Assembly (NCBI GenBank): GCA_030692355.1
Contig: JAUYCF010000042.1
Location: 122,413-186,412 of the forward strand
DNA length: 64,000 nt
From: Thiobacillus sp.
GTDB taxonomy: Bacteria > Pseudomonadota > Gammaproteobacteria > Burkholderiales > Thiobacillaceae
Direction of reading: 5' to 3'
Part shown: positions 1 to 64,000 of the stretch, in pieces
How positions within the stretch are numbered: position 1 is the first letter of the stretch
How the letters are laid out: every line of letters begins with the position of its first letter
The notes under the pieces: generated by a model
Told to the model about the DNA's origin: nothing
Database searches by the model: none
The model's input: only the letters and a program-made list of their open reading frames with translations
Program-made: the position numbers and the translations under genes

Positions 1-1
1 C

Positions 2-559
2 AACTCGCTGCTCGACCTGATTGTGTTCGGCCGCGCCGCAGGCCTGCACATGCTGGAATATTTGCGCGACAACCCTTACCCCCGTGCCTTGCCCGGCAAT
101 GCGGCCGATGCCAGCCTGGTGCGCTTGAATCGTTGGGAGCGCCCCGGCAGCGAACGCGTGGCGGCGATTACCGACGATCTCAGGCGCATGATGCAGGTGC
201 ACGCCGGCGTATTCCGTACCGACGCGGTGCTGCGCGAGGGGCTGGAAAAACTGGATGCACTGGAAGACCGTCTGGCGCACGCCGGGCTGCAGGACACCAG
301 CCGCGTCTTCAACACCGCGCGCATCGAGGCGCTGGAACTGGAAAACCTGATGGGTGTGGCACGCGCGACGCTGGTGTCGGCGATCCACCGCACCGAGAGC
401 CGCGGCGCGCATACGCGGGAGGATTTCCCTGCGCGCGATGACGCGCACTGGCTTAAGCACACGCTGTATTCGCGCGAGGGGGATCAGGTGGATGCCAAGC
501 CGGTGCGCTTGAAGCCGCTGACGGTGGAGACCATCCGGCCGCAGGAGCGGGTGTATTGA
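2..559 (+). CDS. sdhA: Succinate dehydrogenase flavoprotein subunit, C-terminal part (truncated by window edge)
   Basis: These are the last 185 residues of the FAD subunit of complex II, which oxidises succinate to fumarate on the cytoplasmic face of the inner membrane. The 5' part lies left of the window. The frame is already open at base 2 with the conserved helix NSLLDLIVFGRAAG and ends in RPQERVY, typical of the SdhA C-terminal domain. sdhB normally follows within a few bases; here 733 bp intervene, holding a GIY-YIG gene and repeats. Fumarate reductase FrdA is the only real alternative and is made unlikely by the nearby sdhE. The family assignment is secure; the N-terminus cannot be judged. 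Confidence 0.93.
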   Translation, partial: NSLLDLIVFGRAAGLHMLEYLRDNPYPRALPGNAADASLVRLNRWERPGSERVAAITDDLRRMMQVHAGVFRTDAVLREGLEKLDALEDRLAHAGLQDTSRVFNTARIEALELENLMGVARATLVSAIHRTESRGAHTREDFPARDDAHWLKHTLYSREGDQVDAKPVRLKPLTVETIRPQERVY

Positions 560-569
560 TGGGATGCTG

Positions 570-953
570 GTCATTGCGAGGCGAAGCCGAAGCAATCCAG
601 AGTGCGTGCGGATGAATTCGCCTAAGCAGCCCGTGGTCTACATCCTCGCCAGCAAGCGAAATGGCACGCTTTATATCGGCGTGACATCGGATCTCGTCAA
701 GCGGATATGGCAGCACAAGAATGATTTGGCTGATGGATTCACAAAGCAATACTCGGTGCACCTGCTGGTCTATTACGAACTTGCCGATGAGATGAGTGCG
801 GCCATTGCGCGGGAAAAGCAGATCAAGGGTGGATCAAGGGCCAGGAAGATCGCTTTGATCGAATCGATGAATCCTGGCTGGCGCGATTTATATGACGACA
901 TACTTGGTTAGCGCACGTAGTCCTGGATTGCTTCGGCTGCGCCTCGCAATGAC
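570..953. repeat. 31-bp inverted repeats flanking the GIY-YIG gene
   Basis: The left copy at 570-600 begins GTCATTGCGAGGCGAAGCCG. The right copy at 923-953 is its reverse complement with one mismatch in 31. They bracket the GIY-YIG gene between sdhA and sdhB, as the ends of a small inserted cassette would. Related copies of the same sequence (core GTCATTGCGAGCG) recur at about 964, 1126 and 62096. Confidence 0.75.
612..911 (+). CDS. GIY-YIG nuclease family protein (YhbQ/UPF0213-like)
   Basis: A 99-residue single-domain protein of the GIY-YIG superfamily. Near the N-terminus it has VVYILASKRNGTLYIGVTSD, matching the paired GIY and YIG strands, followed by the conserved Arg in the helix LVKRIWQHK. 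A Tyr (VYYELAD) and a Glu (REKQIKGG) sit where this subfamily has them. Family members are small nucleases, some acting on damaged or single-stranded DNA; the substrate here is unknown. The frame is open from 564, but the ATG at 612 matches the usual family start; the earlier codons encode the flanking repeat. It lies inside the sdh operon between inverted repeats, which suggests a late insertion. Confidence 0.85.
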   Translation: MNSPKQPVVYILASKRNGTLYIGVTSDLVKRIWQHKNDLADGFTKQYSVHLLVYYELADEMSAAIAREKQIKGGSRARKIALIESMNPGWRDLYDDILG

Positions 954-1277
954 GGCTTACCCGGTCATTGCGAGCGACGCGAAGCAATCCAGAATGCATG
1001 CGAAGTCGATGGCCCGTGAGTCACTTTGGCCTTCGGTACACCGCAACGATTGCTCAACCCAGCGTTTCCTTGGCGCGCGTAGTCCTGGATTGCTTCGGCT
1101 TTGCCTCGCAATGACGGCTTGCCCGGTCATTGCGAGCGACGCGAAGCAATCCAGAATGCGTGCAAAGTCGATGGCCCGCGAGCTGCTTCGGCCTTCGGCT
1201 CCCCGCAACGATTGCTCGAACCAGCGTTTCATTGGTGCGCGTAGCCCTGGATTGCTTCGGCTGCGCCTCGCAATGAC
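917..1277. repeat. 162-bp tandem repeat, 2.2 copies, between the GIY-YIG gene and sdhB
   Basis: The segment beginning GTAGTCCTGGATTGCTTCGG starts at 917, again at 1079, and a partial third copy starts at 1241, giving an exact 162-bp period. Each unit contains two facing REP-like halves. An open frame runs through it (892-1296), but it only translates repeat sequence. The array ends a few bases before the sdhB ribosome binding site (GGAGG at 1281-1285). Confidence 0.85.
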
Positions 1278-1292
1278 AAAGGAGGGGCGTCT

Positions 1293-1988
1293 ATGAAATT
1301 CCGCCTCTACCGTTACTCCCCCGAGTCCGGCGAAAAGCCTTACATGCAGGATGTCGAGCTGGACATCGACCCCGTCGGCAAGATGCTGCTCGACGCGCTG
1401 CTGGCAATCAAGGCGCAGGACGAGACGTTGTCCTTGCGCCGCTCCTGCCGCGAGGGCGTGTGCGGGTCGGACGCGGTGAACGTCAATGGTCGCAACCGGC
1501 TGGCATGCATCACGCCCCTGTCCGAACTGAAAGAGCCCATCGAGGTGCGGCCGCTGCCGGGGCTGCCGGTGATCCGCGACCTGATCGTCGACATGGAGCC
1601 GTTCTACAGGCAGTACCGCTCGATCAAGCCCTGGCTCGTCAACGACGAACCCGAGCCGGAGGTCGAGCGCCTGCAAAGTCCTGCCGACCGCGCGCTGCTC
1701 GACGGCGCCTACGAGTGCATCCTGTGCGCCTGCTGCACCACTTCATGCCCGTCGTTCTGGTGGAACCCGGAGACCTTCGTCGGCCCGGCCGGCCTGTTGC
1801 AGGCGTACCGCTTCATCGCTGATTCGCGCGACGAGGCGACCGCCGCGCGGCTCGACAACCTGGAAGACCCGTACCGGCTGTATCGCTGCCGCGGCATCAT
1901 GAATTGCGTGGACGCCTGTCCCAAGGGGTTGAACCCGACAGCGGCGATCGGGCGCATCAAGTCGCTGCTGGTGAAACGTCGTGTCTGA
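1293..1988 (+). CDS. sdhB: Succinate dehydrogenase iron-sulfur subunit
   Basis: The 231-residue iron-sulfur subunit passes electrons from FAD in SdhA to the quinone site. The [2Fe-2S] loop is CREGVCGSD (Cys52, Cys57, Asp60) plus Cys72; the Asp replaces a Cys exactly as in the E. coli protein. Two further clusters are seen in CILCACCTTSC (Cys142, 145, 148, 152) and in CRGIMNCVDACP (Cys199, 205, 209). The ATG at 1293 has GGAGG 7 bp upstream. The 3' end overlaps sdhE by 8 bp, so translation is probably coupled. The upstream 162-bp repeats may weaken read-through from sdhA, which is inference. Confidence 0.97.
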   Translation: MKFRLYRYSPESGEKPYMQDVELDIDPVGKMLLDALLAIKAQDETLSLRRSCREGVCGSDAVNVNGRNRLACITPLSELKEPIEVRPLPGLPVIRDLIVDMEPFYRQYRSIKPWLVNDEPEPEVERLQSPADRALLDGAYECILCACCTTSCPSFWWNPETFVGPAGLLQAYRFIADSRDEATAARLDNLEDPYRLYRCRGIMNCVDACPKGLNPTAAIGRIKSLLVKRRV

Positions 1989-2231
1989 TCGAGTGGCCTG
2001 GCGCTGCCGGCGCGGGCTGCTGGAGCTGGATCTCTGGCTGGGTGGCTTTTGGGCGGCGCACCGCGCTACACTTCAGCCCTGCGAGACGGCGGCGCTGGAG
2101 CGCCTGCTGGACCTGTCGGACATGGAGATCCTCGACCGGCTGCACAGCCGGTCGCCTGCGGGCGATGCCGGGCTGGAAATGCTGGTTCAACGTCTGCAAC
2201 ATTATCGAGCAGCAACATTTTTGGAATCGCA

Positions 2232-2235
<4 letters not shown>
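1981..2235 (+). CDS. sdhE: Succinate dehydrogenase assembly factor SdhE (FAD assembly factor)
   Basis: An 84-residue protein of the SdhE/Sdh5 family, which helps attach FAD covalently to SdhA. The family hallmark RGxxE is present as [11 protein letters not shown] near residue 11, followed by the small five-helix fold. I chose the GTG at 1981 because it gives the usual family length and starts right before the RGxxE motif; it overlaps the end of sdhB by 8 bp. The stop overlaps the gltA start in an ATGA junction. This gene confirms that the operon encodes succinate dehydrogenase and not fumarate reductase. Confidence 0.92.
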
Positions 2236-3530
<1,295 letters not shown>

Positions 3531-3545
3531 CGATTCCCGTCTCGC

Positions 3546-7317
<3,772 letters not shown>

Positions 7318-7319
7318 GC

Positions 7320-8159
7320 ATGGCGGAAAATCTGGTCGAGGTCAGCGATCTGCATTTCTCCTACGAGGAGAACCGGGTGTTGCGGGGCGTCAATCTCGCC
7401 ATTCCCCGTGGCAAGGTGGTCGGCATTCTCGGCGTCAGCGGCTGCGGCAAGACCACGCTGCTGCGTCATATCGGCGGCCAGTTGAGACCGTCGCGCGGCC
7501 AGGTGGCATTCGACGGCCAGGTGGTCCACAAGCTGGGCAGCAAAGCGCTCTATGCGATGCGCCGCAAGATGGGGATGATGTTCCAGGTCAGCGGCCTGTT
7601 CAGCGACCTGTCGGTGTTCGACAACATCGCCTACCCGATGCGCGAGCACACCGACCTGCCGGAAGACGTGATCCACGACCTGGTGCTGATGAAGCTCCAC
7701 GCCGTCGGCCTGCGCGGCGCCCACGCCCTGCGCACCAGCGAACTGTCGGGCGGCATGGAGCGCCGGGTGGCGCTCGCCCGGGCGATCGCGCTCGACCCCA
7801 TGCTGATGATGTACGACGAGCCCTTCGCCGGCCTCGACCCGATCTCGCTCAACACCATCGCCAACCTGATCCGCCGCCTCAACGACGCGCTGGGGCTGAC
7901 CTCGATCGTGGTGACCTACGACGTGTCGGAATCGCTGAAGGTCGCCGACTACGTCTATTTCATCCACGACGGCGTGGTGGTGGCCGAAGGCAACGCCGCC
8001 GAAATGATGGATTCGAGCGACCCTTTCGTTCACCAGTTTGTCCACGCCAGGCCGGATGGACCGGTTGCCTTCCAGTATCCGAGCCAACCCTACGCGGAAG
8101 AGCTGGAAATTCCGCCGGCAGCGCCCAGTCCGCCTGACGGTGCGCGCAGGGTTCAGTAA
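7320..8159 (+). CDS. MlaF-like ABC transporter ATP-binding protein with a Tyr at the H-loop
   Basis: A 279-residue ATPase closest in my reading to MlaF, the ATPase of the phospholipid-trafficking Mla system (shared features: YPMREH, LHAVGLRGA, ELSGGMxRRVALARA and the C-terminal FxYP segment). Walker A is GVSGCGKTT (38-46), the Q-loop Gln is 89, and Walker B is LMMYDEPFAGLDP. The switch residue, His in VVSHD of MlaF, is Tyr200 here (VVTYD, codon TAC at 7917). No permease or MCE gene is adjacent. The ATG at 7320 has GGAGGAG upstream; a GTG at 7314 is possible but too close to that site. It lies 2 bp after sucB. Confidence 0.85.
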   Translation: MAENLVEVSDLHFSYEENRVLRGVNLAIPRGKVVGILGVSGCGKTTLLRHIGGQLRPSRGQVAFDGQVVHKLGSKALYAMRRKMGMMFQVSGLFSDLSVFDNIAYPMREHTDLPEDVIHDLVLMKLHAVGLRGAHALRTSELSGGMERRVALARAIALDPMLMMYDEPFAGLDPISLNTIANLIRRLNDALGLTSIVVTYDVSESLKVADYVYFIHDGVVVAEGNAAEMMDSSDPFVHQFVHARPDGPVAFQYPSQPYAEELEIPPAAPSPPDGARRVQ

Positions 8160-8230
8160 AGCGCCGGGGCGCCGTTACCATCACAATCCAGCCATTCAGG
8201 GAAACGTGCAGTGATCAGGGGCAATTTTTC

Positions 8231-9907
8231 ATGGCGGTAGATTCGGACGTGAACCCGGCTTCGCCCAGCGAGGCATTCATCGATTACAGCGCCTTGCGCG
8301 CGCTGGTGGTGGAGGACTACCCCGGCATGCGCAATGCATTGCGGCTGTCGCTCACCAACTTCGGGATCACACGGGTGCAATTGGCCGCCAACGCCGCCGA
8401 GGCCATCTATCAGATGAAGCAGAAGTCCTACGATTTCATCCTGTGCGATTTCAATCTGGGCGACGGTCGCGACGGCCAGCAACTGCTGGAGGAATTGCGC
8501 CACAGCCATCTGATTTCTCTCGGGACGGTCTTCATAATGGTCACGGCCGAATCCTATTACGAGAAAGTGGTCGCGACGGCCGAACTGGCGCCGGACGACT
8601 ACATGATCAAGCCTTTCAGCCCCGAAGTCCTGCGCAGCCGGCTCGAAAGCATCCTGCTGCGCAAGCGGGCGTTTCGTGACGTCTACCGGCACTTTCATGC
8701 CCAGGAACTGGAAGCCGCCATTGCCGGCTGCGACAAGCTGATTCAGGGCAAGCCGAAATACCTGGTGGACGCCCTGCGCTTCAAGGGCGAGTTGCTCGTT
8801 ACCCTGGGACGCTTCGATGAGGCGGAGGTGCTGTATCAGCAGGTGATCGCGATGCGCGCCATTCCGTGGGCGCGCCTGGGCCTTTCCCGCGCGCTGCACC
8901 TGCAAAACAAGGATGAAGCCGCCGAGGACGTGTTGCGCGACGTGATGGAACAGGCGCCGGAAATGGTCGCTGCCTACGACCTGCTGTCCGATGTCTGCCT
9001 GGCCAGGAAGGATGCTTCCGCTGCCCAGGTCGCGCTGGAAAAGGGCGTCGCCATTTCCGCCAGGACGGTTCGCCGGCAGCAGAAGCTGGGGGAAATCGCC
9101 CACACCAATGGCGATCTGGATACCGCGCGGACCGCTTTTTCCAATGTCCTGGAAAAGGGGCGCCATTCCGTTTTCGTCACGCCCGGCGATTACGGCAATC
9201 TGTGCCGGGTGCAACTGGAACAGGGCGACCTGCAGGGCGCCGCCGACACCCTGAAAAAGAACAAAAGCACCCTGCAGGCCAGCCCGGAAGGGCAGCTGGT
9301 GATGGCGGTCACGCAGGGAATGGTGCACGTCAAAAGCGGCAACCTGAAGGAAGCCGCGAAAGCCGTGGAGGAGGCTATCGACCTGCGTGAGCACGGAACG
9401 CGCGGCGATGCCAACCTGATGCTGGATATGGCCGGCGCCTGCATGGCCAGCGGTCGCCATGACAAGGCCGACGGCATCGTCGCCGAGGTGGCGCGCAACG
9501 CGCACGACAGCGAGGCATTGCTGGCCCGTGCCCGGAAAATCTACGATGAGGCCGGGCGCACCGAAGCCGGCGCATCCGTGCTTGCCGTGGCAACCGCCGA
9601 CGTGCGCAAGCTCAACAACGAGGGCGTGGTGCTGGCGCAGCGCGGCGACTTCCGCGCGGCGGTCGATAAGCTGCTGACGGCGTGCGCCGAAGCCCCCCGC
9701 AACCCGCGCATCATGATGAACGCCGTATGGGTGATCCTCAAGTATGTCGACCAGTCCGGCATGGACGAAACGATGATCAGGGCCGCCCGGCGCCATCTGG
9801 ATGAAGCGGAACGCCAGGCGCCCGGCCACGCACGTCTGGCAGGCCTGCGCCGGCAGTTGAAAGACGTGGAAACCCGGTTCGGCATCCGGAGGAGGGGCCC
9901 TGCATGA
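8231..9907 (+). CDS. Response regulator receiver domain fused to TPR repeats
   Basis: A 558-residue protein. Residues about 22-145 form a CheY-like receiver: acidic pocket VVEDY near 29, phospho-acceptor Asp73 in ILCDFNLGDG, and Lys127 in YMIKPF. From about 155 to 540 the chain is helical TPR repeats (ALRFKGELLVTLGRFDEAEV is typical). There is no DNA-binding or enzymatic output domain, so phosphorylation probably controls protein-protein contacts. A weak AGGGG lies upstream of the ATG. The stop overlaps the next gene in an ATGA, which points to a coupled two-component pair. The target process is not indicated by the neighbours. Confidence 0.88.
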   Translation: MAVDSDVNPASPSEAFIDYSALRALVVEDYPGMRNALRLSLTNFGITRVQLAANAAEAIYQMKQKSYDFILCDFNLGDGRDGQQLLEELRHSHLISLGTVFIMVTAESYYEKVVATAELAPDDYMIKPFSPEVLRSRLESILLRKRAFRDVYRHFHAQELEAAIAGCDKLIQGKPKYLVDALRFKGELLVTLGRFDEAEVLYQQVIAMRAIPWARLGLSRALHLQNKDEAAEDVLRDVMEQAPEMVAAYDLLSDVCLARKDASAAQVALEKGVAISARTVRRQQKLGEIAHTNGDLDTARTAFSNVLEKGRHSVFVTPGDYGNLCRVQLEQGDLQGAADTLKKNKSTLQASPEGQLVMAVTQGMVHVKSGNLKEAAKAVEEAIDLREHGTRGDANLMLDMAGACMASGRHDKADGIVAEVARNAHDSEALLARARKIYDEAGRTEAGASVLAVATADVRKLNNEGVVLAQRGDFRAAVDKLLTACAEAPRNPRIMMNAVWVILKYVDQSGMDETMIRAARRHLDEAERQAPGHARLAGLRRQLKDVETRFGIRRRGPA

Positions 9908-10557
9908 AATTCGACGGCACTGATCTCTATGCGGCGCTGATCCATGAGCTGAAGAACGATCTCGGATTGCTGTCGATGACCATCGACGGCATTCCCCGGC
10001 AGGGTGCGGCCGGACACGACGGCCCGGTCGACGCGGCGCGGATGCTGTGCCAGAACGTGGTCGACCGGCTGCAGCAGGCGCTGCTGATCTACAAGGCAAT
10101 CGACCAGCCGATCCGGCCGGCCATCGATGCCTGGTCGCCGCACGATGCGGTGCACGAAATCCGGGACCGGGCGGCTGCGCTCGCGCGCGGCCGCATCCGG
10201 GTCGAAGCCGTGCTGGCGCCGGACGTGCCTGAAATCTGGTTTTTCGACCGCGATCTGGTCGAAATGGCCCTGATCAACGCCATCCACAATTCCCTTGCCC
10301 ACGCGCGTTCAGCGCTGCGCATCGAAGCCAGCATGACCGAAGGCTGTCTCGCCCTGACGGTTCGTGACGACTCGGCCGGCTATCCCGAGCACATCCTGGC
10401 CTGTGCGGACGCGAACGCCCCCTGCCAATCCACGGGAACCGGCCTCGGCTTGCAGTTTTCCAGCGCGATTGCGCAAAGCCACGACAATCGGGGGCGGCGG
10501 GGCGAACTGCGTTTGCACAACGACCAGGGCGCGGTTTTCTGCCTGCTTCTACCTTGA
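9904..10557 (+). CDS. Small cytoplasmic histidine-kinase-like protein
   Basis: A 217-residue protein with the core parts of a histidine kinase. The H-box LIHELKNDLG has candidate phospho-His14, the N-box is ALINAIHNSLAHA, followed by an altered G1 box VRDDSAGYP and the G2 box GTGLGLQFSSAIA. There is no sensor domain and no membrane segment, so a signal must come from a partner. The start overlaps the receiver-TPR gene by 4 bp, making that protein the likely partner. In the G1 box the usual DxGxG is DDSAGYP, so ATP binding may be weak. Whether it is a kinase, a phosphatase or a scaffold is open. Confidence 0.82.
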   Translation: MKFDGTDLYAALIHELKNDLGLLSMTIDGIPRQGAAGHDGPVDAARMLCQNVVDRLQQALLIYKAIDQPIRPAIDAWSPHDAVHEIRDRAAALARGRIRVEAVLAPDVPEIWFFDRDLVEMALINAIHNSLAHARSALRIEASMTEGCLALTVRDDSAGYPEHILACADANAPCQSTGTGLGLQFSSAIAQSHDNRGRRGELRLHNDQGAVFCLLLP

Positions 10558-10901
10558 TCCTGGAAACCGCAGTTGACCGCTCGTCACCCTTGCAAACGCC
10601 GCATGAATACAAAATTGAGTGCCTTCAATGCCGTTCACCGGTGGGTGAGTCCGCTACACGCCCGATGGCACGCCTGCTCGTGCGCCTGCATTTGTACCCG
10701 CAAGGAGTAGGCCGGATTCGTAAAGCCGCTGAAGCGGCAACGACTCCGCTCTCGCGCCTCCTTGCGGGCCCCGGCCCGCGTCGTCGTTGCTTCGCCCTAA
10801 AGGACTCCGATCCACTATGGGCTCAAGCCCATGTGGAATCGTATGCGGCAGACACCCGATCAGACGCACCCTCGGGCGCGTCCAACTGCGGTTTCCAGGA
10901 T
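10557..10901. mobile_element. MITE-like 345-bp element with 19-bp terminal inverted repeats
   Basis: The left end ATCCTGGAAACCGCAGTTG (10557-10575) is repeated as a perfect reverse complement at 10883-10901. The interior has no convincing gene: the short frames read inside it (for example 10654-10869 on the - strand) are low-complexity. The left end begins exactly at the stop region of the preceding gene. I see no clear target-site duplication and no transposase. It fills the gap between the kinase-like gene and the next - strand gene. Confidence 0.6.
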
Positions 10902-10927
10902 GATCCGGCGCACGGGCATCGGCCCGC

Positions 10928-11272
10928 CTACTCCGCCAGCAGCGTCACCGTGCTTGCAGCCGTCTTCATGTCGATATCGAACCGCACTACGCAGTATTCG
11001 TTCAGTTCGTCGATCGGCGTGGGGTCGTCTGCGCAGCTGCAGCCGGCGATGATCCCCGTATAGAAAATCCCCGCCTTCACCCGGAGCAGGCCGGCGTCCT
11101 CGCTGGCGCTGAGGAGCATCGCCTGGAAAGGCCGCTCCGTGACGTGGCTGCTGCGGGTCAGTCCCTGCTGCAGCGGGAGCTCGGCGGCATCCAGCTGCGC
11201 AATTTCCTGGCGGAAGACATCCTTGAATTCAGGCGTTCCCCAGGCGTTCAGTGATTTTGGCAATCGGATCAT
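10928..11272 (-). CDS. Hypothetical protein, 114 residues
   Basis: I do not recognise the family. The protein is soluble, with no signal peptide or membrane segment. The N-terminal half is helical and charged (FKDVFRQEIAQLDAAELPLQ). The C-terminal half is beta-like and contains GCSCADDPTPIDELNEYCVV, whose acidic loop and paired cysteines look conserved enough to bind something. Codon use matches that of the neighbours. It reads away from the 345-bp element and is not in an obvious operon; the VOC gene upstream on the same strand ends 62 bp away. Confidence 0.6.
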   Translation of the reverse strand: MIRLPKSLNAWGTPEFKDVFRQEIAQLDAAELPLQQGLTRSSHVTERPFQAMLLSASEDAGLLRVKAGIFYTGIIAGCSCADDPTPIDELNEYCVVRFDIDMKTAASTVTLLAE

Positions 11273-11334
11273 GGGCTGTTTGCTATCGGCTTGCGTTCTT
11301 GGTTGGAATACGGGTCAAGGCCACTGCCTCCGAC

Positions 11335-11733
11335 TCAGACATGAGGAAAGTCCGGGTTGTGCGCGACTTCCCAGACGAAGCCGTCGGGATCGCAGAAATA
11401 GCCGGAGTAGCCGCCCCAGTCGGTGGGCTGTCCGGGCCTGGTCACGGTGCCGCCGCAGGCGGCTGCATGTGCCAGCAGCGCATCCACCTCGGCCGGCGAG
11501 CGCACGTTGTGCGCCAGCGCGAAGCCGCGAAACCCCGTTCCCTCCGGCGCGAGACCGGCGTCCGCGGCCAGGCTTTCGCGCGGCCACAGCGCCAGCCAGG
11601 TCTTGCCGAGTTCGAAGAAGGTGATCGACGGCGGCGTCTGCAGCCGCGGCAGGCCGAGGCACTCCTCGTAGAAGCGGGTGGCGCGAGCGAGGTCGGCGAC
11701 GCCGAGGGTGATGAGGCTGATGCGTGGTTCCAT
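11335..11733 (-). CDS. VOC (glyoxalase/bleomycin-resistance fold) family protein
   Basis: A 132-residue protein of the vicinal oxygen chelate superfamily. It has one N-terminal module (ISLITLGVADLARATRFYEE) and a C-terminal module ending YFCDPDGFVWEVAHNPDF, where the Glu in WEV is the usual metal ligand position. Such proteins act as dimers in glyoxalase, dioxygenase or resistance roles; the substrate is not predictable. I chose the ATG at 11733 because the fold begins directly after it; an open frame continues to 11784 but overlaps the hydrolase gene. The upstream hydrolase stop lies about 5 bp away, so the two may be co-transcribed. Confidence 0.85.
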   Translation of the reverse strand: MEPRISLITLGVADLARATRFYEECLGLPRLQTPPSITFFELGKTWLALWPRESLAADAGLAPEGTGFRGFALAHNVRSPAEVDALLAHAAACGGTVTRPGQPTDWGGYSGYFCDPDGFVWEVAHNPDFPHV

Positions 11734-11737
11734 GGCT

Positions 11738-12391
11738 TTATTGCTCCTGGTGATGCGTTCCGCCCGGATGTGTCGTCTGTTCAAGCGTTTTCAGCAGACG
11801 GATCATGTCATCGCAAACCGGCCCTGAGTTCATGATGAAAGTGTGAAGGGACTGCACCTCGACGGCCATCGCTTTATAGCGGCCGGTGGCTTCCGACACG
11901 CTGAGGATGCCATCGTTGGCTTCCGTGCCGAACGGCAGCCAGGACGCTCGCGGGCCGCCGGCCCCCGCATAGATCCGGGTGGAAACCGGCGGCATCGGCA
12001 GCTGCAGCATGAACGGCTCGTCAGCCAGGAGCTGGCCCATTTCGCCCGTCAATGATCTGTATAGCCGGAATCGTGAAAAAAACCGGGCGGCCTTGCAGGC
12101 GACCATCGGCGGCGCCAAAAAAAAGCAGGCGCACGGCGCCCGGTTTTCCAGTTGGCCGAGCGCCGTGCGGATGATTACCGTGCCGAGTGAATGCCCCACC
12201 AGAGCATAGTGCCGGGTGTCCACCCGCCGCTCGATCAGCTTCACCAGGCGTGCGGTTGCGCCCTGCAGGCTTTCAAAAGTCGGGGAGTAGCCGAACAGGA
12301 CCGGATGGTGGCCGGCTCGCCGCAAGCGCCGGCGCAGCCGCATCATGGACAGCGGCGTCCTGCCCATGCCATGAATCAGCACCATATCCAT
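11738..12391 (-). CDS. Alpha/beta hydrolase, lipase-like
   Basis: A 217-residue alpha/beta hydrolase. It begins directly with the oxyanion segment VLIHGMGRT and has the nucleophile elbow GHSLG; an Asp (GILSVSEATGRY region) and a late His (EVQSLHTFIM) can complete the triad. There is no signal peptide, so it acts in the cytoplasm. The compact lipase-type core without a lid domain resembles small esterases and PGAP1-like lipases; the substrate is unknown. It lies directly upstream of the VOC gene and downstream of the broken macro-domain gene, all on the - strand. Confidence 0.82.
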   Translation of the reverse strand: MDMVLIHGMGRTPLSMMRLRRRLRRAGHHPVLFGYSPTFESLQGATARLVKLIERRVDTRHYALVGHSLGTVIIRTALGQLENRAPCACFFLAPPMVACKAARFFSRFRLYRSLTGEMGQLLADEPFMLQLPMPPVSTRIYAGAGGPRASWLPFGTEANDGILSVSEATGRYKAMAVEVQSLHTFIMNSGPVCDDMIRLLKTLEQTTHPGGTHHQEQ

Positions 12392-12397
12392 GCGTGG

Positions 12398-12799
12398 TCA
12401 GCTCGCTGCGTCGGCGAGCAGTGCCTGGTAAACGGCGGGATCGGCCGCGGAATGGCAGCAGAAGCCCACTTCCCGGATGACCGGGAACTCCGTCACGGCA
12501 GTGCGGACCGTCGCAATGGCCACTTGGGCGGCAAGCTCGATGGGGTAGCCATAGATCCCGGAGCCGATGCCGGGAAACGCCAGGGTGCGGATGCCGTTTT
12601 GCACGGCCACCCCGATGCAGCGCCGGTAGCATGATGCCAGCAGTTCGGGCTCTCCGCGCGGGCCGCCGTGCCAGACCGGGCCGACGGTGCGAATGATGAA
12701 TCTGGCGGGCAGTTCGTATCCGCGGGTGCGCCTGGCATCGTCTGTCCCGTAGCCGCCGAGAAGACGGCATTCGTCCAGCAGGCGCGGCCCGGCAGCGTC
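12398..12799 (-). pseudogene. Macro-domain protein (YmdB-like), N-terminally truncated
   Basis: The frame encodes the C-terminal two thirds of a macro domain, the ADP-ribose or O-acetyl-ADP-ribose binding fold: AAGPRLLDECRLLGGYGT, then RFIIRTVGPVWHGG, then AFPGIGSGIYGYP. The first 50-60 residues, with the usual IVNAAN ADP-ribose loop, are missing. Homology begins at AAGP within a few bases of the stop of the upstream gene (stop at 12798-12800). Upstream of that point the frame only reads the neighbour out of register, so a deletion has joined the two. The remaining part lacks a clear start codon and part of the binding site, so it is probably inactive. Confidence 0.7.
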
Positions 12800-13013
12800 A
12801 GGCGGCCGGTTTCTCGGCGTCGGGCGGCGACGGTAGAAGCGCTTGCGGCTGGTCGTCCTGAGGCTGATCATCCTGCGGCTGGTCGTCCTGAGGCTGGTCA
12901 TCCTCGGGCTGGACTTCGCCTGCGCCGGCTTTGCGCCGTAGTTTCTCTTCCTTCTTCTGTTTTTTTGCGAGGTCTCGCTGACGCTTTGCAAAGGAATAAT
13001 TGGGTTTGGCCAT
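12798..13013 (-). CDS. Conserved small charged protein with DDQPQ tandem repeats
   Basis: A 71-residue protein starting MAKPNYSFAKRQRDLAKKQK, a short, highly basic N-terminus that I recognise as a widespread proteobacterial hypothetical family. The second half holds four copies of DDQPQ encoded by a 15-bp tandem repeat, so its length may vary between strains. The ATG at 13013 fits the family start; the frame extends to 13043 without support. The function is unknown; the basic helix could bind nucleic acid. Its stop overlaps the truncated macro-domain gene, and the end PPDAEKPAA may be altered by that deletion. Confidence 0.7.
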   Translation of the reverse strand: MAKPNYSFAKRQRDLAKKQKKEEKLRRKAGAGEVQPEDDQPQDDQPQDDQPQDDQPQALLPSPPDAEKPAA

Positions 13014-13094
13014 ATGACATCTCTTCTGCTGGTTTGAGGACAAGGTTGGTAGGGTAAGTCATTTACCCGCCAATTGTCTGCGTTTGTTATGCGT

Positions 13095-14981
13095 TCACCG
13101 CCCCGACGCGCGGGCCGGCCCGGTCCGGGTCGTCTCGTCTACCCCGGATGGCCACGGCCGGGCCGGTCGGCTGGCAGGACGTGGCTGTGCCGGCTCGACC
13201 TGGATGACCGTGCCCTCGCGGCGCGGGTCGGCCGCGCCGTAATGCGTGCCCGTCGCGAGGTCGATGGCGACTGCCTGCACCGAGCCGATCGTTTCCCGGC
13301 AGCCATCCGTCCCCGTTTCGCCCAGGCCGATATGCCCCAGCGTGCGCAAGGCATCCTGGGCGGCGACGCTGAAATGCGGCTGCATGAACGCGGCGCCGCC
13401 TTCGCAGCTCACCCGCCCCGCTGCGTGGGTCACTGACAGGCGGGGTGCGGCGATGGCCTGCTGCAGGGGCATGCCGTGGTCGATGAGGTTGAGTGTGACA
13501 TTGAGCACCGAGTTGATGATGGTCGCGCCGCCGGGCGAGCCGTAGGCGGCGACCGGCTTGCCGTGCCTGAACAGCAGCGTCGGCGCCATGCTGGAGCGCG
13601 GGCGTTTGGCGGGGGCGACGTCGTTGGCGCCGGGGTTGCCGGTCGCGGCGTTGGCCGCAGGCACGAAATTGAAGTCGGTCAGCTCGTTGTTGAGCAGGAA
13701 GCCGTAGCCCGGAACGGTGATGCCGGACCCCCAGGTGAACTCGATGGTGCTGGTGTAGCTCACCACGTTGCCCCAGCGGTCGACGATGGAAAAGTGCGTG
13801 GTGTGGGGGCTTTGCTGCCGGGCGGGCGACGGCTTGCGCCGCACGGCGGTGGCGGCATCCCAGGGCAGCGGGTCGCCTGCCTGCGGCGTGTCCATGCGGC
13901 TGTCGGGTTTGATCAAGGCTGTGCGCGCGGCGAGGTAGTCGGCATGCAGCAGCCCATGTCGCGGCACCGGCACGGTGTCGTCGTCGCCGATCCACACCGC
14001 GCGGTCGGCGAATGCCAGGCGCATCGCCTCGATCATCGCGTGCAGGGTCTGCGGGCTGCCGAAGCCGTATCCCTGCGCGGTGTCGCCGAGCGGAAAGCGC
14101 TCCAGCAGGCCCAGCATCTGCAGCATGGTGAGGCCGCCGGAAGAGGGCGGCGGCATGCCCGCCAGCGTCCAGCCGCGGTAATGGCCGACCAGCGGCTGGC
14201 GGATTGCCACGCGATACTGGTCGAGGTCGGCCAGTGTCATGCGGCCCTTTCCGGCCGCGCCGAGCTCGCTGTGCGTGCGCTGCTGGGCGTTGACGATCGC
14301 CCGTGCCAGGGGGCCGCGATAGAAGGCGTTCGGTCCCCCGGCGGCGATCCGCTTCAGGGTCTTCGCCAGGTCGGGCTGCACCAGCCAGTCGTCCTCGGCC
14401 AGCGGCACGCCGCCGGGGCGAAAGATCGCGGCGGTTTCCGGCTGCAGCCGGGTGCGGCCGCCGTCGTCGGCGATGTCGGCCGCGAGGAAGCGGTTGACGC
14501 GAAAGCCGTGCTCGGCCAGTTCAATAGCGGGCGCCAGCGTATCCGCCAATTTGAATGTGCCCCAGCGGCGCAGCGCGGTGTCGACGCCGCGCAGGGTGCC
14601 CGGCACGCCCACCGCCAGGCCGCTGGTCGAGGCCAGCGGAAAGGGCATCGGCTGGCCGTCGGGCGCGAACATGTCGGCGCTGGCCGCAGCCGGGGCGCGC
14701 TCGCGCGAATCGACGATGAAACTTTCGCCGGTTTTGGCGAGATGGACCAGCATGAAGCCGCCGCCGCCGAGGCCGGAAGACTGCGGTTCGACCACGTTCA
14801 ACGCAAACTGCACCGCGGCCGCGGCATCGATGGCGTTGCCGCCCGCAGCCAGCATGCGCGCGCCGGCGGCGGCCGCGGCCGGGTGCGATACCGCCACCAC
14901 GCCGTCGGGCGAGGCGGCCAGCAGCGGGGACGACAGCAGGCAAAGGACAAGCCAGCGGGTGCAGTGCGCAAGACGGTTCAT
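13095..14981 (-). CDS. ggt: Gamma-glutamyltransferase
   Basis: A 628-residue periplasmic enzyme that cleaves glutathione and transfers its gamma-glutamyl group. A signal peptide (1-22, ending LLAASPDG) precedes the large subunit, with the typical GGNAIDAAAAVQFALNVVEP and LGGGGFM segments. The autoprocessing site is in SPHTTHFSIVD, giving catalytic Thr394 as the new N-terminus of the small subunit. Later motifs are LNNELTDFNF, RPRSSMAPT and SPGGATIINS. A Pro/Arg-rich tail of about 25 residues follows the family's usual end. It stands alone on the - strand, 72 bp after the end of the NnrS gene. A 623-codon + strand frame over it is a shadow. Confidence 0.95.
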   Translation of the reverse strand: MNRLAHCTRWLVLCLLSSPLLAASPDGVVAVSHPAAAAAGARMLAAGGNAIDAAAAVQFALNVVEPQSSGLGGGGFMLVHLAKTGESFIVDSRERAPAAASADMFAPDGQPMPFPLASTSGLAVGVPGTLRGVDTALRRWGTFKLADTLAPAIELAEHGFRVNRFLAADIADDGGRTRLQPETAAIFRPGGVPLAEDDWLVQPDLAKTLKRIAAGGPNAFYRGPLARAIVNAQQRTHSELGAAGKGRMTLADLDQYRVAIRQPLVGHYRGWTLAGMPPPSSGGLTMLQMLGLLERFPLGDTAQGYGFGSPQTLHAMIEAMRLAFADRAVWIGDDDTVPVPRHGLLHADYLAARTALIKPDSRMDTPQAGDPLPWDAATAVRRKPSPARQQSPHTTHFSIVDRWGNVVSYTSTIEFTWGSGITVPGYGFLLNNELTDFNFVPAANAATGNPGANDVAPAKRPRSSMAPTLLFRHGKPVAAYGSPGGATIINSVLNVTLNLIDHGMPLQQAIAAPRLSVTHAAGRVSCEGGAAFMQPHFSVAAQDALRTLGHIGLGETGTDGCRETIGSVQAVAIDLATGTHYGAADPRREGTVIQVEPAQPRPASRPARPWPSGVDETTRTGPARASGR

Positions 14982-15053
14982 GGGAATCAGCCGGGATCGC
15001 CGGTCATTGCGGCAGGCAGCGCCTGCCGCGTTTTGTCGTGGCCAATGCGCGGC

Positions 15054-16238
15054 TCAGCCCGCCTTGCCGTCGATCCGCGGGCGCAGCAGCATGGGCGCGT
15101 AGATCGCGGCGAACAGGCCGAACGCGAACATCCAGGCCAATCCGGCAACGGTGAGGCCTGCCGTATAGACCGCCGGAAAGAACAAGGGCAGCGCAACGCG
15201 GATCAGTGCCGCAAGATTGATCGCGACGAAGGCCAGCGTCATCAGCGGGACGGAGTCGATCGGCCGGCCTGTATGGCCGAGCGACACCCGCGCCATCATG
15301 CCGAGGGTCATCACCCCGATGCCGCCGGTGGTGAAGGCATGCAGTGAAGCGCTGGTTGCGGCGCCCACCCCCGTGGCCGACAGCGCAAGCAGCGCGAAGC
15401 CGAGCGCGATCCAGGCGTAGCCCAGATGCAAAATCCACAGCAGCGGCACCGACCAGACCTTGCCGGCATACCAGCCCGCCACCCGGGTGAAATGCACCGT
15501 TGCCGCAATTGCCGCGAGCAGTGCGGTGACCGGCGACACGGGTGCGATCAATGCGGCAAGCAGTGCCGCAAGGGTGGCGACAGGCACCAGCCGTTCGATG
15601 ATGTTCCAGCGCCGCGGGGACGTGCGCAGCTTGTTGTCAGTGAAGAAGGGAATCACCCGCCCGCCCATCACGGCCATCATCGTGACCACGACATAGACAG
15701 CGAGATGCAGGCCCAGGCTGGCGCTGGACGCGGTCCAGCCGAGCGCTTCCGCATGCACCAGCGCGTTGGCCGCGGCCAGCGCCAGCAGCATGACGGGGAA
15801 GGGGTAGTTGTGCAGCTGCCTGGCCTTGACGATCGGCCAGGCCAGTGTCAGCGCCAGCGCCGGCAGGAACAGCAGGTCGACCAGCGCGACCAGCCCGGCC
15901 GGCAGGCCTGGCACCAGAAAGCAGAGCCGGCCGGCCAGCCACAACAGGAACAGCGCGGCCAGCGGCGGGCCCGACGGCGTGCGGATGCCGGTCCAGTTCT
16001 GCGCCGCGGCGAGCAGGAAGCCGGCGATCACCGCCGCGGCATAGCCGAACAGCATTTCATGGCCGTGCCAGACGGCGGGGGCCAGCGGCCCGCCTGCGAT
16101 TTTCCCCTGAAGCATGGCCAGCCACAGCCCCAACAGCACGACGGCAAACAATCCGGCAGCGAGGAAAAATGGCCTGAAGCCCAGGGCAAACAGCGCGAAT
16201 TTTGCAGGGCGTCTGGGCGGGTTGAGCGGTGAGGACAT
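15054..16238 (-). CDS. nnrS: NnrS family membrane protein
   Basis: A 394-residue polytopic protein with about 12 membrane helices. NnrS proteins are heme- and copper-containing inner-membrane proteins tied to nitric oxide stress and denitrification. Family features are the N-terminal FALGFRPFFLAAGLFAV, then VWHGHEMLFGYAAAVIAGFL, GGRVIPFFTDNKL and, near the end, HAFTTGGIGVMTLGMMARVS. Several of these His residues are likely heme ligands. The ATG at 16238 is directly before the family start; 36 further upstream codons have no support. Its presence 9 kb from the nos operon fits a denitrifier. Confidence 0.92.
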   Translation of the reverse strand: MSSPLNPPRRPAKFALFALGFRPFFLAAGLFAVVLLGLWLAMLQGKIAGGPLAPAVWHGHEMLFGYAAAVIAGFLLAAAQNWTGIRTPSGPPLAALFLLWLAGRLCFLVPGLPAGLVALVDLLFLPALALTLAWPIVKARQLHNYPFPVMLLALAAANALVHAEALGWTASSASLGLHLAVYVVVTMMAVMGGRVIPFFTDNKLRTSPRRWNIIERLVPVATLAALLAALIAPVSPVTALLAAIAATVHFTRVAGWYAGKVWSVPLLWILHLGYAWIALGFALLALSATGVGAATSASLHAFTTGGIGVMTLGMMARVSLGHTGRPIDSVPLMTLAFVAINLAALIRVALPLFFPAVYTAGLTVAGLAWMFAFGLFAAIYAPMLLRPRIDGKAG

Positions 16239-16583
16239 AAACGTTTGGGAGTGGAAACTCGGTTTGGCGGTTGCACCGGCGGGTTGTCGATGGCAAGCGA
16301 TGCGTCCCGGTTCTGGAGAAAGCATGGCCTGCCTGGCGGCGACCATTGTATAGGCATCATGGCTGCCGGGTACGCCTTCGGGGATGCCGGTGTTTTGGGC
16401 TGTGAAAAATTGGCGTCCGGACGGTTTCGCACGGGAAAAAGGATGGCCGCGATCGCCGAAACCGCTTGGTTGCCCGCGGCTTGCGCGGGCACGGGAAAGC
16501 GGATGGGCGCGGCCAGTCCGTTGGAATGCTCAGGCAGCAAGGCGGTGATCAAGAGCGTGATCGGCTGAATCGGCAGGGTCCGG
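16239..16583. other. Intergenic region upstream of nnrS, no gene
   Basis: This stretch of 345 bp lies between the NnrS start and the end of the DsrC/TusE gene, both on the - strand. Short frames cross it on both strands but none has a start site, codon use or a motif I can support. I looked for a TTGAT-N4-ATCAA type FNR/NnrR box and did not find a convincing one. Confidence 0.5.
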
Positions 16584-16904
16584 TCAACCCGTGCTCCAGG
16601 CCCTTGGCCGCCGCATGCCGGCGATCTTGCATGCCTGCTTCACGTAGCCGTAGGGGAACAGATCGAACAGCTTCTTGTGCGCTTCTTTCCCCATGCGTTC
16701 GGCCAGGTGCTTGATGACGAAACGGGCATCGGCAATGACCTGGTGTTCCTCGAAGTAGTCGCGCATGAAGCGGATAACGTCCCAGTGGTCGTCATCGAGC
16801 TGGATTTTCTCTTCCTCGGCCAAGGCCCGTGCCACGTCCTCGTTCCAGTCGGCGGGTTCGATCAGGTAGCCTTCCGCATCACGTTCCGGCAAATCGATAG
16901 GCAT
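16584..16904 (-). CDS. DsrC/TusE family sulfur-relay protein lacking the terminal cysteine
   Basis: A 106-residue DsrC/TusE fold protein (EGYLIEPADWNEDVARALA, then DHWDVIRFMRDYFEEHQV). These proteins carry sulfur on C-terminal cysteines, in tRNA 2-thiolation (TusE) or dissimilatory sulfur metabolism (DsrC). In DsrC two cysteines are used: one in KQACKIAG and a penultimate one; TusE keeps only the last. Here KQACKIAG is present but the end reads MRRPRAWSTG with no terminal Cys, so it matches neither form. A sulfur-transfer role by the usual mechanism is therefore doubtful; a regulatory role is possible. It has no dsr or tus neighbours. Confidence 0.85.
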   Translation of the reverse strand: MPIDLPERDAEGYLIEPADWNEDVARALAEEEKIQLDDDHWDVIRFMRDYFEEHQVIADARFVIKHLAERMGKEAHKKLFDLFPYGYVKQACKIAGMRRPRAWSTG

Positions 16905-17469
16905 CGTCTTGTTTCCCCGTGCGATATTTTAAAGAAAGCATAAAAACCCATGAAGATGCGTTTGCACTATTTTAGTGCATTCATGCGCGCAAAAAACATT
17001 TCCACGCTATCCCGTGCGCGCTGGCATCGACCGTCTTCCAGGCGGCAACGCGCACACTGGATGCTGGCGCTCATGCCAGATATGGAAAATCTGCCGCCGG
17101 GTCCGGGTCGCCTTGTGCCTCCTTTACCGGGACCGGGAAACTCGCTTATTCTAAATTCGGGTCGTTGCGTGCGCTTATGAACGTAGTGAAACGGCGCAAA
17201 ATTCCAACCATGCAACGCGCCACATTCCCGAAGCGGCAAGGGTGGAATCGCCCAGGGCAGTGCGCCAGCGCACTGGATATCAGGATGCGGATCTCTTATT
17301 CGTTTCGATATGCGGGGGCGGAGTGCTATCATTTCATCCTGGCAGCGGCCGATCCGCCGTGGCCGATCCGAAATTTCCGACATTGATCGAAATTATTCCA
17401 CGCCATAACGGCAGCCCGTTGCATCGGTTCGGGATTTTTAAACTGGTGCTGACAAAACAGGAGATTTAA
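16905..17469. other. Divergent intergenic region between the DsrC/TusE gene and cytochrome c, no gene
   Basis: This stretch of 565 bp holds the start regions of both divergent genes. The + strand cytochrome gene has a good ribosome binding site (CAGGAG about 7 bp before its ATG). TTGATC at 17385 and TAACGG at 17408 are spaced 17 bp and could form a weak promoter, but this is speculative. I see no repeat or RNA structure. Confidence 0.4.
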
Positions 17470-17862
17470 ATGAAGAAGACATCACTCGTTCTGGCTGTTT
17501 CGCTTGCAGCTTTTTTGTTGAGCGCTTGCGGGAAGGAGGAGAGTGCAGCTCCGGAAGCGCCCGCCCCCGAGGCGGCCGCACCGGCTCCGGCGCCTGTTGT
17601 GGCTGAGAATGTTTTAGGTAAAAGCATATTCAATAAGACCTGCGCGTTGTGTCATGCGGCGGGGGTTGCCGGTGCGCCGAAGCCCGGCGATACGGCTGAC
17701 TGGGGGCCGCGCATCGCGCAGGGCGCGGATGTGCTCTACAAGCATGCGATCGAAGGATTTACGGGTGCAAAAGGCATGATGCCTGCACGCGGCGGAGCCG
17801 CCACGCTGACCGACGACGAAGTCAAGGCGGCAGTCGACTACATGGTTGACCTGTCAAAATAA
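17470..17862 (+). CDS. Lipoprotein cytochrome c5-type monoheme protein
   Basis: A 130-residue periplasmic lipoprotein. The signal peptide ends in the lipobox LLSAC with lipidated Cys20. A Pro/Ala-rich flexible linker (about 25-45) is followed by a class I cytochrome c domain with CALCH (58-62) and a probable axial Met in GAKGMMPARGG. Such lipid-anchored c5-type cytochromes shuttle electrons to periplasmic reductases. Since it converges on the nos operon, an electron-donor role to NosZ is plausible but not proven. It ends just before a strong hairpin terminator. Confidence 0.9.
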   Translation: MKKTSLVLAVSLAAFLLSACGKEESAAPEAPAPEAAAPAPAPVVAENVLGKSIFNKTCALCHAAGVAGAPKPGDTADWGPRIAQGADVLYKHAIEGFTGAKGMMPARGGAATLTDDEVKAAVDYMVDLSK

Positions 17863-17896
17863 GCGCCAGGCGCCAACGACCGCGGTCTGGTCGATG

Positions 17897-17934
17897 AAAA
17901 GCGGGGGAGATCTGCATCTCCCCCGCTTTTTTTA
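17897..17934. terminator. Bidirectional rho-independent terminator
   Basis: AAAAGCGGGGGAGAT, a short loop and ATCTCCCCCGCTTTTTTT form a long perfect stem with a T-run on each strand. It lies between the converging cytochrome c gene and the last nos gene and can stop transcription from both sides. Confidence 0.9.
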
Positions 17935-17949
17935 TGGGCGCGGCAGGCG

Positions 17950-18561
17950 TCAGTGGCGATGGTGCACGCTGCGGTTCAGCGACTGGATCACTTCGGGTGT
18001 TACTTCCGTAAATGCCAGCACCTTGCCGCCGCGGCTGCGGGTCAGGGCGTCTGCCGCTTCGCGGCTGGCAAAGGCGGGCAGGTCGGCATCGCGCATCGGA
18101 CCGAAGGCGCTGGAGCCGTGTACGAAGAAGGCGTCCTGGGCTTCGATCCATTGCCTGGTTTCAAAGTCGGTTACAAAGCTGACGGCAACCTCGTCCACGG
18201 TGTAGCCGTTGCTGTAGCGGTCAACCCTTTGCAGAAAAACGAACAGGTTGATCGGCGAGTCGAAGTAGTGGGCGGCGCCATCCCTGAAAATGCTTTGCGC
18301 GGCCCAGCGCGGAAAGCGGGCGGGATACATGCCGCATACCGGGCAGCGCGCATCGGCGGGTATCGGCCGTGGTGCAAGCATTGCCAGACCTGAAGCCGGA
18401 TCGTAGGGCGTTGCCGGTGCAACGATGCAAAGCTCGTTGGTGACCAGATCGGGGTCCGGGGCCGCCCGCTCGTCATGGGGCAGCAGCACGACGACGGCGG
18501 CAGCGACGGCTATCGCGAGCAAGGCTATCCCCAGGGACAGCCGTTTCCCTGGCAGTCGCAT
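17950..18561 (-). CDS. NosL-like protein with CPVCGM motif (second NosL)
   Basis: A 203-residue protein with an N-terminal membrane anchor (about 9-28) followed by a NosL-like domain. NosL is the copper-binding lipoprotein chaperone of nitrous oxide reductase. The candidate metal site is ARCPVCGMYPARFP, typical of the NosL family CxxCGM motif, followed by AAHYFDSPINLFVFLQ and a pattern (DAFFVHGSSAFGPM, FASREAADALTRSRGGKVL) shared with the other NosL in this cluster. It lacks a lipobox and is instead membrane-anchored. It is the last gene of the nos operon and overlaps the preceding small gene by 1 bp. It may deliver copper to a second site or enzyme. Confidence 0.87.
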   Translation of the reverse strand: MRLPGKRLSLGIALLAIAVAAAVVVLLPHDERAAPDPDLVTNELCIVAPATPYDPASGLAMLAPRPIPADARCPVCGMYPARFPRWAAQSIFRDGAAHYFDSPINLFVFLQRVDRYSNGYTVDEVAVSFVTDFETRQWIEAQDAFFVHGSSAFGPMRDADLPAFASREAADALTRSRGGKVLAFTEVTPEVIQSLNRSVHHRH

Positions 18562-18926
18562 CAGCCGACGTCCCCGACCCCGAACATCGGGTCGTCGATC
18601 AGAGTACGGATCAGTCTTTGCAGATTGTCTTCCGGAAGCGCATCGGGGCGCGTGATCGGGTCTGCAACGATACGACCGCCCGCATCGTGGAAATGGTTGG
18701 GGAAGGTCTCAAGCCCGCGGTGCAGAGGCGCGGTGTCGATGCCGGATTCGGCATCGCCAAAGGCCCAGCGCAGCGAATAGGCATCGGCTGCGGCATAGCG
18801 GACTTCCAGCGTCACGCCATTCTTCAGGCGGACGATCATGGCGTCCTGCTTCTGTTCGACGGGGGAAGCGAGATCTCCCTCGAAGGACGCTTCGATCAGT
18901 AAACCGAGTTCAAGGTGCAGGCTCAT
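18561..18926 (-). CDS. Small conserved protein, possibly DUF6516/TumE-like
   Basis: A 121-residue soluble protein. The segment RWAFGDAESGIDTAPLHRGL, then FPNHFHDAGGRIV and a C-terminal LPEDNLQRLIRTLIDDP, resembles in my reading the DUF6516 proteins, some of which are called TumE toxins; I am not certain. It overlaps the upstream 90-residue gene by 4 bp and the second NosL gene by 1 bp, so all three are translationally linked. If it is a toxin, the upstream protein would be the antitoxin, but a role in nos maturation is equally possible given the position. Confidence 0.6.
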   Translation of the reverse strand: MSLHLELGLLIEASFEGDLASPVEQKQDAMIVRLKNGVTLEVRYAAADAYSLRWAFGDAESGIDTAPLHRGLETFPNHFHDAGGRIVADPITRPDALPEDNLQRLIRTLIDDPMFGVGDVG

Positions 18927-19195
18927 ATACGTGCGGCGTCCTTCAGGCGTTCGGCGAGCACGGCGCGGGCCGTTTCGCGAGTGTCGGCGAGTATCCGGGC
19001 AGCCAGGTAATGTTCATAGGCAGGATGCTCGGCCACCGCGCCGGACTGGATGTTTTGCAGCAGCGCCGCTTCGTCCTCCGCACCATAGGGCTCGAGGACG
19101 GCAATGCGATTTTCGCGCAGGTCATAGATCAACCGCGACAACAGTTCGAGTTCTGTCGCGATGTCGGGATCAAGGTTTTCAAAGAAGCTCGCCAT
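18923..19195 (-). CDS. Small helical protein, 90 residues, in nos operon
   Basis: I do not recognise a named function. The protein is soluble and almost fully helical (ATELELLSRLIYDLRENRIA, then EHPAYEHYLAARILADTRET). The ATG at 19195 follows nosL by 5 bp and the stop overlaps the next gene in an ATGA. The tight pairing with the 121-residue gene suggests that the two proteins act together, as an antitoxin-toxin or as a chaperone-client pair. No DNA-binding motif is visible. Confidence 0.6.
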   Translation of the reverse strand: MASFFENLDPDIATELELLSRLIYDLRENRIAVLEPYGAEDEAALLQNIQSGAVAEHPAYEHYLAARILADTRETARAVLAERLKDAARI

Positions 19196-19200
19196 GACGC

Positions 19201-19722
19201 TTACATGTTGCTGTCGTGTTGCGCACCGCCGTCCAGCACCACCATGTCGGGCGTGATGTCGCTGAAGCGGTAGATCTTGCCGCCGTGCTCGGCGGCGAAT
19301 TTCACTGCGTCGCTCTCCTGCGCGAAGCTGGCGATCGTGGGTCCCATCGAGCCGTGCCGCTTGCTGCCGTGGACGTAGTATGCGGTTTTCGCATCGATCC
19401 AGTGGTCGCGCGGAACATCCCAATCGGCCTTGCCCATATCCTGCACCAGCAGGCCGCGCACGACCCTGACCTGTTCGGGGTTGAGATAGATGTTGAACAT
19501 TTCCACCGTGTCGCAGAAGAAATCCGGCTCTTCCTGCCCGGCGTAGTGAATCTGCGCCTTGGGGCCGGGATAGTCGGCGAGCAGCATGCCGTCCAGGCTG
19601 CAGGACGTGCCGGCGCCGATCTCCATCGGGGCGATTGTGTCCGGAGTATCCGGCTTCCCGCAGGCCGCGAGTGCGATCGCGGCCAGGGTGGAATAAACGA
19701 GCACAAGACGTAAAGGTTTCAT
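19201..19722 (-). CDS. nosL: NosL copper-binding lipoprotein chaperone
   Basis: A 173-residue outer-membrane or periplasmic lipoprotein (lipobox AIALAAC near residue 21) that brings Cu(I) for the CuZ centre of nitrous oxide reductase. The metal motif appears as GTSCSLDGMLLADYPG, the variant of the NosL site seen in many betaproteobacteria. Conserved later segments are FFCDTVEMFNIYLNPEQ, AYYVHGSKRHGSMGPT and FAAEHGGKIYRFSDITPDM. The ATG at 19722 overlaps the end of nosY by 4 bp. Compare the second NosL-like gene downstream, which has a CPVCGM site. Confidence 0.93.
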   Translation of the reverse strand: MKPLRLVLVYSTLAAIALAACGKPDTPDTIAPMEIGAGTSCSLDGMLLADYPGPKAQIHYAGQEEPDFFCDTVEMFNIYLNPEQVRVVRGLLVQDMGKADWDVPRDHWIDAKTAYYVHGSKRHGSMGPTIASFAQESDAVKFAAEHGGKIYRFSDITPDMVVLDGGAQHDSNM

Positions 19723-20534
19723 TGACGGAATCTCCAGGTTGCAATGCCCAGCGGCGCCACAATCCAGGCGACCATCACCATCCCGAGCAGCCAGGGATCG
19801 GCCAGCATCGGGGGGAAAACGGTCACCAGTCCGTACATGGTGCGGACGTCGGCCAGGGTAAAGATGTTGAGTATGCGGAACACGTCGGCGGGATTCGCCA
19901 GCAGCAGGTAGGGGAAAATCTCGCCCCCCCACTGGCCGCCGGTCACGACCAGCGCGCCGAGCAGCAGCAGGTCGAACACCAGCACGAAAAAAAACCACAT
20001 GGCGATTGCGAGCCCCGATGCCCGGGCACGGTCGGAGGCGAACACCGACAGCATGACCGCCAGGCTCAGGAAGGCGCAGCCCAGCAGCACCGAGCTGAGC
20101 ATGAAGCCGAAGTAATGGATCAGCCCGTTAAAATCGATCTGTGTCGACAGCATGATCGCGACCAGGCCAAAGCCGGCCACGGTGGAGAAGGTCAGCGCGG
20201 CCGCGAGGCCGAAGAATTTTCCGAGGATCAATTCCAGGCGCGTGATCGGCATCGACAGCAGGAGGTCGAGGGAGCCGCGTTCGCGCTCACCGACGATGGC
20301 GTCGAAGCCCAGGATAAGCGCGATCAGCGGGATCAGATAGATGACCAGGCTGACCAGGCTGGCGATGGTGACATCGATGGAGCGAAGGCCGATGGAACCC
20401 TGCTGCGCTGCGCCGAAATAGGCGATGGTCAGCGCGAAAGCGGTGAAAACAAGTGCCACGGCCAGCACCCAGCGATTGCGGATGCGGTCCCAGAATTCCT
20501 TGCTGGCGATGGTGGCGATTTGTGCGATTTCCAT
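19719..20534 (-). CDS. nosY: NosY ABC transporter permease
   Basis: A 271-residue inner-membrane permease with six predicted helices (for example WVLAVALVFTAFALTIAYFG and VIYLIPLIALILGFDAIVG). Together with NosF and NosD it forms the ABC machinery that helps NosL transfer copper for NosZ maturation. The cytoplasmic segment GERERGSLDLLLSMPITRLE, typical of ABC-2 type permeases, contacts the ATPase. It starts 10 bp after the nosF stop and overlaps nosL by 4 bp. Confidence 0.93.
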   Translation of the reverse strand: MEIAQIATIASKEFWDRIRNRWVLAVALVFTAFALTIAYFGAAQQGSIGLRSIDVTIASLVSLVIYLIPLIALILGFDAIVGERERGSLDLLLSMPITRLELILGKFFGLAAALTFSTVAGFGLVAIMLSTQIDFNGLIHYFGFMLSSVLLGCAFLSLAVMLSVFASDRARASGLAIAMWFFFVLVFDLLLLGALVVTGGQWGGEIFPYLLLANPADVFRILNIFTLADVRTMYGLVTVFPPMLADPWLLGMVMVAWIVAPLGIATWRFRQ

Positions 20535-20543
20535 TGCCGCCCC

Positions 20544-21482
20544 TTAATCTGAAAAACCGAAAAAAACATCTTCGAGCGAGGGTTCCCGCACCGTCAGGTC
20601 ACGCACCCGTCCATCCTGCGCAAGCGCTTCGATTACCGCCATCTTGGCTTCGCGCCGGCACTGCATGGCAATGCGATCGGCATGGGCTTCGATGGCGCTC
20701 ACCGGCAGTTGGCCGAGCATCGTGCGCACCGCATCGAGGTGTTCGGCGTCAACCCGGATGTCGATCCGCAGCGGCAGGGCCATCTGTTCGCGCAAGGCCT
20801 GCACCGTGCCGCAGGCCTGTATCTTGCCGGCGGTCATGATGGCCAGGCGGTCTACCCGCTCCTGAATTTCGGCGAGGATGTGGGAGGTGATCACCATTGT
20901 CACGCCCTCGCTTCTGAGCTGGCGGAGGATGGCATAGAAGCTGCGGATCGCTTCCGGGTCGAGGCCGGTGGTGGGCTCGTCGAGGAACAGGAAGCGCGGC
21001 TTGCCGAGCAGCGCCTGGGCAAAGCCGAGACGCTGCCGCATGCCCTTGGAGTATTCGCGCACCCGCCGTCTGGCTGCATGCCCAAGGCCTACGCGCTCGA
21101 GCAGCCGGTTGTTCTCCGTCGCCGACACGCCTTTCAGGCGCGAGAAGAAATACAAGGTCTCGAGGCCGGTAAGGTTGTCATAGAGCACGACGTTTTCCGG
21201 AAGGTAGCCTACGGAGCGCCGGACGGCGCGGAAGTCGCCGCCGCTGACGCTCGCACCGTCGATGCGGATATCGCCCGAGGTGGGGGGGGTCAGGCCGAGC
21301 ATCATCTTGAACATCGTGCTCTTGCCCGCGCCGTTGTGGCCGATGAGGCCGAACAGCTCGCCGGGGCGTATGTCGAGGTCGACACCGTCGACCGCGCGAA
21401 TCGGCCCATAGTGCTTGTGCACCCCGCGCGCGACGATCAGCGCAGGTTCCGTTTCAGTTTGCATGGGGGAAATATCGGCCAC
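20544..21482 (-). CDS. nosF: NosF ABC transporter ATP-binding protein
   Basis: A 312-residue ATPase of the NosDFY copper-maturation system. Walker A is GHNGAGKST, the signature is YSKGMRQRLGFAQAL, Walker B is RFLFLDEPTTGLDPEA, and the H-loop His is intact in ITSHILAE. A C-terminal extension (about 215-312) is typical of NosF. The GTG at 21482 has GGAG about 9 bp upstream; an in-frame ATG at 21464 is the alternative but has only a C-tract before it. Both starts lie close to the end of nosD, whose stop region overlaps. Confidence 0.93.
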   Translation of the reverse strand: MADISPMQTETEPALIVARGVHKHYGPIRAVDGVDLDIRPGELFGLIGHNGAGKSTMFKMMLGLTPPTSGDIRIDGASVSGGDFRAVRRSVGYLPENVVLYDNLTGLETLYFFSRLKGVSATENNRLLERVGLGHAARRRVREYSKGMRQRLGFAQALLGKPRFLFLDEPTTGLDPEAIRSFYAILRQLRSEGVTMVITSHILAEIQERVDRLAIMTAGKIQACGTVQALREQMALPLRIDIRVDAEHLDAVRTMLGQLPVSAIEAHADRIAMQCRREAKMAVIEALAQDGRVRDLTVREPSLEDVFFGFSD

Positions 21483-22746
21483 TCCATTGGCTCCAGTCAG
21501 GGTTGTGCGGCTTCATCCGGGGGGTGGGGTCGACGATGCTCGGCGCGCGCAGCAGCGGGAACTGCTGGCTCACCAGTCGCAGCGTCTGCACCGCCGGGCT
21601 GGCGAGCAGCAGCTTCATCATCGGGTGGCGCCAGGACAGGCGATCCACCATGTCGTTGGCCTCGTACTGCACGTCGCCGATACCGTCGCCGTTGCGGTCC
21701 CATCCCACATAGTTGCTCCAGTAGTTGCCGCTCCAGATTTCGTCCCGGCTGGCCACGTATTTGATCTGGGTGCGGTTCGAGATGAAGTCGTTGCCTTCGG
21801 CCTTGTTGCGATAGGAGCCCGCCCACAGATGCACGCCGACCGTGTTGTCCATCACCAGGTTGTTGCGAATAGTATTGAATTCGGCATCGTAGATGAAGAA
21901 CCCGCGGGCATTGCCGGCGACGATATTGCCCTCGATGACCGAGTCCTGGAGGGTGCGCAGCATGATGCCGTGGTCCGAATTGCCCCATGCGCGGTTGTTG
22001 CGGACCACCTGATTGCGGGCCATCATCAGCGCGAGGCCGCCACGGTTGTGGTACGAGTCGTTGCCTTCCCACACGTTGTAATGGGAATTCATGTAATGGG
22101 TGCCGTAGCGAACGTTGTGGATGCGGTTGTTGCGGAAGACCGCGTGGTGCGACACATCCACATAGATGCCGTCACGCACGAAACTGATGTTGTTGCCGAC
22201 GATCTGCGCCCCTTCGGAGTTATAGAGCTGGATGCCGTTGCCGCGCCGGGGGGATCGATAATCGCGCTTGCCTGTGATGAGATTGTTGCGGATCTCGACC
22301 TTCTCGGCTTTCTGGATATAGATTCCGAACAGATTGTAGGTCAGGTCGCAGTTGCGCACGATTGCGCGATGCGCCCCCGGCCGGATGAAAATGCCGGAAT
22401 TCTGGCCTTCCAGGTTGTCCCCGGAATCGCGCACGATCATGCCTTCGATGACGACATCCTCGGCGGTGACCCGGATGGTGTCGCCTTCGAAACCGCCGCT
22501 GATCGTAGGCCGATCGATCCCCTTCAGCGTCAGGGGCTTGTCGATCAGCAGCCGCTCCCGGTAGTAGCCTTTTTCCACCCGCACCACGTCGCCAGGCGCG
22601 GCCCGCGCAATGGCTGCGGCGATGGATTCTCCCGGTCGTACCGTAAGCTCGCCTGCGAATCCTGCGCCGGAAACAAGCAGGCAGGTCAGGGTGCCAAGCA
22701 GGGAAGTCCGGAAGAAGGAAATCCGGCGGGTTCCTAGTAAAGCCAT
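21454..22746 (-). CDS. nosD: NosD periplasmic copper-maturation protein (beta-helix)
   Basis: A 430-residue exported protein with a signal peptide ending about residue 32 (LLVSGAGFAGELTV). The body is a right-handed parallel beta-helix with repeating N-rich turns (VIEGMIVRDSGDNLEGQNSG, IRNNLITGKRDYRSP). NosD docks on the NosFY transporter and hands NosL-bound copper to NosZ. The ATG at 22746 overlaps the nosR end by 13 bp. The open frame continues upstream to 23670 but only translates nosR out of frame. Confidence 0.94.
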   Translation of the reverse strand: MALLGTRRISFFRTSLLGTLTCLLVSGAGFAGELTVRPGESIAAAIARAAPGDVVRVEKGYYRERLLIDKPLTLKGIDRPTISGGFEGDTIRVTAEDVVIEGMIVRDSGDNLEGQNSGIFIRPGAHRAIVRNCDLTYNLFGIYIQKAEKVEIRNNLITGKRDYRSPRRGNGIQLYNSEGAQIVGNNISFVRDGIYVDVSHHAVFRNNRIHNVRYGTHYMNSHYNVWEGNDSYHNRGGLALMMARNQVVRNNRAWGNSDHGIMLRTLQDSVIEGNIVAGNARGFFIYDAEFNTIRNNLVMDNTVGVHLWAGSYRNKAEGNDFISNRTQIKYVASRDEIWSGNYWSNYVGWDRNGDGIGDVQYEANDMVDRLSWRHPMMKLLLASPAVQTLRLVSQQFPLLRAPSIVDPTPRMKPHNPDWSQWSGRYFPHAN

Positions 22747-25445
22747 TGCAGCGACGGCAGTTGTTGCATGAAGTTCAGTACCCCGGCGCCTTTCATCAGC
22801 AGGAACAGGACGATGGCGATCAGCAGGTTCTTGAACGATACGTAGGAGGCCATGTCGGCCCAGGAAGCCGGGCGCACGTTGCGGCCCCACCATGGGCCAT
22901 CCTTGACGTAGGGTTTGCAGCGCATGCGCACCACCAGTTCGTACATGCTCCAGGCCAGCCACCAGCCGAGCACGACGCCGGTCCCGACCTGGCCGGCTGC
23001 ACCAAGCACCCAGACCCAGGTCACCAGAACGGCCAGGGCCAGGCTCGTGGCCTGCAGCAGGCGCGGTTGCGCCAGCGCCTTGCGGTTCCAGGGAAACAGG
23101 TGATCGATAAATTCCTTCCCGATGTAAGCGGGCAGGCTTTGTCGTGGCGCGGCGGCGGGAGAGGGGGCTGAGATGGCCGGAATGATGGGGATGAAGTAGC
23201 CGTCCGGACCGACCGCGGTCAGGGGCTCCCCGGCTTTGGTGCGGCGCTTGCGTTCCTGCGCCAGCGGCGGACAGGCATGGTCGTCGTAATACAGCACCTG
23301 GCAGTCCAGGCACAGCAGGCATTCGCGCTGGTCGATGCGGCCGGTTTCGTCGATGGCCTGCGAGCCGCAGCCGACAGCACACGCGGCGCAGGGGCCGCAC
23401 TCCTTCTTGCGCTTGAGGCCCCACCAGCGGAAGGTGGAAGGCACCGCCAGGGCTGCGCCGAGCGGACACAGGTATTTGCAGAACGGGCGCTCGAAAAAGG
23501 CCGCGGCAACCATCAAGACCGCCCAGAAGGTGAAGAAGGGCCAGGTGCGGTTCCACGCGCCGACCAGGAAGGTGGTCTTGAACGGTTCGATCTCGGAGAG
23601 TTTCTCGGCCATCCCCATGGAATAGAAGGACACGCCGATCAGGGCTGCAAAGATTCCGTATTTGACCCACTTCAGGCGGTCATGCAGGCGTTGCGGCAGC
23701 AGGTGGCGCTGGTAGCGTTTGAGTCCCAGTTTGCCGGCCACCTTGTAGACCAGTTCGGAAAGCGAGCCATAGGGGCACATCCAGCCGCAGAACATCCCGC
23801 GTCCCCAGAAGAACACGCTGACGATGATGAAAATCCAGAACAGGAAAATGAACGGATCGGTCAGGAACAGCTCCCATCGCCACTCGTACAGAATGGCGTG
23901 GAACCAGGTCAGCACCTGCGTGATGGAAGGCACGGCCAGCAGGTAGAAGCCGACAAAGCCGATCGATGTGATCCACAGCAGATATTTAGGAATGTCCTTC
24001 CAGCGCCTGTCCTTGTGCGTTGAACGCCTGACCAGTTTGTCCCGTAGCGCATAGACCGTTGCCGCGGCGGCGAGCCAGAGCACAAACAGCCCAATTTCCA
24101 GCTTGCGGGATTTCCACACCGTCACCCAGGTCGCTTCCGGCTTGATGACTTTCGGGCGCCCGCCTTCAAGATAACGGTCGGGCAGCCAGTACTCGCGGCT
24201 AAAGTTGGCAAAGGTGCGTCCCCCCGTTTGCGGGTCCATCTTGTTGGCCAGAAACACCAGATTCCAGGGGTAGGCCGCGCTGAAAGTCGGTGAGCGGATA
24301 ATGAAGATAGCCGACTCCCGGTAGGGGGGCGCGCCGGCGGCCTTGATTCCATACAGGTTGAGATAATCCAGGTCGCGGAAAGTGAAGCTGTCCATGTCCT
24401 GAGCCACCTGCACCCGGTCATAGATTCCCCCGCGCACAAAGCCCGAGCCCTTGAACGATTCCAGGCCGTTGGCGATCATGAAAATGGCATGATCGCCGGG
24501 TCCGAGCCGGGACATCAGGCTTTGATAGATGGAATCGCCGAGTATGCTGCGTCCCACCGTCGGCGTATTGAGGTATCCAAAATAAATGTCGATGTAGGGT
24601 TGGTCCGAGCGTGGCATCCCGACTTCCCTGGTGTCGATCTTGAGTCGCTGGACGCTGCCCTCTTTGAGCATCGTCGGCCAATCCGGTTTGTCGGTAACTT
24701 CCGCGAACTTTGCCTGGGGGTGGATGGTGGGCTTGATAATTCCCACCTGCCTGGCAACTGACAGGCCGCTACGCAGGATGACCTGGTTCTGCGCAATCAC
24801 GGTTACCGTGGCGCCGGTGATCGCATCCAGACCGATCATTCCCTGATCGGCGCTGCCCTTGCCCACGGTGATCTTGTCGCCGACAAACTTGCCGAGGTAT
24901 TGCCTGATGAATTTGGTGAGTTCGGCTTCCGGGATTCCCAAAAGCAGGATTGGCTCGGAATGACGAAGAATCCGGACGCCGGTAACGATGCCGTGGGTGT
25001 CCATGCCGATCAGGGTCACCACCGGCTTGCCCGAGTAGGCGGGGATGTCCACGATGTCGGTGGACAGGAATACGTAACCGATCAGTTCACGGTCGTCTTT
25101 GCCGTGGTCGGTGCGGCCTTTTTGTTTACCCTGGCCGTCTTTCCTGTCGTTGTCGTTGTCATTGCTTTGGCTGTCCTTCTCGGCACGGCCTTTTTGTTCG
25201 CCGTGGCGGCCCTCTTCCCTGGTCCGGTAGGCCTCGACATAAGCAGGCTTGCCCATTCGATGGGAAAAACTGTCGGCGCCAGGAAGCACGTCCTTGCATG
25301 GGAGGTGCGCGCAAAGATCGGGGTCGGTGGCCAATTGCGCGGGTAGAGGCGCTTCATAACTGCCGTTACCGGCAGCCATCCCCCAGGCGCAGCACAGACA
25401 AATAACCGTCAGGAAACGGGCAAGAAGACTGGAAGGAGTCGTCAT
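22734..25445 (-). CDS. nosR: NosR membrane flavoprotein / regulator with a charged insertion
   Basis: A 903-residue polytopic protein that supports nosZ expression and electron supply to nitrous oxide reductase. After a signal peptide (about 1-26) comes the FMN-binding domain, with flavin-site Thr in GLDAITGATVTVI, then about six membrane helices with two CxxxCP motifs (CGWMCPYG, CKYLCPLG) and a C-terminal ferredoxin part (CGPCAACAVGC, CLLCLDCQ). It is longer than usual because residues about 75-118 are a charged low-complexity stretch rich in Lys, Asp, Glu, Asn and Gly. The ATG at 25445 precedes the signal peptide; an upstream ATG at 25469 is possible. Confidence 0.95.
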   Translation of the reverse strand: MTTPSSLLARFLTVICLCCAWGMAAGNGSYEAPLPAQLATDPDLCAHLPCKDVLPGADSFSHRMGKPAYVEAYRTREEGRHGEQKGRAEKDSQSNDNDNDRKDGQGKQKGRTDHGKDDRELIGYVFLSTDIVDIPAYSGKPVVTLIGMDTHGIVTGVRILRHSEPILLLGIPEAELTKFIRQYLGKFVGDKITVGKGSADQGMIGLDAITGATVTVIAQNQVILRSGLSVARQVGIIKPTIHPQAKFAEVTDKPDWPTMLKEGSVQRLKIDTREVGMPRSDQPYIDIYFGYLNTPTVGRSILGDSIYQSLMSRLGPGDHAIFMIANGLESFKGSGFVRGGIYDRVQVAQDMDSFTFRDLDYLNLYGIKAAGAPPYRESAIFIIRSPTFSAAYPWNLVFLANKMDPQTGGRTFANFSREYWLPDRYLEGGRPKVIKPEATWVTVWKSRKLEIGLFVLWLAAAATVYALRDKLVRRSTHKDRRWKDIPKYLLWITSIGFVGFYLLAVPSITQVLTWFHAILYEWRWELFLTDPFIFLFWIFIIVSVFFWGRGMFCGWMCPYGSLSELVYKVAGKLGLKRYQRHLLPQRLHDRLKWVKYGIFAALIGVSFYSMGMAEKLSEIEPFKTTFLVGAWNRTWPFFTFWAVLMVAAAFFERPFCKYLCPLGAALAVPSTFRWWGLKRKKECGPCAACAVGCGSQAIDETGRIDQRECLLCLDCQVLYYDDHACPPLAQERKRRTKAGEPLTAVGPDGYFIPIIPAISAPSPAAAPRQSLPAYIGKEFIDHLFPWNRKALAQPRLLQATSLALAVLVTWVWVLGAAGQVGTGVVLGWWLAWSMYELVVRMRCKPYVKDGPWWGRNVRPASWADMASYVSFKNLLIAIVLFLLMKGAGVLNFMQQLPSLQWLY

Positions 25446-25492
25446 AAAAAACCGGCAAGCCTCAGACATCAACTGTAACAGGTACAAAAAAC

Positions 25493-25512
25493 CAACGCCC
25501 TTTCGGGCGTTG
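25493..25512 (-). terminator. Hairpin terminator between nosZ and nosR
   Basis: CAACGCCC, a 4-nt loop and GGGCGTTG form a perfect stem, followed on the - strand by a run of T. It lies 48 bp before the nosR start, so it would attenuate read-through from nosZ. A second GC-rich hairpin at 25551-25578 lies directly after the nosZ stop. Confidence 0.7.
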
Positions 25513-25550
25513 TTTTTATCTGACTGGATTATTGCAGGTAATCGGGAAAC

Positions 25551-25578
25551 ACCCCATCCCCCTTTTGGGGGAGGGGGT
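25551..25578. terminator. GC-rich hairpin directly downstream of nosZ
   Basis: ACCCCATCCCCC, a T-rich loop and GGGGGAGGGGGT pair into a long stem starting 5 bp after the nosZ stop codon. It has no T-run of its own and may protect the nosZ mRNA 3' end or act with the next hairpin. Confidence 0.5.
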
Positions 25579-25582
25579 GCGT

Positions 25583-27520
25583 TCAAGCCTCGATAATCAT
25601 GCGGCTGCGCATCTCCAGGTGCAGCGCGTGGCAGAAGTGGGTGCAGTAACACCAGTAGACCCCGGGCTTGTCGGCGATGAATGTGACCGACTTGGTCTCC
25701 TGCGGGTTGACGATAAAGTTGATGTCGTACTTCGGTATCGCGAAGCCGTGGGTCAGGTCCTCCACCTTGTCGTGGTTGGTCAGGATGAGGGTCACTTCAT
25801 CGCCCTTCTTGAGCTTGAACTCGCGCATGCTGAAGGCCGGCGCCTGGCTGGTGAGCTTGACGGTCACTTTTTTGCCATTGCGGAAGACGCCTGTTTCCGC
25901 TGGGTCCTTCACTGCGTTCGGGAACTCGTCCATATCGTAGATCTGGCGAGTCTTGATGATGTCACGACGGACGATGATCGAGTCGTGCGGCTCGGAGAGC
26001 ACCGAGTGGTCGTGCACCAGCTTCATCTTGTCGCCGCTGATGTCGATCAACTGTGCGGTTTCGCAGTGGAGCGGGCCTACAGGCAGGAAACGGTCCTTGG
26101 AGAACTTGTTGTCCGAGTTGAAGTAGCGGCCATCCGATTCCTTGGTTTCGCCCATCGAGGTGAAACCATGGCCCGGCTGATAATGCACGTCGATGCGGTC
26201 CACTACCGCCTTGGCTTCCTTGTCGCCCTTGAACGACTTGATCGCCGCTTCCACGTTCCACTTCACGATCTGGCTGTCGAGGAACAGCGTGGTGTAGGCA
26301 TTGCCCTTGTTGTCGAATCCGGTGTGCAGCGGGCCCAGACCGATTTCGGGTTCTGCGACCACGGCATCGCGCGGATTGGCCAGTTCGCCGTCGAACCATT
26401 TCAGCACCAGGGCATGCTCGATCACTGAAGCCGTGGGCGAAAGCTTGCCTGAGCAGGCGTAATACTTGCCGTCCGGGCTGATGTTCACGCCATGCGGGTT
26501 CTTCGGGATCGGAACGTAACAGGTCAGCGCGGTTTTCGGATCCTGGTTGGAGGCGCGGGTGCCGTCCACCACGGGCACTTTGGATGAGCCGACGGTGATG
26601 AACTTGCCGGCCTTGACCGCTTCTTCGACACGGGCGACGTTGAAGAACAGGCAGGCATCCATTTCTGCAGCCATCATGTCTTCGTAAAGGATGCCCATCT
26701 CGACGTTGTACTGGTTGGTCGCCGTCAGTTTGCCGTCGTAGGAAGTCGCCACCAGGTCGCAGTTGCCATCGATCAGCACCTGCCAGCGCACGTCCATGGT
26801 ATTGGAATCGATGCAGGTAAACAGCGATTTGTACTTGCTGCCATCTTCCATGTCGCGCCCGTCGTTGGGCAGCGGGATCGAGAATTCGGCGCCGCAGAAC
26901 ACACGGGTAGTGTGGTTGATGCTGGCGTCGACCGGATCGCGCTTGTCGGGGAAGGTGCCGTGAAAGCCCTGGATGTTGGGGATTTCGGTGATCTTGTCGC
27001 ATTCCATGGTGTCCATGCGGATGCGCGCCAGACGGCTATGAATCTTGTCGTTCACGAACATGTACTTGCCGTCGTAGGTGCCGTCGGTGTAGGACTGATG
27101 GACGTGATGGGTATCACCGGTGGTGTACTTCGGCGTGCCGTTGGGCTTGGTGCCGAGGATGGCCTTGGATTCGTTGGTGATGCCCCAGCCCACCAGGTTG
27201 TCCATATTGAAGACCGGAATGCTCTTCAGCTGGCGGCCGGACGGCAGGCCGTAGATGCGCACATCACCGGAGTGGCCGCCGCTGGAAAACGAGTAGTATT
27301 CATCGAGTTCGCCAGGCGGAACCTCGTACTTGCCATGCGCAGCCACCTCGCCTTTGGCAAGGCCCGGGGCGTCGGTAGTGGGAGCTTCTTCTTTTTTGCA
27401 GGCGGTCAGGCCCACCGAAAGCCCCGCGCCGGAGAGACCAACCAGTGCGGCGGTGTTCAGGAATTTGCGTCGCCCCAAGTCAGGTTGGGTGTCGGGTGTT
27501 TTGATGTCGTCCTGTGTCAT
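25583..27520 (-). CDS. nosZ: Nitrous oxide reductase, Tat-exported (clade I type)
   Basis: A 645-residue periplasmic copper enzyme that reduces N2O to N2, the last step of denitrification. A Tat signal (LGRRKFLNTAALVGLSGAGL, RR at 17-18) marks the clade I type. The seven-bladed propeller carries the CuZ His residues, for example in DTHHVHQSY and PHGVNISPDG. The C-terminal cupredoxin domain has the CuA motif CTHFCHALHLEM (Cys626, Cys630, His634, Met637). The ATG at 27520 precedes the Tat signal. It is first in transcription order, ahead of nosR, with hairpins separating them. Confidence 0.97.
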   Translation of the reverse strand: MTQDDIKTPDTQPDLGRRKFLNTAALVGLSGAGLSVGLTACKKEEAPTTDAPGLAKGEVAAHGKYEVPPGELDEYYSFSSGGHSGDVRIYGLPSGRQLKSIPVFNMDNLVGWGITNESKAILGTKPNGTPKYTTGDTHHVHQSYTDGTYDGKYMFVNDKIHSRLARIRMDTMECDKITEIPNIQGFHGTFPDKRDPVDASINHTTRVFCGAEFSIPLPNDGRDMEDGSKYKSLFTCIDSNTMDVRWQVLIDGNCDLVATSYDGKLTATNQYNVEMGILYEDMMAAEMDACLFFNVARVEEAVKAGKFITVGSSKVPVVDGTRASNQDPKTALTCYVPIPKNPHGVNISPDGKYYACSGKLSPTASVIEHALVLKWFDGELANPRDAVVAEPEIGLGPLHTGFDNKGNAYTTLFLDSQIVKWNVEAAIKSFKGDKEAKAVVDRIDVHYQPGHGFTSMGETKESDGRYFNSDNKFSKDRFLPVGPLHCETAQLIDISGDKMKLVHDHSVLSEPHDSIIVRRDIIKTRQIYDMDEFPNAVKDPAETGVFRNGKKVTVKLTSQAPAFSMREFKLKKGDEVTLILTNHDKVEDLTHGFAIPKYDINFIVNPQETKSVTFIADKPGVYWCYCTHFCHALHLEMRSRMIIEA

Positions 27521-27895
27521 GATTGCGTGACTCCCTGTAAAAAAAGATAAATGGCCGATTGTCGATTTGCGGAAAAAGCGGGGCAAACCGCGCTGATTCA
27601 TCGCCGCGACAATTTGTCGCGTTTGCATCCTAGCATGCTCGATGCGACTGCGACAATTTGCCACGTCCGTACTCTAGCATGATGCACGTAAAAAGAAAAA
27701 GGGATTCCCTTGTCCTGTGATCGGGAACCATTTTCCGCATTGCCTGGATTCTTTTATTTCCCGGGCGGGGCTGGGTCTTGCCGGTGAATGGACCCGTGGG
27801 TATGCCCTGAGTCGTCCGGGAAAAATTCATCCCTTTTCATCGCCAAACCATCAGTCGCCCGGCCGGATGGACCGCGAGGGCGTGCGCGGCAGGGA
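27521..27895. other. nosZ upstream region, no gene
   Basis: This stretch of 375 bp lies between the nosZ start and the end of the fabG-like gene, both on the - strand. It holds the candidate nosZ promoter and two related repeats listed separately. The part from about 27690 to 27895 shows nothing I can support. Confidence 0.6.
27605..27687 (-). promoter_or_regulatory. Candidate nosZ promoter with a palindromic operator and 44-bp direct repeat
   Basis: A perfect 17-bp palindrome CGCGACAATTTGTCGCG (27605-27621, arms of 8) lies about 85 bp upstream of nosZ. A second, degenerate copy begins at 27650. The block from GCGACAATTTG to CTAGCATG is repeated with a 44-bp shift. On the - strand TTGTCG and TAGGAT are spaced 18 bp, a fair sigma-70 promoter whose start would fall inside the perfect palindrome. 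A regulator site is inferred; which regulator is unknown. It does not match an FNR box. Confidence 0.45.
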
Positions 27896-28615
27896 TCAAA
27901 TCATGCCGCCGTTGACCGAGACGATCTGGCCGCTGATGTAGCTCGCCTGCTCCGAGGCGAGGAAGCCGACCAGGTCCGCCACCTCTTGCGGGCGGCCGGC
28001 GCGCTTCATCGGCACCATGCCCGCGATGGCCTTGGCGTCGAACACGCCGTCGATCATGTCGGTCTGGATGATGCCCGGCGCCACGGCGTTGACCGTCACT
28101 CCGCGGCTGGCGAGTTCCAGCGACAGCGCCTTGGTGGCGGCGTGCAGTGCCCCCTTGGCCGCGGCGTAGTTGACCTGGCCGCGGTTGCCGGTGAGGCCGG
28201 CGATGGAGGTGATGTTGATAATGCGTCCCCAGCGGCTGCGCAGCATCGCCATCGTCAGCGGCTGGGTGACGTTGAAGAAGCCGGAAAGCGACACATCCAG
28301 CACGCCGTGCCACTGCGTCGCGCTCATGCCGGGGAACACCGCGTCGTCGTGGATGCCGGCGTTGTTCACCAGCACCTGGATCGGGGTGTCGGCGACCAGC
28401 GCCTCCAGTACCGCGCGGCTGGCCTCGGCATCGGTGACGTCGAAGGCGATGGCTTCGGCCTGGCCTCCGCCCGTGTTGATTTCATCAGCCAGCGACTGCG
28501 CTTTCGCCAGGTTGCGGTTGGCGTGGATGTAGACGTAACAGCCGTCGGCGGCAAGGCGGCGGCAGATCGCCGAACCGATGCCGCCGCTGCCGCCGGTAAC
28601 GAGTGCGCGTTTCAT
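27896..28615 (-). CDS. 3-oxoacyl-ACP reductase (FabG/ApeQ-like)
   Basis: A 239-residue short-chain dehydrogenase that reduces 3-oxoacyl-ACP with NADPH. It has the nucleotide motif TGGSGGIGSA, NNAG (VLVNNAGIHDD), catalytic Ser in INITSIAG, and the YxxxK motif in NYAAAKGAL. In an aryl polyene pathway this is the ketoreductase (ApeQ). It is the last gene of the - strand operon and overlaps the preceding dehydratase by 4 bp. It could serve general fatty-acid synthesis, but the neighbours favour polyene synthesis. Confidence 0.9.
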   Translation of the reverse strand: MKRALVTGGSGGIGSAICRRLAADGCYVYIHANRNLAKAQSLADEINTGGGQAEAIAFDVTDAEASRAVLEALVADTPIQVLVNNAGIHDDAVFPGMSATQWHGVLDVSLSGFFNVTQPLTMAMLRSRWGRIINITSIAGLTGNRGQVNYAAAKGALHAATKALSLELASRGVTVNAVAPGIIQTDMIDGVFDAKAIAGMVPMKRAGRPQEVADLVGFLASEQASYISGQIVSVNGGMI

Positions 28616-29061
28616 GTCGGACTCCCCAGTTTGTCGGCATCCAGCACCACCGCCGCGCGGCCGCTGAGCAGTTCGCGTCCGGTGGCGCTGACGCGAAAGC
28701 CGTAAAGAATGGTGTTGCCATCGCCGGACAGACGCTCCGCCTCGATATCGAGGTCAGCGGCGATGTCGTCCAGCCGCGCGACCAGCAGCTCGACGCTGCG
28801 CACGCTGGCCAGGTAGCCGGCGCGCGGCGCGGCGTGGGCGGCCGCCAGCAGCGCGCCGTGGGCGGCCATGGCCTGCGCCGCGTATTCGATGCCGCACGCC
28901 GCGCCGAGGCGATCGTGCGCGCGCAGCGGGTTGTCGGCATGGCGGTGGCTCGTCGCCGTGCAGCGGATGCGCTGGGCATCCCACTCGGTGACCGCATCGA
29001 GCAGGCACATGCTGCCCTGGTGCGGCAGGTGGGCGAGCAGCCAGGCGTGGTCTAGCGGCAT
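28612..29061 (-). CDS. Hotdog-fold 3-hydroxyacyl-ACP dehydratase-like protein (ApeP-like)
   Basis: A 149-residue hotdog protein. The start MPLDHAWLLAHLPHQGSMCL and RAHDRLGAACGIEYAAQAMA match the family called 3-hydroxydecanoyl-ACP dehydratase-like, one half of the ApeI-ApeP dehydratase pair in aryl polyene synthesis. The strict FabZ motif HFPGxP is absent here and present in the other hotdog gene of this operon, in line with a heterodimer. The ATG at 29061 fits the family; the frame extends further into repeat sequence. It is separated from the next upstream pathway gene by the VapBC/DUF559 insertion. Confidence 0.8.
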   Translation of the reverse strand: MPLDHAWLLAHLPHQGSMCLLDAVTEWDAQRIRCTATSHRHADNPLRAHDRLGAACGIEYAAQAMAAHGALLAAAHAAPRAGYLASVRSVELLVARLDDIAADLDIEAERLSGDGNTILYGFRVSATGRELLSGRAAVVLDADKLGSPT

Positions 29062-29066
29062 GGGCA

Positions 29067-29162
29067 AGGGCAAATCCCCCCTAGCCCCCCTTTGAAAAAG
29101 GGGGGAACAGCGGCACACCGCATCGACCTCCCCCTTTGAAAAAGGGGGATTGAGGGGGATTT
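29067..29162. repeat. Poly-C/poly-G inverted repeat
   Basis: AAATCCCCCCTAGCCCCCC-type sequence and CCTTTGAAAAAGGGGG palindromes occur twice in facing orientation between the dehydratase and the DUF559 gene. The pattern is that of a dispersed palindromic element and could also fold as a terminator. Confidence 0.55.
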
Positions 29163-29176
29163 GCTTTTGACTTTTC

Positions 29177-29536
29177 TCACACCCGCCCCTTCACCGCTTC
29201 ATCGATCACTGCCAGCACCGCATCCGTTTCCAGCAGCACCTGCCTATTGTCAAACCGCAGCACCTGCAAGCCCAAGCCTGCCAAAGCCGCATCACGAGTC
29301 CGGTCTTCGGCCTGATGCCCGATTTCGAAATGCTGGCTGCCATCAAACTCGACAACCAGTTTCGCTGCCGGGCAGTAAAAATCCACGATGAACGAGCGCA
29401 ATGGTTTTTGTCGATAGAACTGCACATTCTGTATTTGTTTGCGTCGAATGCGATGCCACAGCGCTTGTTCGGAATCGGTCAAACCGGTTCTGAGCGCGCG
29501 CGCCGGTTCTTTCAATGTTTTTCGGTAGAGTTCCAT
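29177..29536 (-). CDS. DUF559 endonuclease-like protein
   Basis: A 119-residue protein of the DUF559 family, related to very-short-patch-repair (Vsr) endonucleases. The core reads SEQALWHRIRRKQI, then RSFIVDFYCPAAKLVVEFDG, with Asp and Glu in the positions of the nuclease site, and a final LRFDNRQVLLETDAVLAVI. The ATG at 29536 abuts the VapC stop. These genes often travel in accessory regions; here it sits with a toxin-antitoxin pair inside a biosynthetic operon. No cellular role is established. Confidence 0.85.
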   Translation of the reverse strand: MELYRKTLKEPARALRTGLTDSEQALWHRIRRKQIQNVQFYRQKPLRSFIVDFYCPAAKLVVEFDGSQHFEIGHQAEDRTRDAALAGLGLQVLRFDNRQVLLETDAVLAVIDEAVKGRV

Positions 29537-29940
29537 CAAGCCACTTCCCAATCTTCCATCCGCAGCCCCGCCACACGGCTGAATTCACCGGTGTTGTGGG
29601 TAACCAGTGTGGCGTCGTGGGCGCGGGCAATGGCGGCAATCAGGGTGTCGTTGGGGCCGATGGGCTTGCCCTGGGTCAGCAGATTGGCGTGAATTTGACC
29701 GTAGTGCTCGGCGCATTCATCGTCAAAAGGCAGGCTTTGCAGGGGGGCGAAAAAGACTTTGAGCAGTTGTAAATTAGCTTCTACCCTTTGGCTGCGCCGT
29801 GCGCCATACAGCAACTCGGCCTTGACCACACTGCACATGGCAATGTCGGCGGGGCCATGTTGGCGGAAATGTTGCAGGATGGCTGGATGTTTTTCGTTGA
29901 GCAGGTGGATGCAGACGTTGGTGTCAAGCAGGTAAATCAT
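29536..29940 (-). CDS. vapC: VapC-type PIN-domain toxin
   Basis: A 134-residue PIN-domain ribonuclease toxin. The acidic active site is visible: Asp6 in YLLDTNVCIHLL, Glu in VVKAELLYGA and Asp in IGPNDTLIAAIA, followed by the late LVTHNTGEFSRV with a further acid. VapC proteins cleave RNA when freed from antitoxin. It overlaps the antitoxin gene by 4 bp and touches the DUF559 gene. Confidence 0.92.
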   Translation of the reverse strand: MIYLLDTNVCIHLLNEKHPAILQHFRQHGPADIAMCSVVKAELLYGARRSQRVEANLQLLKVFFAPLQSLPFDDECAEHYGQIHANLLTQGKPIGPNDTLIAAIARAHDATLVTHNTGEFSRVAGLRMEDWEVA

Positions 29941-30167
29941 TTGAGCGTCAACCGCTCTTCAAACTCACCTTGCGGCAGACGCTCCAGTGGCGCGCCTTCC
30001 CATTTTCCAAAAAGGTCGAAATAACCTTCCGGCCAATCCGCTGCGCTGGTGGCGTCGCGCTTGACCAACTCCGCCAGATAGCGTGAAAGGCTCAGGCCGG
30101 ATTGCGTGGCCCGGCGCTGGGCTTGCCGCGCAATCTCTTCGGGGACATAACAATGCAGTTGGGCCAT
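29937..30167 (-). CDS. VapB-type antitoxin, ribbon-helix-helix-like
   Basis: A 76-residue antitoxin. The N-terminal part (AQLHCYVPEEIARQAQRRAT, then GLSLSRYLAELVKR) is a ribbon-helix-helix DNA-binding domain that would bind its own promoter; the C-terminal tail (YFDLFGKWEGAPLERLPQ) would cover the VapC active site. The ATG at 30167 is followed by the family start. It overlaps vapC by 4 bp. Confidence 0.88.
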   Translation of the reverse strand: MAQLHCYVPEEIARQAQRRATQSGLSLSRYLAELVKRDATSAADWPEGYFDLFGKWEGAPLERLPQGEFEERLTLK

Positions 30168-30230
30168 GGGCGCCTCCTTGTATATGTGCTGTATGTGGAT
30201 GCTAGCAGAATCAGGCGACAAGCACTTCAT

Positions 30231-30372
30231 CCCAGATTGTCCATTAGCCGATTTGTGGTTCAGTAGGGTGCGCCGTGCGCACCATGGAGCATGGATCGGT
30301 GCGCACGGCGCACCCTACTGAACCACCTTGCCCCGGTCGCACCATCATCGTGTGTCTAATGGACAATCCGGG
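30231..30372. repeat. Nested inverted repeat upstream of the VapBC pair
   Basis: An outer pair (30231-30247 and 30356-30372, 16 of 17 matching, core ATTGTCCATTAG) encloses a perfect 28-bp pair (30256-30283 and 30298-30325, core GTAGGGTGCGCCGTGCGCAC). The whole can form a cruciform. It lies between the antitoxin start and the end of the chain-length-factor gene and probably marks the edge of the insertion. Confidence 0.8.
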
Positions 30373-30378
30373 TTCATG

Positions 30379-31182
30379 TCAGCCGCGATGCTCGGGCTCG
30401 ATCGTGATCGCCAGGCTGAGCGGCGCCAGGTAGTCCAGCACGACCCGCGTTTCCGTTCCGCGCGCCACGGCCTGCAGCAAGGGCAGCCCGCGCGCACAGG
30501 GGATGACGCGGCGCAGCGTTTCGAGTTCGGGCTCGGCCAGCGCATCGGGCGCGTCATCGGCGAGGCTGAGCCCGATCCGCGCCAGCGAGCGTGCGCTGCG
30601 TTCAGGCATCAGCGCCAGCGCGATGCCGAAGGCGCTGGGCAGCGGACGCTTGGCGTGCAGGGGTTCGGGGTAGGGCATGTCGTAGGCGACCAGCAGCGTG
30701 CCCCAGCCCTCGGCCGCGACCTGGGTCATCGCTTCCAAAAGGCCGGCGCCGAAGCTGCCGTCGTGGGCGCACAGCACGGTGGCCGGGGTCATGGCGCTGG
30801 AGGCGATGCCCCAGTAACCCGCCGGGGCGTTGTGCACCGAATTGTGGAAGCGGGTCGGCGAGATGCTCCGGTCGTCGGAAGCCAGCGTCTTGCAGAGGGC
30901 GTCGCAGTTGTCGTTGTCGGCGCCGGAGGAGGAAAATACCGCGGCCAGTTGCCGGGCATCGAGTTGCCCGGCCGCGCAGGCCTCCTGCGCCACCGCCAGC
31001 GCGACCTTGATCGCGAGGCCGGTGCGGCGGCGCTCGGCCGGGGGTAGAGACTGCGGTGCGGCTACCGCGAGGGGACGCGATTCGTAGGGGGCGGCGCCCG
31101 CCAGGATGGGCCGTGCCGCGGGCCAGTTGTCGAGTCCCGGACCGATCAGGCCGATGCCGTCGAGGTAGGCGGTGAGCTTCAT
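30379..31182 (-). CDS. Ketosynthase-like chain-length factor (ApeC-like)
   Basis: A 267-residue beta-ketoacyl synthase-like protein of the short N-terminal type (Ketoacyl-synt_2). It lacks the catalytic cysteine: the region VFSSSGADNDNC and the segment FHNSVHNAPAGYWGIA are typical of the inactive partner. In aryl polyene pathways such a protein pairs with an active ketosynthase to set chain length. It starts with an ATGA overlap with the active ketosynthase gene. A frame extends upstream to 31425 but reads that gene out of register. Confidence 0.85.
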   Translation of the reverse strand: MKLTAYLDGIGLIGPGLDNWPAARPILAGAAPYESRPLAVAAPQSLPPAERRRTGLAIKVALAVAQEACAAGQLDARQLAAVFSSSGADNDNCDALCKTLASDDRSISPTRFHNSVHNAPAGYWGIASSAMTPATVLCAHDGSFGAGLLEAMTQVAAEGWGTLLVAYDMPYPEPLHAKRPLPSAFGIALALMPERSARSLARIGLSLADDAPDALAEPELETLRRVIPCARGLPLLQAVARGTETRVVLDYLAPLSLAITIEPEHRG

Positions 31183-32375
31183 TCCGCTCGCCCCAGGATC
31201 AGGCTGCAGTTGGTGCCGCCGAATCCGAACGAGTTGCTGAGCACCCGGCGCGGCGCGGCCTGCTGGTTCGCGGTCAGATACTGGATGGGGATGCACGGGT
31301 CGACGCAGCGCGTGTTGACCCCGCCCGGCAGGAAGCCCTGCTGCAGCGCCAGCGCACCGATGATCGCTTCCAGGCCGCCGGCCGCGCCGAGGGTGTGGCC
31401 GGTCGCGCCCTTGGTCGAGCTGCACGGTACGGTATCGCCGAACAAGGCTGCGACCGCGCGGCCCTCGGCGGCATCGTTGCCCGGCGTCGCGGTGCCGTGC
31501 AGGTTGATGTAGTCGATGTCGGCAGGCTGCAGGCCCGCCGTCTTGAGTGCGGCGGCCATCGCCATGCGCGCGCCCAGGCCTTCGGGGTGCGGCGACGACA
31601 TGTGATGGGCATCGCTTGATTCGCCCGCGCCCAAGAGCAGCACGGCATCGGCATCGAGGCTGGCGGCCGGGCGCTCAAGCAGGATGAAGGCCGCCGCCTC
31701 GCCGATGGAGAGGCCGTTGCGGTCGGCATCGTAGGGCCGGCAGGGTTCGGGCGACAGCAGCTCCAGCGAGTTGAAGCCGTACAGCGTGGTGAGGCACAGC
31801 GAATCGACGCCGCCGACGATGGCGGCGTCGATCAGGCCGGCTTCGATCATCCGCGCCGCCGCGGCGAACACCTTGGCGCTCGACGAGCAGGCGGTGGAAA
31901 CCACTACGGCCGGGCCTTCCAGATTGAAAGCGGTGCGCACGAAATCGGCCGCCGAATAGGTGTTGTGCGTGGTGCGATAGTGGAAGCCGTCCGGCAGGGC
32001 GCCGGTCACAGGGTCGCGGCGGCGATAGGCCTGCTCGGTCTGCAGGATGCCGGAGGTGCTGGTGCCGAGCAGCACGCCGACCCGCCGCCGGCCGTGGCGT
32101 GCAATGGCTGATTCGACGGCGGCATTGAAGCCATCCTGCTGCAGCCCCAGCCAGGCGAGACGGTTGTTGCGGCATTCGTATCCGGCCAGGCTGGCCGGCA
32201 AAGGCGCCTCGTCCACGCCGGCCACTTCGCCGATGTACGTTGCCAGGTCGGTCACCGTCTCGAAGGCGCAGGGCGCGAGCCCGTTCTTTTGCGCGCGCAA
32301 GGCGGCCAAGGTCGCTTCCATGCCGTGGCCCAGGCAACTGGCAGCGGTGAAATGGGTGAGCTGGAGCGGGATCAC
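31179..32375 (-). CDS. Beta-ketoacyl-ACP synthase II-like ketosynthase (ApeO-like)
   Basis: A 398-residue condensing enzyme that extends an acyl-ACP with malonyl-ACP. The Cys-His-His site is complete: Cys163 in VVSTACSSSAKVF, His in NLHGTATPGND and His in KGATGHTLGAAG; the C-terminal motif SNSFGFGGTNCSL is present. I chose the GTG at 32375 just before the family start; the open frame to 32510 overlaps the methyltransferase gene and reads it out of frame. It pairs with the chain-length factor downstream. Its N-terminal segment (about residues 8-55) is duplicated in the hybrid frame near 33.4 kb. Confidence 0.9.
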   Translation of the reverse strand: MIPLQLTHFTAASCLGHGMEATLAALRAQKNGLAPCAFETVTDLATYIGEVAGVDEAPLPASLAGYECRNNRLAWLGLQQDGFNAAVESAIARHGRRRVGVLLGTSTSGILQTEQAYRRRDPVTGALPDGFHYRTTHNTYSAADFVRTAFNLEGPAVVVSTACSSSAKVFAAAARMIEAGLIDAAIVGGVDSLCLTTLYGFNSLELLSPEPCRPYDADRNGLSIGEAAAFILLERPAASLDADAVLLLGAGESSDAHHMSSPHPEGLGARMAMAAALKTAGLQPADIDYINLHGTATPGNDAAEGRAVAALFGDTVPCSSTKGATGHTLGAAGGLEAIIGALALQQGFLPGGVNTRCVDPCIPIQYLTANQQAAPRRVLSNSFGFGGTNCSLILGRAE

Positions 32376-32407
32376 GAAGCGGGTGAATGGCGGGGGTGGG
32401 ACGGATT

Positions 32408-33127
32408 TTAGCCCAACCTGGCGATCAGCATGACGTTGGCGAAGGGCAGGCCGCCGTTCATGCCGGCGGCCTCGACGTGGAAGCCGAGCGACTCCAGTGC
32501 CTGCTTCCACTCGTGCAGGGGGCGGCCGTGGGTGGGGGGCAGGCCGTTGCCGCGAAAGAAGGCCACCGTGCGGTCGACCCAGTTGCTGAGCCTGAAAGCG
32601 AGGCCGGCGTCGGCATCGCCGACACGGGTGATAAACAGGCCATTGGCGGGCAAGGCGGCGCGCACCCGGCGCAGCACCTCATCCTGGGCCGGGATGTCGA
32701 CGTAGTGCAGGACGTCCATGATCACCACGACGTCGGCCTGACCGAAATCAACATGGCGCATGTCGCCCTGCTCGAAGCGGGCCGGCGCGTCGAGGGCGAT
32801 TTGCGCGCGCTGAATGTCGCTGCCCAGCAAATCGACGCCACGGATATCCGCGGGCTGTCCGGGCGCGGCCCAGCCGGCGGGCCATTTGCCGGCCGCATAG
32901 CTTTGGCGGGCGGCAAGCAGCCAGGCGGCAAGCAGGCCCTGGCCGCAACCGAGATCGAGAATGCGCGCCTTGTCCGGGATCAGGCCGCGCTCCAGCAGGG
33001 CGAGAAACATCGGGTCGCCGCCGAGCTTGCCGCGGGCGAAGTGGTAGGCGAAGCGGCCTGCGGCGCGATAGGGCTGGCTGGCAAGATCGACGAGATGCTG
33101 GCGGAGGGTGTGTGGACTGAGGCTCAT
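32408..33127 (-). CDS. SAM-dependent class I methyltransferase
   Basis: A 239-residue methyltransferase. Motif I is RILDLGCGQGLLAAWLL, motif II is the acidic DIRGVDLLGSDIQRA, and later motifs are FEQGDMRHVDFGQADVVVIM and LPANGLFITRVGDAD. In aryl polyene clusters methyltransferases decorate the aryl head group, a plausible role here. It overlaps the downstream end of the hybrid frame by 4 bp and lies 32 bp before the ketosynthase start. Confidence 0.88.
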   Translation of the reverse strand: MSLSPHTLRQHLVDLASQPYRAAGRFAYHFARGKLGGDPMFLALLERGLIPDKARILDLGCGQGLLAAWLLAARQSYAAGKWPAGWAAPGQPADIRGVDLLGSDIQRAQIALDAPARFEQGDMRHVDFGQADVVVIMDVLHYVDIPAQDEVLRRVRAALPANGLFITRVGDADAGLAFRLSNWVDRTVAFFRGNGLPPTHGRPLHEWKQALESLGFHVEAAGMNGGLPFANVMLIARLG

Positions 33128-33561
33128 GATGCGGCGGATTGAAGGACGGAAGGGAGGGTGGCGGTGCGCGGACTCCGTGCCTGCGCGGATTCGAACAGGC
33201 GCGCGCGGGCCTGGGGGCGGTCGATCAGATCCAGCACCTGCGGGGTCGCTTCGGGGTCGGGGCCATCGTCGATGCCGGCCACTTCGCCGATGTACGCTGC
33301 CAGGCCGGTCACCGTCTCGAAGGCGCGGGGCGCGAGCCCGCTCTTTTGCGCGCGCAGGGCAGCCAGCGCCGCCTTCAGGCCGTGGCCAAGGCAGCTTGCA
33401 GCGGTGAAAAGCGGCGTCCCTGCCCCTTTCAGAATCACATGCCGGGTGATGACCGCTGCAATCTGCCGGTACCAGGGCGCCTGCCAGGCGTTTTTCAAGG
33501 CCTGTTCTCCGGGCTGCGGAAGCGCCGATGGGTGCGTTGTGTGCGGTTCACAAAAGAGCAT
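33124..33561 (-). pseudogene. Hybrid frame: ketosynthase N-terminus fused to a deacetylase fragment
   Basis: A 145-codon frame. Residues about 51-98 (FTAASCLGHGLKAALAALRA onward) copy the N-terminus of the ketosynthase encoded at 32.2-32.35 kb. Residues about 98-116 (DDGPDPEATPQVLDLIDR) copy the metal-site segment of the deacetylase next door (DDGPDPLVTPQVLDILDR). The rest matches nothing I know. The junction lies at a shared I/V-D-E/D. No catalytic residue of either enzyme set is complete, so it is probably a recombination remnant, although it keeps an open frame with 4-bp overlap to the methyltransferase gene. Confidence 0.65.
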
Positions 33562-34351
33562 CCCGCAAGCGGACAAAACGCAGCCCGGCGGCGGCGGCCG
33601 ACTCCAGCACCGCTGGCAGTACGTCGAGAATAACCGGAATGCCCCCGGGGGTCCGTGCCGCATTGCCGTCATGCAGCAGCAAAATAGCGCCCCCCCGCAG
33701 CGCATGCAACAGCGCATTCTTGACTTGCCCGGCGTCACCGATGCGGGTGTCGAAACCCCGCGCCGACCAGCTGGCGAGCGTCAGGTCGAGTCGCGCCAGC
33801 ACGGGGTCGAGAAAAGGATTGCGCAAGCCGGCAGGGGCACGGAAAAACATGGGTCGCTGACCGGTAATCCGGCCGAGGGTGCTTTGTGCGGCCTGCAGTT
33901 CGCGCATGAAACCACGCGGGCCCAGCAGGGAAAAGTAATGGCGGTGGCGCTGGCTGTGATTTTCCACGGCATGGCCACGGCGCACGATTTCACGGCATAC
34001 ATCCGGATAGCGTGCCGCTTTTTCGCCGATACAGAAAAAAGTGGCTTGAGCGCCATAGCGATCCAGAATATCCAGCACCTGCGGGGTGACGAGGGGGTCG
34101 GGGCCGTCATCGATGGTGAGGGCGATTTCGTTTCTGGCGGCGGCGGTGGCGGGCAGCCGCGTCCAGTTCGGCCCCAGCCAGTTGCTGCGCGGCCACAGGC
34201 CGGCGGCGGTCAGCACCAGGTGATTGATGACCACGATTCCCAGCGCCCAACGCCATTGGCCGGGGGCGGCGATCACGGCGACCAGGGCCAGGCCATGCAG
34301 CGCGACGGATGCGCGGATCAACAGGGTGGGCCGCCAGGCTGAATCAAGCAT
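33548..34351 (-). CDS. Polysaccharide deacetylase family protein
   Basis: A 267-residue protein with two N-terminal membrane helices (about 8-55) and a NodB-type deacetylase domain. The metal site has TIDDGPDP and the HSQRH motif in VENHSQRHRHYF; the catalytic base region MFFRAPAGLRNP and the late ILLLHDGNA follow. NodB enzymes remove N- or O-acetyl groups from glycans; the substrate here is unknown, perhaps the carrier or sugar part of the exported lipid. The ATG at 34351 overlaps the exporter gene by 8 bp; an earlier start at 34381 is less likely. Confidence 0.85.
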   Translation of the reverse strand: MLDSAWRPTLLIRASVALHGLALVAVIAAPGQWRWALGIVVINHLVLTAAGLWPRSNWLGPNWTRLPATAAARNEIALTIDDGPDPLVTPQVLDILDRYGAQATFFCIGEKAARYPDVCREIVRRGHAVENHSQRHRHYFSLLGPRGFMRELQAAQSTLGRITGQRPMFFRAPAGLRNPFLDPVLARLDLTLASWSARGFDTRIGDAGQVKNALLHALRGGAILLLHDGNAARTPGGIPVILDVLPAVLESAAAAGLRFVRLRDALL

Positions 34352-36698
34352 TGGATTGGCTGGCATCGGCCTGCCGGGCAAAAATCGCCGAATAAAGCAA
34401 GGCCAGGATGACGCCCGGTGCGACGGTCACGCCCAGCGCCTGCAGGAGGGAGACGTCGGAAAACGCGAGCAGGCCAAACCCTGCGACGGTGGTGAGGCTG
34501 GCAAACAGCATCGAGGCCAGCGTGCGCGGCAGGATCGGCGTGCGCGGATCGGGCCGATCAAAAAACAGGGCGTAATTGGAACCCACCGCGGCCACCAGCA
34601 ACAAGCCCACCAGATGCAGGATGATCATTTGCTGGCCGAACAGGCTCAATCCCGCGGTGACGGTAATGACCGCCGCCGCCAGCGGCGCGATGATGCGCAG
34701 CACGCGCTTGGGCGAGCGAAAAACCGCGAGCAGCAACACGATAATGGCAAGCAGCCCGCCGAGCGACAGCACGATGGCTTCACGCAGGTAACCGGAATAC
34801 AGGCGGTCCGATTCGGTCTTCATGTCCACGAACAGCGCATCGGGGATTGCGTTCAAGGCAGCGCGGATAGGATCGGCGTCGATGTTGCCCCCCTCGGGCG
34901 CGGTCAGCGGCAACAAGGCCCGCCATTGCCCGTGTTGCTGGATGAGCAGGGCATCGACCGCCATCGCCATCGAGGTTTGCTGCAGGTCGCCTGCCTGCAG
35001 CAAAGGCTGGCTGCGCGCGGCGGCGGTGTCGTCCAGAAACGGCGTAAGCAGTTGCGCGCGCACCGGCAGGCCCTGGACCGCTTGCGCCAGGCGTGTTTCC
35101 AGCACCGGGCGCGGGGGCAGGCTGGCCTGGCGTTCGCGTTGCGTGGCCACGCTGGGGAGATAACGGCTCGGGCTTTCGAATCCGGCGAGCTCGCCTTGCT
35201 CGACCTGGGCTTGCAGCAGCGAGGAAACCCGCTCGGCGGTGCGCAATACGGATTCCTGGTTCGCGCCCGAGACGACGACCAGGTAGCGCACGTCCGGCGC
35301 GCCCATGTCGGCGCGCAAGCGGGTATCGAGTTCCATATCGGCTTGCGACACCGGACTGAGCGATGCAATTTTGTCGTTCCACAAGCCGGCGCGGTGATCG
35401 ATCACGATGGCGCAGGCCGCCAGCAGCACGATCGCCGCAGGCCAGCGCAGTGCGGCAGCGCGTTGGACGACGCGGGACAGGATGAGCCCGATCGCCGATA
35501 CATCGTGAATACGGAAGCTGACGGGCAGCAGCGAAGGCAGGACAAAGCGCGTCACCGTTGCGGCCACGATCAGCCCGGCAATGGCATACAAGCCGAGTTG
35601 CGCCAGACCGGGAAAACCGGACAGCAGCAGCGAGGCAAAGCCGGCTATCGATGTCAGCACCCCGAGGCGGATGGTGGGCCAGAAGCGCTTGACCCAGCTT
35701 TGATGATCCGCACGGTTCTGTTCCGATTGCACGAACAGGTAGATCGAATAATCCACGGCTTCGCCGATCAGCGCGGTACCGAATCCCAGGGTGATGCCGT
35801 GCACCGCGCCGAAGCCCAGGCTGACCGCCGCAATGCCCGCCAGCGCGCCGCTGATCACCGGCAACAGCCCCAATGCCAGGGCGCTGAAGGAACGATAAAC
35901 GAGTAACAAGAGCGTTGCGATGAGGGCAAGGCTGAGGATGGAGAGGCGGGTGACCTGGCGCTTGATGGTGTCGCGCGACGTCACCGAAAACACGCCGGGG
36001 CCGGTCATCACCAGTCGGGCGGAGGCGGTCGCCCCGGGCGCCTGCTCGAACGCCTGCCGAATGGCGGCCATGGCGTGTTGCTGGGCATCGGTGTCGCTTC
36101 CCGAGGCACGCGTTTGCACCAGCATCAAGGCGCGCGTGCCATCGCGCGACGCCCATGCGCCCTCCACCAGCTGCGGCTGGGTGCCGCTGTCGAACTGCTC
36201 GAGCAATTGCACCATTTCCCCGGTGGGATCGCGCGGCAGCAGGGACTTGACCAGCAACCCGGCAGGCGAGGCCAGCAGGTCGATGCTGTCGCTCAAGGCG
36301 GCATGCAGGCCATCCGCACTGAAGCGCTCAGGCGTCACCGTCGGGCTCAACAGGTAACGATTGTCGAACAGGAAGTCACGGTCGCGCTCGGCGTTGACGG
36401 GCTCGCCGTTATTGACGCTGACAAACGTGCGGTCGGCGCGCAGACGCTCGGCGACTTGCCGGGAAAGGCTGGCGCGGGTGGGCGCGTCGGCGCCTTCGAT
36501 GCCAACCAGAATCAGGCGCGAGGCGAGGCCGTCGCTGACCTGATCCATGAGCAGCTGCTGCTCGGGGGTGGGCGTGCGCGGCATGAATGCCGACAGGTCG
36601 GTGGTGAATTGGGTGCGGCTGATGATGCCGACACAGGCCAGCAAAAAAATCAGCCACAGCACGATGGCGGCGGTGCCGCGGCGGCGCGGGTGGGTCAT
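34344..36698 (-). CDS. MMPL/RND-type lipid exporter
   Basis: A 784-residue RND-superfamily transporter with 12 predicted helices in two halves, each with a large periplasmic loop (first loop about 35-230, second about 410-600). Typical segments are FGTALIGEAVDYSIYLFVQS with the proton-relay Asp, and VAAVGSNYALFFDRPD in the second half. Members of this type lie in aryl polyene clusters and are thought to move the lipid product across the inner membrane. It overlaps the LolA-like gene by 4 bp and the deacetylase gene by 8 bp. Confidence 0.92.
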   Translation of the reverse strand: MTHPRRRGTAAIVLWLIFLLACVGIISRTQFTTDLSAFMPRTPTPEQQLLMDQVSDGLASRLILVGIEGADAPTRASLSRQVAERLRADRTFVSVNNGEPVNAERDRDFLFDNRYLLSPTVTPERFSADGLHAALSDSIDLLASPAGLLVKSLLPRDPTGEMVQLLEQFDSGTQPQLVEGAWASRDGTRALMLVQTRASGSDTDAQQHAMAAIRQAFEQAPGATASARLVMTGPGVFSVTSRDTIKRQVTRLSILSLALIATLLLLVYRSFSALALGLLPVISGALAGIAAVSLGFGAVHGITLGFGTALIGEAVDYSIYLFVQSEQNRADHQSWVKRFWPTIRLGVLTSIAGFASLLLSGFPGLAQLGLYAIAGLIVAATVTRFVLPSLLPVSFRIHDVSAIGLILSRVVQRAAALRWPAAIVLLAACAIVIDHRAGLWNDKIASLSPVSQADMELDTRLRADMGAPDVRYLVVVSGANQESVLRTAERVSSLLQAQVEQGELAGFESPSRYLPSVATQRERQASLPPRPVLETRLAQAVQGLPVRAQLLTPFLDDTAAARSQPLLQAGDLQQTSMAMAVDALLIQQHGQWRALLPLTAPEGGNIDADPIRAALNAIPDALFVDMKTESDRLYSGYLREAIVLSLGGLLAIIVLLLAVFRSPKRVLRIIAPLAAAVITVTAGLSLFGQQMIILHLVGLLLVAAVGSNYALFFDRPDPRTPILPRTLASMLFASLTTVAGFGLLAFSDVSLLQALGVTVAPGVILALLYSAIFARQADASQSNA

Positions 36699-37291
36699 TG
36701 TGGCGGTGCCCGCTTTTCGATGGTCATCAAGGAACGGTCGCCGTCAGCCTGGAGAATCTCGACGCTGCGCACCACGTCCTTGACCCCCTCCATCCGGATG
36801 CGGGCGATGACGGCGCCGACCTTGGGGTCGAGCGGGGTGAGCACCAGGGTCCAGCGTTCCTGCCCGCCGTCCAGGACCAGGTGGTAGATCCGTTCCAGGG
36901 CCTTGCGATCCCCGGCCAGCGTGGCGCGTATGCTCTCGATCATGCCGGCCACCTCCGGGTAGTCCTTGAGCTGCAGCACGTGTTTGCGGCGGCCGCGTTC
37001 AACGGTGAGGGTGTCGCCGTCGAGCACCATGGTCTCGGGCTTCGGTTTCAGGGTGCGCTTTTCCAGGCGGGCCGGCGCGATGAACAGCAGTTCGCCGGAA
37101 GACTCGATCGGCTGTTCGAGGATGGCAATGAATTTTTTCTCGGTGAAGGTGGCCGCGCCTTGCGGGCTCTTCGCCAGATTCGCCATCAGCTGGGCGATGC
37201 TCAGCGGGGCGGCCTGAACGATGGGGCTGACCAGCAGCGCCAGCCAGACCAGGACACACTGTCGAAAGCGGGGTCGCGTGCGTCGGGTCAT
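36695..37291 (-). CDS. LolA-like outer-membrane lipid carrier protein
   Basis: A 198-residue periplasmic protein with a signal peptide (about 1-27, ending SPIVQAAP). The domain is the LolA/LolB half-barrel (FTEKKFIAILEQPIESSGEL, then LEKRTLKPKPETMVLDGDTL), here a chaperone for the hydrophobic product and not for lipoproteins, judging by its place beside the MMPL exporter. It starts 3 bp after the acyltransferase stop. Confidence 0.9.
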   Translation of the reverse strand: MTRRTRPRFRQCVLVWLALLVSPIVQAAPLSIAQLMANLAKSPQGAATFTEKKFIAILEQPIESSGELLFIAPARLEKRTLKPKPETMVLDGDTLTVERGRRKHVLQLKDYPEVAGMIESIRATLAGDRKALERIYHLVLDGGQERWTLVLTPLDPKVGAVIARIRMEGVKDVVRSVEILQADGDRSLMTIEKRAPPQ

Positions 37292-37294
37292 GTT

Positions 37295-38230
37295 TTAGCC
37301 GGCATCCTTGGGGCGCCAGAAATCGAAGAAGTTGAACCAGTTGCAGGGGGCGGCGCGGCAATGGCGTTCCAGGCAGGCGGCGTAGGCCGCCACCGCGCCC
37401 TGGATGGCGGCATCGCGGCCGCTCCGTTCGAGCGCGCTGAAATCGGCCAGCCGCTCGAAGCGGATGGCGTAGCGGTTGCCGCCCAGGTAAAGCCCGCTCA
37501 TGAAAAGCACCGGGCGCTTCAGCATCGCGGCCAGGCGCATCGGCCCGAGCGGAAACTCGGCGTCCGCCCCCAGGAAGGGCACGCGCAGGGTCGGCTCGCT
37601 GCCGAGGGTGCGGTCGCCCAGCACGCCGAGCACCATGCCCTCGTCGAGGCAGGCCTGCACCCGCAGCATCGAGTCGATCTGCCCCAGCGGGATGATGTCC
37701 CGCACCGCCGCCGGGTTGATGGCGGCCAGCGCGGCATTGAGCTTGCGGGCGTTTTCCTCGTACATGACCATGGTCACCCTGAGGCCGGGCTGCCGGCGGC
37801 CGAGGGCGCGCACCACCTCGAAGCTGCCCAGGTGCGCGCCCATCAGGATGGCCCCCCGCCCGGCGGACAGCACGTCCTGGATGACGTCCTCGCCATGCAC
37901 CTCCACCTGAAACAGGTCGAAGCGCCCATTGAGCAGAAAAATCCGGTCGTGGATAGTGGAGGCAAAGCTGTAAAAGTGCCGGAACACGTCGGCAAACCTG
38001 GGCGCCCGATCCAGCGCCCGGCGCAGATAGGCACGCGAGGCGGCCTTGGCGGCGGGGGCGAACAGCAGAAAGTAGAGGCTGATGCCGGCCAGCACGAACC
38101 GGGCGGGGGCACGCCCCAGGCGCAGGGAGATCCAGGCCATCAGGCGCAGCATGGCCCGATTGCTGCGCTCGGGGCGAATCACCCATTCCGCTTGCGGCGA
38201 GGCCTGACGCGCCATTTTCGGTGCGGTCAC
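37295..38230 (-). CDS. LpxL/HtrB-like lysophospholipid acyltransferase
   Basis: A 311-residue inner-membrane acyltransferase. It has one N-terminal membrane helix (about 37-60) and the HX4E motif in MGAHLGSFEVVRAL, followed by LGVLGDRTLGSEPTLRVPFL, which resembles the second LpxL motif. In this operon it probably attaches the polyene acyl group to a lipid anchor. It overlaps the dehydratase gene by 4 bp. Confidence 0.9.
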   Translation of the reverse strand: MTAPKMARQASPQAEWVIRPERSNRAMLRLMAWISLRLGRAPARFVLAGISLYFLLFAPAAKAASRAYLRRALDRAPRFADVFRHFYSFASTIHDRIFLLNGRFDLFQVEVHGEDVIQDVLSAGRGAILMGAHLGSFEVVRALGRRQPGLRVTMVMYEENARKLNAALAAINPAAVRDIIPLGQIDSMLRVQACLDEGMVLGVLGDRTLGSEPTLRVPFLGADAEFPLGPMRLAAMLKRPVLFMSGLYLGGNRYAIRFERLADFSALERSGRDAAIQGAVAAYAACLERHCRAAPCNWFNFFDFWRPKDAG

Positions 38231-38556
38231 GCCGGGGACGCCTGCGAAAAAACGACGCTGCCGCTGGCCACGCCGCGCTCATCGCCACGGACATCGAGGC
38301 AGCGGATCTCGAAGCGGAAGCCGCCGGCCGGCGATTCGGCGCTGTGCAGGGTGAGGGACTCGCCGGGCTGGACCGGACTGTGGAACTTCACCGACTTGAG
38401 CTGCCAGGCCGCGTTCTGCCTGCCCAGCCCCGCCGCCAAAGCATGCAGGGCCTCATCCAGCAGCACGACCCCGGGAAGGATGGGCTGGCCGGGAAAGTGC
38501 CCGGCATGGGCGGGATGGTCGGCGGCGATGGGCAGGGGCACGGCGTGCTCGCTCAT
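38227..38556 (-). CDS. FabZ-like 3-hydroxyacyl-ACP dehydratase (ApeI-like)
   Basis: A 109-residue single hotdog domain. It has the FabZ catalytic loop HFPGQPILPGVVLLDEALHA with the active-site His, and a typical central segment LKSVKFHSPVQPGESLTLHS. It would remove water from 3-hydroxyacyl-ACP, keeping the trans double bond needed for a polyene. Its partner may be the ApeP-like protein at the other end of the operon. It overlaps both the ligase and the acyltransferase genes by 4 bp. Confidence 0.88.
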   Translation of the reverse strand: MSEHAVPLPIAADHPAHAGHFPGQPILPGVVLLDEALHALAAGLGRQNAAWQLKSVKFHSPVQPGESLTLHSAESPAGGFRFEIRCLDVRGDERGVASGSVVFSQASPA

Positions 38557-39911
38557 GCCGTCATCCCGGTCGCGGACCGGGCCTGCAGGGCGGCCAGCAG
38601 ATCCTGGGCGGCCTGGCTGGGGAGCTTGCCGGCGGCGCTGCGCGGCAGGGCATCGACGAACAGCAGGGGACGCGGCAGAAAGACGGGGTCGATGCGCGCG
38701 CGCAGCGCCTGGGTCAGGGCGGCCGGGGTGAGGCCGGGGGCGACCACCAGGGCGGCGAGGCGGCCGATGCGATCCATGCTGTCCTCGCGCGGCAGCAGGA
38801 AGACGCCATCCGCAACCCCCGGAATGGCGTTCAGCTGATGGTTGAGGTAGGCCAGCGAGGTGCGCTTGCCGGCGATGTTGACCAGGTCGGCGTGGCGGCC
38901 ATGCAGCAGGAAAGAGGTCGACAGCGGGCCGTCGCCGGTGAGCTCGATGACGTCGTTGAGCCCGGTCGGGGTGTCGATGTGCCCGCCCTCGGCCCACAGC
39001 GTCGGCCCTTCGCGGCGCAGACGGACACCCGCCAGGGTTTGCCACTCGGCGCCGGCGGAGGTGCGGCGCGAGGCGAGCTGCCCGGTCTCGGTGCAGCCGT
39101 AGATCTCGTGCAGCGGCGCGCCGAAACGGGATTCGGCCTCATTGGCCAGGTCCTGCGACAGCGGGGCGGTGGCCGAGACAAGCTGGTCGACCGCCGGCAG
39201 CGTGGCCTGGTCCGCAAGCAGGGCGCGCAGATGGTAGGGCGTGGTGACCAGCACGCGCGGGCGCGGCAGGCTCGCCAGGTCGGCGCAGATGTCCGCCGGG
39301 TAGAAAGGCCGACCGGCATGCAGCGTGGCGCCGCTTTGCAGCGGCATCAGGACGGTGGATTCCAGGCCGTACATGTGCTGTGGCGGGACGGTGCCGAGAA
39401 TGGCATGGCCGGCGCCGATGCCCAGGCGTTGCGCCTCCGCCTGCACGTTGCGCACCAGGCTGCCCCAGCGCTTGGCATGGGGCATCGGCACGCCGGTGGA
39501 GCCGGAGGTGAAGACCCGCGCGACGACCTGTTCGCGGTCGATCGCGGGAATTGCAAGGCCGGCCCCGGGGGGCGGCGCCGATTCGGGATAGCGGAAGGCG
39601 GGCAGCTCGACGCCGGCACCCTGATCGACGATGCAGAAAACGTCCGGGGCGATGCGCTGCATCTGCCGGACCATCTCCGGGGTGTGGGTGGAGGGCAGCA
39701 GGCTGATCCGGCCGCTGACGATGCAGGCCGCCAGGGCGACGGTGAAACGGTAGCGGTCGCCGCACAGGTTGAGCACATGCCGCCCCGGCGGCAACTGGCC
39801 GGCGACGTGCGCGACCTCGCCCAGAAACTGCCCGGCGCTGACCGGCGTGCCGCCGCGCCAGGCCACGACGGCATCGAGGCGGCGATGGGCGATGAGCGGC
39901 AGGGGAGACAT
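38553..39911 (-). CDS. AMP-dependent acyl/aryl-ACP ligase (ApeH-like)
   Basis: A 452-residue adenylating enzyme, shorter than standard acyl-CoA ligases. The P-loop is FTSGSTGVPMPHAKRW, then EIYGCTETGQLASRR for acyl substrate and ATP binding, and the hinge LLHGRHADLVNIAGKRTS. The C-terminal Lys is in LPRSAAGKLPSQ. It probably loads the aryl starter acid onto the operon's carrier protein. The ATG at 39911 is preferred over a TTG at 39920. It lies 18 bp after the membrane-protein gene. Confidence 0.9.
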   Translation of the reverse strand: MSPLPLIAHRRLDAVVAWRGGTPVSAGQFLGEVAHVAGQLPPGRHVLNLCGDRYRFTVALAACIVSGRISLLPSTHTPEMVRQMQRIAPDVFCIVDQGAGVELPAFRYPESAPPPGAGLAIPAIDREQVVARVFTSGSTGVPMPHAKRWGSLVRNVQAEAQRLGIGAGHAILGTVPPQHMYGLESTVLMPLQSGATLHAGRPFYPADICADLASLPRPRVLVTTPYHLRALLADQATLPAVDQLVSATAPLSQDLANEAESRFGAPLHEIYGCTETGQLASRRTSAGAEWQTLAGVRLRREGPTLWAEGGHIDTPTGLNDVIELTGDGPLSTSFLLHGRHADLVNIAGKRTSLAYLNHQLNAIPGVADGVFLLPREDSMDRIGRLAALVVAPGLTPAALTQALRARIDPVFLPRPLLFVDALPRSAAGKLPSQAAQDLLAALQARSATGMTA

Positions 39912-39929
39912 GGACGGCAAGCCGGCAGC

Positions 39930-40607
39930 CTAACGGGGATCGGGGAAAGTGCCCGGGCGCGCGGCCGGCATCTTCCAGAAGGCCAGGACGCCGTCCATGA
40001 TGCTGCGATTTTTTTGATGCGGCAGCTTGCGCAGGCGAACCCCGTATTCCACGACAAACATCAGCAGGACCAAAGGGAAGGAGAGGAAATTGGCGAAAAC
40101 CGACCAGACCCCGATGCCGGCAAAAAAGAACAGGACGCTGGAAACCAGGCTGATCGCCAGTAAAAACAGCGTCCACGCCAGCGTGACCTGGCGCGAATAC
40201 CGGATCTCGTCCGCTGCCAGGCTGCCATGGACCATTTCGGCAAACCGGGTGCACAGCGCTTGCCGTCCGCGTCCGAGGGTGACGCCGAATACGGCGGCCA
40301 GCATGGCATAGGTGCCGGCGTGCTGCAGGAAATAGACCCAGCTGAAATTGCGTTCCAGCATGCCCCAGAACCCCCACAGCAGCCCGCCCACGGCCGCGCA
40401 TAGAAGCAACATGGCCGGCCGCCTGGGCGAACGCCAGGTCAGCCACAGCAGGATGGCCAGGGAAGGCGCCAGGGACACGGCCACCCCCAGGGACGGCAAA
40501 GTGGCGGCCGCCGAAGTGGCTGCGCTGTAATGCGCCAGCACCGGATAAGCGATGGCCCCGGCGGCGATGACGATCCAGCGAACCGCGCGGAACAGGGTCA
40601 AACTCAT
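39930..40607 (-). CDS. Conserved membrane protein of aryl-polyene-type clusters
   Basis: A 225-residue inner-membrane protein with about six helices (ILLWLTWRSPRRPAMLLLCA, VTLAWTLFLLAISLVSSVLF). Proteins of this kind (COG4648-like) recur directly beside the carrier protein and ligase genes of aryl polyene clusters; no biochemical role is known to me. The cytoplasmic tail ends in RSIMDGVLAFWKMP. It overlaps the carrier protein gene by 4 bp. Confidence 0.85.
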   Translation of the reverse strand: MSLTLFRAVRWIVIAAGAIAYPVLAHYSAATSAAATLPSLGVAVSLAPSLAILLWLTWRSPRRPAMLLLCAAVGGLLWGFWGMLERNFSWVYFLQHAGTYAMLAAVFGVTLGRGRQALCTRFAEMVHGSLAADEIRYSRQVTLAWTLFLLAISLVSSVLFFFAGIGVWSVFANFLSFPLVLLMFVVEYGVRLRKLPHQKNRSIMDGVLAFWKMPAARPGTFPDPR

Positions 40608-40873
40608 TTTTCCCGGTTGGCCGCGATATGCCGGGTCAGGCTGGCGAGGGAGCTGAAGATGCTGACGTTGTCCGCATTGTCGGCGCGCAGTTGGAAACCG
40701 TAACGCTTGGAGACAACCAGGGCCACTTCCAGGATGTCGATGGAGTCGAGCCCGAGTCCCTCGCCGTAAAGGGAGGCGTCGGGCTGGATTTCATCCGGGC
40801 TGACGTCGAGGTTCAGGGTGGAGACGATGAGTCCGGCGACCTCGTTTTGTAATTCATGGTTGGCTTCAGGCAT
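40604..40873 (-). CDS. Acyl carrier protein of the aryl-polyene-type operon
   Basis: An 89-residue acyl carrier protein. The phosphopantetheine attachment Ser44 is in the motif GLDSIDILEVAL, and the helix pattern is that of the type II carrier proteins. It is the first gene of the operon. Canonical aryl polyene clusters have two carrier proteins; only one is visible here. Confidence 0.92.
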   Translation of the reverse strand: MPEANHELQNEVAGLIVSTLNLDVSPDEIQPDASLYGEGLGLDSIDILEVALVVSKRYGFQLRADNADNVSIFSSLASLTRHIAANREK

Positions 40874-40928
40874 GGCGGCTTCATATCAATATTGGGCGGG
40901 ACGACCCGACGGAATCGGGCCAGTGCCG

Positions 40929-40934
40929 ATTATA
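40929..40934 (-). promoter_or_regulatory. Candidate -10 element upstream of the carrier protein gene
   Basis: On the - strand the sequence reads TATAAT, a perfect -10 box, 55 bp upstream of the carrier protein start. No good -35 box is found at 16-18 bp, so an activator may be needed. This would drive the whole polyene operon. Confidence 0.4.
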
Positions 40935-41536
40935 TTCGTAAGCGCCTGATGCCGGCATGGGTTTTCGGCTTGCAGGCGATCCAGGCGAAACGGCGCCCAA
41001 CCCCGCCTTGCTGGACGCTTGCCGGCAGGGCTTGGCACGGGAAAGTGGGCAGGGGGTGTAAATAACCGGGATTGTTGGACGCGGAGGGATGTCTCGCCCC
41101 GAATTTTGCACGCGGGCAGGGATGCGGCCATGCTCGGCTATGGGGGGCTGGCAGGAATTTTGCCGGCCTTATGCCGTTTGCTGGCGACCCGTCCCCTGCC
41201 CGGCTGGCAAAGAACGCCCATGACACTGGACGGGCATGAATCCATATATTGCCGGCCGGCCAGCCAGCAATTGCCGCCAGGAGGCGTTAAAGGGGGGCGT
41301 ATCGACCCCTTGGGCGCCATCTCGACGACCCGAGGGTGAAAATCAGGTGACGGAATGGCGCGGGTGTCTGTGGAGTTAAAGACACACAGTGGGGGCAAAG
41401 ACACAAAAAAAGTCACAAATGCGTGATACGCATATTGCGGACAAGGGGATTCGTTGATATTCTTTATCAGCAGGAATTATGGGTGCATAAGAATAAGCTA
41501 TGCGGTGGCTATGAGGCTATCGCACTGGACGGAGAC
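40935..41536. other. Divergent intergenic region between polyene operon and cytochrome block, no gene
   Basis: About 600 bp without a supported gene. It contains GTGTCT and AGACAC arms at 41364 and 41380, an ATGCGT-GAT-ACGCAT palindrome at 41419-41433, and a TGATA-N5-TATCA palindrome at about 41455. TTGATA at 41454 could be a -35 element for the downstream lipoprotein gene. These may be operator sites for the cytochrome block, which is speculation. Confidence 0.4.
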
Positions 41537-42601
41537 ATGGTGAAAACGAATCGATCTGAATGCGTGCGCGTATTGATGCTGGCCTGCCTGGGCGTCGCCT
41601 TGGCGGGTCTTGTTGGCTGCGCGTCGGAGCCGGTGAAGAAAAAGGACACCAGCGGCCTGGTGTGGCCGTCGCCGCCGGAGCTGCCGCGCATCAGCTATGT
41701 CGCCGAATACCATGGCCAGCGCGATCTGGGTGCAAAAGATAGCATGAAGGCGGCGCTGCTGGGCGAGGAGAAAGGCGGCCTGGCCCTGAAGAAACCCTAC
41801 GGCGTGACCGCTTCTGATGACGGCAAGCTGATCTATGTTACCGATACCATGCTGCGCGCCGTCGTGGTGTTCGACATCGAGAAGAAGGAAGTGCGCCCGC
41901 TCAAGACCGACGCGCAGGGGTGGATGTCCAACCCTTTGGAGGTCCGCCTCGACAGGCAGGGGCGGATTTTTGTCACCGATTCGGAGCGCAAGGAGCTGCT
42001 GGTGCTGAGCCCGGAAGGCAAGACGCTGATGGCGCTGGGCAAGAAGGAGGAAATCGGCCGCCCCACCGGCCTGGCCCTGGATGAGGCGCGCGGCCGGGTG
42101 TACGTGGCCGACACGGTCAATCACCGTATCGTGGTGTACGACCTGGAGGGCAGGCACCTGCTTACTTTTGGCGAGCGCGGCTCGGAGCCCGGGCAGTTGA
42201 ACTATCCGGTCAATCTGGCGGTGGACCGCGATGGCAAGCTGCTGGTGAGCGATACCGGCAATTTCCGCGTCCAGGTATTCGATGGCGAGGGGACGTTCCT
42301 TGACGCCTTCGGGCAGCTTGGCGATTCATACGGCAGCTTCAGTCGTTCTAAAGGTGTCGCGGTTGATTCCGATAACAATGTATATGTGATCGATGGGGCG
42401 TTCAACAATTTCCAGATTTTCAATCGCGACGGCAAGCTTTTGCTGTTTGTCGGGGCGATGGGGCGAGATCCGGGCATGTTCTGGCTGCCGACGGGGATTT
42501 TCGTTGACCGGGCGGACAGGATTTATGTGGCGGATTCGATCAATGCGCGAATCCAGGTTTTTCAGTACATCAAACAGGAAGGAGGTACCGCGGTGAAATG
42601 A
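41537..42601 (+). CDS. NHL-repeat beta-propeller lipoprotein
   Basis: A 354-residue lipoprotein (lipobox LAGLVGC, Cys28). After a proline-rich LVWPSPPELPRISYVAEY segment come about six NHL repeats (YVADTVNHRIVVYDLEGRHL, LLVSDTGNFRVQVFDGEGTF are typical), giving a beta-propeller. NHL propellers bind proteins or small ligands; no catalytic residues are evident. The ATG at 41537 has GGAG upstream; 38 earlier codons have no signal. It shares its N-terminal LVWPSPP pattern and its end (IYVADSxNxRxQxFQYI) with the propeller at 55.9 kb, so the two are paralogs in one system. Confidence 0.9.
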   Translation: MVKTNRSECVRVLMLACLGVALAGLVGCASEPVKKKDTSGLVWPSPPELPRISYVAEYHGQRDLGAKDSMKAALLGEEKGGLALKKPYGVTASDDGKLIYVTDTMLRAVVVFDIEKKEVRPLKTDAQGWMSNPLEVRLDRQGRIFVTDSERKELLVLSPEGKTLMALGKKEEIGRPTGLALDEARGRVYVADTVNHRIVVYDLEGRHLLTFGERGSEPGQLNYPVNLAVDRDGKLLVSDTGNFRVQVFDGEGTFLDAFGQLGDSYGSFSRSKGVAVDSDNNVYVIDGAFNNFQIFNRDGKLLLFVGAMGRDPGMFWLPTGIFVDRADRIYVADSINARIQVFQYIKQEGGTAVK

Positions 42602-42701
42602 AGGCATTTCCTCCGGGGCGGCCCGGTGGGTTGGATGGCAGGCGGCCGGGAAAGTGCCTGATCCAGAGCAGGTTTCAATTTTAAATCAAGGAGTCACTAT
42701 C

Positions 42702-43400
42702 ATGCATACGCAAATAAAATCAAGGGCCGCAGTGTCGGGCTTTCTTCTGGCGCTGCTGGTCACGTTTTCGGGCGGCGCGCTCGCCGCCGGCATCTTGGGC
42801 ACCAAGCATGACCTTTCCGTCACTGGCGGCGGCACGATCAAGTCCACCACCCAGACGGAAATCTGCATCTTCTGCCACACGCCCCACGACGCGTTCAAGA
42901 CCGACAACATCCCGCTGTGGAACCATGAGATGTCGCAGATTACTACCTATGGCATGTACACCAGCCCGACCCTCGACGCGACAGATCTGGCAGACGTCGG
43001 CGTGGATGATCCGGCACACTCCGCGGTGAGCAACCTGTGCCTGTCCTGTCATGACGGCACGGTGGCGGTCAATTCCTTCAACAACCCGTCCAATACATCG
43101 CCGAACACACCCATGGTTGGCGGGGTAGATAAGATCACCGGTTCGGCCAACCTGGGCGCGGCGGCGGATGCGCTGAAAAACGACCATCCGGTCAACTTTA
43201 CCTATAACCCTGGGACTGGTGCCGGGCTGGATAGCACCCTGGTGCCTACGGCAAGCCTGACGGGGGTCAAGCTCTACAACAACAAGGTGCAGTGCGCTTC
43301 CTGCCACGACCCGCATACCTCTGTGGATCCGACCGGAAAGGCGTTCCTGCGCGTTTCGATGAGTGGCAGCACCTTGTGCTTCGCCTGCCATAACAAGTAA
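42702..43400 (+). CDS. Tetraheme periplasmic cytochrome c
   Basis: A 232-residue exported protein (signal peptide 1-29, ending GGALAAG). It has four CXXCH sites: CIFCHTPHD, CLSCHDGTV, CASCHDPHT and the terminal CFACHNK. The start of the mature protein, ILGTKHDLSVTGGG, is shared with the 11-heme protein at 57.1 kb and the 5-heme protein at 62.5 kb, so these form one family of doubled-CXXCH proteins. A good AAGGAG lies before the ATG. The role is inferred to be periplasmic electron transfer. Confidence 0.92.
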   Translation: MHTQIKSRAAVSGFLLALLVTFSGGALAAGILGTKHDLSVTGGGTIKSTTQTEICIFCHTPHDAFKTDNIPLWNHEMSQITTYGMYTSPTLDATDLADVGVDDPAHSAVSNLCLSCHDGTVAVNSFNNPSNTSPNTPMVGGVDKITGSANLGAAADALKNDHPVNFTYNPGTGAGLDSTLVPTASLTGVKLYNNKVQCASCHDPHTSVDPTGKAFLRVSMSGSTLCFACHNK

Positions 43401-43408
43401 CGCTTCGT

Positions 43409-45241
43409 GTGGCCAAGAGGGATGATCGACGCGGCTCCGTGAGGGCCGGGGGTGCGCTCGCCGCGCTTCTGGCTCTTCTCCCCGCCCCGGCCATGGCGCT
43501 GAAGATGCCCGAACTGGGCGGCGCGGGGAAGATCACCTCCCTCCATGGCTCGATCGGGCTGGAGGCCGAGGATTACCAGTACGACACGGACTACACAAGC
43601 AGCGACCGCACACGCTTTCGTACGCGCTTCGACCTCAATGGCCGCGGCTTTATCTGGGATCCCCGCTTTGCGGTGTTCGACGCGGGGGTGACCCTGCAAA
43701 GGGAAAACGTGCAGAGTGTCGATGATGATATCAGCGGGGAAACCAGCAACAACATGCTCGGCTACCGCCTCAGCACCACCTGGCTTGCCAACAGGCCCTA
43801 TCCGCTGACGCTCTTTGCCAACCGCAGCCAGAGCACCGTCTCCGACTTCTGGAGTCCGTCCTACGAGCTCACCACGAGCAATATGGGCGCGCGCTGGGGG
43901 CTGGAAAACAAGTGGCTGGGGCGCGCCAGCTTCCATGCCGACCGCACCAGTTCGGAGTCCGGCAGCGCGCTGGTGCCGCGCTCGGACCAGGGCTTTTCGT
44001 TCGGCATGGACGCGAGCCGGAAGCTGCGGCCCAAGCAATGGGGGGAGTCCAGCCTGTCCTACGGCTACCGGCACACGGCATGGGACGACGAGGCGTACGG
44101 CGGCAGCCAGCGCCAGGACTATTTTTATGTCAACGACCGTTCGCTCTTTGGCGAAAAGGCGAACCTGACGGCCAATCTGACCTATTACGACCGCAGCGAC
44201 CAGTGGGGATACGCGGGTTTTGGCACCAATACGATGGAGTCGGAATTTCTCGGCTTCAACAGCATGCTCAACGTGCAGCAAACCGAAAACCTGCGCCACT
44301 TTTACAGCCTGGGCCTGGGCATGACTGAAACGGGAAGCAGCCAGAGCGTGTCGCACAGCCTGTCGGCCGGGGCGACTTACCGCATCAACAAACAATGGCA
44401 GGCGACCGGGATGCTGGGCCTGGGCGGCGCAAGCTCGGAGTCGTCCGCCGGTCCGGGCGGCGCCAGCCAGAGCGCGGAAAGCACCTCGCTCTCCGGCAGC
44501 GCGGCTGTCATGTACTCCGACACGCTGGGGAATTACCTGGTGAATGGCGGCTACAGCCTGGCGCTGACGCAGGCGAACCCATCCGCTACGTCGTCCGTGC
44601 CGGCGCAGCAGAGCACCACCCACAGCGCCAATCTCGGCTACACCCGCATGAATTCGCCGCGCTATGCCGACTCGCTGCAGCTGCGCGTGAGCCAGACCGC
44701 GGGCGAGCCGAGCGGCAGCGAACTCAATGTGCGCTACAGCGTGACCAGCAGGCTGGCCCAAAGCGACATGCTGCAGGCAACCGCCGAATACCGCCGCTAC
44801 CAGCAGACGTACGCGGTGTGGAGCGCCTCGGCGCTTGAGCCGGACGATTATGACTACTATGACCTGGATTCGCAGAGCACGCGCCTCGATTTCGGCTGGC
44901 TGCACCGTTTTTCCCAGGCCGGCAACGTCATGCTGTCGGCGGGCGCGACCAGCGAAACCAACCAGGGCATTGCCCGCGACATGCGCTACGCGCAGGTGCG
45001 CGCCAGCATGAGTCTGCGTGGCGCGCTGCAATGGACGGCGCTGGCGCGCGCGGAGCAGATCGATGGAGAGGCTTATCTTGCGGGGCGGAAAGTGACGTTC
45101 GAATCGGACCTGAACTATCGCGTCGGAAAATGGCAGGCGACCGCGCGTTATCGCTATCGGGATGCCCAGCAGGAATCCGCGCCGTTCCAGGAAAGCACGA
45201 TAACGGTATTGCTGAAACGGGATTATGGCCTCCGTTTCTGA
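43409..45241 (+). CDS. Outer-membrane beta-barrel protein (porin of the cytochrome conduit)
   Basis: A 610-residue protein with a signal peptide (to about residue 30, PAPAMALK) and a long run of amphipathic strands alternating with short turns, ending in GLRF with a terminal Phe, the outer-membrane insertion signal. I count well over 20 likely strands, in line with a large MtrB/PioB-type barrel that encloses a cytochrome. No conserved CXXC of MtrB is obvious. The gene begins with GTG 8 bp after the tetraheme gene and overlaps the propeller gene by 17 bp. Whether it hosts a cytochrome is inference from the neighbours. Confidence 0.85.
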   Translation: MAKRDDRRGSVRAGGALAALLALLPAPAMALKMPELGGAGKITSLHGSIGLEAEDYQYDTDYTSSDRTRFRTRFDLNGRGFIWDPRFAVFDAGVTLQRENVQSVDDDISGETSNNMLGYRLSTTWLANRPYPLTLFANRSQSTVSDFWSPSYELTTSNMGARWGLENKWLGRASFHADRTSSESGSALVPRSDQGFSFGMDASRKLRPKQWGESSLSYGYRHTAWDDEAYGGSQRQDYFYVNDRSLFGEKANLTANLTYYDRSDQWGYAGFGTNTMESEFLGFNSMLNVQQTENLRHFYSLGLGMTETGSSQSVSHSLSAGATYRINKQWQATGMLGLGGASSESSAGPGGASQSAESTSLSGSAAVMYSDTLGNYLVNGGYSLALTQANPSATSSVPAQQSTTHSANLGYTRMNSPRYADSLQLRVSQTAGEPSGSELNVRYSVTSRLAQSDMLQATAEYRRYQQTYAVWSASALEPDDYDYYDLDSQSTRLDFGWLHRFSQAGNVMLSAGATSETNQGIARDMRYAQVRASMSLRGALQWTALARAEQIDGEAYLAGRKVTFESDLNYRVGKWQATARYRYRDAQQESAPFQESTITVLLKRDYGLRF

Positions 45242-46340
45242 CGGCTGCCGCCTGGCGCTGGCTTTTGCGCTTGCCGCCTGGCAGTTGCCCGTGCCGGCGG
45301 CGGACTGGCCGATGCTCGGCGGCGGGCCGGAGCGCCTGCACCAGAGTTCCGATGCGCTGTCCGCCAGGGCGCCGGCGCGGCAGTGGGAGAGTTCGACAGG
45401 CGGCAAGGTGCACGCCGGCCCGGTCGCCGGGGACGGCATGGTGTTCATTGCCGGCAACGACCGGCGCTTGAGCGCGCTGGATGCGAAAAAGGGCGGCGTC
45501 TTGTGGCGCTTCGAGGCGGGCGGGCCGATTTCCGCCGAGCCGGTGCTGGCGGATGGCCTGGTCATTGTCGCCGCCAAGGATGGGGGGGTGACGGCGCTGG
45601 CCGCCTTCGACGGCAAGCGCCGCTGGCAGGTCAAGCTCGGAGGCGGGGTCGTGGCGTCGCCGGTCGTGCGCGACGGCAGGGTGTACGTGGGCAGCGTGGA
45701 TCAGTTCCTTTATGCCCTGGATGCGCGGACCGGCAAGGAAATCTGGCGCTACCGGGCGAAGGATTACAAATACGGCGGGATTTATGCCGCGCCGGCGGCG
45801 GATGCGGCGCGGGTGTATGTCGGCGCCAAGAATGGCTGGCTGCACGCGGTCCTGCGTGCTGACGGCAAGCCCGCCTGGCAGACCGAGCTGGGTTCGGCGC
45901 TCTACGGCGCGCCGGCGCTGGCGGGGGGGCGGGTGTATCAGGGCTCGTATGACCGCAATGTTTATGCGCTGGAGGCGGAGAGCGGAAAAATTCTCTGGCG
46001 CGCGGAATTGGATGACTGGCCGCAGGGAACACCGGTGCCGGTCGGTGACATGGTGTATGTATGCAGCCGCAGCGGAGTGCTGTACGCCCTGAGTGCGGCG
46101 GATGGCCGGATCATGTGGCAGATGTCGCTGGACGGCGAGGTGCGGCACTCGCCCAGCGTCGCCCGTAATCACTTCGGCGTGGTGGCGACCCTGGATGGAC
46201 GCTTGGTGGGCATAAACCTGGAGCGGCGGCGGATTGTCTGGGAGCAGAAACTGGGGGGCGGGGCCTACGGCGGCCCGGCAATCAGCGATGGCGGCGTGCT
46301 GGTCGTGACCCAGGAGGGTGTGGTGAGTGTGTGGCGCTAG
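45225..46340 (+). CDS. PQQ-like beta-propeller protein (BamB-like), exported
   Basis: A 371-residue exported protein with repeats of the PQQ/BamB type (GGVLWRFEAGGPISAEPVLA, GKEIWRYRAKDYKYGG, GKPAWQTELGSALYGAPALA), about seven blades. BamB-like propellers act as scaffolds at the outer membrane; enzyme-type PQQ ligands are not evident. A signal peptide ends about residue 26 (LPVPAADW). The start overlaps the barrel gene by 17 bp, so the barrel and propeller are made together, and the propeller may help to assemble the conduit. Confidence 0.88.
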   Translation: MASVSDGCRLALAFALAAWQLPVPAADWPMLGGGPERLHQSSDALSARAPARQWESSTGGKVHAGPVAGDGMVFIAGNDRRLSALDAKKGGVLWRFEAGGPISAEPVLADGLVIVAAKDGGVTALAAFDGKRRWQVKLGGGVVASPVVRDGRVYVGSVDQFLYALDARTGKEIWRYRAKDYKYGGIYAAPAADAARVYVGAKNGWLHAVLRADGKPAWQTELGSALYGAPALAGGRVYQGSYDRNVYALEAESGKILWRAELDDWPQGTPVPVGDMVYVCSRSGVLYALSAADGRIMWQMSLDGEVRHSPSVARNHFGVVATLDGRLVGINLERRRIVWEQKLGGGAYGGPAISDGGVLVVTQEGVVSVWR

Positions 46341-46368
46341 CAGGCAGGGAATCAGCCCGGCGAACGAA

Positions 46369-47640
46369 ATGAAACACCCCCCCCGTAGGTCGGGCTTCAG
46401 CCCGACAGAGCTGGCCGAAGCCAGGCCTGCGGCGGCTGGCGGGTTTCTGGCGGGGCTTTTCGGGCTGAAGCCCGACCTACGGGGGTTGATGGGTTTGTGG
46501 CGGGGGCTTTTCGGGCTGAAGCCCGACCTACGGGGGAAGCATGAAACGCCACCTCGTAGGTCGGGCTTCAGCCCGACAGAACTGGCTGAAGCCCGGCATG
46601 CGGCGGTTTTTGGTTTGGTGGACGTACGCTGGTGGGTGTGGTGCTTGCTGATGCTGCTTTCTTGCGCCTTGCATGCCGCGCCGGCAGGAAACGTGAAGAT
46701 GGAAAATGTGTGGGATGAAATCAGCCTGTTTAAACATGTGGACGAGATCCCCCAACTGCTGCGGCAGGGCAAGATCAATGCGGAACAGATACCCGACCCG
46801 CATTGGCGCGAGGACGGGGACGGCTGCCGCGCCTGCCATCGCGGAACGCCAGGGGAAAAGGATGCGAAGCTGCTTACCGGGGACATCAACGGGCTGTGCA
46901 ACAACTGTCACGACACGGTTTCGGTGCACAACTATATCCACGCCGTGGGCATGGAGCCTTCCGCCGAAAAGCGCGAGCGGATGCCCGAGAGTTTCCGCCA
47001 GGCGGTCAAGCGCGGGGGGGGCGTGGTGACCTGTATTGCTTGCCATGATTTGCCGATGCAGTGCAAAAAGGAGCGTTTTGCCGAAAAAAAACTCAATCAG
47101 AGGTTTTTTCGTGGCGGGCCATACCAGGCGCGCACCGACCTGTGCTTCAATTGCCACAACCCGACGCACTACGAGCGACTCAATCCGCATGACCAGATCA
47201 GCGATGAGGGCGAACTGAACACCCAGCGCTGCCTGGTTTGCCACAGCGTGACGCCCAACCGGCGCGACGCGAAAAGCATTGACGATGTGAGTTTTAACGT
47301 GACGGACGACCTGACCAAATTGTGCACCGGTTGCCATCCGTGGCGGCCCCACCCCGGCGGAGCCTGGGCCATGTTCGCGCCGGGCTCGGGTGGTGAAGGG
47401 CCGAACCATCTGGTCAAGCCGCCGGAGGCGATCCGGCAACGCCTCAAGGAATCCGAAGCGAAGTGGGATATTGTGCTGCCGCTGGAACCCTCGACCGGGC
47501 GGATATTTTGCGCGACCTGCCACAATCCGCATGAGCGGGGGGTGCAGCGCCATGCACGGGCAGACCGGGGCGCGGATGGGTACAAGCGGTTGCGTAATAC
47601 AGGGGGGGTGTCGATTTGCAACCATTGTCACAATAAATAG
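46369..47640 (+). CDS. Octaheme cytochrome c
   Basis: The protein has eight CXXCH motifs: CRACH, CNNCH, CIACH, CFNCH, CLVCH, CTGCH, CATCH and CNHCH. A signal peptide (WWVWCLLMLLSCALHAAPAG) begins near 46630. The start is uncertain: the frame is open back to a GTG at 46327, with an ATG at 46369 used here, but its first 80 codons translate REP palindromes. A GTG at 46618, next to the signal peptide, is a strong alternative and gives about 340 residues. No good ribosome binding site marks either. The protein would be a soluble periplasmic or outer-membrane electron carrier. Confidence 0.88.
   Translation: MKHPPRRSGFSPTELAEARPAAAGGFLAGLFGLKPDLRGLMGLWRGLFGLKPDLRGKHETPPRRSGFSPTELAEARHAAVFGLVDVRWWVWCLLMLLSCALHAAPAGNVKMENVWDEISLFKHVDEIPQLLRQGKINAEQIPDPHWREDGDGCRACHRGTPGEKDAKLLTGDINGLCNNCHDTVSVHNYIHAVGMEPSAEKRERMPESFRQAVKRGGGVVTCIACHDLPMQCKKERFAEKKLNQRFFRGGPYQARTDLCFNCHNPTHYERLNPHDQISDEGELNTQRCLVCHSVTPNRRDAKSIDDVSFNVTDDLTKLCTGCHPWRPHPGGAWAMFAPGSGGEGPNHLVKPPEAIRQRLKESEAKWDIVLPLEPSTGRIFCATCHNPHERGVQRHARADRGADGYKRLRNTGGVSICNHCHNK
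46385..46577. repeat. REP palindrome cluster, four copies
   Basis: GGTCGGGCTTCAGCCCGAC-type palindromes at 46385 and 46556 in one orientation and at 46461 and 46512 in the other. They lie directly after the propeller gene and within the open 5' part of the octaheme frame. Confidence 0.9.
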
Positions 47641-47781
47641 ACGGGTTGGCGCCCGACCTGCGGATTGCGTTGTTTTCACGCGTTGTTTTCACCGTTACGG
47701 CTTTGCCGGCCGGGGTTCATCCCGGCATCGGGGTGAAGCGAAGCCGGACCGGATTTACGGAAATAGAAAAAGGAAAAGAGG

Positions 47782-48894
47782 ATGGAGATGTTGATCAGAT
47801 GGTGCGTTGCGGGCATTTTGTCCCTGTTGCTTGGGTATGCCGCGCCGGCTTTGGCTTTCGAGGATGACGAAGCCTGCCTGATGTGCCATAAATACCCGAA
47901 AATGGGGCGTATTACCGAAGAGGGTCAGCAAAAGTCCTATTACGTGATGCCGCATGTTTTTTCCAAGACCGTGCACCGCAACGTGCCCTGTCGCGATTGC
48001 CACGGCTATATCAAGGAATTGCCGCACAAGCCCGTCACCGAGGGGGTGACGTGCGACACGGAATGCCACTCGATCCAGAATCCTTCGACCGGCAAGCCGT
48101 TCAGCCATAAGCCGATTTATGACGCGTTCAAGAAGAGCGTCCATGGCCGGGAAAAGATCGCCGAGGGCAATGACGCCGACAAGCCCTATTGCGTCAACTG
48201 CCACACCAACCCGCTCTATAACGCCAAGGAGGAAAAGCCGCCCAAGCATATCGTGGACCGTTGCGTGGTCTGCCACGAGGACGCCAAGTTTGCGGAGAAA
48301 TGGTACAACCACACTAGCCGCCGCATCCGCGAGGTCAAGCGTTCACCCCAGGAAATCGTCGAGATGTGCTCCTCTTGCCACGCCGACAAGGAGATGCTGG
48401 GGCGTCACCAGGCGGCTGCCAAGGAAGAAGGGCGCGAGTTGGGGCGGAAATTCATGATCGCGGCGGAATCCTACAACGAAAGCTTTCACGGCAAGCTGTC
48501 CAAGTACGGCAGCGACAATGCGGCCAACTGCCTTGATTGCCATGCCAATACCGTGAACTACTACCTCAGCGTGCACGAACTGCTGCCTTCGCGCGATCCG
48601 CGTTCGCCGGTGAGCGCGGAAAACAGGGTGCAGACCTGCAAGCAGTGCCATGTGAGGGCGGACGAGAACTACGCCAAGCTGGACCCTCATCCCTCCAGCA
48701 AGAAGGAGGACAACGTCTTCAAGTATTACGCCGAGATAACTTACACGGTTGTGGGGAATGTCGTACTGGCGATGCTGGTTGGACTCGCCGCATTCGAAAC
48801 CTGGGGCCGCTTGCGCGATGGCGTGAGCTGGCGCTTCCGTGATGGCTCATCGTGGTGGCGGCGTACCAGGCGCGATAGCAATCGCATTCCCTGA
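47782..48894 (+). CDS. Membrane-anchored multiheme cytochrome c, seven CXXCH plus one CX3CH
   Basis: A 370-residue exported protein (signal peptide to about 25, APALAFED) with CLMCH (32-36), CRDCH (70-74), CDTECH (91-96), CVNCH (137-141), CVVCH (161-165), CSSCH (196-200), CLDCH (250-254) and CKQCH (286-290). The third site has three residues between the cysteines. A C-terminal helix at about 320-340 anchors it to the inner membrane. It resembles NrfH/NapC-linked or cytochrome c3-type proteins that take electrons from a membrane partner; the cytochrome b encoded next is the likely partner. The ATG follows AAAAGAGG closely. Confidence 0.9.
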   Translation: MEMLIRWCVAGILSLLLGYAAPALAFEDDEACLMCHKYPKMGRITEEGQQKSYYVMPHVFSKTVHRNVPCRDCHGYIKELPHKPVTEGVTCDTECHSIQNPSTGKPFSHKPIYDAFKKSVHGREKIAEGNDADKPYCVNCHTNPLYNAKEEKPPKHIVDRCVVCHEDAKFAEKWYNHTSRRIREVKRSPQEIVEMCSSCHADKEMLGRHQAAAKEEGRELGRKFMIAAESYNESFHGKLSKYGSDNAANCLDCHANTVNYYLSVHELLPSRDPRSPVSAENRVQTCKQCHVRADENYAKLDPHPSSKKEDNVFKYYAEITYTVVGNVVLAMLVGLAAFETWGRLRDGVSWRFRDGSSWWRRTRRDSNRIP

Positions 48895-48911
48895 TGAAAG
48901 CCATGGGGCCT

Positions 48912-49008
48912 GTCGGGCTGAAGCCCGACCTACGAATTAGCGCCATCTCGAAACCCGTTTCGCAGGTCGGACTTCAGTCCGAAATATCGGGCTGAAGCCG
49001 GCCTGCAG
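48912..49008. repeat. REP palindrome cluster
   Basis: One canonical reverse copy at 48912-48933 and a degenerate facing pair (GGTCGGACTTCAGTCCGA and GGGCTGAAGCCGGCC) at 48962-49008, between the multiheme gene and the cytochrome b gene. Confidence 0.85.
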
Positions 49009-49066
49009 GCTGTTAAACAGATGGTGCAGAATTTTTTACGAGTTGACGCATAAGGACACGCTGAAT

Positions 49067-49984
49067 ATGGAATTGTCACAAGAAGCACGCGATGTGCTGG
49101 AGACTGCAAAGCGCCACAACAGGGTAAGGCCGGAGGATGAGCGCGACATCGAGGAGGTGATTGCCTTGTTGCCGGACGACCGCTCGATGCTTTACAAGAA
49201 TGTGGATTCAAATCCAATTGGTGATTTCTACCGATACAGCATTCATATCCGCGTCCAGCACCTGCTGATCTTCAGCACCTTTCTGTTGCTGGCCTTTACC
49301 GGCCTGCCCATCCACTACAACACCGCTTTCTGGGCGCAGCCGTTCAACGCCATGCTGGGCGGCCTGGACGTAACGCGGGTCATTCACCGCACGCTCGCGG
49401 TGACCATGATTTTTGCCATGGTTTATCACTTTTTTACCATTGGCTTCGGATCGCTGGCCAAGTTGAGCGCCCGCACCTTTGAATTAAGGCGCACCATTCT
49501 GCCGACATGGAAGGATATTCGCGACTTCAAGGAAGATGCGCTGTTTTCCAGCGGGAAGCGCAATGTTCGCCCGGAAATGGACAAGTTCATGTACAAGCAG
49601 AAGATTCACTATTTTGCCGCCGGATTCGGCAACACGGTGATGGTGGTTTCCGGCTCGATCTTCCTGTTCCCCGCGTTCTGGGCCAGCATTCTGCCCCCCA
49701 GCATGGCCTCCAACTTCCTGGAAATGATGCGCTTGGGCCACCCTCACGAGGCGTTGCTGGCCTTGCTGGTGATCGCCTTCTGGCACTGGTACAACGTCCA
49801 TCTGGCACCGGGTCGTTTCCCCATGCAATGGACTTATCTGACCGGCAAGATCACGCGCGAACACCAGATCGAGGAGCATTTTCTCGAATACCTGCGCTGC
49901 ATCGTGTCCATGCCGGAAGAGCGCCGCTATCTCAGGAAACTGATCGAGAGCAAGAAAATATGGGGCACGCAGCCTCATGATTGA
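49067..49984 (+). CDS. Inner-membrane cytochrome b (di-heme, formate dehydrogenase gamma / NarI-like)
   Basis: A 305-residue membrane protein with four to five helices. Paired His candidates for two b hemes are in RYSIHIRVQHLLIFSTF, TRVIHRTLAVTMIFAMVYHF and ALLVIAFWHWYNVHLAP. A soluble N-terminal segment of about 60 residues and a C-terminal tail lie on the cytoplasmic side. Such subunits link the quinone pool to periplasmic cytochromes. The ATG at 49067 is preferred over an upstream TTG at 49043. It lies between multiheme genes and is followed by a tiny membrane protein gene. Confidence 0.88.
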   Translation: MELSQEARDVLETAKRHNRVRPEDERDIEEVIALLPDDRSMLYKNVDSNPIGDFYRYSIHIRVQHLLIFSTFLLLAFTGLPIHYNTAFWAQPFNAMLGGLDVTRVIHRTLAVTMIFAMVYHFFTIGFGSLAKLSARTFELRRTILPTWKDIRDFKEDALFSSGKRNVRPEMDKFMYKQKIHYFAAGFGNTVMVVSGSIFLFPAFWASILPPSMASNFLEMMRLGHPHEALLALLVIAFWHWYNVHLAPGRFPMQWTYLTGKITREHQIEEHFLEYLRCIVSMPEERRYLRKLIESKKIWGTQPHD

Positions 49985-50002
49985 GGTGATGTGCTGCTCA
50001 AT

Positions 50003-50049
50003 GTAGGTCGGGTTTCAACCCGACATCATCGGGCTGAAGCCCGACCTAC
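50003..50049. repeat. Facing pair of REP palindromes
   Basis: A forward copy with T/A changes in the stem (GTCGGGTTTCAACCCGAC, 50003-50024) and a canonical reverse copy at 50030-50049, separated by 5 bp, in the gap between cytochrome b and the 38-residue gene. The compensated stem changes keep the fold. Confidence 0.85.
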
Positions 50050-50077
50050 AAAAAATTAAGGCTGGACAAATATTTCT

Positions 50078-50194
50078 ATGAGATCCGAGCTTAAAACCTG
50101 GCAGAAACTGCTCGCCTACGGCTCACTGGCTTTTGTGCTGGCGTGGACCGTCTTCGGGCTATACGCGATCTGGCTGATGTTAGCGCAGGGCTGA
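50078..50194 (+). CDS. Small single-helix membrane protein, 38 residues
   Basis: The ATG at 50078 opens a frame encoding 38 residues: a polar start (MRSELKTWQKLLAYGS) and one membrane helix (LAFVLAWTVFGLYAIWLML) ending in AQG. It lies between the cytochrome b and the triheme gene with short gaps (21 bp to the next ATG). The size and place recall small subunits of membrane respiratory complexes, so I suggest it stabilises the cytochrome b / cytochrome c interface. This is inference from size and place; no family is recognised. Its stop is TGA at 50192. Confidence 0.6.
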   Translation: MRSELKTWQKLLAYGSLAFVLAWTVFGLYAIWLMLAQG

Positions 50195-50215
50195 TGATAA
50201 ATTTAAGGATTGACC

Positions 50216-51307
50216 ATGCATCAAACCGTTGAACTCGATAGCATTTTTGTAGCACTGGCCGTGGTGATGTTCCTCCTCTTCGCCATCGCGGTGCTGATTA
50301 TTGTTGACCACAAGGCACGCATTCCGGGCGAGATCAGGCGCGACTTTTTCAGCATTTCAGGTCTGCGCCGCAACCACCCCATCTGGTCCTGGATGGTGTC
50401 CATGCTGCTGTGGACCGTCATTGCAGCCTTGCTGGCGTCTTCCGTCTATTCCATGATGGACCTCGGGAAAAAACCCGAGGGCCCCAAGCTGCTGGCCAAG
50501 CTGGATATCGAGCGGCAGAAGGAGCGTGCCAGGCACTTCCACAATGCGCCCAAGGTCGACCCCCTGACACTGGGAAAAGGGCCGATTTGCTATACCTGCC
50601 ACAGCAACTACCCGCACGCCAAGAAACCCATGGTCCGTACGTTGCTCAACATGCATACCCAGTTTCTGGGTTGCATGGCCTGCCATGCCGACGAGCGCAA
50701 GGTGCCGGAAAATACCGTGACGCTGCGCTGGCTCAATTATTCGGGAATCGAGGTCAAGGGCAAGCCATTCGGCATCGATGTTGATCCGGCAACCGGCTCG
50801 CTGCTCGAAACGGATGATTATTATTCCAAGATCGTGCCCTATGCCACGATCAACGGACGGGAGGTCTTGCTGGAAATCACCGAGGATGCGCCGGAAGCAC
50901 AGGAATTCATCAAGCTGCGCAGCCAGCTTTCCGATCAGGACTTGGGCTCGGTCAAAAAGGCCTTCCACACCCAGGTGAGCCCGGTCGGACGCTTCTGCAC
51001 CCGCTGCCACGCCGCCGAGAAGGAAAGTTTCGTGCCGTTCCGCGCTCTTGGCTTCTCCGACGTGCGCATCAATGCCCTGACCAATCTGAACATTGTCGGC
51101 ATCGTGCAGAAATACAAGGAATTCTATATCCCCACCATTTTCCTCGACGATGCCAATAAATCGCGTCAAGGCGTGCTGTTCGGCACTGCCGAGAAAGCAG
51201 CGGCTCCGACTTCGGAGGAAATGAAGCGCGATCCGCGCACCTGGTGGCGCAATTCCTTCGATGCGCCGCCCAAGCCCGCCGAGGCCCCGCAAGCAGCGAC
51301 GCCGTAA
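50216..51307 (+). CDS. Membrane-bound triheme cytochrome c with two N-terminal helices
   Basis: A 363-residue protein with two membrane helices (about 9-30 and 59-80), then a periplasmic part with three CXXCH sites: CYTCHSNYPH (125-129), CMACHADE (153-157) and CTRCHAAE (about 262-266). The long stretch between hemes 2 and 3 contains no Cys and may be a separate domain. The ATG at 50216 has AAGG 8 bp upstream; a TTG at 50210 is an alternative. Together with cytochrome b and the 38-residue protein it could form the inner-membrane quinol-facing module of the block. Confidence 0.88.
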   Translation: MHQTVELDSIFVALAVVMFLLFAIAVLIIVDHKARIPGEIRRDFFSISGLRRNHPIWSWMVSMLLWTVIAALLASSVYSMMDLGKKPEGPKLLAKLDIERQKERARHFHNAPKVDPLTLGKGPICYTCHSNYPHAKKPMVRTLLNMHTQFLGCMACHADERKVPENTVTLRWLNYSGIEVKGKPFGIDVDPATGSLLETDDYYSKIVPYATINGREVLLEITEDAPEAQEFIKLRSQLSDQDLGSVKKAFHTQVSPVGRFCTRCHAAEKESFVPFRALGFSDVRINALTNLNIVGIVQKYKEFYIPTIFLDDANKSRQGVLFGTAEKAAAPTSEEMKRDPRTWWRNSFDAPPKPAEAPQAATP

Positions 51308-51308
51308 C

Positions 51309-52232
51309 ATGGCTGGCGACAACTTGCGCCGGGCAGTCAGGGGGGGGCTGCTGTGGATCTCCCTTGGCCTGGCTGGTGTTGGCGCGGCCGGGGCGGAGGT
51401 GCGCCTGGCCGAGGCACGGCATCTGTTCGATCTTGCCGGCGGTGGCGGAGCCGCCCTGTCCCTGCCCAGCGATGTGGCGATCGGCTCGGGCGGACGGGTA
51501 TACGTGGTGGACGGGGGCAATCATCGGGTTGCGGTGTTTTCCCCCGCAGGCCAGTATTTGTTCGCCATCGGCCGCAAGGGTGAGGGCAGCGGCGAGTTTC
51601 GCGATCCGGTGGGGATCGGCGCCGATGCACGGGGCCGCATTTACGTCGCTGATAGCGGCAATCACCGTATCCAGATATTCGATGCCAACGGCCGCTTCAG
51701 CGGATCTTTCCGGACCGGCAATGGGCGCCCGATCGATGTGGCGCCCGATGCCGAAGGGAAAACCCTGTATGTGACCGGCGGCCACCGGCTGACGGCCTAC
51801 AGCCCGACAGGAGAGGTGCTGAGGCAGTGGGGGAGCGAGGGGCAAAGCCAGGGCGAATTCCGCTATCCGGCCTCGGTGCTGGTTGCTCCGGAAGGACATG
51901 TCTATGTCGTGGATGCACTCAATTCGCGCGTGCAGATATTCGATCCGCAGGGGAAATTCGTGTTTCAGGTGGGTGCGTGGGGCGTGTTGCCCGGTCAGTT
52001 TTTTCGCCCCAAGGGTGTCGCGCTGGACAGCAAGAACCGCATCTACGTAACGGACAGCTACATGGATCTGGTCGAGGTGTTCGGCAGCGATTACCGGTTC
52101 CAGCATGTGCTGGGGGCGAAAGGCAAAATACGCAGGCTAACCGCGCCGGGCGGCATGGCCATTGACGCGTCGGACCGGTTGTTTGTGGCGGAAATGCTGG
52201 CGAACAAGGTTTCCGTGTTCAGCTTGCGGTGA
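51309..52232 (+). CDS. NHL-repeat beta-propeller protein, exported
   Basis: A 307-residue exported protein with a signal peptide (about 1-30, GVGAAGAEVR). It has about six NHL repeats (RVYVVDGGNHRVAVFSPAGQ, RIYVADSGNHRIQIFDANGR and so on). It follows the triheme gene by 1 bp. It lacks the LVWPSPP N-terminal segment of the other two NHL proteins in the block, and it is not a lipoprotein. A role as scaffold or ligand sensor for the conduit is a guess. Confidence 0.88.
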   Translation: MAGDNLRRAVRGGLLWISLGLAGVGAAGAEVRLAEARHLFDLAGGGGAALSLPSDVAIGSGGRVYVVDGGNHRVAVFSPAGQYLFAIGRKGEGSGEFRDPVGIGADARGRIYVADSGNHRIQIFDANGRFSGSFRTGNGRPIDVAPDAEGKTLYVTGGHRLTAYSPTGEVLRQWGSEGQSQGEFRYPASVLVAPEGHVYVVDALNSRVQIFDPQGKFVFQVGAWGVLPGQFFRPKGVALDSKNRIYVTDSYMDLVEVFGSDYRFQHVLGAKGKIRRLTAPGGMAIDASDRLFVAEMLANKVSVFSLR

Positions 52233-52237
52233 GCGGA

Positions 52238-55200
52238 ATGCCCGAGTGTTTGGCCATCCATGCAGGCCGGGCTTCAGCCCGACTCATAATCGTAGGCCGG
52301 GCTTCAGCCCGACTCAGGGCCATCTGCAGGCAGGGCTTCAGCCCGGAGTTTCGGGCTGAAGCCCGACCTACGGGTTTGAGTCAGGCTGAAGCCCGGCCTG
52401 CGATTGCGGCATGGCTCCTGGCGTGGCTGCTGCTGTTCCTCGGCCTTCTTTTCCTGCCGCGCGCCGCCGAGGCGGCGCGGGATATTTCGCCGCAGCGCGA
52501 ATGCGCGACCTGCCACGTCATGTGGTTGGTGGATTTCAACCGCGAGGACGTGACGCCATTGATTCCCTACAACCCCAAGCCGACGGTGGCGACCGGCAAA
52601 CAGGACGTGGCGAGCACCGACCGCATGTGCTTTTCCTGTCATGACGGTTTTGTGCTGGACTCCCGCTTTGCATGGAAAAACCGCCAGAATTTCCACCCCA
52701 TCGGCGTCAAGCCGTCGGAGAAGGTGAATATCCCGACGGTCGAAGGCAAGCTGATGTTCCCGCTCAACGACGATGGCAAGGTCTATTGCGGTACCTGTCA
52801 CAGCGCCCACGGTGTGGAGTGGGGAGAAAAACTGTCCCCGGTGTTTTTGCGCATGAAAAACGTCGATTCAAGCCTGTGCATGGGCTGCCACCTGGAGCGT
52901 GGCACCGGCCCGGACGAGGGCAACCATCCGATATTCAGGAAATTGAAGGAAATCCCGCATGCGCTGACGGAAGCCGGCTCCAAATTCGGCAGCGGCAATA
53001 ACGTGATCTGCCAGTCCTGTCACCGCGTTCACGGCGCGCCCGAGAAGAAGCTGCTGGCGGTGAAGAACCCAAATTCCGAACTGTGCGGCATCTGCCATGC
53101 CGACCGCTATGCCCACACCCCGGCCGAGGCGGGGAAAATGGGCACCCATCCGGTGAATATCCGGCCCGACCGGGTGAAGATTCCGCAGGCCCTGTTCGAC
53201 CGGGGCGCCAAGCTGGGCGAGGGCGGCACCGTGATCTGCCAGACCTGCCACAAGCCGCACTTCGCCGAGGAGGGCGCCAGGATTCTGGTCGCGCCCAACG
53301 CGCGGTCGCAGCTTTGCCAGACCTGTCATGTCGAGCAGCGCCGGGTGGCGAGCAGCAAGCACAACATGGCGCTGGTCAACGAGGCGGACAAAAATGTACG
53401 CGGCCAGGAAGTAGGCCGGGCCGGGGTGTGCAGTGCCTGCCATCTGCCGCATGGCGGGCAGGGGCCGAAAATGTGGGCGCGTGTGGTGAAGAGCGGCGAC
53501 GACCCGGTGGCCGACCTGTGCCTGACCTGCCACAGCGAGGGCGGGCTGGCCAAGGACAAGCAGGTGGGTCAGCACACCCACCCGGTAGGGCGCGACATGG
53601 CCCGCCTGGGCGGGGCGGTGGAACTTCCGGGCTACAGCAGGGAAGGCGTCAAGTCGACGGGCGACGGCAAGGGGCGGGTCAGTTGCCCCAGTTGCCACGA
53701 CCCGCACCAGTGGGATCCGCTCGACCCGGAAAAAACCTCGAAACCGGGCGACGAAAGCAGCGGCAGCAACAAGTTCCTGCGCAAGCCCAATGGCCCGGAG
53801 GCCGGCCTGTGCCTGACCTGCCACAAGAACAAGGCCGGCATTGCCAACACCAAGCACGATCTGGCCGTCATGGCGCCGACAGAACGCAATATCCGCGGCC
53901 AGACGCCCGCGGAAACGGGCGTCTGCGCCAGTTGTCACCTGCCCCACAACGGCCGTGGCGTGCGCATGTGGGCGCGCGAGCCGCTGGCCGGGGTGGACCC
54001 GGTTTCCTCCATCTGCCTGAGCTGCCACAATTCCCAGGGCGTGGCAAAGGATAAAATCATCGGCGCCAACAGCCATCCGCTGGATGTGCCCATCGCCAAT
54101 ATCGGCATCACGGCGAAGGACGGGCAATGGTCGGCGCCGCCGCAAAGCGTTGCCCAGCCGGGCAAGGCGCTGCCGCTCTATGACCATCGCGGCGCGCCGG
54201 CCGCGGAAGGCGGCAACGTGGTGTGCGGCACCTGCCACGATCCGCACAACTGGTCGCCTTTGACCAGGGCCAGCCCCGCCGGGGATCCGCGCAAGACAAA
54301 GGGCACGGGAGACACCAGTTTCCTGCGCCTGCCGAACGACAACAAGGGCACGCTGTGCGCCAACTGCCATGTGGATAAGGGCCCGATTGCCCTGTCCAAG
54401 CACAATCTCGCCATTTCCGCGCCCGCGGCGAAGAACACCCAGGGACGCACTACCGCCGAAACCGGCGTGTGCGGCTCCTGCCACCTGCCGCACAATGGCA
54501 ACGGCGCGAAGATGTGGGCGCGCGCCACCGGGCCGGGACAGGACGGCGTCGAAGTGCTGTGTGCCGAATGCCACCGCGACGGTGGCGTGGCGGAGAAGAA
54601 GCAGACTGGCGCCAACAGCCATCCGCTGCGCGTGGACCTGAAGAATGTCGGCGGCAAGACCACCCTGCCGCTTTACACCGCCGACGGCAAGAAGGATCAC
54701 GTCAAAGGCAAGGTCGCCTGCGCCACCTGCCACAACCTGCACCAGTGGGACCCGGCGGACGCCGCCAGCAAGGCCGGGGCGAAGGCCGACGTGGAGGGCG
54801 GCGCAGCCAACAGTTTCCTGCGCCAGCCCGCCTGGCCGGCGCCGACGCTCTGCGCCAACTGCCACCAGAACAAGCAGCAGGTGAAGAACACCGACCATGA
54901 CCTGGCCGTCACCGCACCGCAGGCGACCAATGTGCGCGGCCAGAATGCGCAGGAGTCCGGCGTGTGCGGACAGTGCCACATGGTGCATAACGCCGAGGCC
55001 AAGGCGCGCCTGTGGGCGCGGCCGCCGGGAGAGGGCAATGATGCCATGGAGCGCCTGTGCCGTTCCTGTCATGCCGCCGGCAAGGTGGCCGCCGCCAAGT
55101 TGCCGCTCAAGGGCAGCCACCCGGCCAGGGTCAACGTGATCTCCAACCCCGGCAGCCAGCGTGAAAACGGCGGGCATTTCCCCGTTTTCACCCCCGATGG

Positions 55201-55438
55201 GGAACGCAGCGGCTCCGGCATCATCACATGTCCAACTTGCCACAATGCCCACCAGTGGAGCCCGTTCAAGGCCGAGGAAGGCGAAGGCCGCAACGTCGAG
55301 GGCGATGCGCGCAGCAGCTTCCTGAGAAATACCAGCGATTTCTCGCTGTGCGCCGATTGTCACGGCCTGGATGCGCTGTTCCGCTACAAGTATTTTCATG
55401 GCGAGACATCGCGCAAGAAACATATGCTTTACCGATGA
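52238..55438 (+). CDS. Giant 24-heme cytochrome c
   Basis: I count 24 CXXCH motifs in about 1,000 mature residues. The first eight are in an N-terminal region; the last sixteen fall into four repeating modules of four hemes, each opening GVCxxCHLPHNG (at about 53.43, 53.91, 54.46 and 54.96 kb), with MWAR and SHP landmarks. Each module is about 160-185 residues. There is no distal membrane anchor beyond a signal peptide (LLLFLGLLFLPRAAEAARD). The start is uncertain: the codons 52238-52375 translate REP repeats, and a TTG at 52376 next to the signal peptide is the alternative. A long periplasm-spanning or cell-surface electron wire is the likely role. Confidence 0.92.
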   Translation: MPECLAIHAGRASARLIIVGRASARLRAICRQGFSPEFRAEARPTGLSQAEARPAIAAWLLAWLLLFLGLLFLPRAAEAARDISPQRECATCHVMWLVDFNREDVTPLIPYNPKPTVATGKQDVASTDRMCFSCHDGFVLDSRFAWKNRQNFHPIGVKPSEKVNIPTVEGKLMFPLNDDGKVYCGTCHSAHGVEWGEKLSPVFLRMKNVDSSLCMGCHLERGTGPDEGNHPIFRKLKEIPHALTEAGSKFGSGNNVICQSCHRVHGAPEKKLLAVKNPNSELCGICHADRYAHTPAEAGKMGTHPVNIRPDRVKIPQALFDRGAKLGEGGTVICQTCHKPHFAEEGARILVAPNARSQLCQTCHVEQRRVASSKHNMALVNEADKNVRGQEVGRAGVCSACHLPHGGQGPKMWARVVKSGDDPVADLCLTCHSEGGLAKDKQVGQHTHPVGRDMARLGGAVELPGYSREGVKSTGDGKGRVSCPSCHDPHQWDPLDPEKTSKPGDESSGSNKFLRKPNGPEAGLCLTCHKNKAGIANTKHDLAVMAPTERNIRGQTPAETGVCASCHLPHNGRGVRMWAREPLAGVDPVSSICLSCHNSQGVAKDKIIGANSHPLDVPIANIGITAKDGQWSAPPQSVAQPGKALPLYDHRGAPAAEGGNVVCGTCHDPHNWSPLTRASPAGDPRKTKGTGDTSFLRLPNDNKGTLCANCHVDKGPIALSKHNLAISAPAAKNTQGRTTAETGVCGSCHLPHNGNGAKMWARATGPGQDGVEVLCAECHRDGGVAEKKQTGANSHPLRVDLKNVGGKTTLPLYTADGKKDHVKGKVACATCHNLHQWDPADAASKAGAKADVEGGAANSFLRQPAWPAPTLCANCHQNKQQVKNTDHDLAVTAPQATNVRGQNAQESGVCGQCHMVHNAEAKARLWARPPGEGNDAMERLCRSCHAAGKVAAAKLPLKGSHPARVNVISNPGSQRENGGHFPVFTPDGERSGSGIITCPTCHNAHQWSPFKAEEGEGRNVEGDARSSFLRNTSDFSLCADCHGLDALFRYKYFHGETSRKKHMLYR
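52262..52402. repeat. REP palindrome cluster, five half/complete copies
   Basis: Forward copies at about 52262, 52291 and 52327, and reverse copies at about 52352 and 52383, some with GC-changed stems (GGCCGGGCTTCAGCCCG). They lie between the NHL gene and the signal peptide of the 24-heme gene and keep the frame open. Confidence 0.85.
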
Positions 55439-55483
55439 GATTAAAATTATTGATGAGGTTAAAATTTGCAGGTCGTCATGGAT

Positions 55484-55822
55484 GTCGGGCTGAAGCCGGA
55501 CCTGCGCTCCGGAGTGTTGCCGTTGCAGCCGGGCTTCAGCCCGAAAGCGATAAGGCGAAAAATCACCCGTAGGTCGGGCTTCAGCCCGAAAGCGGCGATG
55601 CAAAGAATCACCCGTAGGTCGGGCTTCAGCCCGAAAGCGGCGATGCAAAGAATCACCCGTAGGTCGGGCTTCAGCCCGAAAGCGACGATGCAAAGAATCA
55701 CCCGTAGGTCGGGCTTCAGCCCGAAAGCGGCGATGCAAAGAATCACCCGTAGGTCGGGCTTCAGCCCGAAAGCGGCGATGCGAAGAATCACCCGTAGGTC
55801 GGGCTTCAGCCCGACAGCGGCG
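55484..55822. repeat. REP tandem array, 45-bp period, six regular copies
   Basis: GGTCGGGCTTCAGCCCGA-type palindromes occur at 55566, 55611, 55656, 55701, 55746 and 55791, exactly 45 bp apart, with the linker GGCGATGCAAAGAATCACC almost invariant. Two degenerate copies precede them. This fills the 450-bp gap between the 24-heme gene and the NHL gene. Because 45 is a multiple of three, a frame stays open across the array. Confidence 0.92.
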
Positions 55823-55888
55823 ATGCAAAGAAATACCGCGCATGCCGGGATTCCTCCCGTCAAACCCGCACAAGCGTTGTGGAGAACA

Positions 55889-56962
55889 ATGGTGCAACAA
55901 GCCGTAAAACCGATTCTGTCCCTCACCATCGCCCTGCTGCTGGCGGCCCCCCACGCCTGGGCGGAGGAGGCCCCGCCCGTCAAGGCCGCACAGGCAAAGG
56001 CGCAGGCGACGCCTGACCTGGTCTGGCCGTCGCCGCCTCTGCCGCCCCGCATCCGCTATCTCGGCTCGGTTTCCAGCCCGGAGGACATCGGGCGCAAAAA
56101 GGGGTTTTTCCGCAAGGCATGGGAATTCATCCGCGGCGAGCAAGACGATGAACAGATCGCGCGCCCCATGGCCGTGGCGCTGGACGGTCGGGACCGGCTG
56201 CTGGTGGCGGACACCAAACGGGGGAGGGTGCATATTTTCGACCGCCGCAAGGGCGAATATTCGTCCCTGCGCGGCAGCAAGTGGGAAACCCTGCGCCTGC
56301 CCATCGGCCTGGCGGTGGACGGCAAGGATAATATCTATGTTGCCGACGGCGAGCTGAACAGGATTTTCATATTCAGGCCGGATGGCAAGTTCGATCGCAT
56401 GCTCGATACCGCCGCCTGGCTCAAGCGCCCCTCCGCGCTGGCGATCGACCGTGCGCGGCAGCGCCTGTACGTGGCGGACACGCCGGCCCACGACATCAAG
56501 GTGGTCGATCTGCCGACCGGCAAGGTGCATAGCGTGATTGGCCGCCGGGGCGAGGCGCACGGGGAATTCAATTTCCCCACGTTCATCGCGCTGGATCGCC
56601 AGGGACATCTGGCGGTCACCGACAGCATGAACATGCGCATCCAGATATTCGATGCCGCGGGACAGCTGGTTTCCTCCTTCGGAAAACACGGCGACGGCTC
56701 CGGCGATTTTTCCGCCCCCAAGGGCGTGGCGCTGGACAGCGAGGGACATGTGTACGTCGCCGACGCGGGATTCGACAATATCCAGGTGTTTGACGAAGCC
56801 GGGGAGCTGCTGCTGCTCTGGGGAACATCGGGCCAGGAAGCCGGAAAGTTCTGGCTGCCGGCCGGCCTGCTGATCGACGCCCAGGACCGGATTTATGTCG
56901 CGGACTCGTACAATAAGCGGGTGCAGATATTCCAGTACATCGGAGGCCGGAATGCGAAGTAG
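55889..56962 (+). CDS. NHL-repeat beta-propeller protein, exported
   Basis: A 357-residue exported protein with a signal peptide (about 1-26, LLAAPHAWAEE) and then LVWPSPPLPPRIRYLGSVSS, the segment shared with the lipoprotein at 41.5 kb. About six NHL repeats follow, ending IYVADSYNKRVQIFQYIGG. The ATG at 55889 has GGAG at 55881, which settles the start even though the frame is open upstream through the REP array to 55466. The paralogy with the 41.5-kb protein, at the two ends of the block, supports one functional unit. Confidence 0.9.
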   Translation: MVQQAVKPILSLTIALLLAAPHAWAEEAPPVKAAQAKAQATPDLVWPSPPLPPRIRYLGSVSSPEDIGRKKGFFRKAWEFIRGEQDDEQIARPMAVALDGRDRLLVADTKRGRVHIFDRRKGEYSSLRGSKWETLRLPIGLAVDGKDNIYVADGELNRIFIFRPDGKFDRMLDTAAWLKRPSALAIDRARQRLYVADTPAHDIKVVDLPTGKVHSVIGRRGEAHGEFNFPTFIALDRQGHLAVTDSMNMRIQIFDAAGQLVSSFGKHGDGSGDFSAPKGVALDSEGHVYVADAGFDNIQVFDEAGELLLLWGTSGQEAGKFWLPAGLLIDAQDRIYVADSYNKRVQIFQYIGGRNAK

Positions 56963-57002
56963 GCCTGATTTCATTGCCCGGCCCGTGGAACCCTGCCCCT
57001 GC

Positions 57003-57100
57003 GCAGTAGGTCGGGCTTCAGCCCGAAATGTCGGGCTGAAGCCCGACCTGCAGCGAATTTGTTATGTTAAATGTCGGGCTGAAGCCCGACCTACTGCGAA
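57003..57100. repeat. REP palindrome cluster
   Basis: One forward copy at 57006 and two reverse copies at about 57030 and 57072, the latter two separated by a duplicated GCGAATTTGT-ATGTTA segment. It sits just before the 11-heme gene. Confidence 0.88.
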
Positions 57101-57133
57101 TTTGTCATGTTATTTGAGTGGAGTTTTTCCGCC

Positions 57134-59116
57134 ATGAAAACGCGCAACTATGCATGGTTCACCGCCGTTCTGCTGATTGCGGGCCTGCTCGGCTGGACCG
57201 CGCCCGGCATGGCGAGCATCGTCAACACCAAGCACAATCTTTCCGCGACCGGCCCCGGCACCCACAAGGCGACCAGCGAGACCCAGTTGTGCGTGTTCTG
57301 CCACACTCCGCACAACACCAACCCCGCCGCGCCGCTGTGGAACCATGCGCTTTCGGCGGCGACGTACACGCCCTATGGCAGCAACACCCTGGCGGCGGCC
57401 GCGCCGGGGCAGCCGAGCGGCACGTCGAAACTGTGCCTGTCCTGCCACGACGGCACGGTGGCGCTGGGCGGGGTACAGAACCTGCCCTTCGGCCACCAGA
57501 CGGCGGGAACGGTTTCCGGGCTGGAAGCCTTCCTGACCGGGGCGACCAGCCTGGGCACCGACTTGCGCAACGACCACCCGGTTTCCTTCACCTACGACGC
57601 CGCGCTGGCGGCCGCCAATCCCGAGCTGGTGGCGCCCGCCTCGCTCACCGGCAAGATCAAGCCCGACAGCACCGGGCAGCTGCAATGCGCCAGCTGCCAC
57701 GACCCGCACAGCGAAACCAACCCCAAATTCCTCCATGTCGGCTATCAGGACGGTGCGGGCTACGGCTCGCCGCTGTGCCGCACCTGCCACAACAAGATGT
57801 ACTGGGACACGGTGCCCAACAACCCGCATCGCGAATCCACCATTCAATGGAACGGAGCGGGAGTCAACCCCTGGTACATTCCGGGGCAGAACCTGCCGAA
57901 CGACCCCAACTCGACGCTCAAGGCCAATGGCTGCGAAAACTGCCACCAACCGCATAATTCGGACTCGACCAAGCAGCTTCTGAAATCGGGCGGCGAATCG
58001 CAAATCTGCCTGGTCTGCCACAACGGCAACGTTGTGGTCGACCCGGCCAAGAATATCGATGCCGCGCTCAACCGTTTATATGCCCATCCGATCAAGGCGC
58101 CCGGCAATGCAGGCAGGCACAATCCCAGGCGCATGCCGGATGGCAAGATCCGGGAGGATCAGGTTGACCTCAATAACCGCCATGCGGAGTGCGAGGATTG
58201 CCACAATGCGCATGCGGTATCGGCCGGCACGTCGCCGAACCCGCCTCTCTCCACCAGCAACCTGACGCCCCCGGTGAACAAGGGTGTGTGGGGCGTTGAG
58301 CCGGTCTGGCCGGGCAACTGGGCTAACGTCACCACCTACTCCACCGTGCAGGACACCACATTCCAGCATCAGATTTGCCTGAAGTGCCATTCCTATTACG
58401 CCTTCGGCCTGACGCCGCCGCCCGACCCCTACGGCATCATCGCCGGCGGCATCAATACCGACCAGGCAAAGGAATTCAACCCCAATAACGCCTCCTTCCA
58501 TCCCGTCGTGGCGCCGGGCAAGAACGACTTCAAGATGACGGTAGATGGCGTGACCTACGATTATTCCGCCTCCCTGATCAACGGCTTCACGCCCACCAGC
58601 GTCATGACCTGTACGGAATGCCACTCCGACTCCCTTTCCGGGGCAGGCGCCGGACCGAAAGGTCCTCACGGCAGCGATGTCTGGCCGATCCTGTGGGCGC
58701 CCTATGACGGGTCTACCGGTATCAACGGTACCGAGGACCATTTGTGTTTCAAATGCCATAAAGCGTCGGTCTATGGCGGTCCGGGAGGGTCGGCAGGCAC
58801 CTGGCAGTCAACCGGGTTTAGCGGCACTGCTGGTGGTGGACAGAAGAGAAACCTGCATTATCGCCACATCGAGCTGCGCCAGATGCCCTGCCAGGCGTGC
58901 CATTCCGCCGTGCCGCATGGCTGGAAGCGGCGCGCCATGCTGATCTACGGCACCGGCACCCCCGACCCGGCACCCTATAACAGCCACAGCAAATACCTTA
59001 TCAATGGCAGCAGTGTGTACGGGATCCCTTCCGCGCGCGATGTCGATGCCGTGGCGAGCGGGACCTGGACAAGACCCATGTGCCATGGGACTGGAAGCGG
59101 TGTAGGCTCCTGCTAG
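57134..59116 (+). CDS. Undecaheme cytochrome c
   Basis: A 660-residue exported protein (signal peptide about 1-28, WTAPGMASIV). It has eleven CXXCH sites: CVFCH, CLSCH, CASCH, CRTCH, CENCH, CLVCH, CEDCH, CLKCH, CTECH, CFKCH and CQACH. The mature start SIVNTKHNLSATGPG matches the tetraheme protein at 42.7 kb, so its first 230 residues look like that protein plus an extension. A lone MCHGTGSG near the end is not a heme site. The ATG at 57134 has GGAG upstream. It may be the outer-surface or periplasmic partner of the 24-heme protein. Confidence 0.92.
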   Translation: MKTRNYAWFTAVLLIAGLLGWTAPGMASIVNTKHNLSATGPGTHKATSETQLCVFCHTPHNTNPAAPLWNHALSAATYTPYGSNTLAAAAPGQPSGTSKLCLSCHDGTVALGGVQNLPFGHQTAGTVSGLEAFLTGATSLGTDLRNDHPVSFTYDAALAAANPELVAPASLTGKIKPDSTGQLQCASCHDPHSETNPKFLHVGYQDGAGYGSPLCRTCHNKMYWDTVPNNPHRESTIQWNGAGVNPWYIPGQNLPNDPNSTLKANGCENCHQPHNSDSTKQLLKSGGESQICLVCHNGNVVVDPAKNIDAALNRLYAHPIKAPGNAGRHNPRRMPDGKIREDQVDLNNRHAECEDCHNAHAVSAGTSPNPPLSTSNLTPPVNKGVWGVEPVWPGNWANVTTYSTVQDTTFQHQICLKCHSYYAFGLTPPPDPYGIIAGGINTDQAKEFNPNNASFHPVVAPGKNDFKMTVDGVTYDYSASLINGFTPTSVMTCTECHSDSLSGAGAGPKGPHGSDVWPILWAPYDGSTGINGTEDHLCFKCHKASVYGGPGGSAGTWQSTGFSGTAGGGQKRNLHYRHIELRQMPCQACHSAVPHGWKRRAMLIYGTGTPDPAPYNSHSKYLINGSSVYGIPSARDVDAVASGTWTRPMCHGTGSGVGSC

Positions 59117-59131
59117 CGCAATGAAAACGGG

Positions 59132-60391
59132 ATGTTTTTTCTGAGAAGCCGTTTTTTCAGGCTGCTGGCTTCGCCCGGCCTGGCGCTGGCCCTGCTGGGG
59201 CTGATGCTCCTGGCGGTGCTGATGGGCGGCACCCTGCCGCAGACCGTGCGGCTGTCCCCACAGGAACTGGATGCCTGGCACCGGGCCTGGCCGCTGCTTT
59301 CCCTGTGGCTGGAACGCCTCGGCCTGGCGGACGTGTATGCCTCAACGGGATTTCAATTTCTCTACGTGGCGCTGATCGTGAATCTGACGGCAGGCACGGC
59401 GGCCCATGTGGCATATCTTTTTGCCTGGTTCAGAGGGGAAACGCCTGGCCGTTCCCTGCACCTTTCCGAGCTGCCTCCCGCCCTGCTGTCCTTGGCGGAT
59501 GCCGGCCCCAGCGGACACCGTCGCGGCAGTTTGGGCCTGGCCGGCCTGCCGCTGCTCCATGCCGGCATCGTGGTAATCATCGTGGCTGCGCTGGTGAACG
59601 GTTCGGACAGGCTGGGCGCCCATTTCGAACTGGCCGAGGGAGAGGTGCTCAGCCAGGCGAATGGCAAACTGCGCCTGGAGCGGGGTTCGCGCCAGATTGA
59701 GGGGGAACTGGATTTCCGTCTGCGCCTCGATGCCTTGCTGGTGGAAATGGAGGGCGGGAGCGTTCGTGAATTGCAGGCGCGGGTATCGTTGCAGCAGGCG
59801 GGCGGGGCCCTGCGCCAGGAAACCCTGGCGGTGAATCATCCGCTCAGGATTGGTTCCTCCCAGGTTTATCTGGACAAAAACGTGGGCCAGGCGGGCGTGT
59901 TCGAGCGCATCCTGCCGGACGGGCAGCGTCGCCGCCTGCTGGTCAATTTCATTCAGCCGCGTGAAGACTGGGGCAGCAACTGGCCCCTGACACGCGACGA
60001 GACGATGGTATTCGAGGATATCCCGGTGAACTTTCGCATGGCACTGACCCCCGGCGATGCGCCGAGCTTTCGCCTCACGGCGGAGCGCCGAGGTAAACCG
60101 GTGTTCGACGGCGTGCTGGCGCCGGGTGAGGTGGCTGACCTGGGCGTGTATCAGCTGAAATTCATCGGCACGGCACCCTGGGCGGGCCTCTACCTCGCCT
60201 CCGGCCAGGCCTTGAAATGGATATTCTCCGGTTTTGTCCTCGCCCTGGCGGGATTTGCCTTGCATCTCCTGCTTCATCCGCGCCGCCAGCGCCTGCGGCG
60301 CGAAGGTGACGGGTGGCTGCTCGAAGCCTGGACCCTGCGCGACGACTGGCGCTTTGAACGGCAGTGGCGCGAGTGGGAGCGCGGACGATGA
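59132..60391 (+). CDS. resB: ResB-like cytochrome c biogenesis protein (system II)
   Basis: A 419-residue membrane protein with four helices (near 13-35, 72-95, 145-165 and 360-380) and a large periplasmic loop between the third and fourth. ResB/CcsB and ResC/CcsA form the heme exporter and ligase of system II cytochrome c maturation. It begins 16 bp after the 11-heme gene and overlaps resC by 4 bp. Its place in the cytochrome block suggests that it serves this block in particular, perhaps because of the high heme load. Confidence 0.9.
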   Translation: MFFLRSRFFRLLASPGLALALLGLMLLAVLMGGTLPQTVRLSPQELDAWHRAWPLLSLWLERLGLADVYASTGFQFLYVALIVNLTAGTAAHVAYLFAWFRGETPGRSLHLSELPPALLSLADAGPSGHRRGSLGLAGLPLLHAGIVVIIVAALVNGSDRLGAHFELAEGEVLSQANGKLRLERGSRQIEGELDFRLRLDALLVEMEGGSVRELQARVSLQQAGGALRQETLAVNHPLRIGSSQVYLDKNVGQAGVFERILPDGQRRRLLVNFIQPREDWGSNWPLTRDETMVFEDIPVNFRMALTPGDAPSFRLTAERRGKPVFDGVLAPGEVADLGVYQLKFIGTAPWAGLYLASGQALKWIFSGFVLALAGFALHLLLHPRRQRLRREGDGWLLEAWTLRDDWRFERQWREWERGR

Positions 60392-61164
60392 CCGCCGTCG
60401 TGCTTGTTCAGGGCGGCATCGCGGCCCTGTATCTGGCAGCGGTCATCCTGCTCTGGTCCAGGCAAGACCGTTTGGCGCGTCCGGCAATCGCGCTGGCAGC
60501 GCTGGGCTTTGCCATCCACTTCGGCCTGCTGGCCTGGCGCTGGCACGACATCGGGCAGATTCCCATCGTCACCCGTTACGAGGACTTGACGGTGGATTCC
60601 CTGATGATCGTGGGCATTTATCTGGCCGTGCAGTGGCGCCTGCCGGAATTGCGCCAGGCAGGGCTGCTGGCGCTGAGCATGGCCGGGCTGGGCTTGACAT
60701 GGGCGCTGTTCCATAACCGCGACGTCTTTCCCATGGGACCCGCGCTGCGCACCAACTGGCTGATTATCCATGCTCAGCTGAACTCCCTCGCCATCGGCGC
60801 AGGCACGCTGGCGGCAGGCGTGCACCTCGCCTGGCTCGCGGGCCGGATCGACAACCCCGATACGCCGGCACTGGCGGGCAGGCTGGCTGCCTGGGCTTTC
60901 CTTCTCTGGGCGGCGATGGTGGCGGCGGGGTCTTACTGGGCAAGTCTGGCCTGGGGCCGTTACTGGGGCTGGGACCCGATCGAGAGTTGGTCGTTCGCCA
61001 CGCTCATGGCCTACGCCTTTGTTCTTCACCTGCGCCAGAGACCGGCCTGGCGGGGAAAACGCTGGGCGGAGGTCGCGCTTTTTCCCTATGCCATGATGCT
61101 GTTCACCACCTATGGTTTGCTGCTGGTGAGGCGCAGCATTCACGGGCAGTATCTGTTTCAGTAG
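60388..61164 (+). CDS. resC: ResC/CcsA-like cytochrome c biogenesis protein (system II)
   Basis: A 258-residue membrane protein with about eight helices. It holds the heme-handling WWD motif WGRYWGWDPIESWS and flanking His residues (for example FPMGPALRTNWLIIHAQLN and VLHLRQRP), which bind heme for ligation to apocytochromes. The ATG at 60388 overlaps the resB stop in an ATGA; eight upstream codons are not supported. It is the last gene of the + strand block and is followed by the 41-bp repeat array. Confidence 0.93.
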   Translation: MTAVVLVQGGIAALYLAAVILLWSRQDRLARPAIALAALGFAIHFGLLAWRWHDIGQIPIVTRYEDLTVDSLMIVGIYLAVQWRLPELRQAGLLALSMAGLGLTWALFHNRDVFPMGPALRTNWLIIHAQLNSLAIGAGTLAAGVHLAWLAGRIDNPDTPALAGRLAAWAFLLWAAMVAAGSYWASLAWGRYWGWDPIESWSFATLMAYAFVLHLRQRPAWRGKRWAEVALFPYAMMLFTTYGLLLVRRSIHGQYLFQ

Positions 61165-61179
61165 AGGCGTCTGGTAAAA

Positions 61180-61548
61180 GTGGAATCGGGCTGAAGCCCG
61201 ACCTACGACACACACTTTCCGTGGAATCGGGCTGAAGCCCGACCTACGACACACACTTTCCGTGGAATCGGGCTGAAGCCCGACCTACGACGCACACTTT
61301 CCGTGGAATCTGGCTGAAGCCCGACCTACGACGCACACTTTCCGTGGAATCTGGCTGAAGCCCGACCTACGACGCACACTTTCCGTGGAATCTGGCTGAA
61401 GCCCGACCTACGACACACACTTTCCGTGGAATCGGGCTGAAGCCCGACCTACGACGCACACTTTCCGTGGAATCGGGCTGAAGCCCGACCTACGACACAC
61501 ACTTTCCGTGGAATCGGGCTGAAGCCCGACCAACGACCCACACTTTCC
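61180..61548. repeat. 41-bp tandem array of REP palindromes, nine copies
   Basis: Nine head-to-tail units of exactly 41 bp, each GTGGAATCGGGCTGAAGCCC followed by GACCTACGACACACACTTTCC-like sequence. Three units have TCTGGCTG in place of TCGGGCTG. There are no variable spacers, so it is not a CRISPR array. It lies between resC and the RAYT gene. Confidence 0.95.
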
Positions 61549-61572
61549 GTAGGTCGGGCTTCAGCCCGACAA
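61549..61572. repeat. REP palindrome forming the end of the RAYT gene
   Basis: A forward copy, inverted relative to the preceding array. The TGA in its GGGCTGAAGCCC strand is the stop codon of the RAYT gene on the - strand (61561-61563). Confidence 0.85.
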
Positions 61573-62007
61573 CGTGTCTTCCAGCCAGACCGCATCCCAC
61601 AACGGATAATCGCCGATGCGGCTGACCAGATTGGCGCGCAATGGGTTGGCGACGATGTAGCGCGCCATTTTGCGCAAGTCTTCTTCCTGCCGCACGGCAT
61701 GGTCGTGGTAGTTGGCTTGCCAGAGTGCCTGCCCGATGGCGCGGGCGGAACGTCCTTTCAGCAGGCGCATCACCTCGGGCAGATTGTCATCCTGCAAGAC
61801 CATGAGCCAGTGCAGGTGATCAGGCATCAGGACATAGCATAGCGTTTCTGCCTTGCCTTGTTCCTGCAGTGCTTTCAGTTCCCGCACCACCTTGCGCCCG
61901 TTGCCGAGCTCCGCAAAATGCGGCGTGCGGTTAAGGGTGACCGTTGTGACATGGTACGCGATCCCGGTTTGGGAGAATCTGCCTTTGCGGAGACGGGTGT
62001 AGGGCAT
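61561..62007 (-). mobile_element. REP-associated tyrosine transposase (RAYT, Y1 family)
   Basis: A 148-residue transposase of the IS200/IS605-like Y1 family that acts on REP palindromes. The metal-binding HUH motif is MPDHLHWLMVL (His64, His66) and the catalytic tyrosine is Tyr117 in MARYIVANPLRANLV. The N-terminus RLRKGRFSQTGIAYHVTTVT is typical of RAYTs. The ATG at 62007 fits the family; the frame continues upstream only through REPs. REP copies flank it on both sides, and it is the obvious candidate to have spread the palindromes of this region. Confidence 0.93.
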
Positions 62008-62023
62008 GGCGGTGTGTTGGGGG

Positions 62024-62086
62024 TTAGTCGGGCTGAAGCCCGACCTACGGAAAGTGTGTCGTAGGCCGGGCTTCAGCCCGACTTGC
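62024..62086. repeat. Facing REP pair upstream of the RAYT gene
   Basis: A reverse copy at about 62026-62048 and a forward copy at about 62061-62082, separated by CGGAAAGTGTGTC. The spacer matches the unit of the 41-bp array (ACTTTCC) in reverse. Confidence 0.85.
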
Positions 62087-62469
62087 CATATATCCGTCAT
62101 TGCGAGCGAAGCGCGGCAATGACAGCCGCTGAATTAATCAGTGGAACCCTGGCTTGATCGGAAAGCTGCTTGTCAACTTTGTCACCCCTCGCACTGAGCC
62201 TGGGGTGCCTGCATCCAGGTAAATTTTGGCTATGTCACTGTTAGCTGTTGAAGTTATGTTTTGCCCCCCCGAGGAAGCCCCTACCCTGCAGCATACCGAG
62301 GCGGCCACGTAGGAGCGGCTTCAGCCGCGATGCGCCGCAAGGCGCAAAGAGCAAATGCTCGTCAGGGTCTTGCCGCGCCACCTTTGCGGGCTACCGCCTG
62401 CATCGCGGCTGAAGCCGCTCCTACAAGGGCTGGCCGACACCAACAAATAACGGTGAAAGAGCCTGAATT
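62087..62469. other. Intergenic region between RAYT and 5-heme gene: two further palindromes, no gene
   Basis: It contains GTCATTGC and GCAATGAC arms at 62096-62123 (related to the repeats near sdhB) and a second REP family: GTAGGAGCGGCTTCAGCCGC at 62309, repeated as a perfect 25-bp reverse complement at 62400-62424. No coding frame is supported. Confidence 0.7.
62309..62424. repeat. BIME-like element of a second REP family
   Basis: Two 25-bp arms (62309-62333 and 62400-62424), exact reverse complements, beginning GTAGGAGCGGCTTCAGCCGC, with a 66-bp centre. It is distinct from the GGTCGGGCTTCAGCCCGAC family and occurs once in the window. Confidence 0.85.
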
Positions 62470-63183
62470 TTATTTGTTATGACATGTCAGGCACATGGCA
62501 CTGCCGCTGTTGTTCATGCGCAGGAAAGGAACTTTGCTTGGGTCATGCACGGCGTGGCAACTGGGGCATTCCACTCTTCCGACGAACAGCTTCAGGTCCG
62601 CCCACCCCTTTGCCGCATCCGGGGGCGTCTGGTAGTTCGAGTTTGCTACGGGGTACGGTATGGAAATCGGGTGGTCGTTGCGCAAATCCGGCCCCCCCAT
62701 GACCGATAGCGCCTTCGAGTAGATGCCGGCAAACGTGCCCGTGTGGCATTTGAGGCACGCCTGTCCATCGATGTCGCCGCCGCCATTGACCGGGCCGCCG
62801 GTTTTCGGCGAATTGATGACGAAGTGCTGATCCCCGCCATGTACCGCGCTGGCGCCCTGCGAGGAGGCGCCGTCGTGACAGCTCAGGCACACCAGTGAAA
62901 TTCCGCTTGGACGATGCGGGGAAGCCTGCGTCATGGTCGGGCTGGCATAGAGGGTAAATGCATCGAGGTTGGTGATCTTTCTGTTCCACAGGGGGGCATC
63001 GGCAAGACCCTCCTGGGTGCTGGCGTTATGCGGCGTGTGGCAGTGCACGCACAACTGGACGCCGGCGTTGAGAGTCAAGTCGTGTTTCGATCCCACGATC
63101 CCGGCCTGAGCGTTTGTTGCCCCCCACAGCAGAATGCAAGTCGCGGCCGCACGGAAATATTTGCTTATCATTTTGATGCCCAT
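62470..63183 (-). CDS. Pentaheme cytochrome c
   Basis: A 237-residue exported protein (signal peptide about 1-27, WGATNAQAG). It has five CXXCH sites: CVHCHTPHN, CLSCHDGA, CLKCHTG, CPSCHAVH and terminal CLTCHNK. The mature start GIVGSKHDLTLNAG and the ordering match the tetraheme and 11-heme proteins, so it is a paralog, on the opposite strand. The ATG at 63183 is used; an in-frame ATG at 63171 is possible. It may be an alternative carrier of the same system. Confidence 0.9.
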   Translation of the reverse strand: MGIKMISKYFRAAATCILLWGATNAQAGIVGSKHDLTLNAGVQLCVHCHTPHNASTQEGLADAPLWNRKITNLDAFTLYASPTMTQASPHRPSGISLVCLSCHDGASSQGASAVHGGDQHFVINSPKTGGPVNGGGDIDGQACLKCHTGTFAGIYSKALSVMGGPDLRNDHPISIPYPVANSNYQTPPDAAKGWADLKLFVGRVECPSCHAVHDPSKVPFLRMNNSGSAMCLTCHNK

Positions 63184-63770
63184 GTTATTTCACCTCACCC
63201 TGGTGTAGCGCTTCACGCTGATGAACCATCAAACCCGGTATTCAGGAGGGTTTGAGGCCGATTATAAATTCCGTCAAGAGCACTCCGCTACACTGGCGCC
63301 CAAGTAGTCATATACAAGTTCAATCGATCAAGGCTTGCGCCAACTCCGGCTGGCGGTCCGCTGCCCGGCAATGCCTGCTGCGACGGCGTTTTCTACAGCC
63401 TTAAAAAGGCGGAAAGCGGGGCGTTGCGATGATCCCTGTGTGTCTCTTGTTTGTTTATGGCTGCATTAATATTAATTATATACGCTGTCGCGCAATTATA
63501 TATGCGGTCTCTCAATTTGTGCACGCTGCCCCGACGCGCCCGTATCCCTGGGCTCCGGATAAATGAGGGAACGGGCTCTCGCCTAAGCTGGGCGCGTCGC
63601 CATGCGTGACTGAGGAGATCATTTACGGATGATTTCCAGCATCGGTCGATCAATCTTCGGGAACATGCCGACCCTGCTATCCGGAAGTCGATGCGCACCA
63701 TTTTCGTTATCCCGGTGCGCATCCAGGGGCCTCGCGATCCTGGCTTGGAAGAAGCTGGCTTTGTGGATAT
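63184..63770. other. Right-end non-coding region, no supported gene
   Basis: It holds the start region of the 5-heme gene. Around 63474-63533 three diverged 20-bp direct repeats are seen (AATTATATACGC, AATTATATATGC and AATTTGTGCACGC starts at 63474, 63494 and 63514), the only AT-rich patch in the area. A 109-codon - strand frame at 63393-63722 has no recognisable features and I do not call it a gene. Confidence 0.4.
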
Positions 63771-64000
63771 GGGTGTAGGGCATGGCGGAGTGTTGGGGGT
63801 TAGTCGGGCTGAAGCCCGACCTACGGAAAGTGTGGTTGTAGGGCGGAGTGTTGGGGGTTAGTCGGGCTGAAGCCCGACCTACGGAAAGTGTGGTCGTAGG
63901 GCGGAGTGTTGGGGGTTAGTCGGGCTGAAGCCCGACCTACGGAAAGTGTGGTGGTAGGTCGGGCGTCAGCCCGACTTGCCCGGTATTACGGGATTACTTC
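63771..64000. repeat. Degenerate copy of the RAYT 5' end plus a 58-bp REP tandem array
   Basis: GGGTGTAGGGCATGGCGGAG at 63771 matches the RAYT start region, but the gene body is absent. A 58-bp unit beginning GCGGAGTGTTGGGGGTTAGT and carrying a reverse REP follows at 63785, 63843 and 63901. A forward REP (GGTCGGGCGTCAGCCCGAC) stands near 63957. The array may continue beyond the window. Confidence 0.85.

Follow-up and report, generated by a model that had tools for sequence, protein, structure and literature searches.

A Uet-like gene cluster of Thiobacillus sp. encodes an outer-membrane barrel and OmcE-family cytochromes that may form and anchor a filament

Which electron-transfer machine is encoded by a dense block of cytochrome, propeller and barrel genes in a Thiobacillus sp. 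genome? The block fills positions 41,537–61,164 of the window, by which we mean the whole 64,000-nucleotide stretch of DNA that was analysed, and comprises 14 genes (A to N) and a 38-residue peptide, 15 genes in all, on the + strand. A preliminary description of this DNA had proposed a porin-cytochrome electron conduit of unusual composition, and every part that it listed is indeed present in the reading frames and Pfam matches, including three NHL propellers, one PQQ/BamB-like propeller, a ResB and a CcsB/ResC-type protein. Its estimate of about 58 heme sites agrees with our count of 58 c-heme motifs in six proteins (B, 4; E, 8; F, seven CXXCH and one CX3CH; H, 3; J, 24; L, 11), and the five further hemes that it placed in a paralog near 62.5 kb are found in O (62,470–63,183, − strand), a paralog of B. 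Shuffled versions of the six proteins (500 per protein) contained on average 0.002–0.122 CXXCH motifs, with a maximum of two.

Part of this cluster has a relative of solved structure, the OmcE nanowire of Geobacter sulfurreducens (PDB 7TFS). The four-heme cytochrome B (42,702–43,400) matches it with an E-value of 9.4e-33 and 38% identity over residues 10–232 of 232, and carries four CXXCH motifs together with four conserved histidines outside these motifs at the OmcE positions, suggesting bis-histidine ligation of all four hemes through those residues. The 11-heme cytochrome L (57,137–59,116) begins with an OmcE-type domain of ~210 residues (hemes 1–4), in which heme motifs and conserved histidines are retained, and continues with a seven-heme extension; O is OmcE-like too (7TFS, E 3.1e-22). 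By homology, B and the front of L are thus members of the OmcE nanowire family, and B is a likely filament subunit. A difference from the Geobacter system is that L, too, contains a fused domain of this type. The fusion of a nanowire-type domain to an MtrA-like wire was apparently a single event; in the tree of OmcE-type domains some branches, among them those of B_G269, O, 9YUQ and OmcE, are long. OmcE-family membership of B and of the front of L is also the main feature that the preliminary description did not contain.

An AlphaFold2 model of C (43,409–45,241) shows a β-barrel of 28 strands (pLDDT 84.9), whose top Foldseek match is MtrB (6r2q_B, E 4.8e-10). In a VIA comparison 15 entries, mostly smaller porins, outrank MtrB, and the sequence profile of C (A1) retrieved no solved structure. 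C is predicted, from its model, to be a large outer-membrane barrel of MtrB-like fold. For the model of L, in which the OmcE part is predicted with low confidence, MtrA was the best VIA match among only 27 chains compared, and a Foldseek search returned nothing at E ≤ 0.001. The cluster thus resembles MtrCAB and MtoAB in the barrel fold of C and in the nearness of L to MtrA among those 27 chains. It differs from them in that L scores 39.8 bits against TIGR03508, the DmsE/MtrA family, far below the cut-off of 192.2, and in that no MtrA/MtoA homologue over this cut-off was found elsewhere in the genome. Judged from their description (PMC5566968), the PCC3 clusters of Sideroxydans and others are like this locus in having a porin, multiheme cytochromes of very large size and, in the inner membrane, a protein with paired histidines, whereas B and L belong to OmcE and Uet families.

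A nearer relative is the undecaheme electron transfer (Uet) cluster of Ca. Tenderia and some Gallionella, described as a porin-multiheme complex with an extracellular tetraheme cytochrome, UetA (PMC10734462). Judged on Uet-order loci, the likeness covers the 11-heme, 4-heme, barrel and NHL genes. L, with its 11 CXXCH motifs, is homologous to the 11-heme protein (UetJ) of 12 such loci, and B to their 4-heme protein (UetA). The profile of C aligns with that of the Uet-order barrels (UetC) at a probability of 97.9 and E 5.9e-13 over 363 columns, a comparison made without an unrelated-barrel control. The NHL proteins UetH and UetI have counterparts by Pfam in A (41,537–42,601; 120 bits; lipobox LVGC by pattern), I (51,309–52,232; 119 bits) and K (55,466–56,962; 129 bits). 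By these matches, the core of the cluster (B, C, the NHL propellers and L) is homologous to the Uet-type set. Cytochrome c maturation genes follow in the Uet-type loci read, as do M (59,132–60,391; Pfam ResB, 100.7 bits) and N (60,364–61,164; Pfam Cytochrom_C_asm, 69.2 bits), the ResB-like and ResC/CcsB-like genes, here. In-cluster ResBC and the NHL content had been singled out as distinctive, which we rule out: 11 of 12 Uet-type loci have a ResC-type gene behind that of the 11-heme protein, the stretch read of the remaining one (L111) ending before that position, and two NHL genes occur in all 12. The supposedly unusual composition is for the most part not borne out either, as the core is the Uet set and nearly the same genes are found together elsewhere, differently arranged.

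The two kinds of cluster nevertheless differ in content. The one described here lacks the prolyl isomerase, the soluble trihemes and the ~500-residue gene of Uet loci. A PPIase domain (UetB), present in both Uet-order loci scanned, was detected in none of the 14 cluster proteins, and three Uet-locus trihemes (UetD, E and G) match no window protein at 1e-4; the sole triheme of the cluster, H, has two N-terminal hydrophobic segments, unlike the periplasmic Uet trihemes. At the UetF position, two loci scanned encode an At5g54830-like Pfam domain and no TPR; the gene at this position in Ca. Tenderia is called a tetratricopeptide protein (PMC5371394).

In return, the cluster adds the PQQ/BamB-like propeller D (45,225–46,340; Pfam PQQ_2, 209 bits), the 8-heme cytochrome E (46,612–47,640, start approximate), F, G, the peptide, H, I and the 24-heme cytochrome J (52,229–55,438). 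E, J and K have been given premature starts, since their reading frames extend at the 5′ side through REP-type repeat DNA. The longer frame of E opens at 46,327, inside REP DNA, and the length of its relatives is ~342 residues; J probably starts near 52,450, and K near 55,885, preceded by REP DNA, one relative of K having 359 residues. F (47,782–48,894) is the multiheme cytochrome with the CX3CH motif and ends in a hydrophobic segment (residues 317–341). G (49,043–49,984) is a b-type cytochrome of the Ni_hydr_CYTB/FDH-gamma kind (PF01292, 33.1 bits), in which histidines 73, 115, 129, 233, 248, 253 and 279 are kept in 12 of 12 aligned sequences; a search with PF00033 returned one match. The hydrophobic 38-residue peptide (50,079–50,195) lies between G and H (50,210–51,307), and a similar peptide was seen there in all ten loci tested, the window included, so that it is probably a real gene. 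H has 491 homologues at E ≤ 0.001, and J was found in 10 of 369 genomes of the class at E ≤ 1e-60.

Conserved co-occurrence of barrel and cytochromes was looked for across genomes and seen in many, which, together with the MtrB-like fold of C, supports the proposed porin-cytochrome conduit. The cluster is also present in a MAG named as Sulfurimicrobium, with A–E, F–H and J–N 58–87% identical to those of the window and I 54%. L-type and B-type genes stood together in 20 of 20 loci, a biased count, as loci were chosen partly because both matches were visible; a figure of 35 of 46 is a rough one, among the matches listed, with G000, C-terminal fragments and lower-scoring entries excluded. The hypergeometric P was computed without regard to kinship between genomes. 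Gene-order lists omit overlapping frames, so the apparent absence of a gene from one locus, for instance of K from L117, may be artefactual. A seeming K-L fusion in G378, a frame of 905 residues, was ruled out as upstream read-through.

Alongside these observed genes, heme motifs, homologies, conserved histidines and co-occurrences, we propose, at a probability of about 50%, that the block encodes a Uet-like outer-membrane conduit in which B likely polymerises outside the cell and L likely joins the filament to C. L would sit in C much as MtrA sits in MtrB, offering its OmcE end to the B filament; it would keep one polymerisation face, the other being replaced by the covalent extension. E and J may bridge the periplasm to an inner-membrane module of F, G, the peptide and H, where cytochrome b (G) would trade electrons with quinone. 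Holding or assembling the parts may be the role of the propellers (A, D, I and K), and M and N would mature the cytochromes. The wire itself would be reversible; in this host the most likely direction would be inward, with a mineral, a partner cell or extracellular sulfur as electron donor and the quinone pool as acceptor. Several observations count against the proposal: the Foldseek search with L that returned nothing, the small VIA set and the low confidence of the OmcE part of L, the porins that outrank MtrB for C by VIA, the loci of G145 and G522 described below and the dispute over the role of Geobacter filaments. In addition, the undecaheme gene of Ca. Tenderia showed no differential expression between two electrode potentials (PMC5371394).

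B might instead be a monomeric surface cytochrome and L a barrel or surface cytochrome, the locus then encoding a porin-cytochrome conduit with no filament. This arrangement, which we regard as possible but rather improbable, fits the Uet system as it stands in print, an extracellular tetraheme next to a porin-multiheme complex (PMC10734462), and OmcE homology by itself is no proof of polymerisation. However, B matches OmcE along its full length with all conserved histidines kept, and its partner L has an OmcE-type domain as well, which a monomer would not need. Alternatively, the locus might hold two machines, one of the outer membrane (A, B, C, K, L) and a separate one of the periplasm and inner membrane (D to J). 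We consider this distinctly unlikely. It would account for G145, which reads J-E-D-(HGF)×2-I, and for a second locus on contig 73 of G522 (J-I-E-D), both free of A, B, C, K and L in the stretches read, and for the pairing of the outer set with soluble trihemes in Uet-type loci; but four genomes (G405, G432, G436 and G610) have both sets joined, with the order changed, and all nine other J-bearing genomes of the 369 carry a match to L.

The same machine could also run outward, from quinol to minerals or partner cells. MtrCAB, one of the closest solved relatives, works outward in Shewanella, which counts for this direction. So does OmcE, likewise among the closest solved relatives and outward-directed in Geobacter (PMC12307469). 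The host genome, on the other hand, has dsrA, dsrE and three RuBisCO genes, by which electron uptake is favoured and the host is a probable carbon-fixing sulfur oxidiser, and an organism known to carry Uet oxidises cathodes (PMC10734462, PMC5371394). Outward flow is thus conceivable, if doubtful, and inward flow through the anchored filament remains our preferred reading.

A 2025 review (PMC12307469) counts the membrane anchoring of cytochrome nanowires, and the points at which electrons get on and off them, among the open challenges, and the physiological role of the Geobacter filaments is disputed (PMC11077965). No paper linking Uet to OmcE was found in the literature searched, whose coverage is incomplete, so that the link may be in print. 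L offers a concrete, testable candidate for such a joint: a nanowire-type domain on an MtrA-like wire, with a barrel and a filament-type cytochrome conserved next to it in many genomes. Tentatively, and with the balance of probability against us, we extend this to the whole Uet family as a nanowire-anchoring machine, in which an MtrA-like wire (UetJ/L) inside an MtrB-like barrel would hold an OmcE-type filament (UetA/B) through the OmcE domain fused to it, a machine spread through the Gammaproteobacteria in the GTDB sense and serving electron uptake. If true, the Uet-type machine would both anchor a cytochrome nanowire in the membrane and let electrons into it, connecting the literatures on Uet electron uptake and on OmcE filaments, and nanowires would be present in a probable carbon-fixing sulfur oxidiser.

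The cytochrome block (41,537–61,164, + strand) comprises 14 genes and one 38-residue peptide. In order, it encodes a lipoprotein-like NHL protein (A), a 4-heme cytochrome (B), a barrel (C), a PQQ propeller (D), an 8-heme cytochrome (E), a second 8-heme protein with a C-terminal hydrophobic segment (F), cytochrome b (G), the peptide, a 3-heme protein with two N-terminal hydrophobic segments (H), an NHL protein (I), a 24-heme cytochrome (J), a third NHL protein (K), an 11-heme cytochrome (L), ResB (M) and ResC (N). Heme motif counts far exceed those in shuffled sequences, and the cytochromes, barrel, BamB-like (PQQ) propeller, three NHL proteins and ResB/ResC that the preliminary description had placed on this strand are all borne out. 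A REP-like palindrome motif has 31 matches between 46,385 and 63,929, all within or right behind the block, and none at 1–46,384; a Y1/RAYT-type transposase frame (61,561–62,100, minus strand) lies downstream of the block amid such repeats, and the frames of E, J and K each read through repeat DNA at their 5′ end. Upstream, a minus-strand cluster (30,379–40,873), which we take to be aryl-polyene-like, contains ketosynthase, acyl carrier protein, LolA, acyltransferase and MMPL genes (Pfam), with an ApeI-like dehydratase scoring slightly under the cut-off.

B matches the Geobacter sulfurreducens nanowire cytochrome OmcE (7TFS) over residues 10–232 of 232 (E 9.4e-33), followed by 9YUQ (E 1.1e-24), the next-best match reaching only 0.74. 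The first ~210 residues of L likewise match OmcE (E 1.9e-31) and 9YUQ (E 1.1e-24; next-best 0.084), and a profile built from 87 L proteins matches OmcE at E 3.9e-46. OmcE is also matched by O (62,470–63,183, minus strand), a five-heme paralog of B whose extra heme sits in an insertion; a Sulfurimicrobium MAG has a five-heme relative of B too, outside its cluster. A pattern listing found four CXXCH motifs and four further conserved histidines in 31/31 4-heme and 33/33 11-heme proteins, these histidines being the likely distal heme ligands. A neighbouring subunit's histidine is reported to ligate one heme in OmcE and OmcS (PMC9473688, PMC12307469). Past its last heme motif, L carries a Cys-His pair (residues 649–650, 659-residue form), nearly invariant among 87 aligned proteins.

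L matches occur in 13 of 117 genomes of the family and 54 of 369 drawn from the class, the window's genome counted in both. Conserved gene order, which the preliminary description had proposed as a check, is found in three other genomes of the family (G261, G292, G294) carrying all 14 genes in the window's order. The Sulfurimicrobium MAG has all 14 as well, E being separated from F by two additional, paralogous FGH modules, of which one is inverted along with I. Divergent paralogous F-G-H modules (6-heme F, ~30% identity), some inverted, lie in or near clusters L017, L018, L156, L157, L159 and L161. In three genomes a divergently oriented, possibly PCC3-like 19–21-heme cytochrome adjoins B and A (L057, 17,365–19,001; L060, 526–2,250; L062, 3,572–5,248).

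Among 20 loci fetched from L-matching class genomes, 12 follow the plan 4-heme, ~330-aa gene, barrel, 3-heme, 3-heme, ~500-aa gene, 3-heme, NHL, NHL, 11-heme, ResB/ResC, nine with the complete order from 4-heme to 11-heme. The ~330-aa gene, a PPIC-type prolyl isomerase in both loci scanned (Pfam), is absent from its usual place in L110 and L118, and L120 departs further. This plan matches the undecaheme electron transfer (Uet) cluster as already described by others (PMC10734462). A second type, ordered B-A-C-K-L-E-F-G-H-I-J, occurs in G405, G432 and G436, the last with one inverted FGH paralog inserted; in G610, also of this type, the stretch retrieved stops at A and covers A to J, the J having 18 hemes and the FGH being of the divergent kind. 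The window's cluster represents a third type, in which the second-type genes are arranged differently and D and M-N are added. Barrel sets of the three types, compared among themselves only, align by profile with probabilities of 99.1, 97.9 and 96.2. In a tree of 67 OmcE-type domains, long branches included, the 33 fused ones form a single clade (99/90) drawing members from all three types.

Co-occurrence of barrel and cytochromes across genomes, on which the preliminary description had partly staked the conduit, is seen, for example, as barrel with 4-heme and 11-heme cytochromes in Uet-plan and B-A-C-K-L loci. Among the matches listed, an L-type frame occurs in 46 genomes, and in 35 of these a B-type frame lies no more than 15 kb away in the same orientation. 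J is found at E ≤ 1e-60 in 10 of 369 class genomes, the window's included, and the remaining nine all match L (hypergeometric P 1.4e-8, counting genomes as independent despite kinship). Counting against a strict unit, G145 has J, E, D and I, as does a second G522 locus, and in both the stretches read lack A, B, C, K and L.

Canonical Uet includes a prolyl isomerase and soluble trihemes, whereas the window's cluster has neither; we therefore name it Uet-like, a new variation on an already known plan. The word OmcE is absent from the main text of PMC10734462, and none of the papers in the limited set searched ties Uet to OmcE.

Only the components themselves and the way they keep together across genomes have been observed; we propose a chain that would link the quinone pool to a B filament by way of G plus the peptide, F with H, E with J spanning the periplasm, and L within C, electrons possibly moving either way. 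The role of cytochrome filaments is contested even in Geobacter, according to PMC11077965. In Ca. Tenderia, PMC5371394 counts the undecaheme gene and three trihemes among its candidates for cathode uptake, the trihemes being highly expressed and the undecaheme gene showing no expression difference between two potentials. Because the host genome of the window carries dsrA (above its cut-off), dsrE a short way downstream and three RuBisCO large-subunit genes, electron uptake is the likelier direction in this organism.
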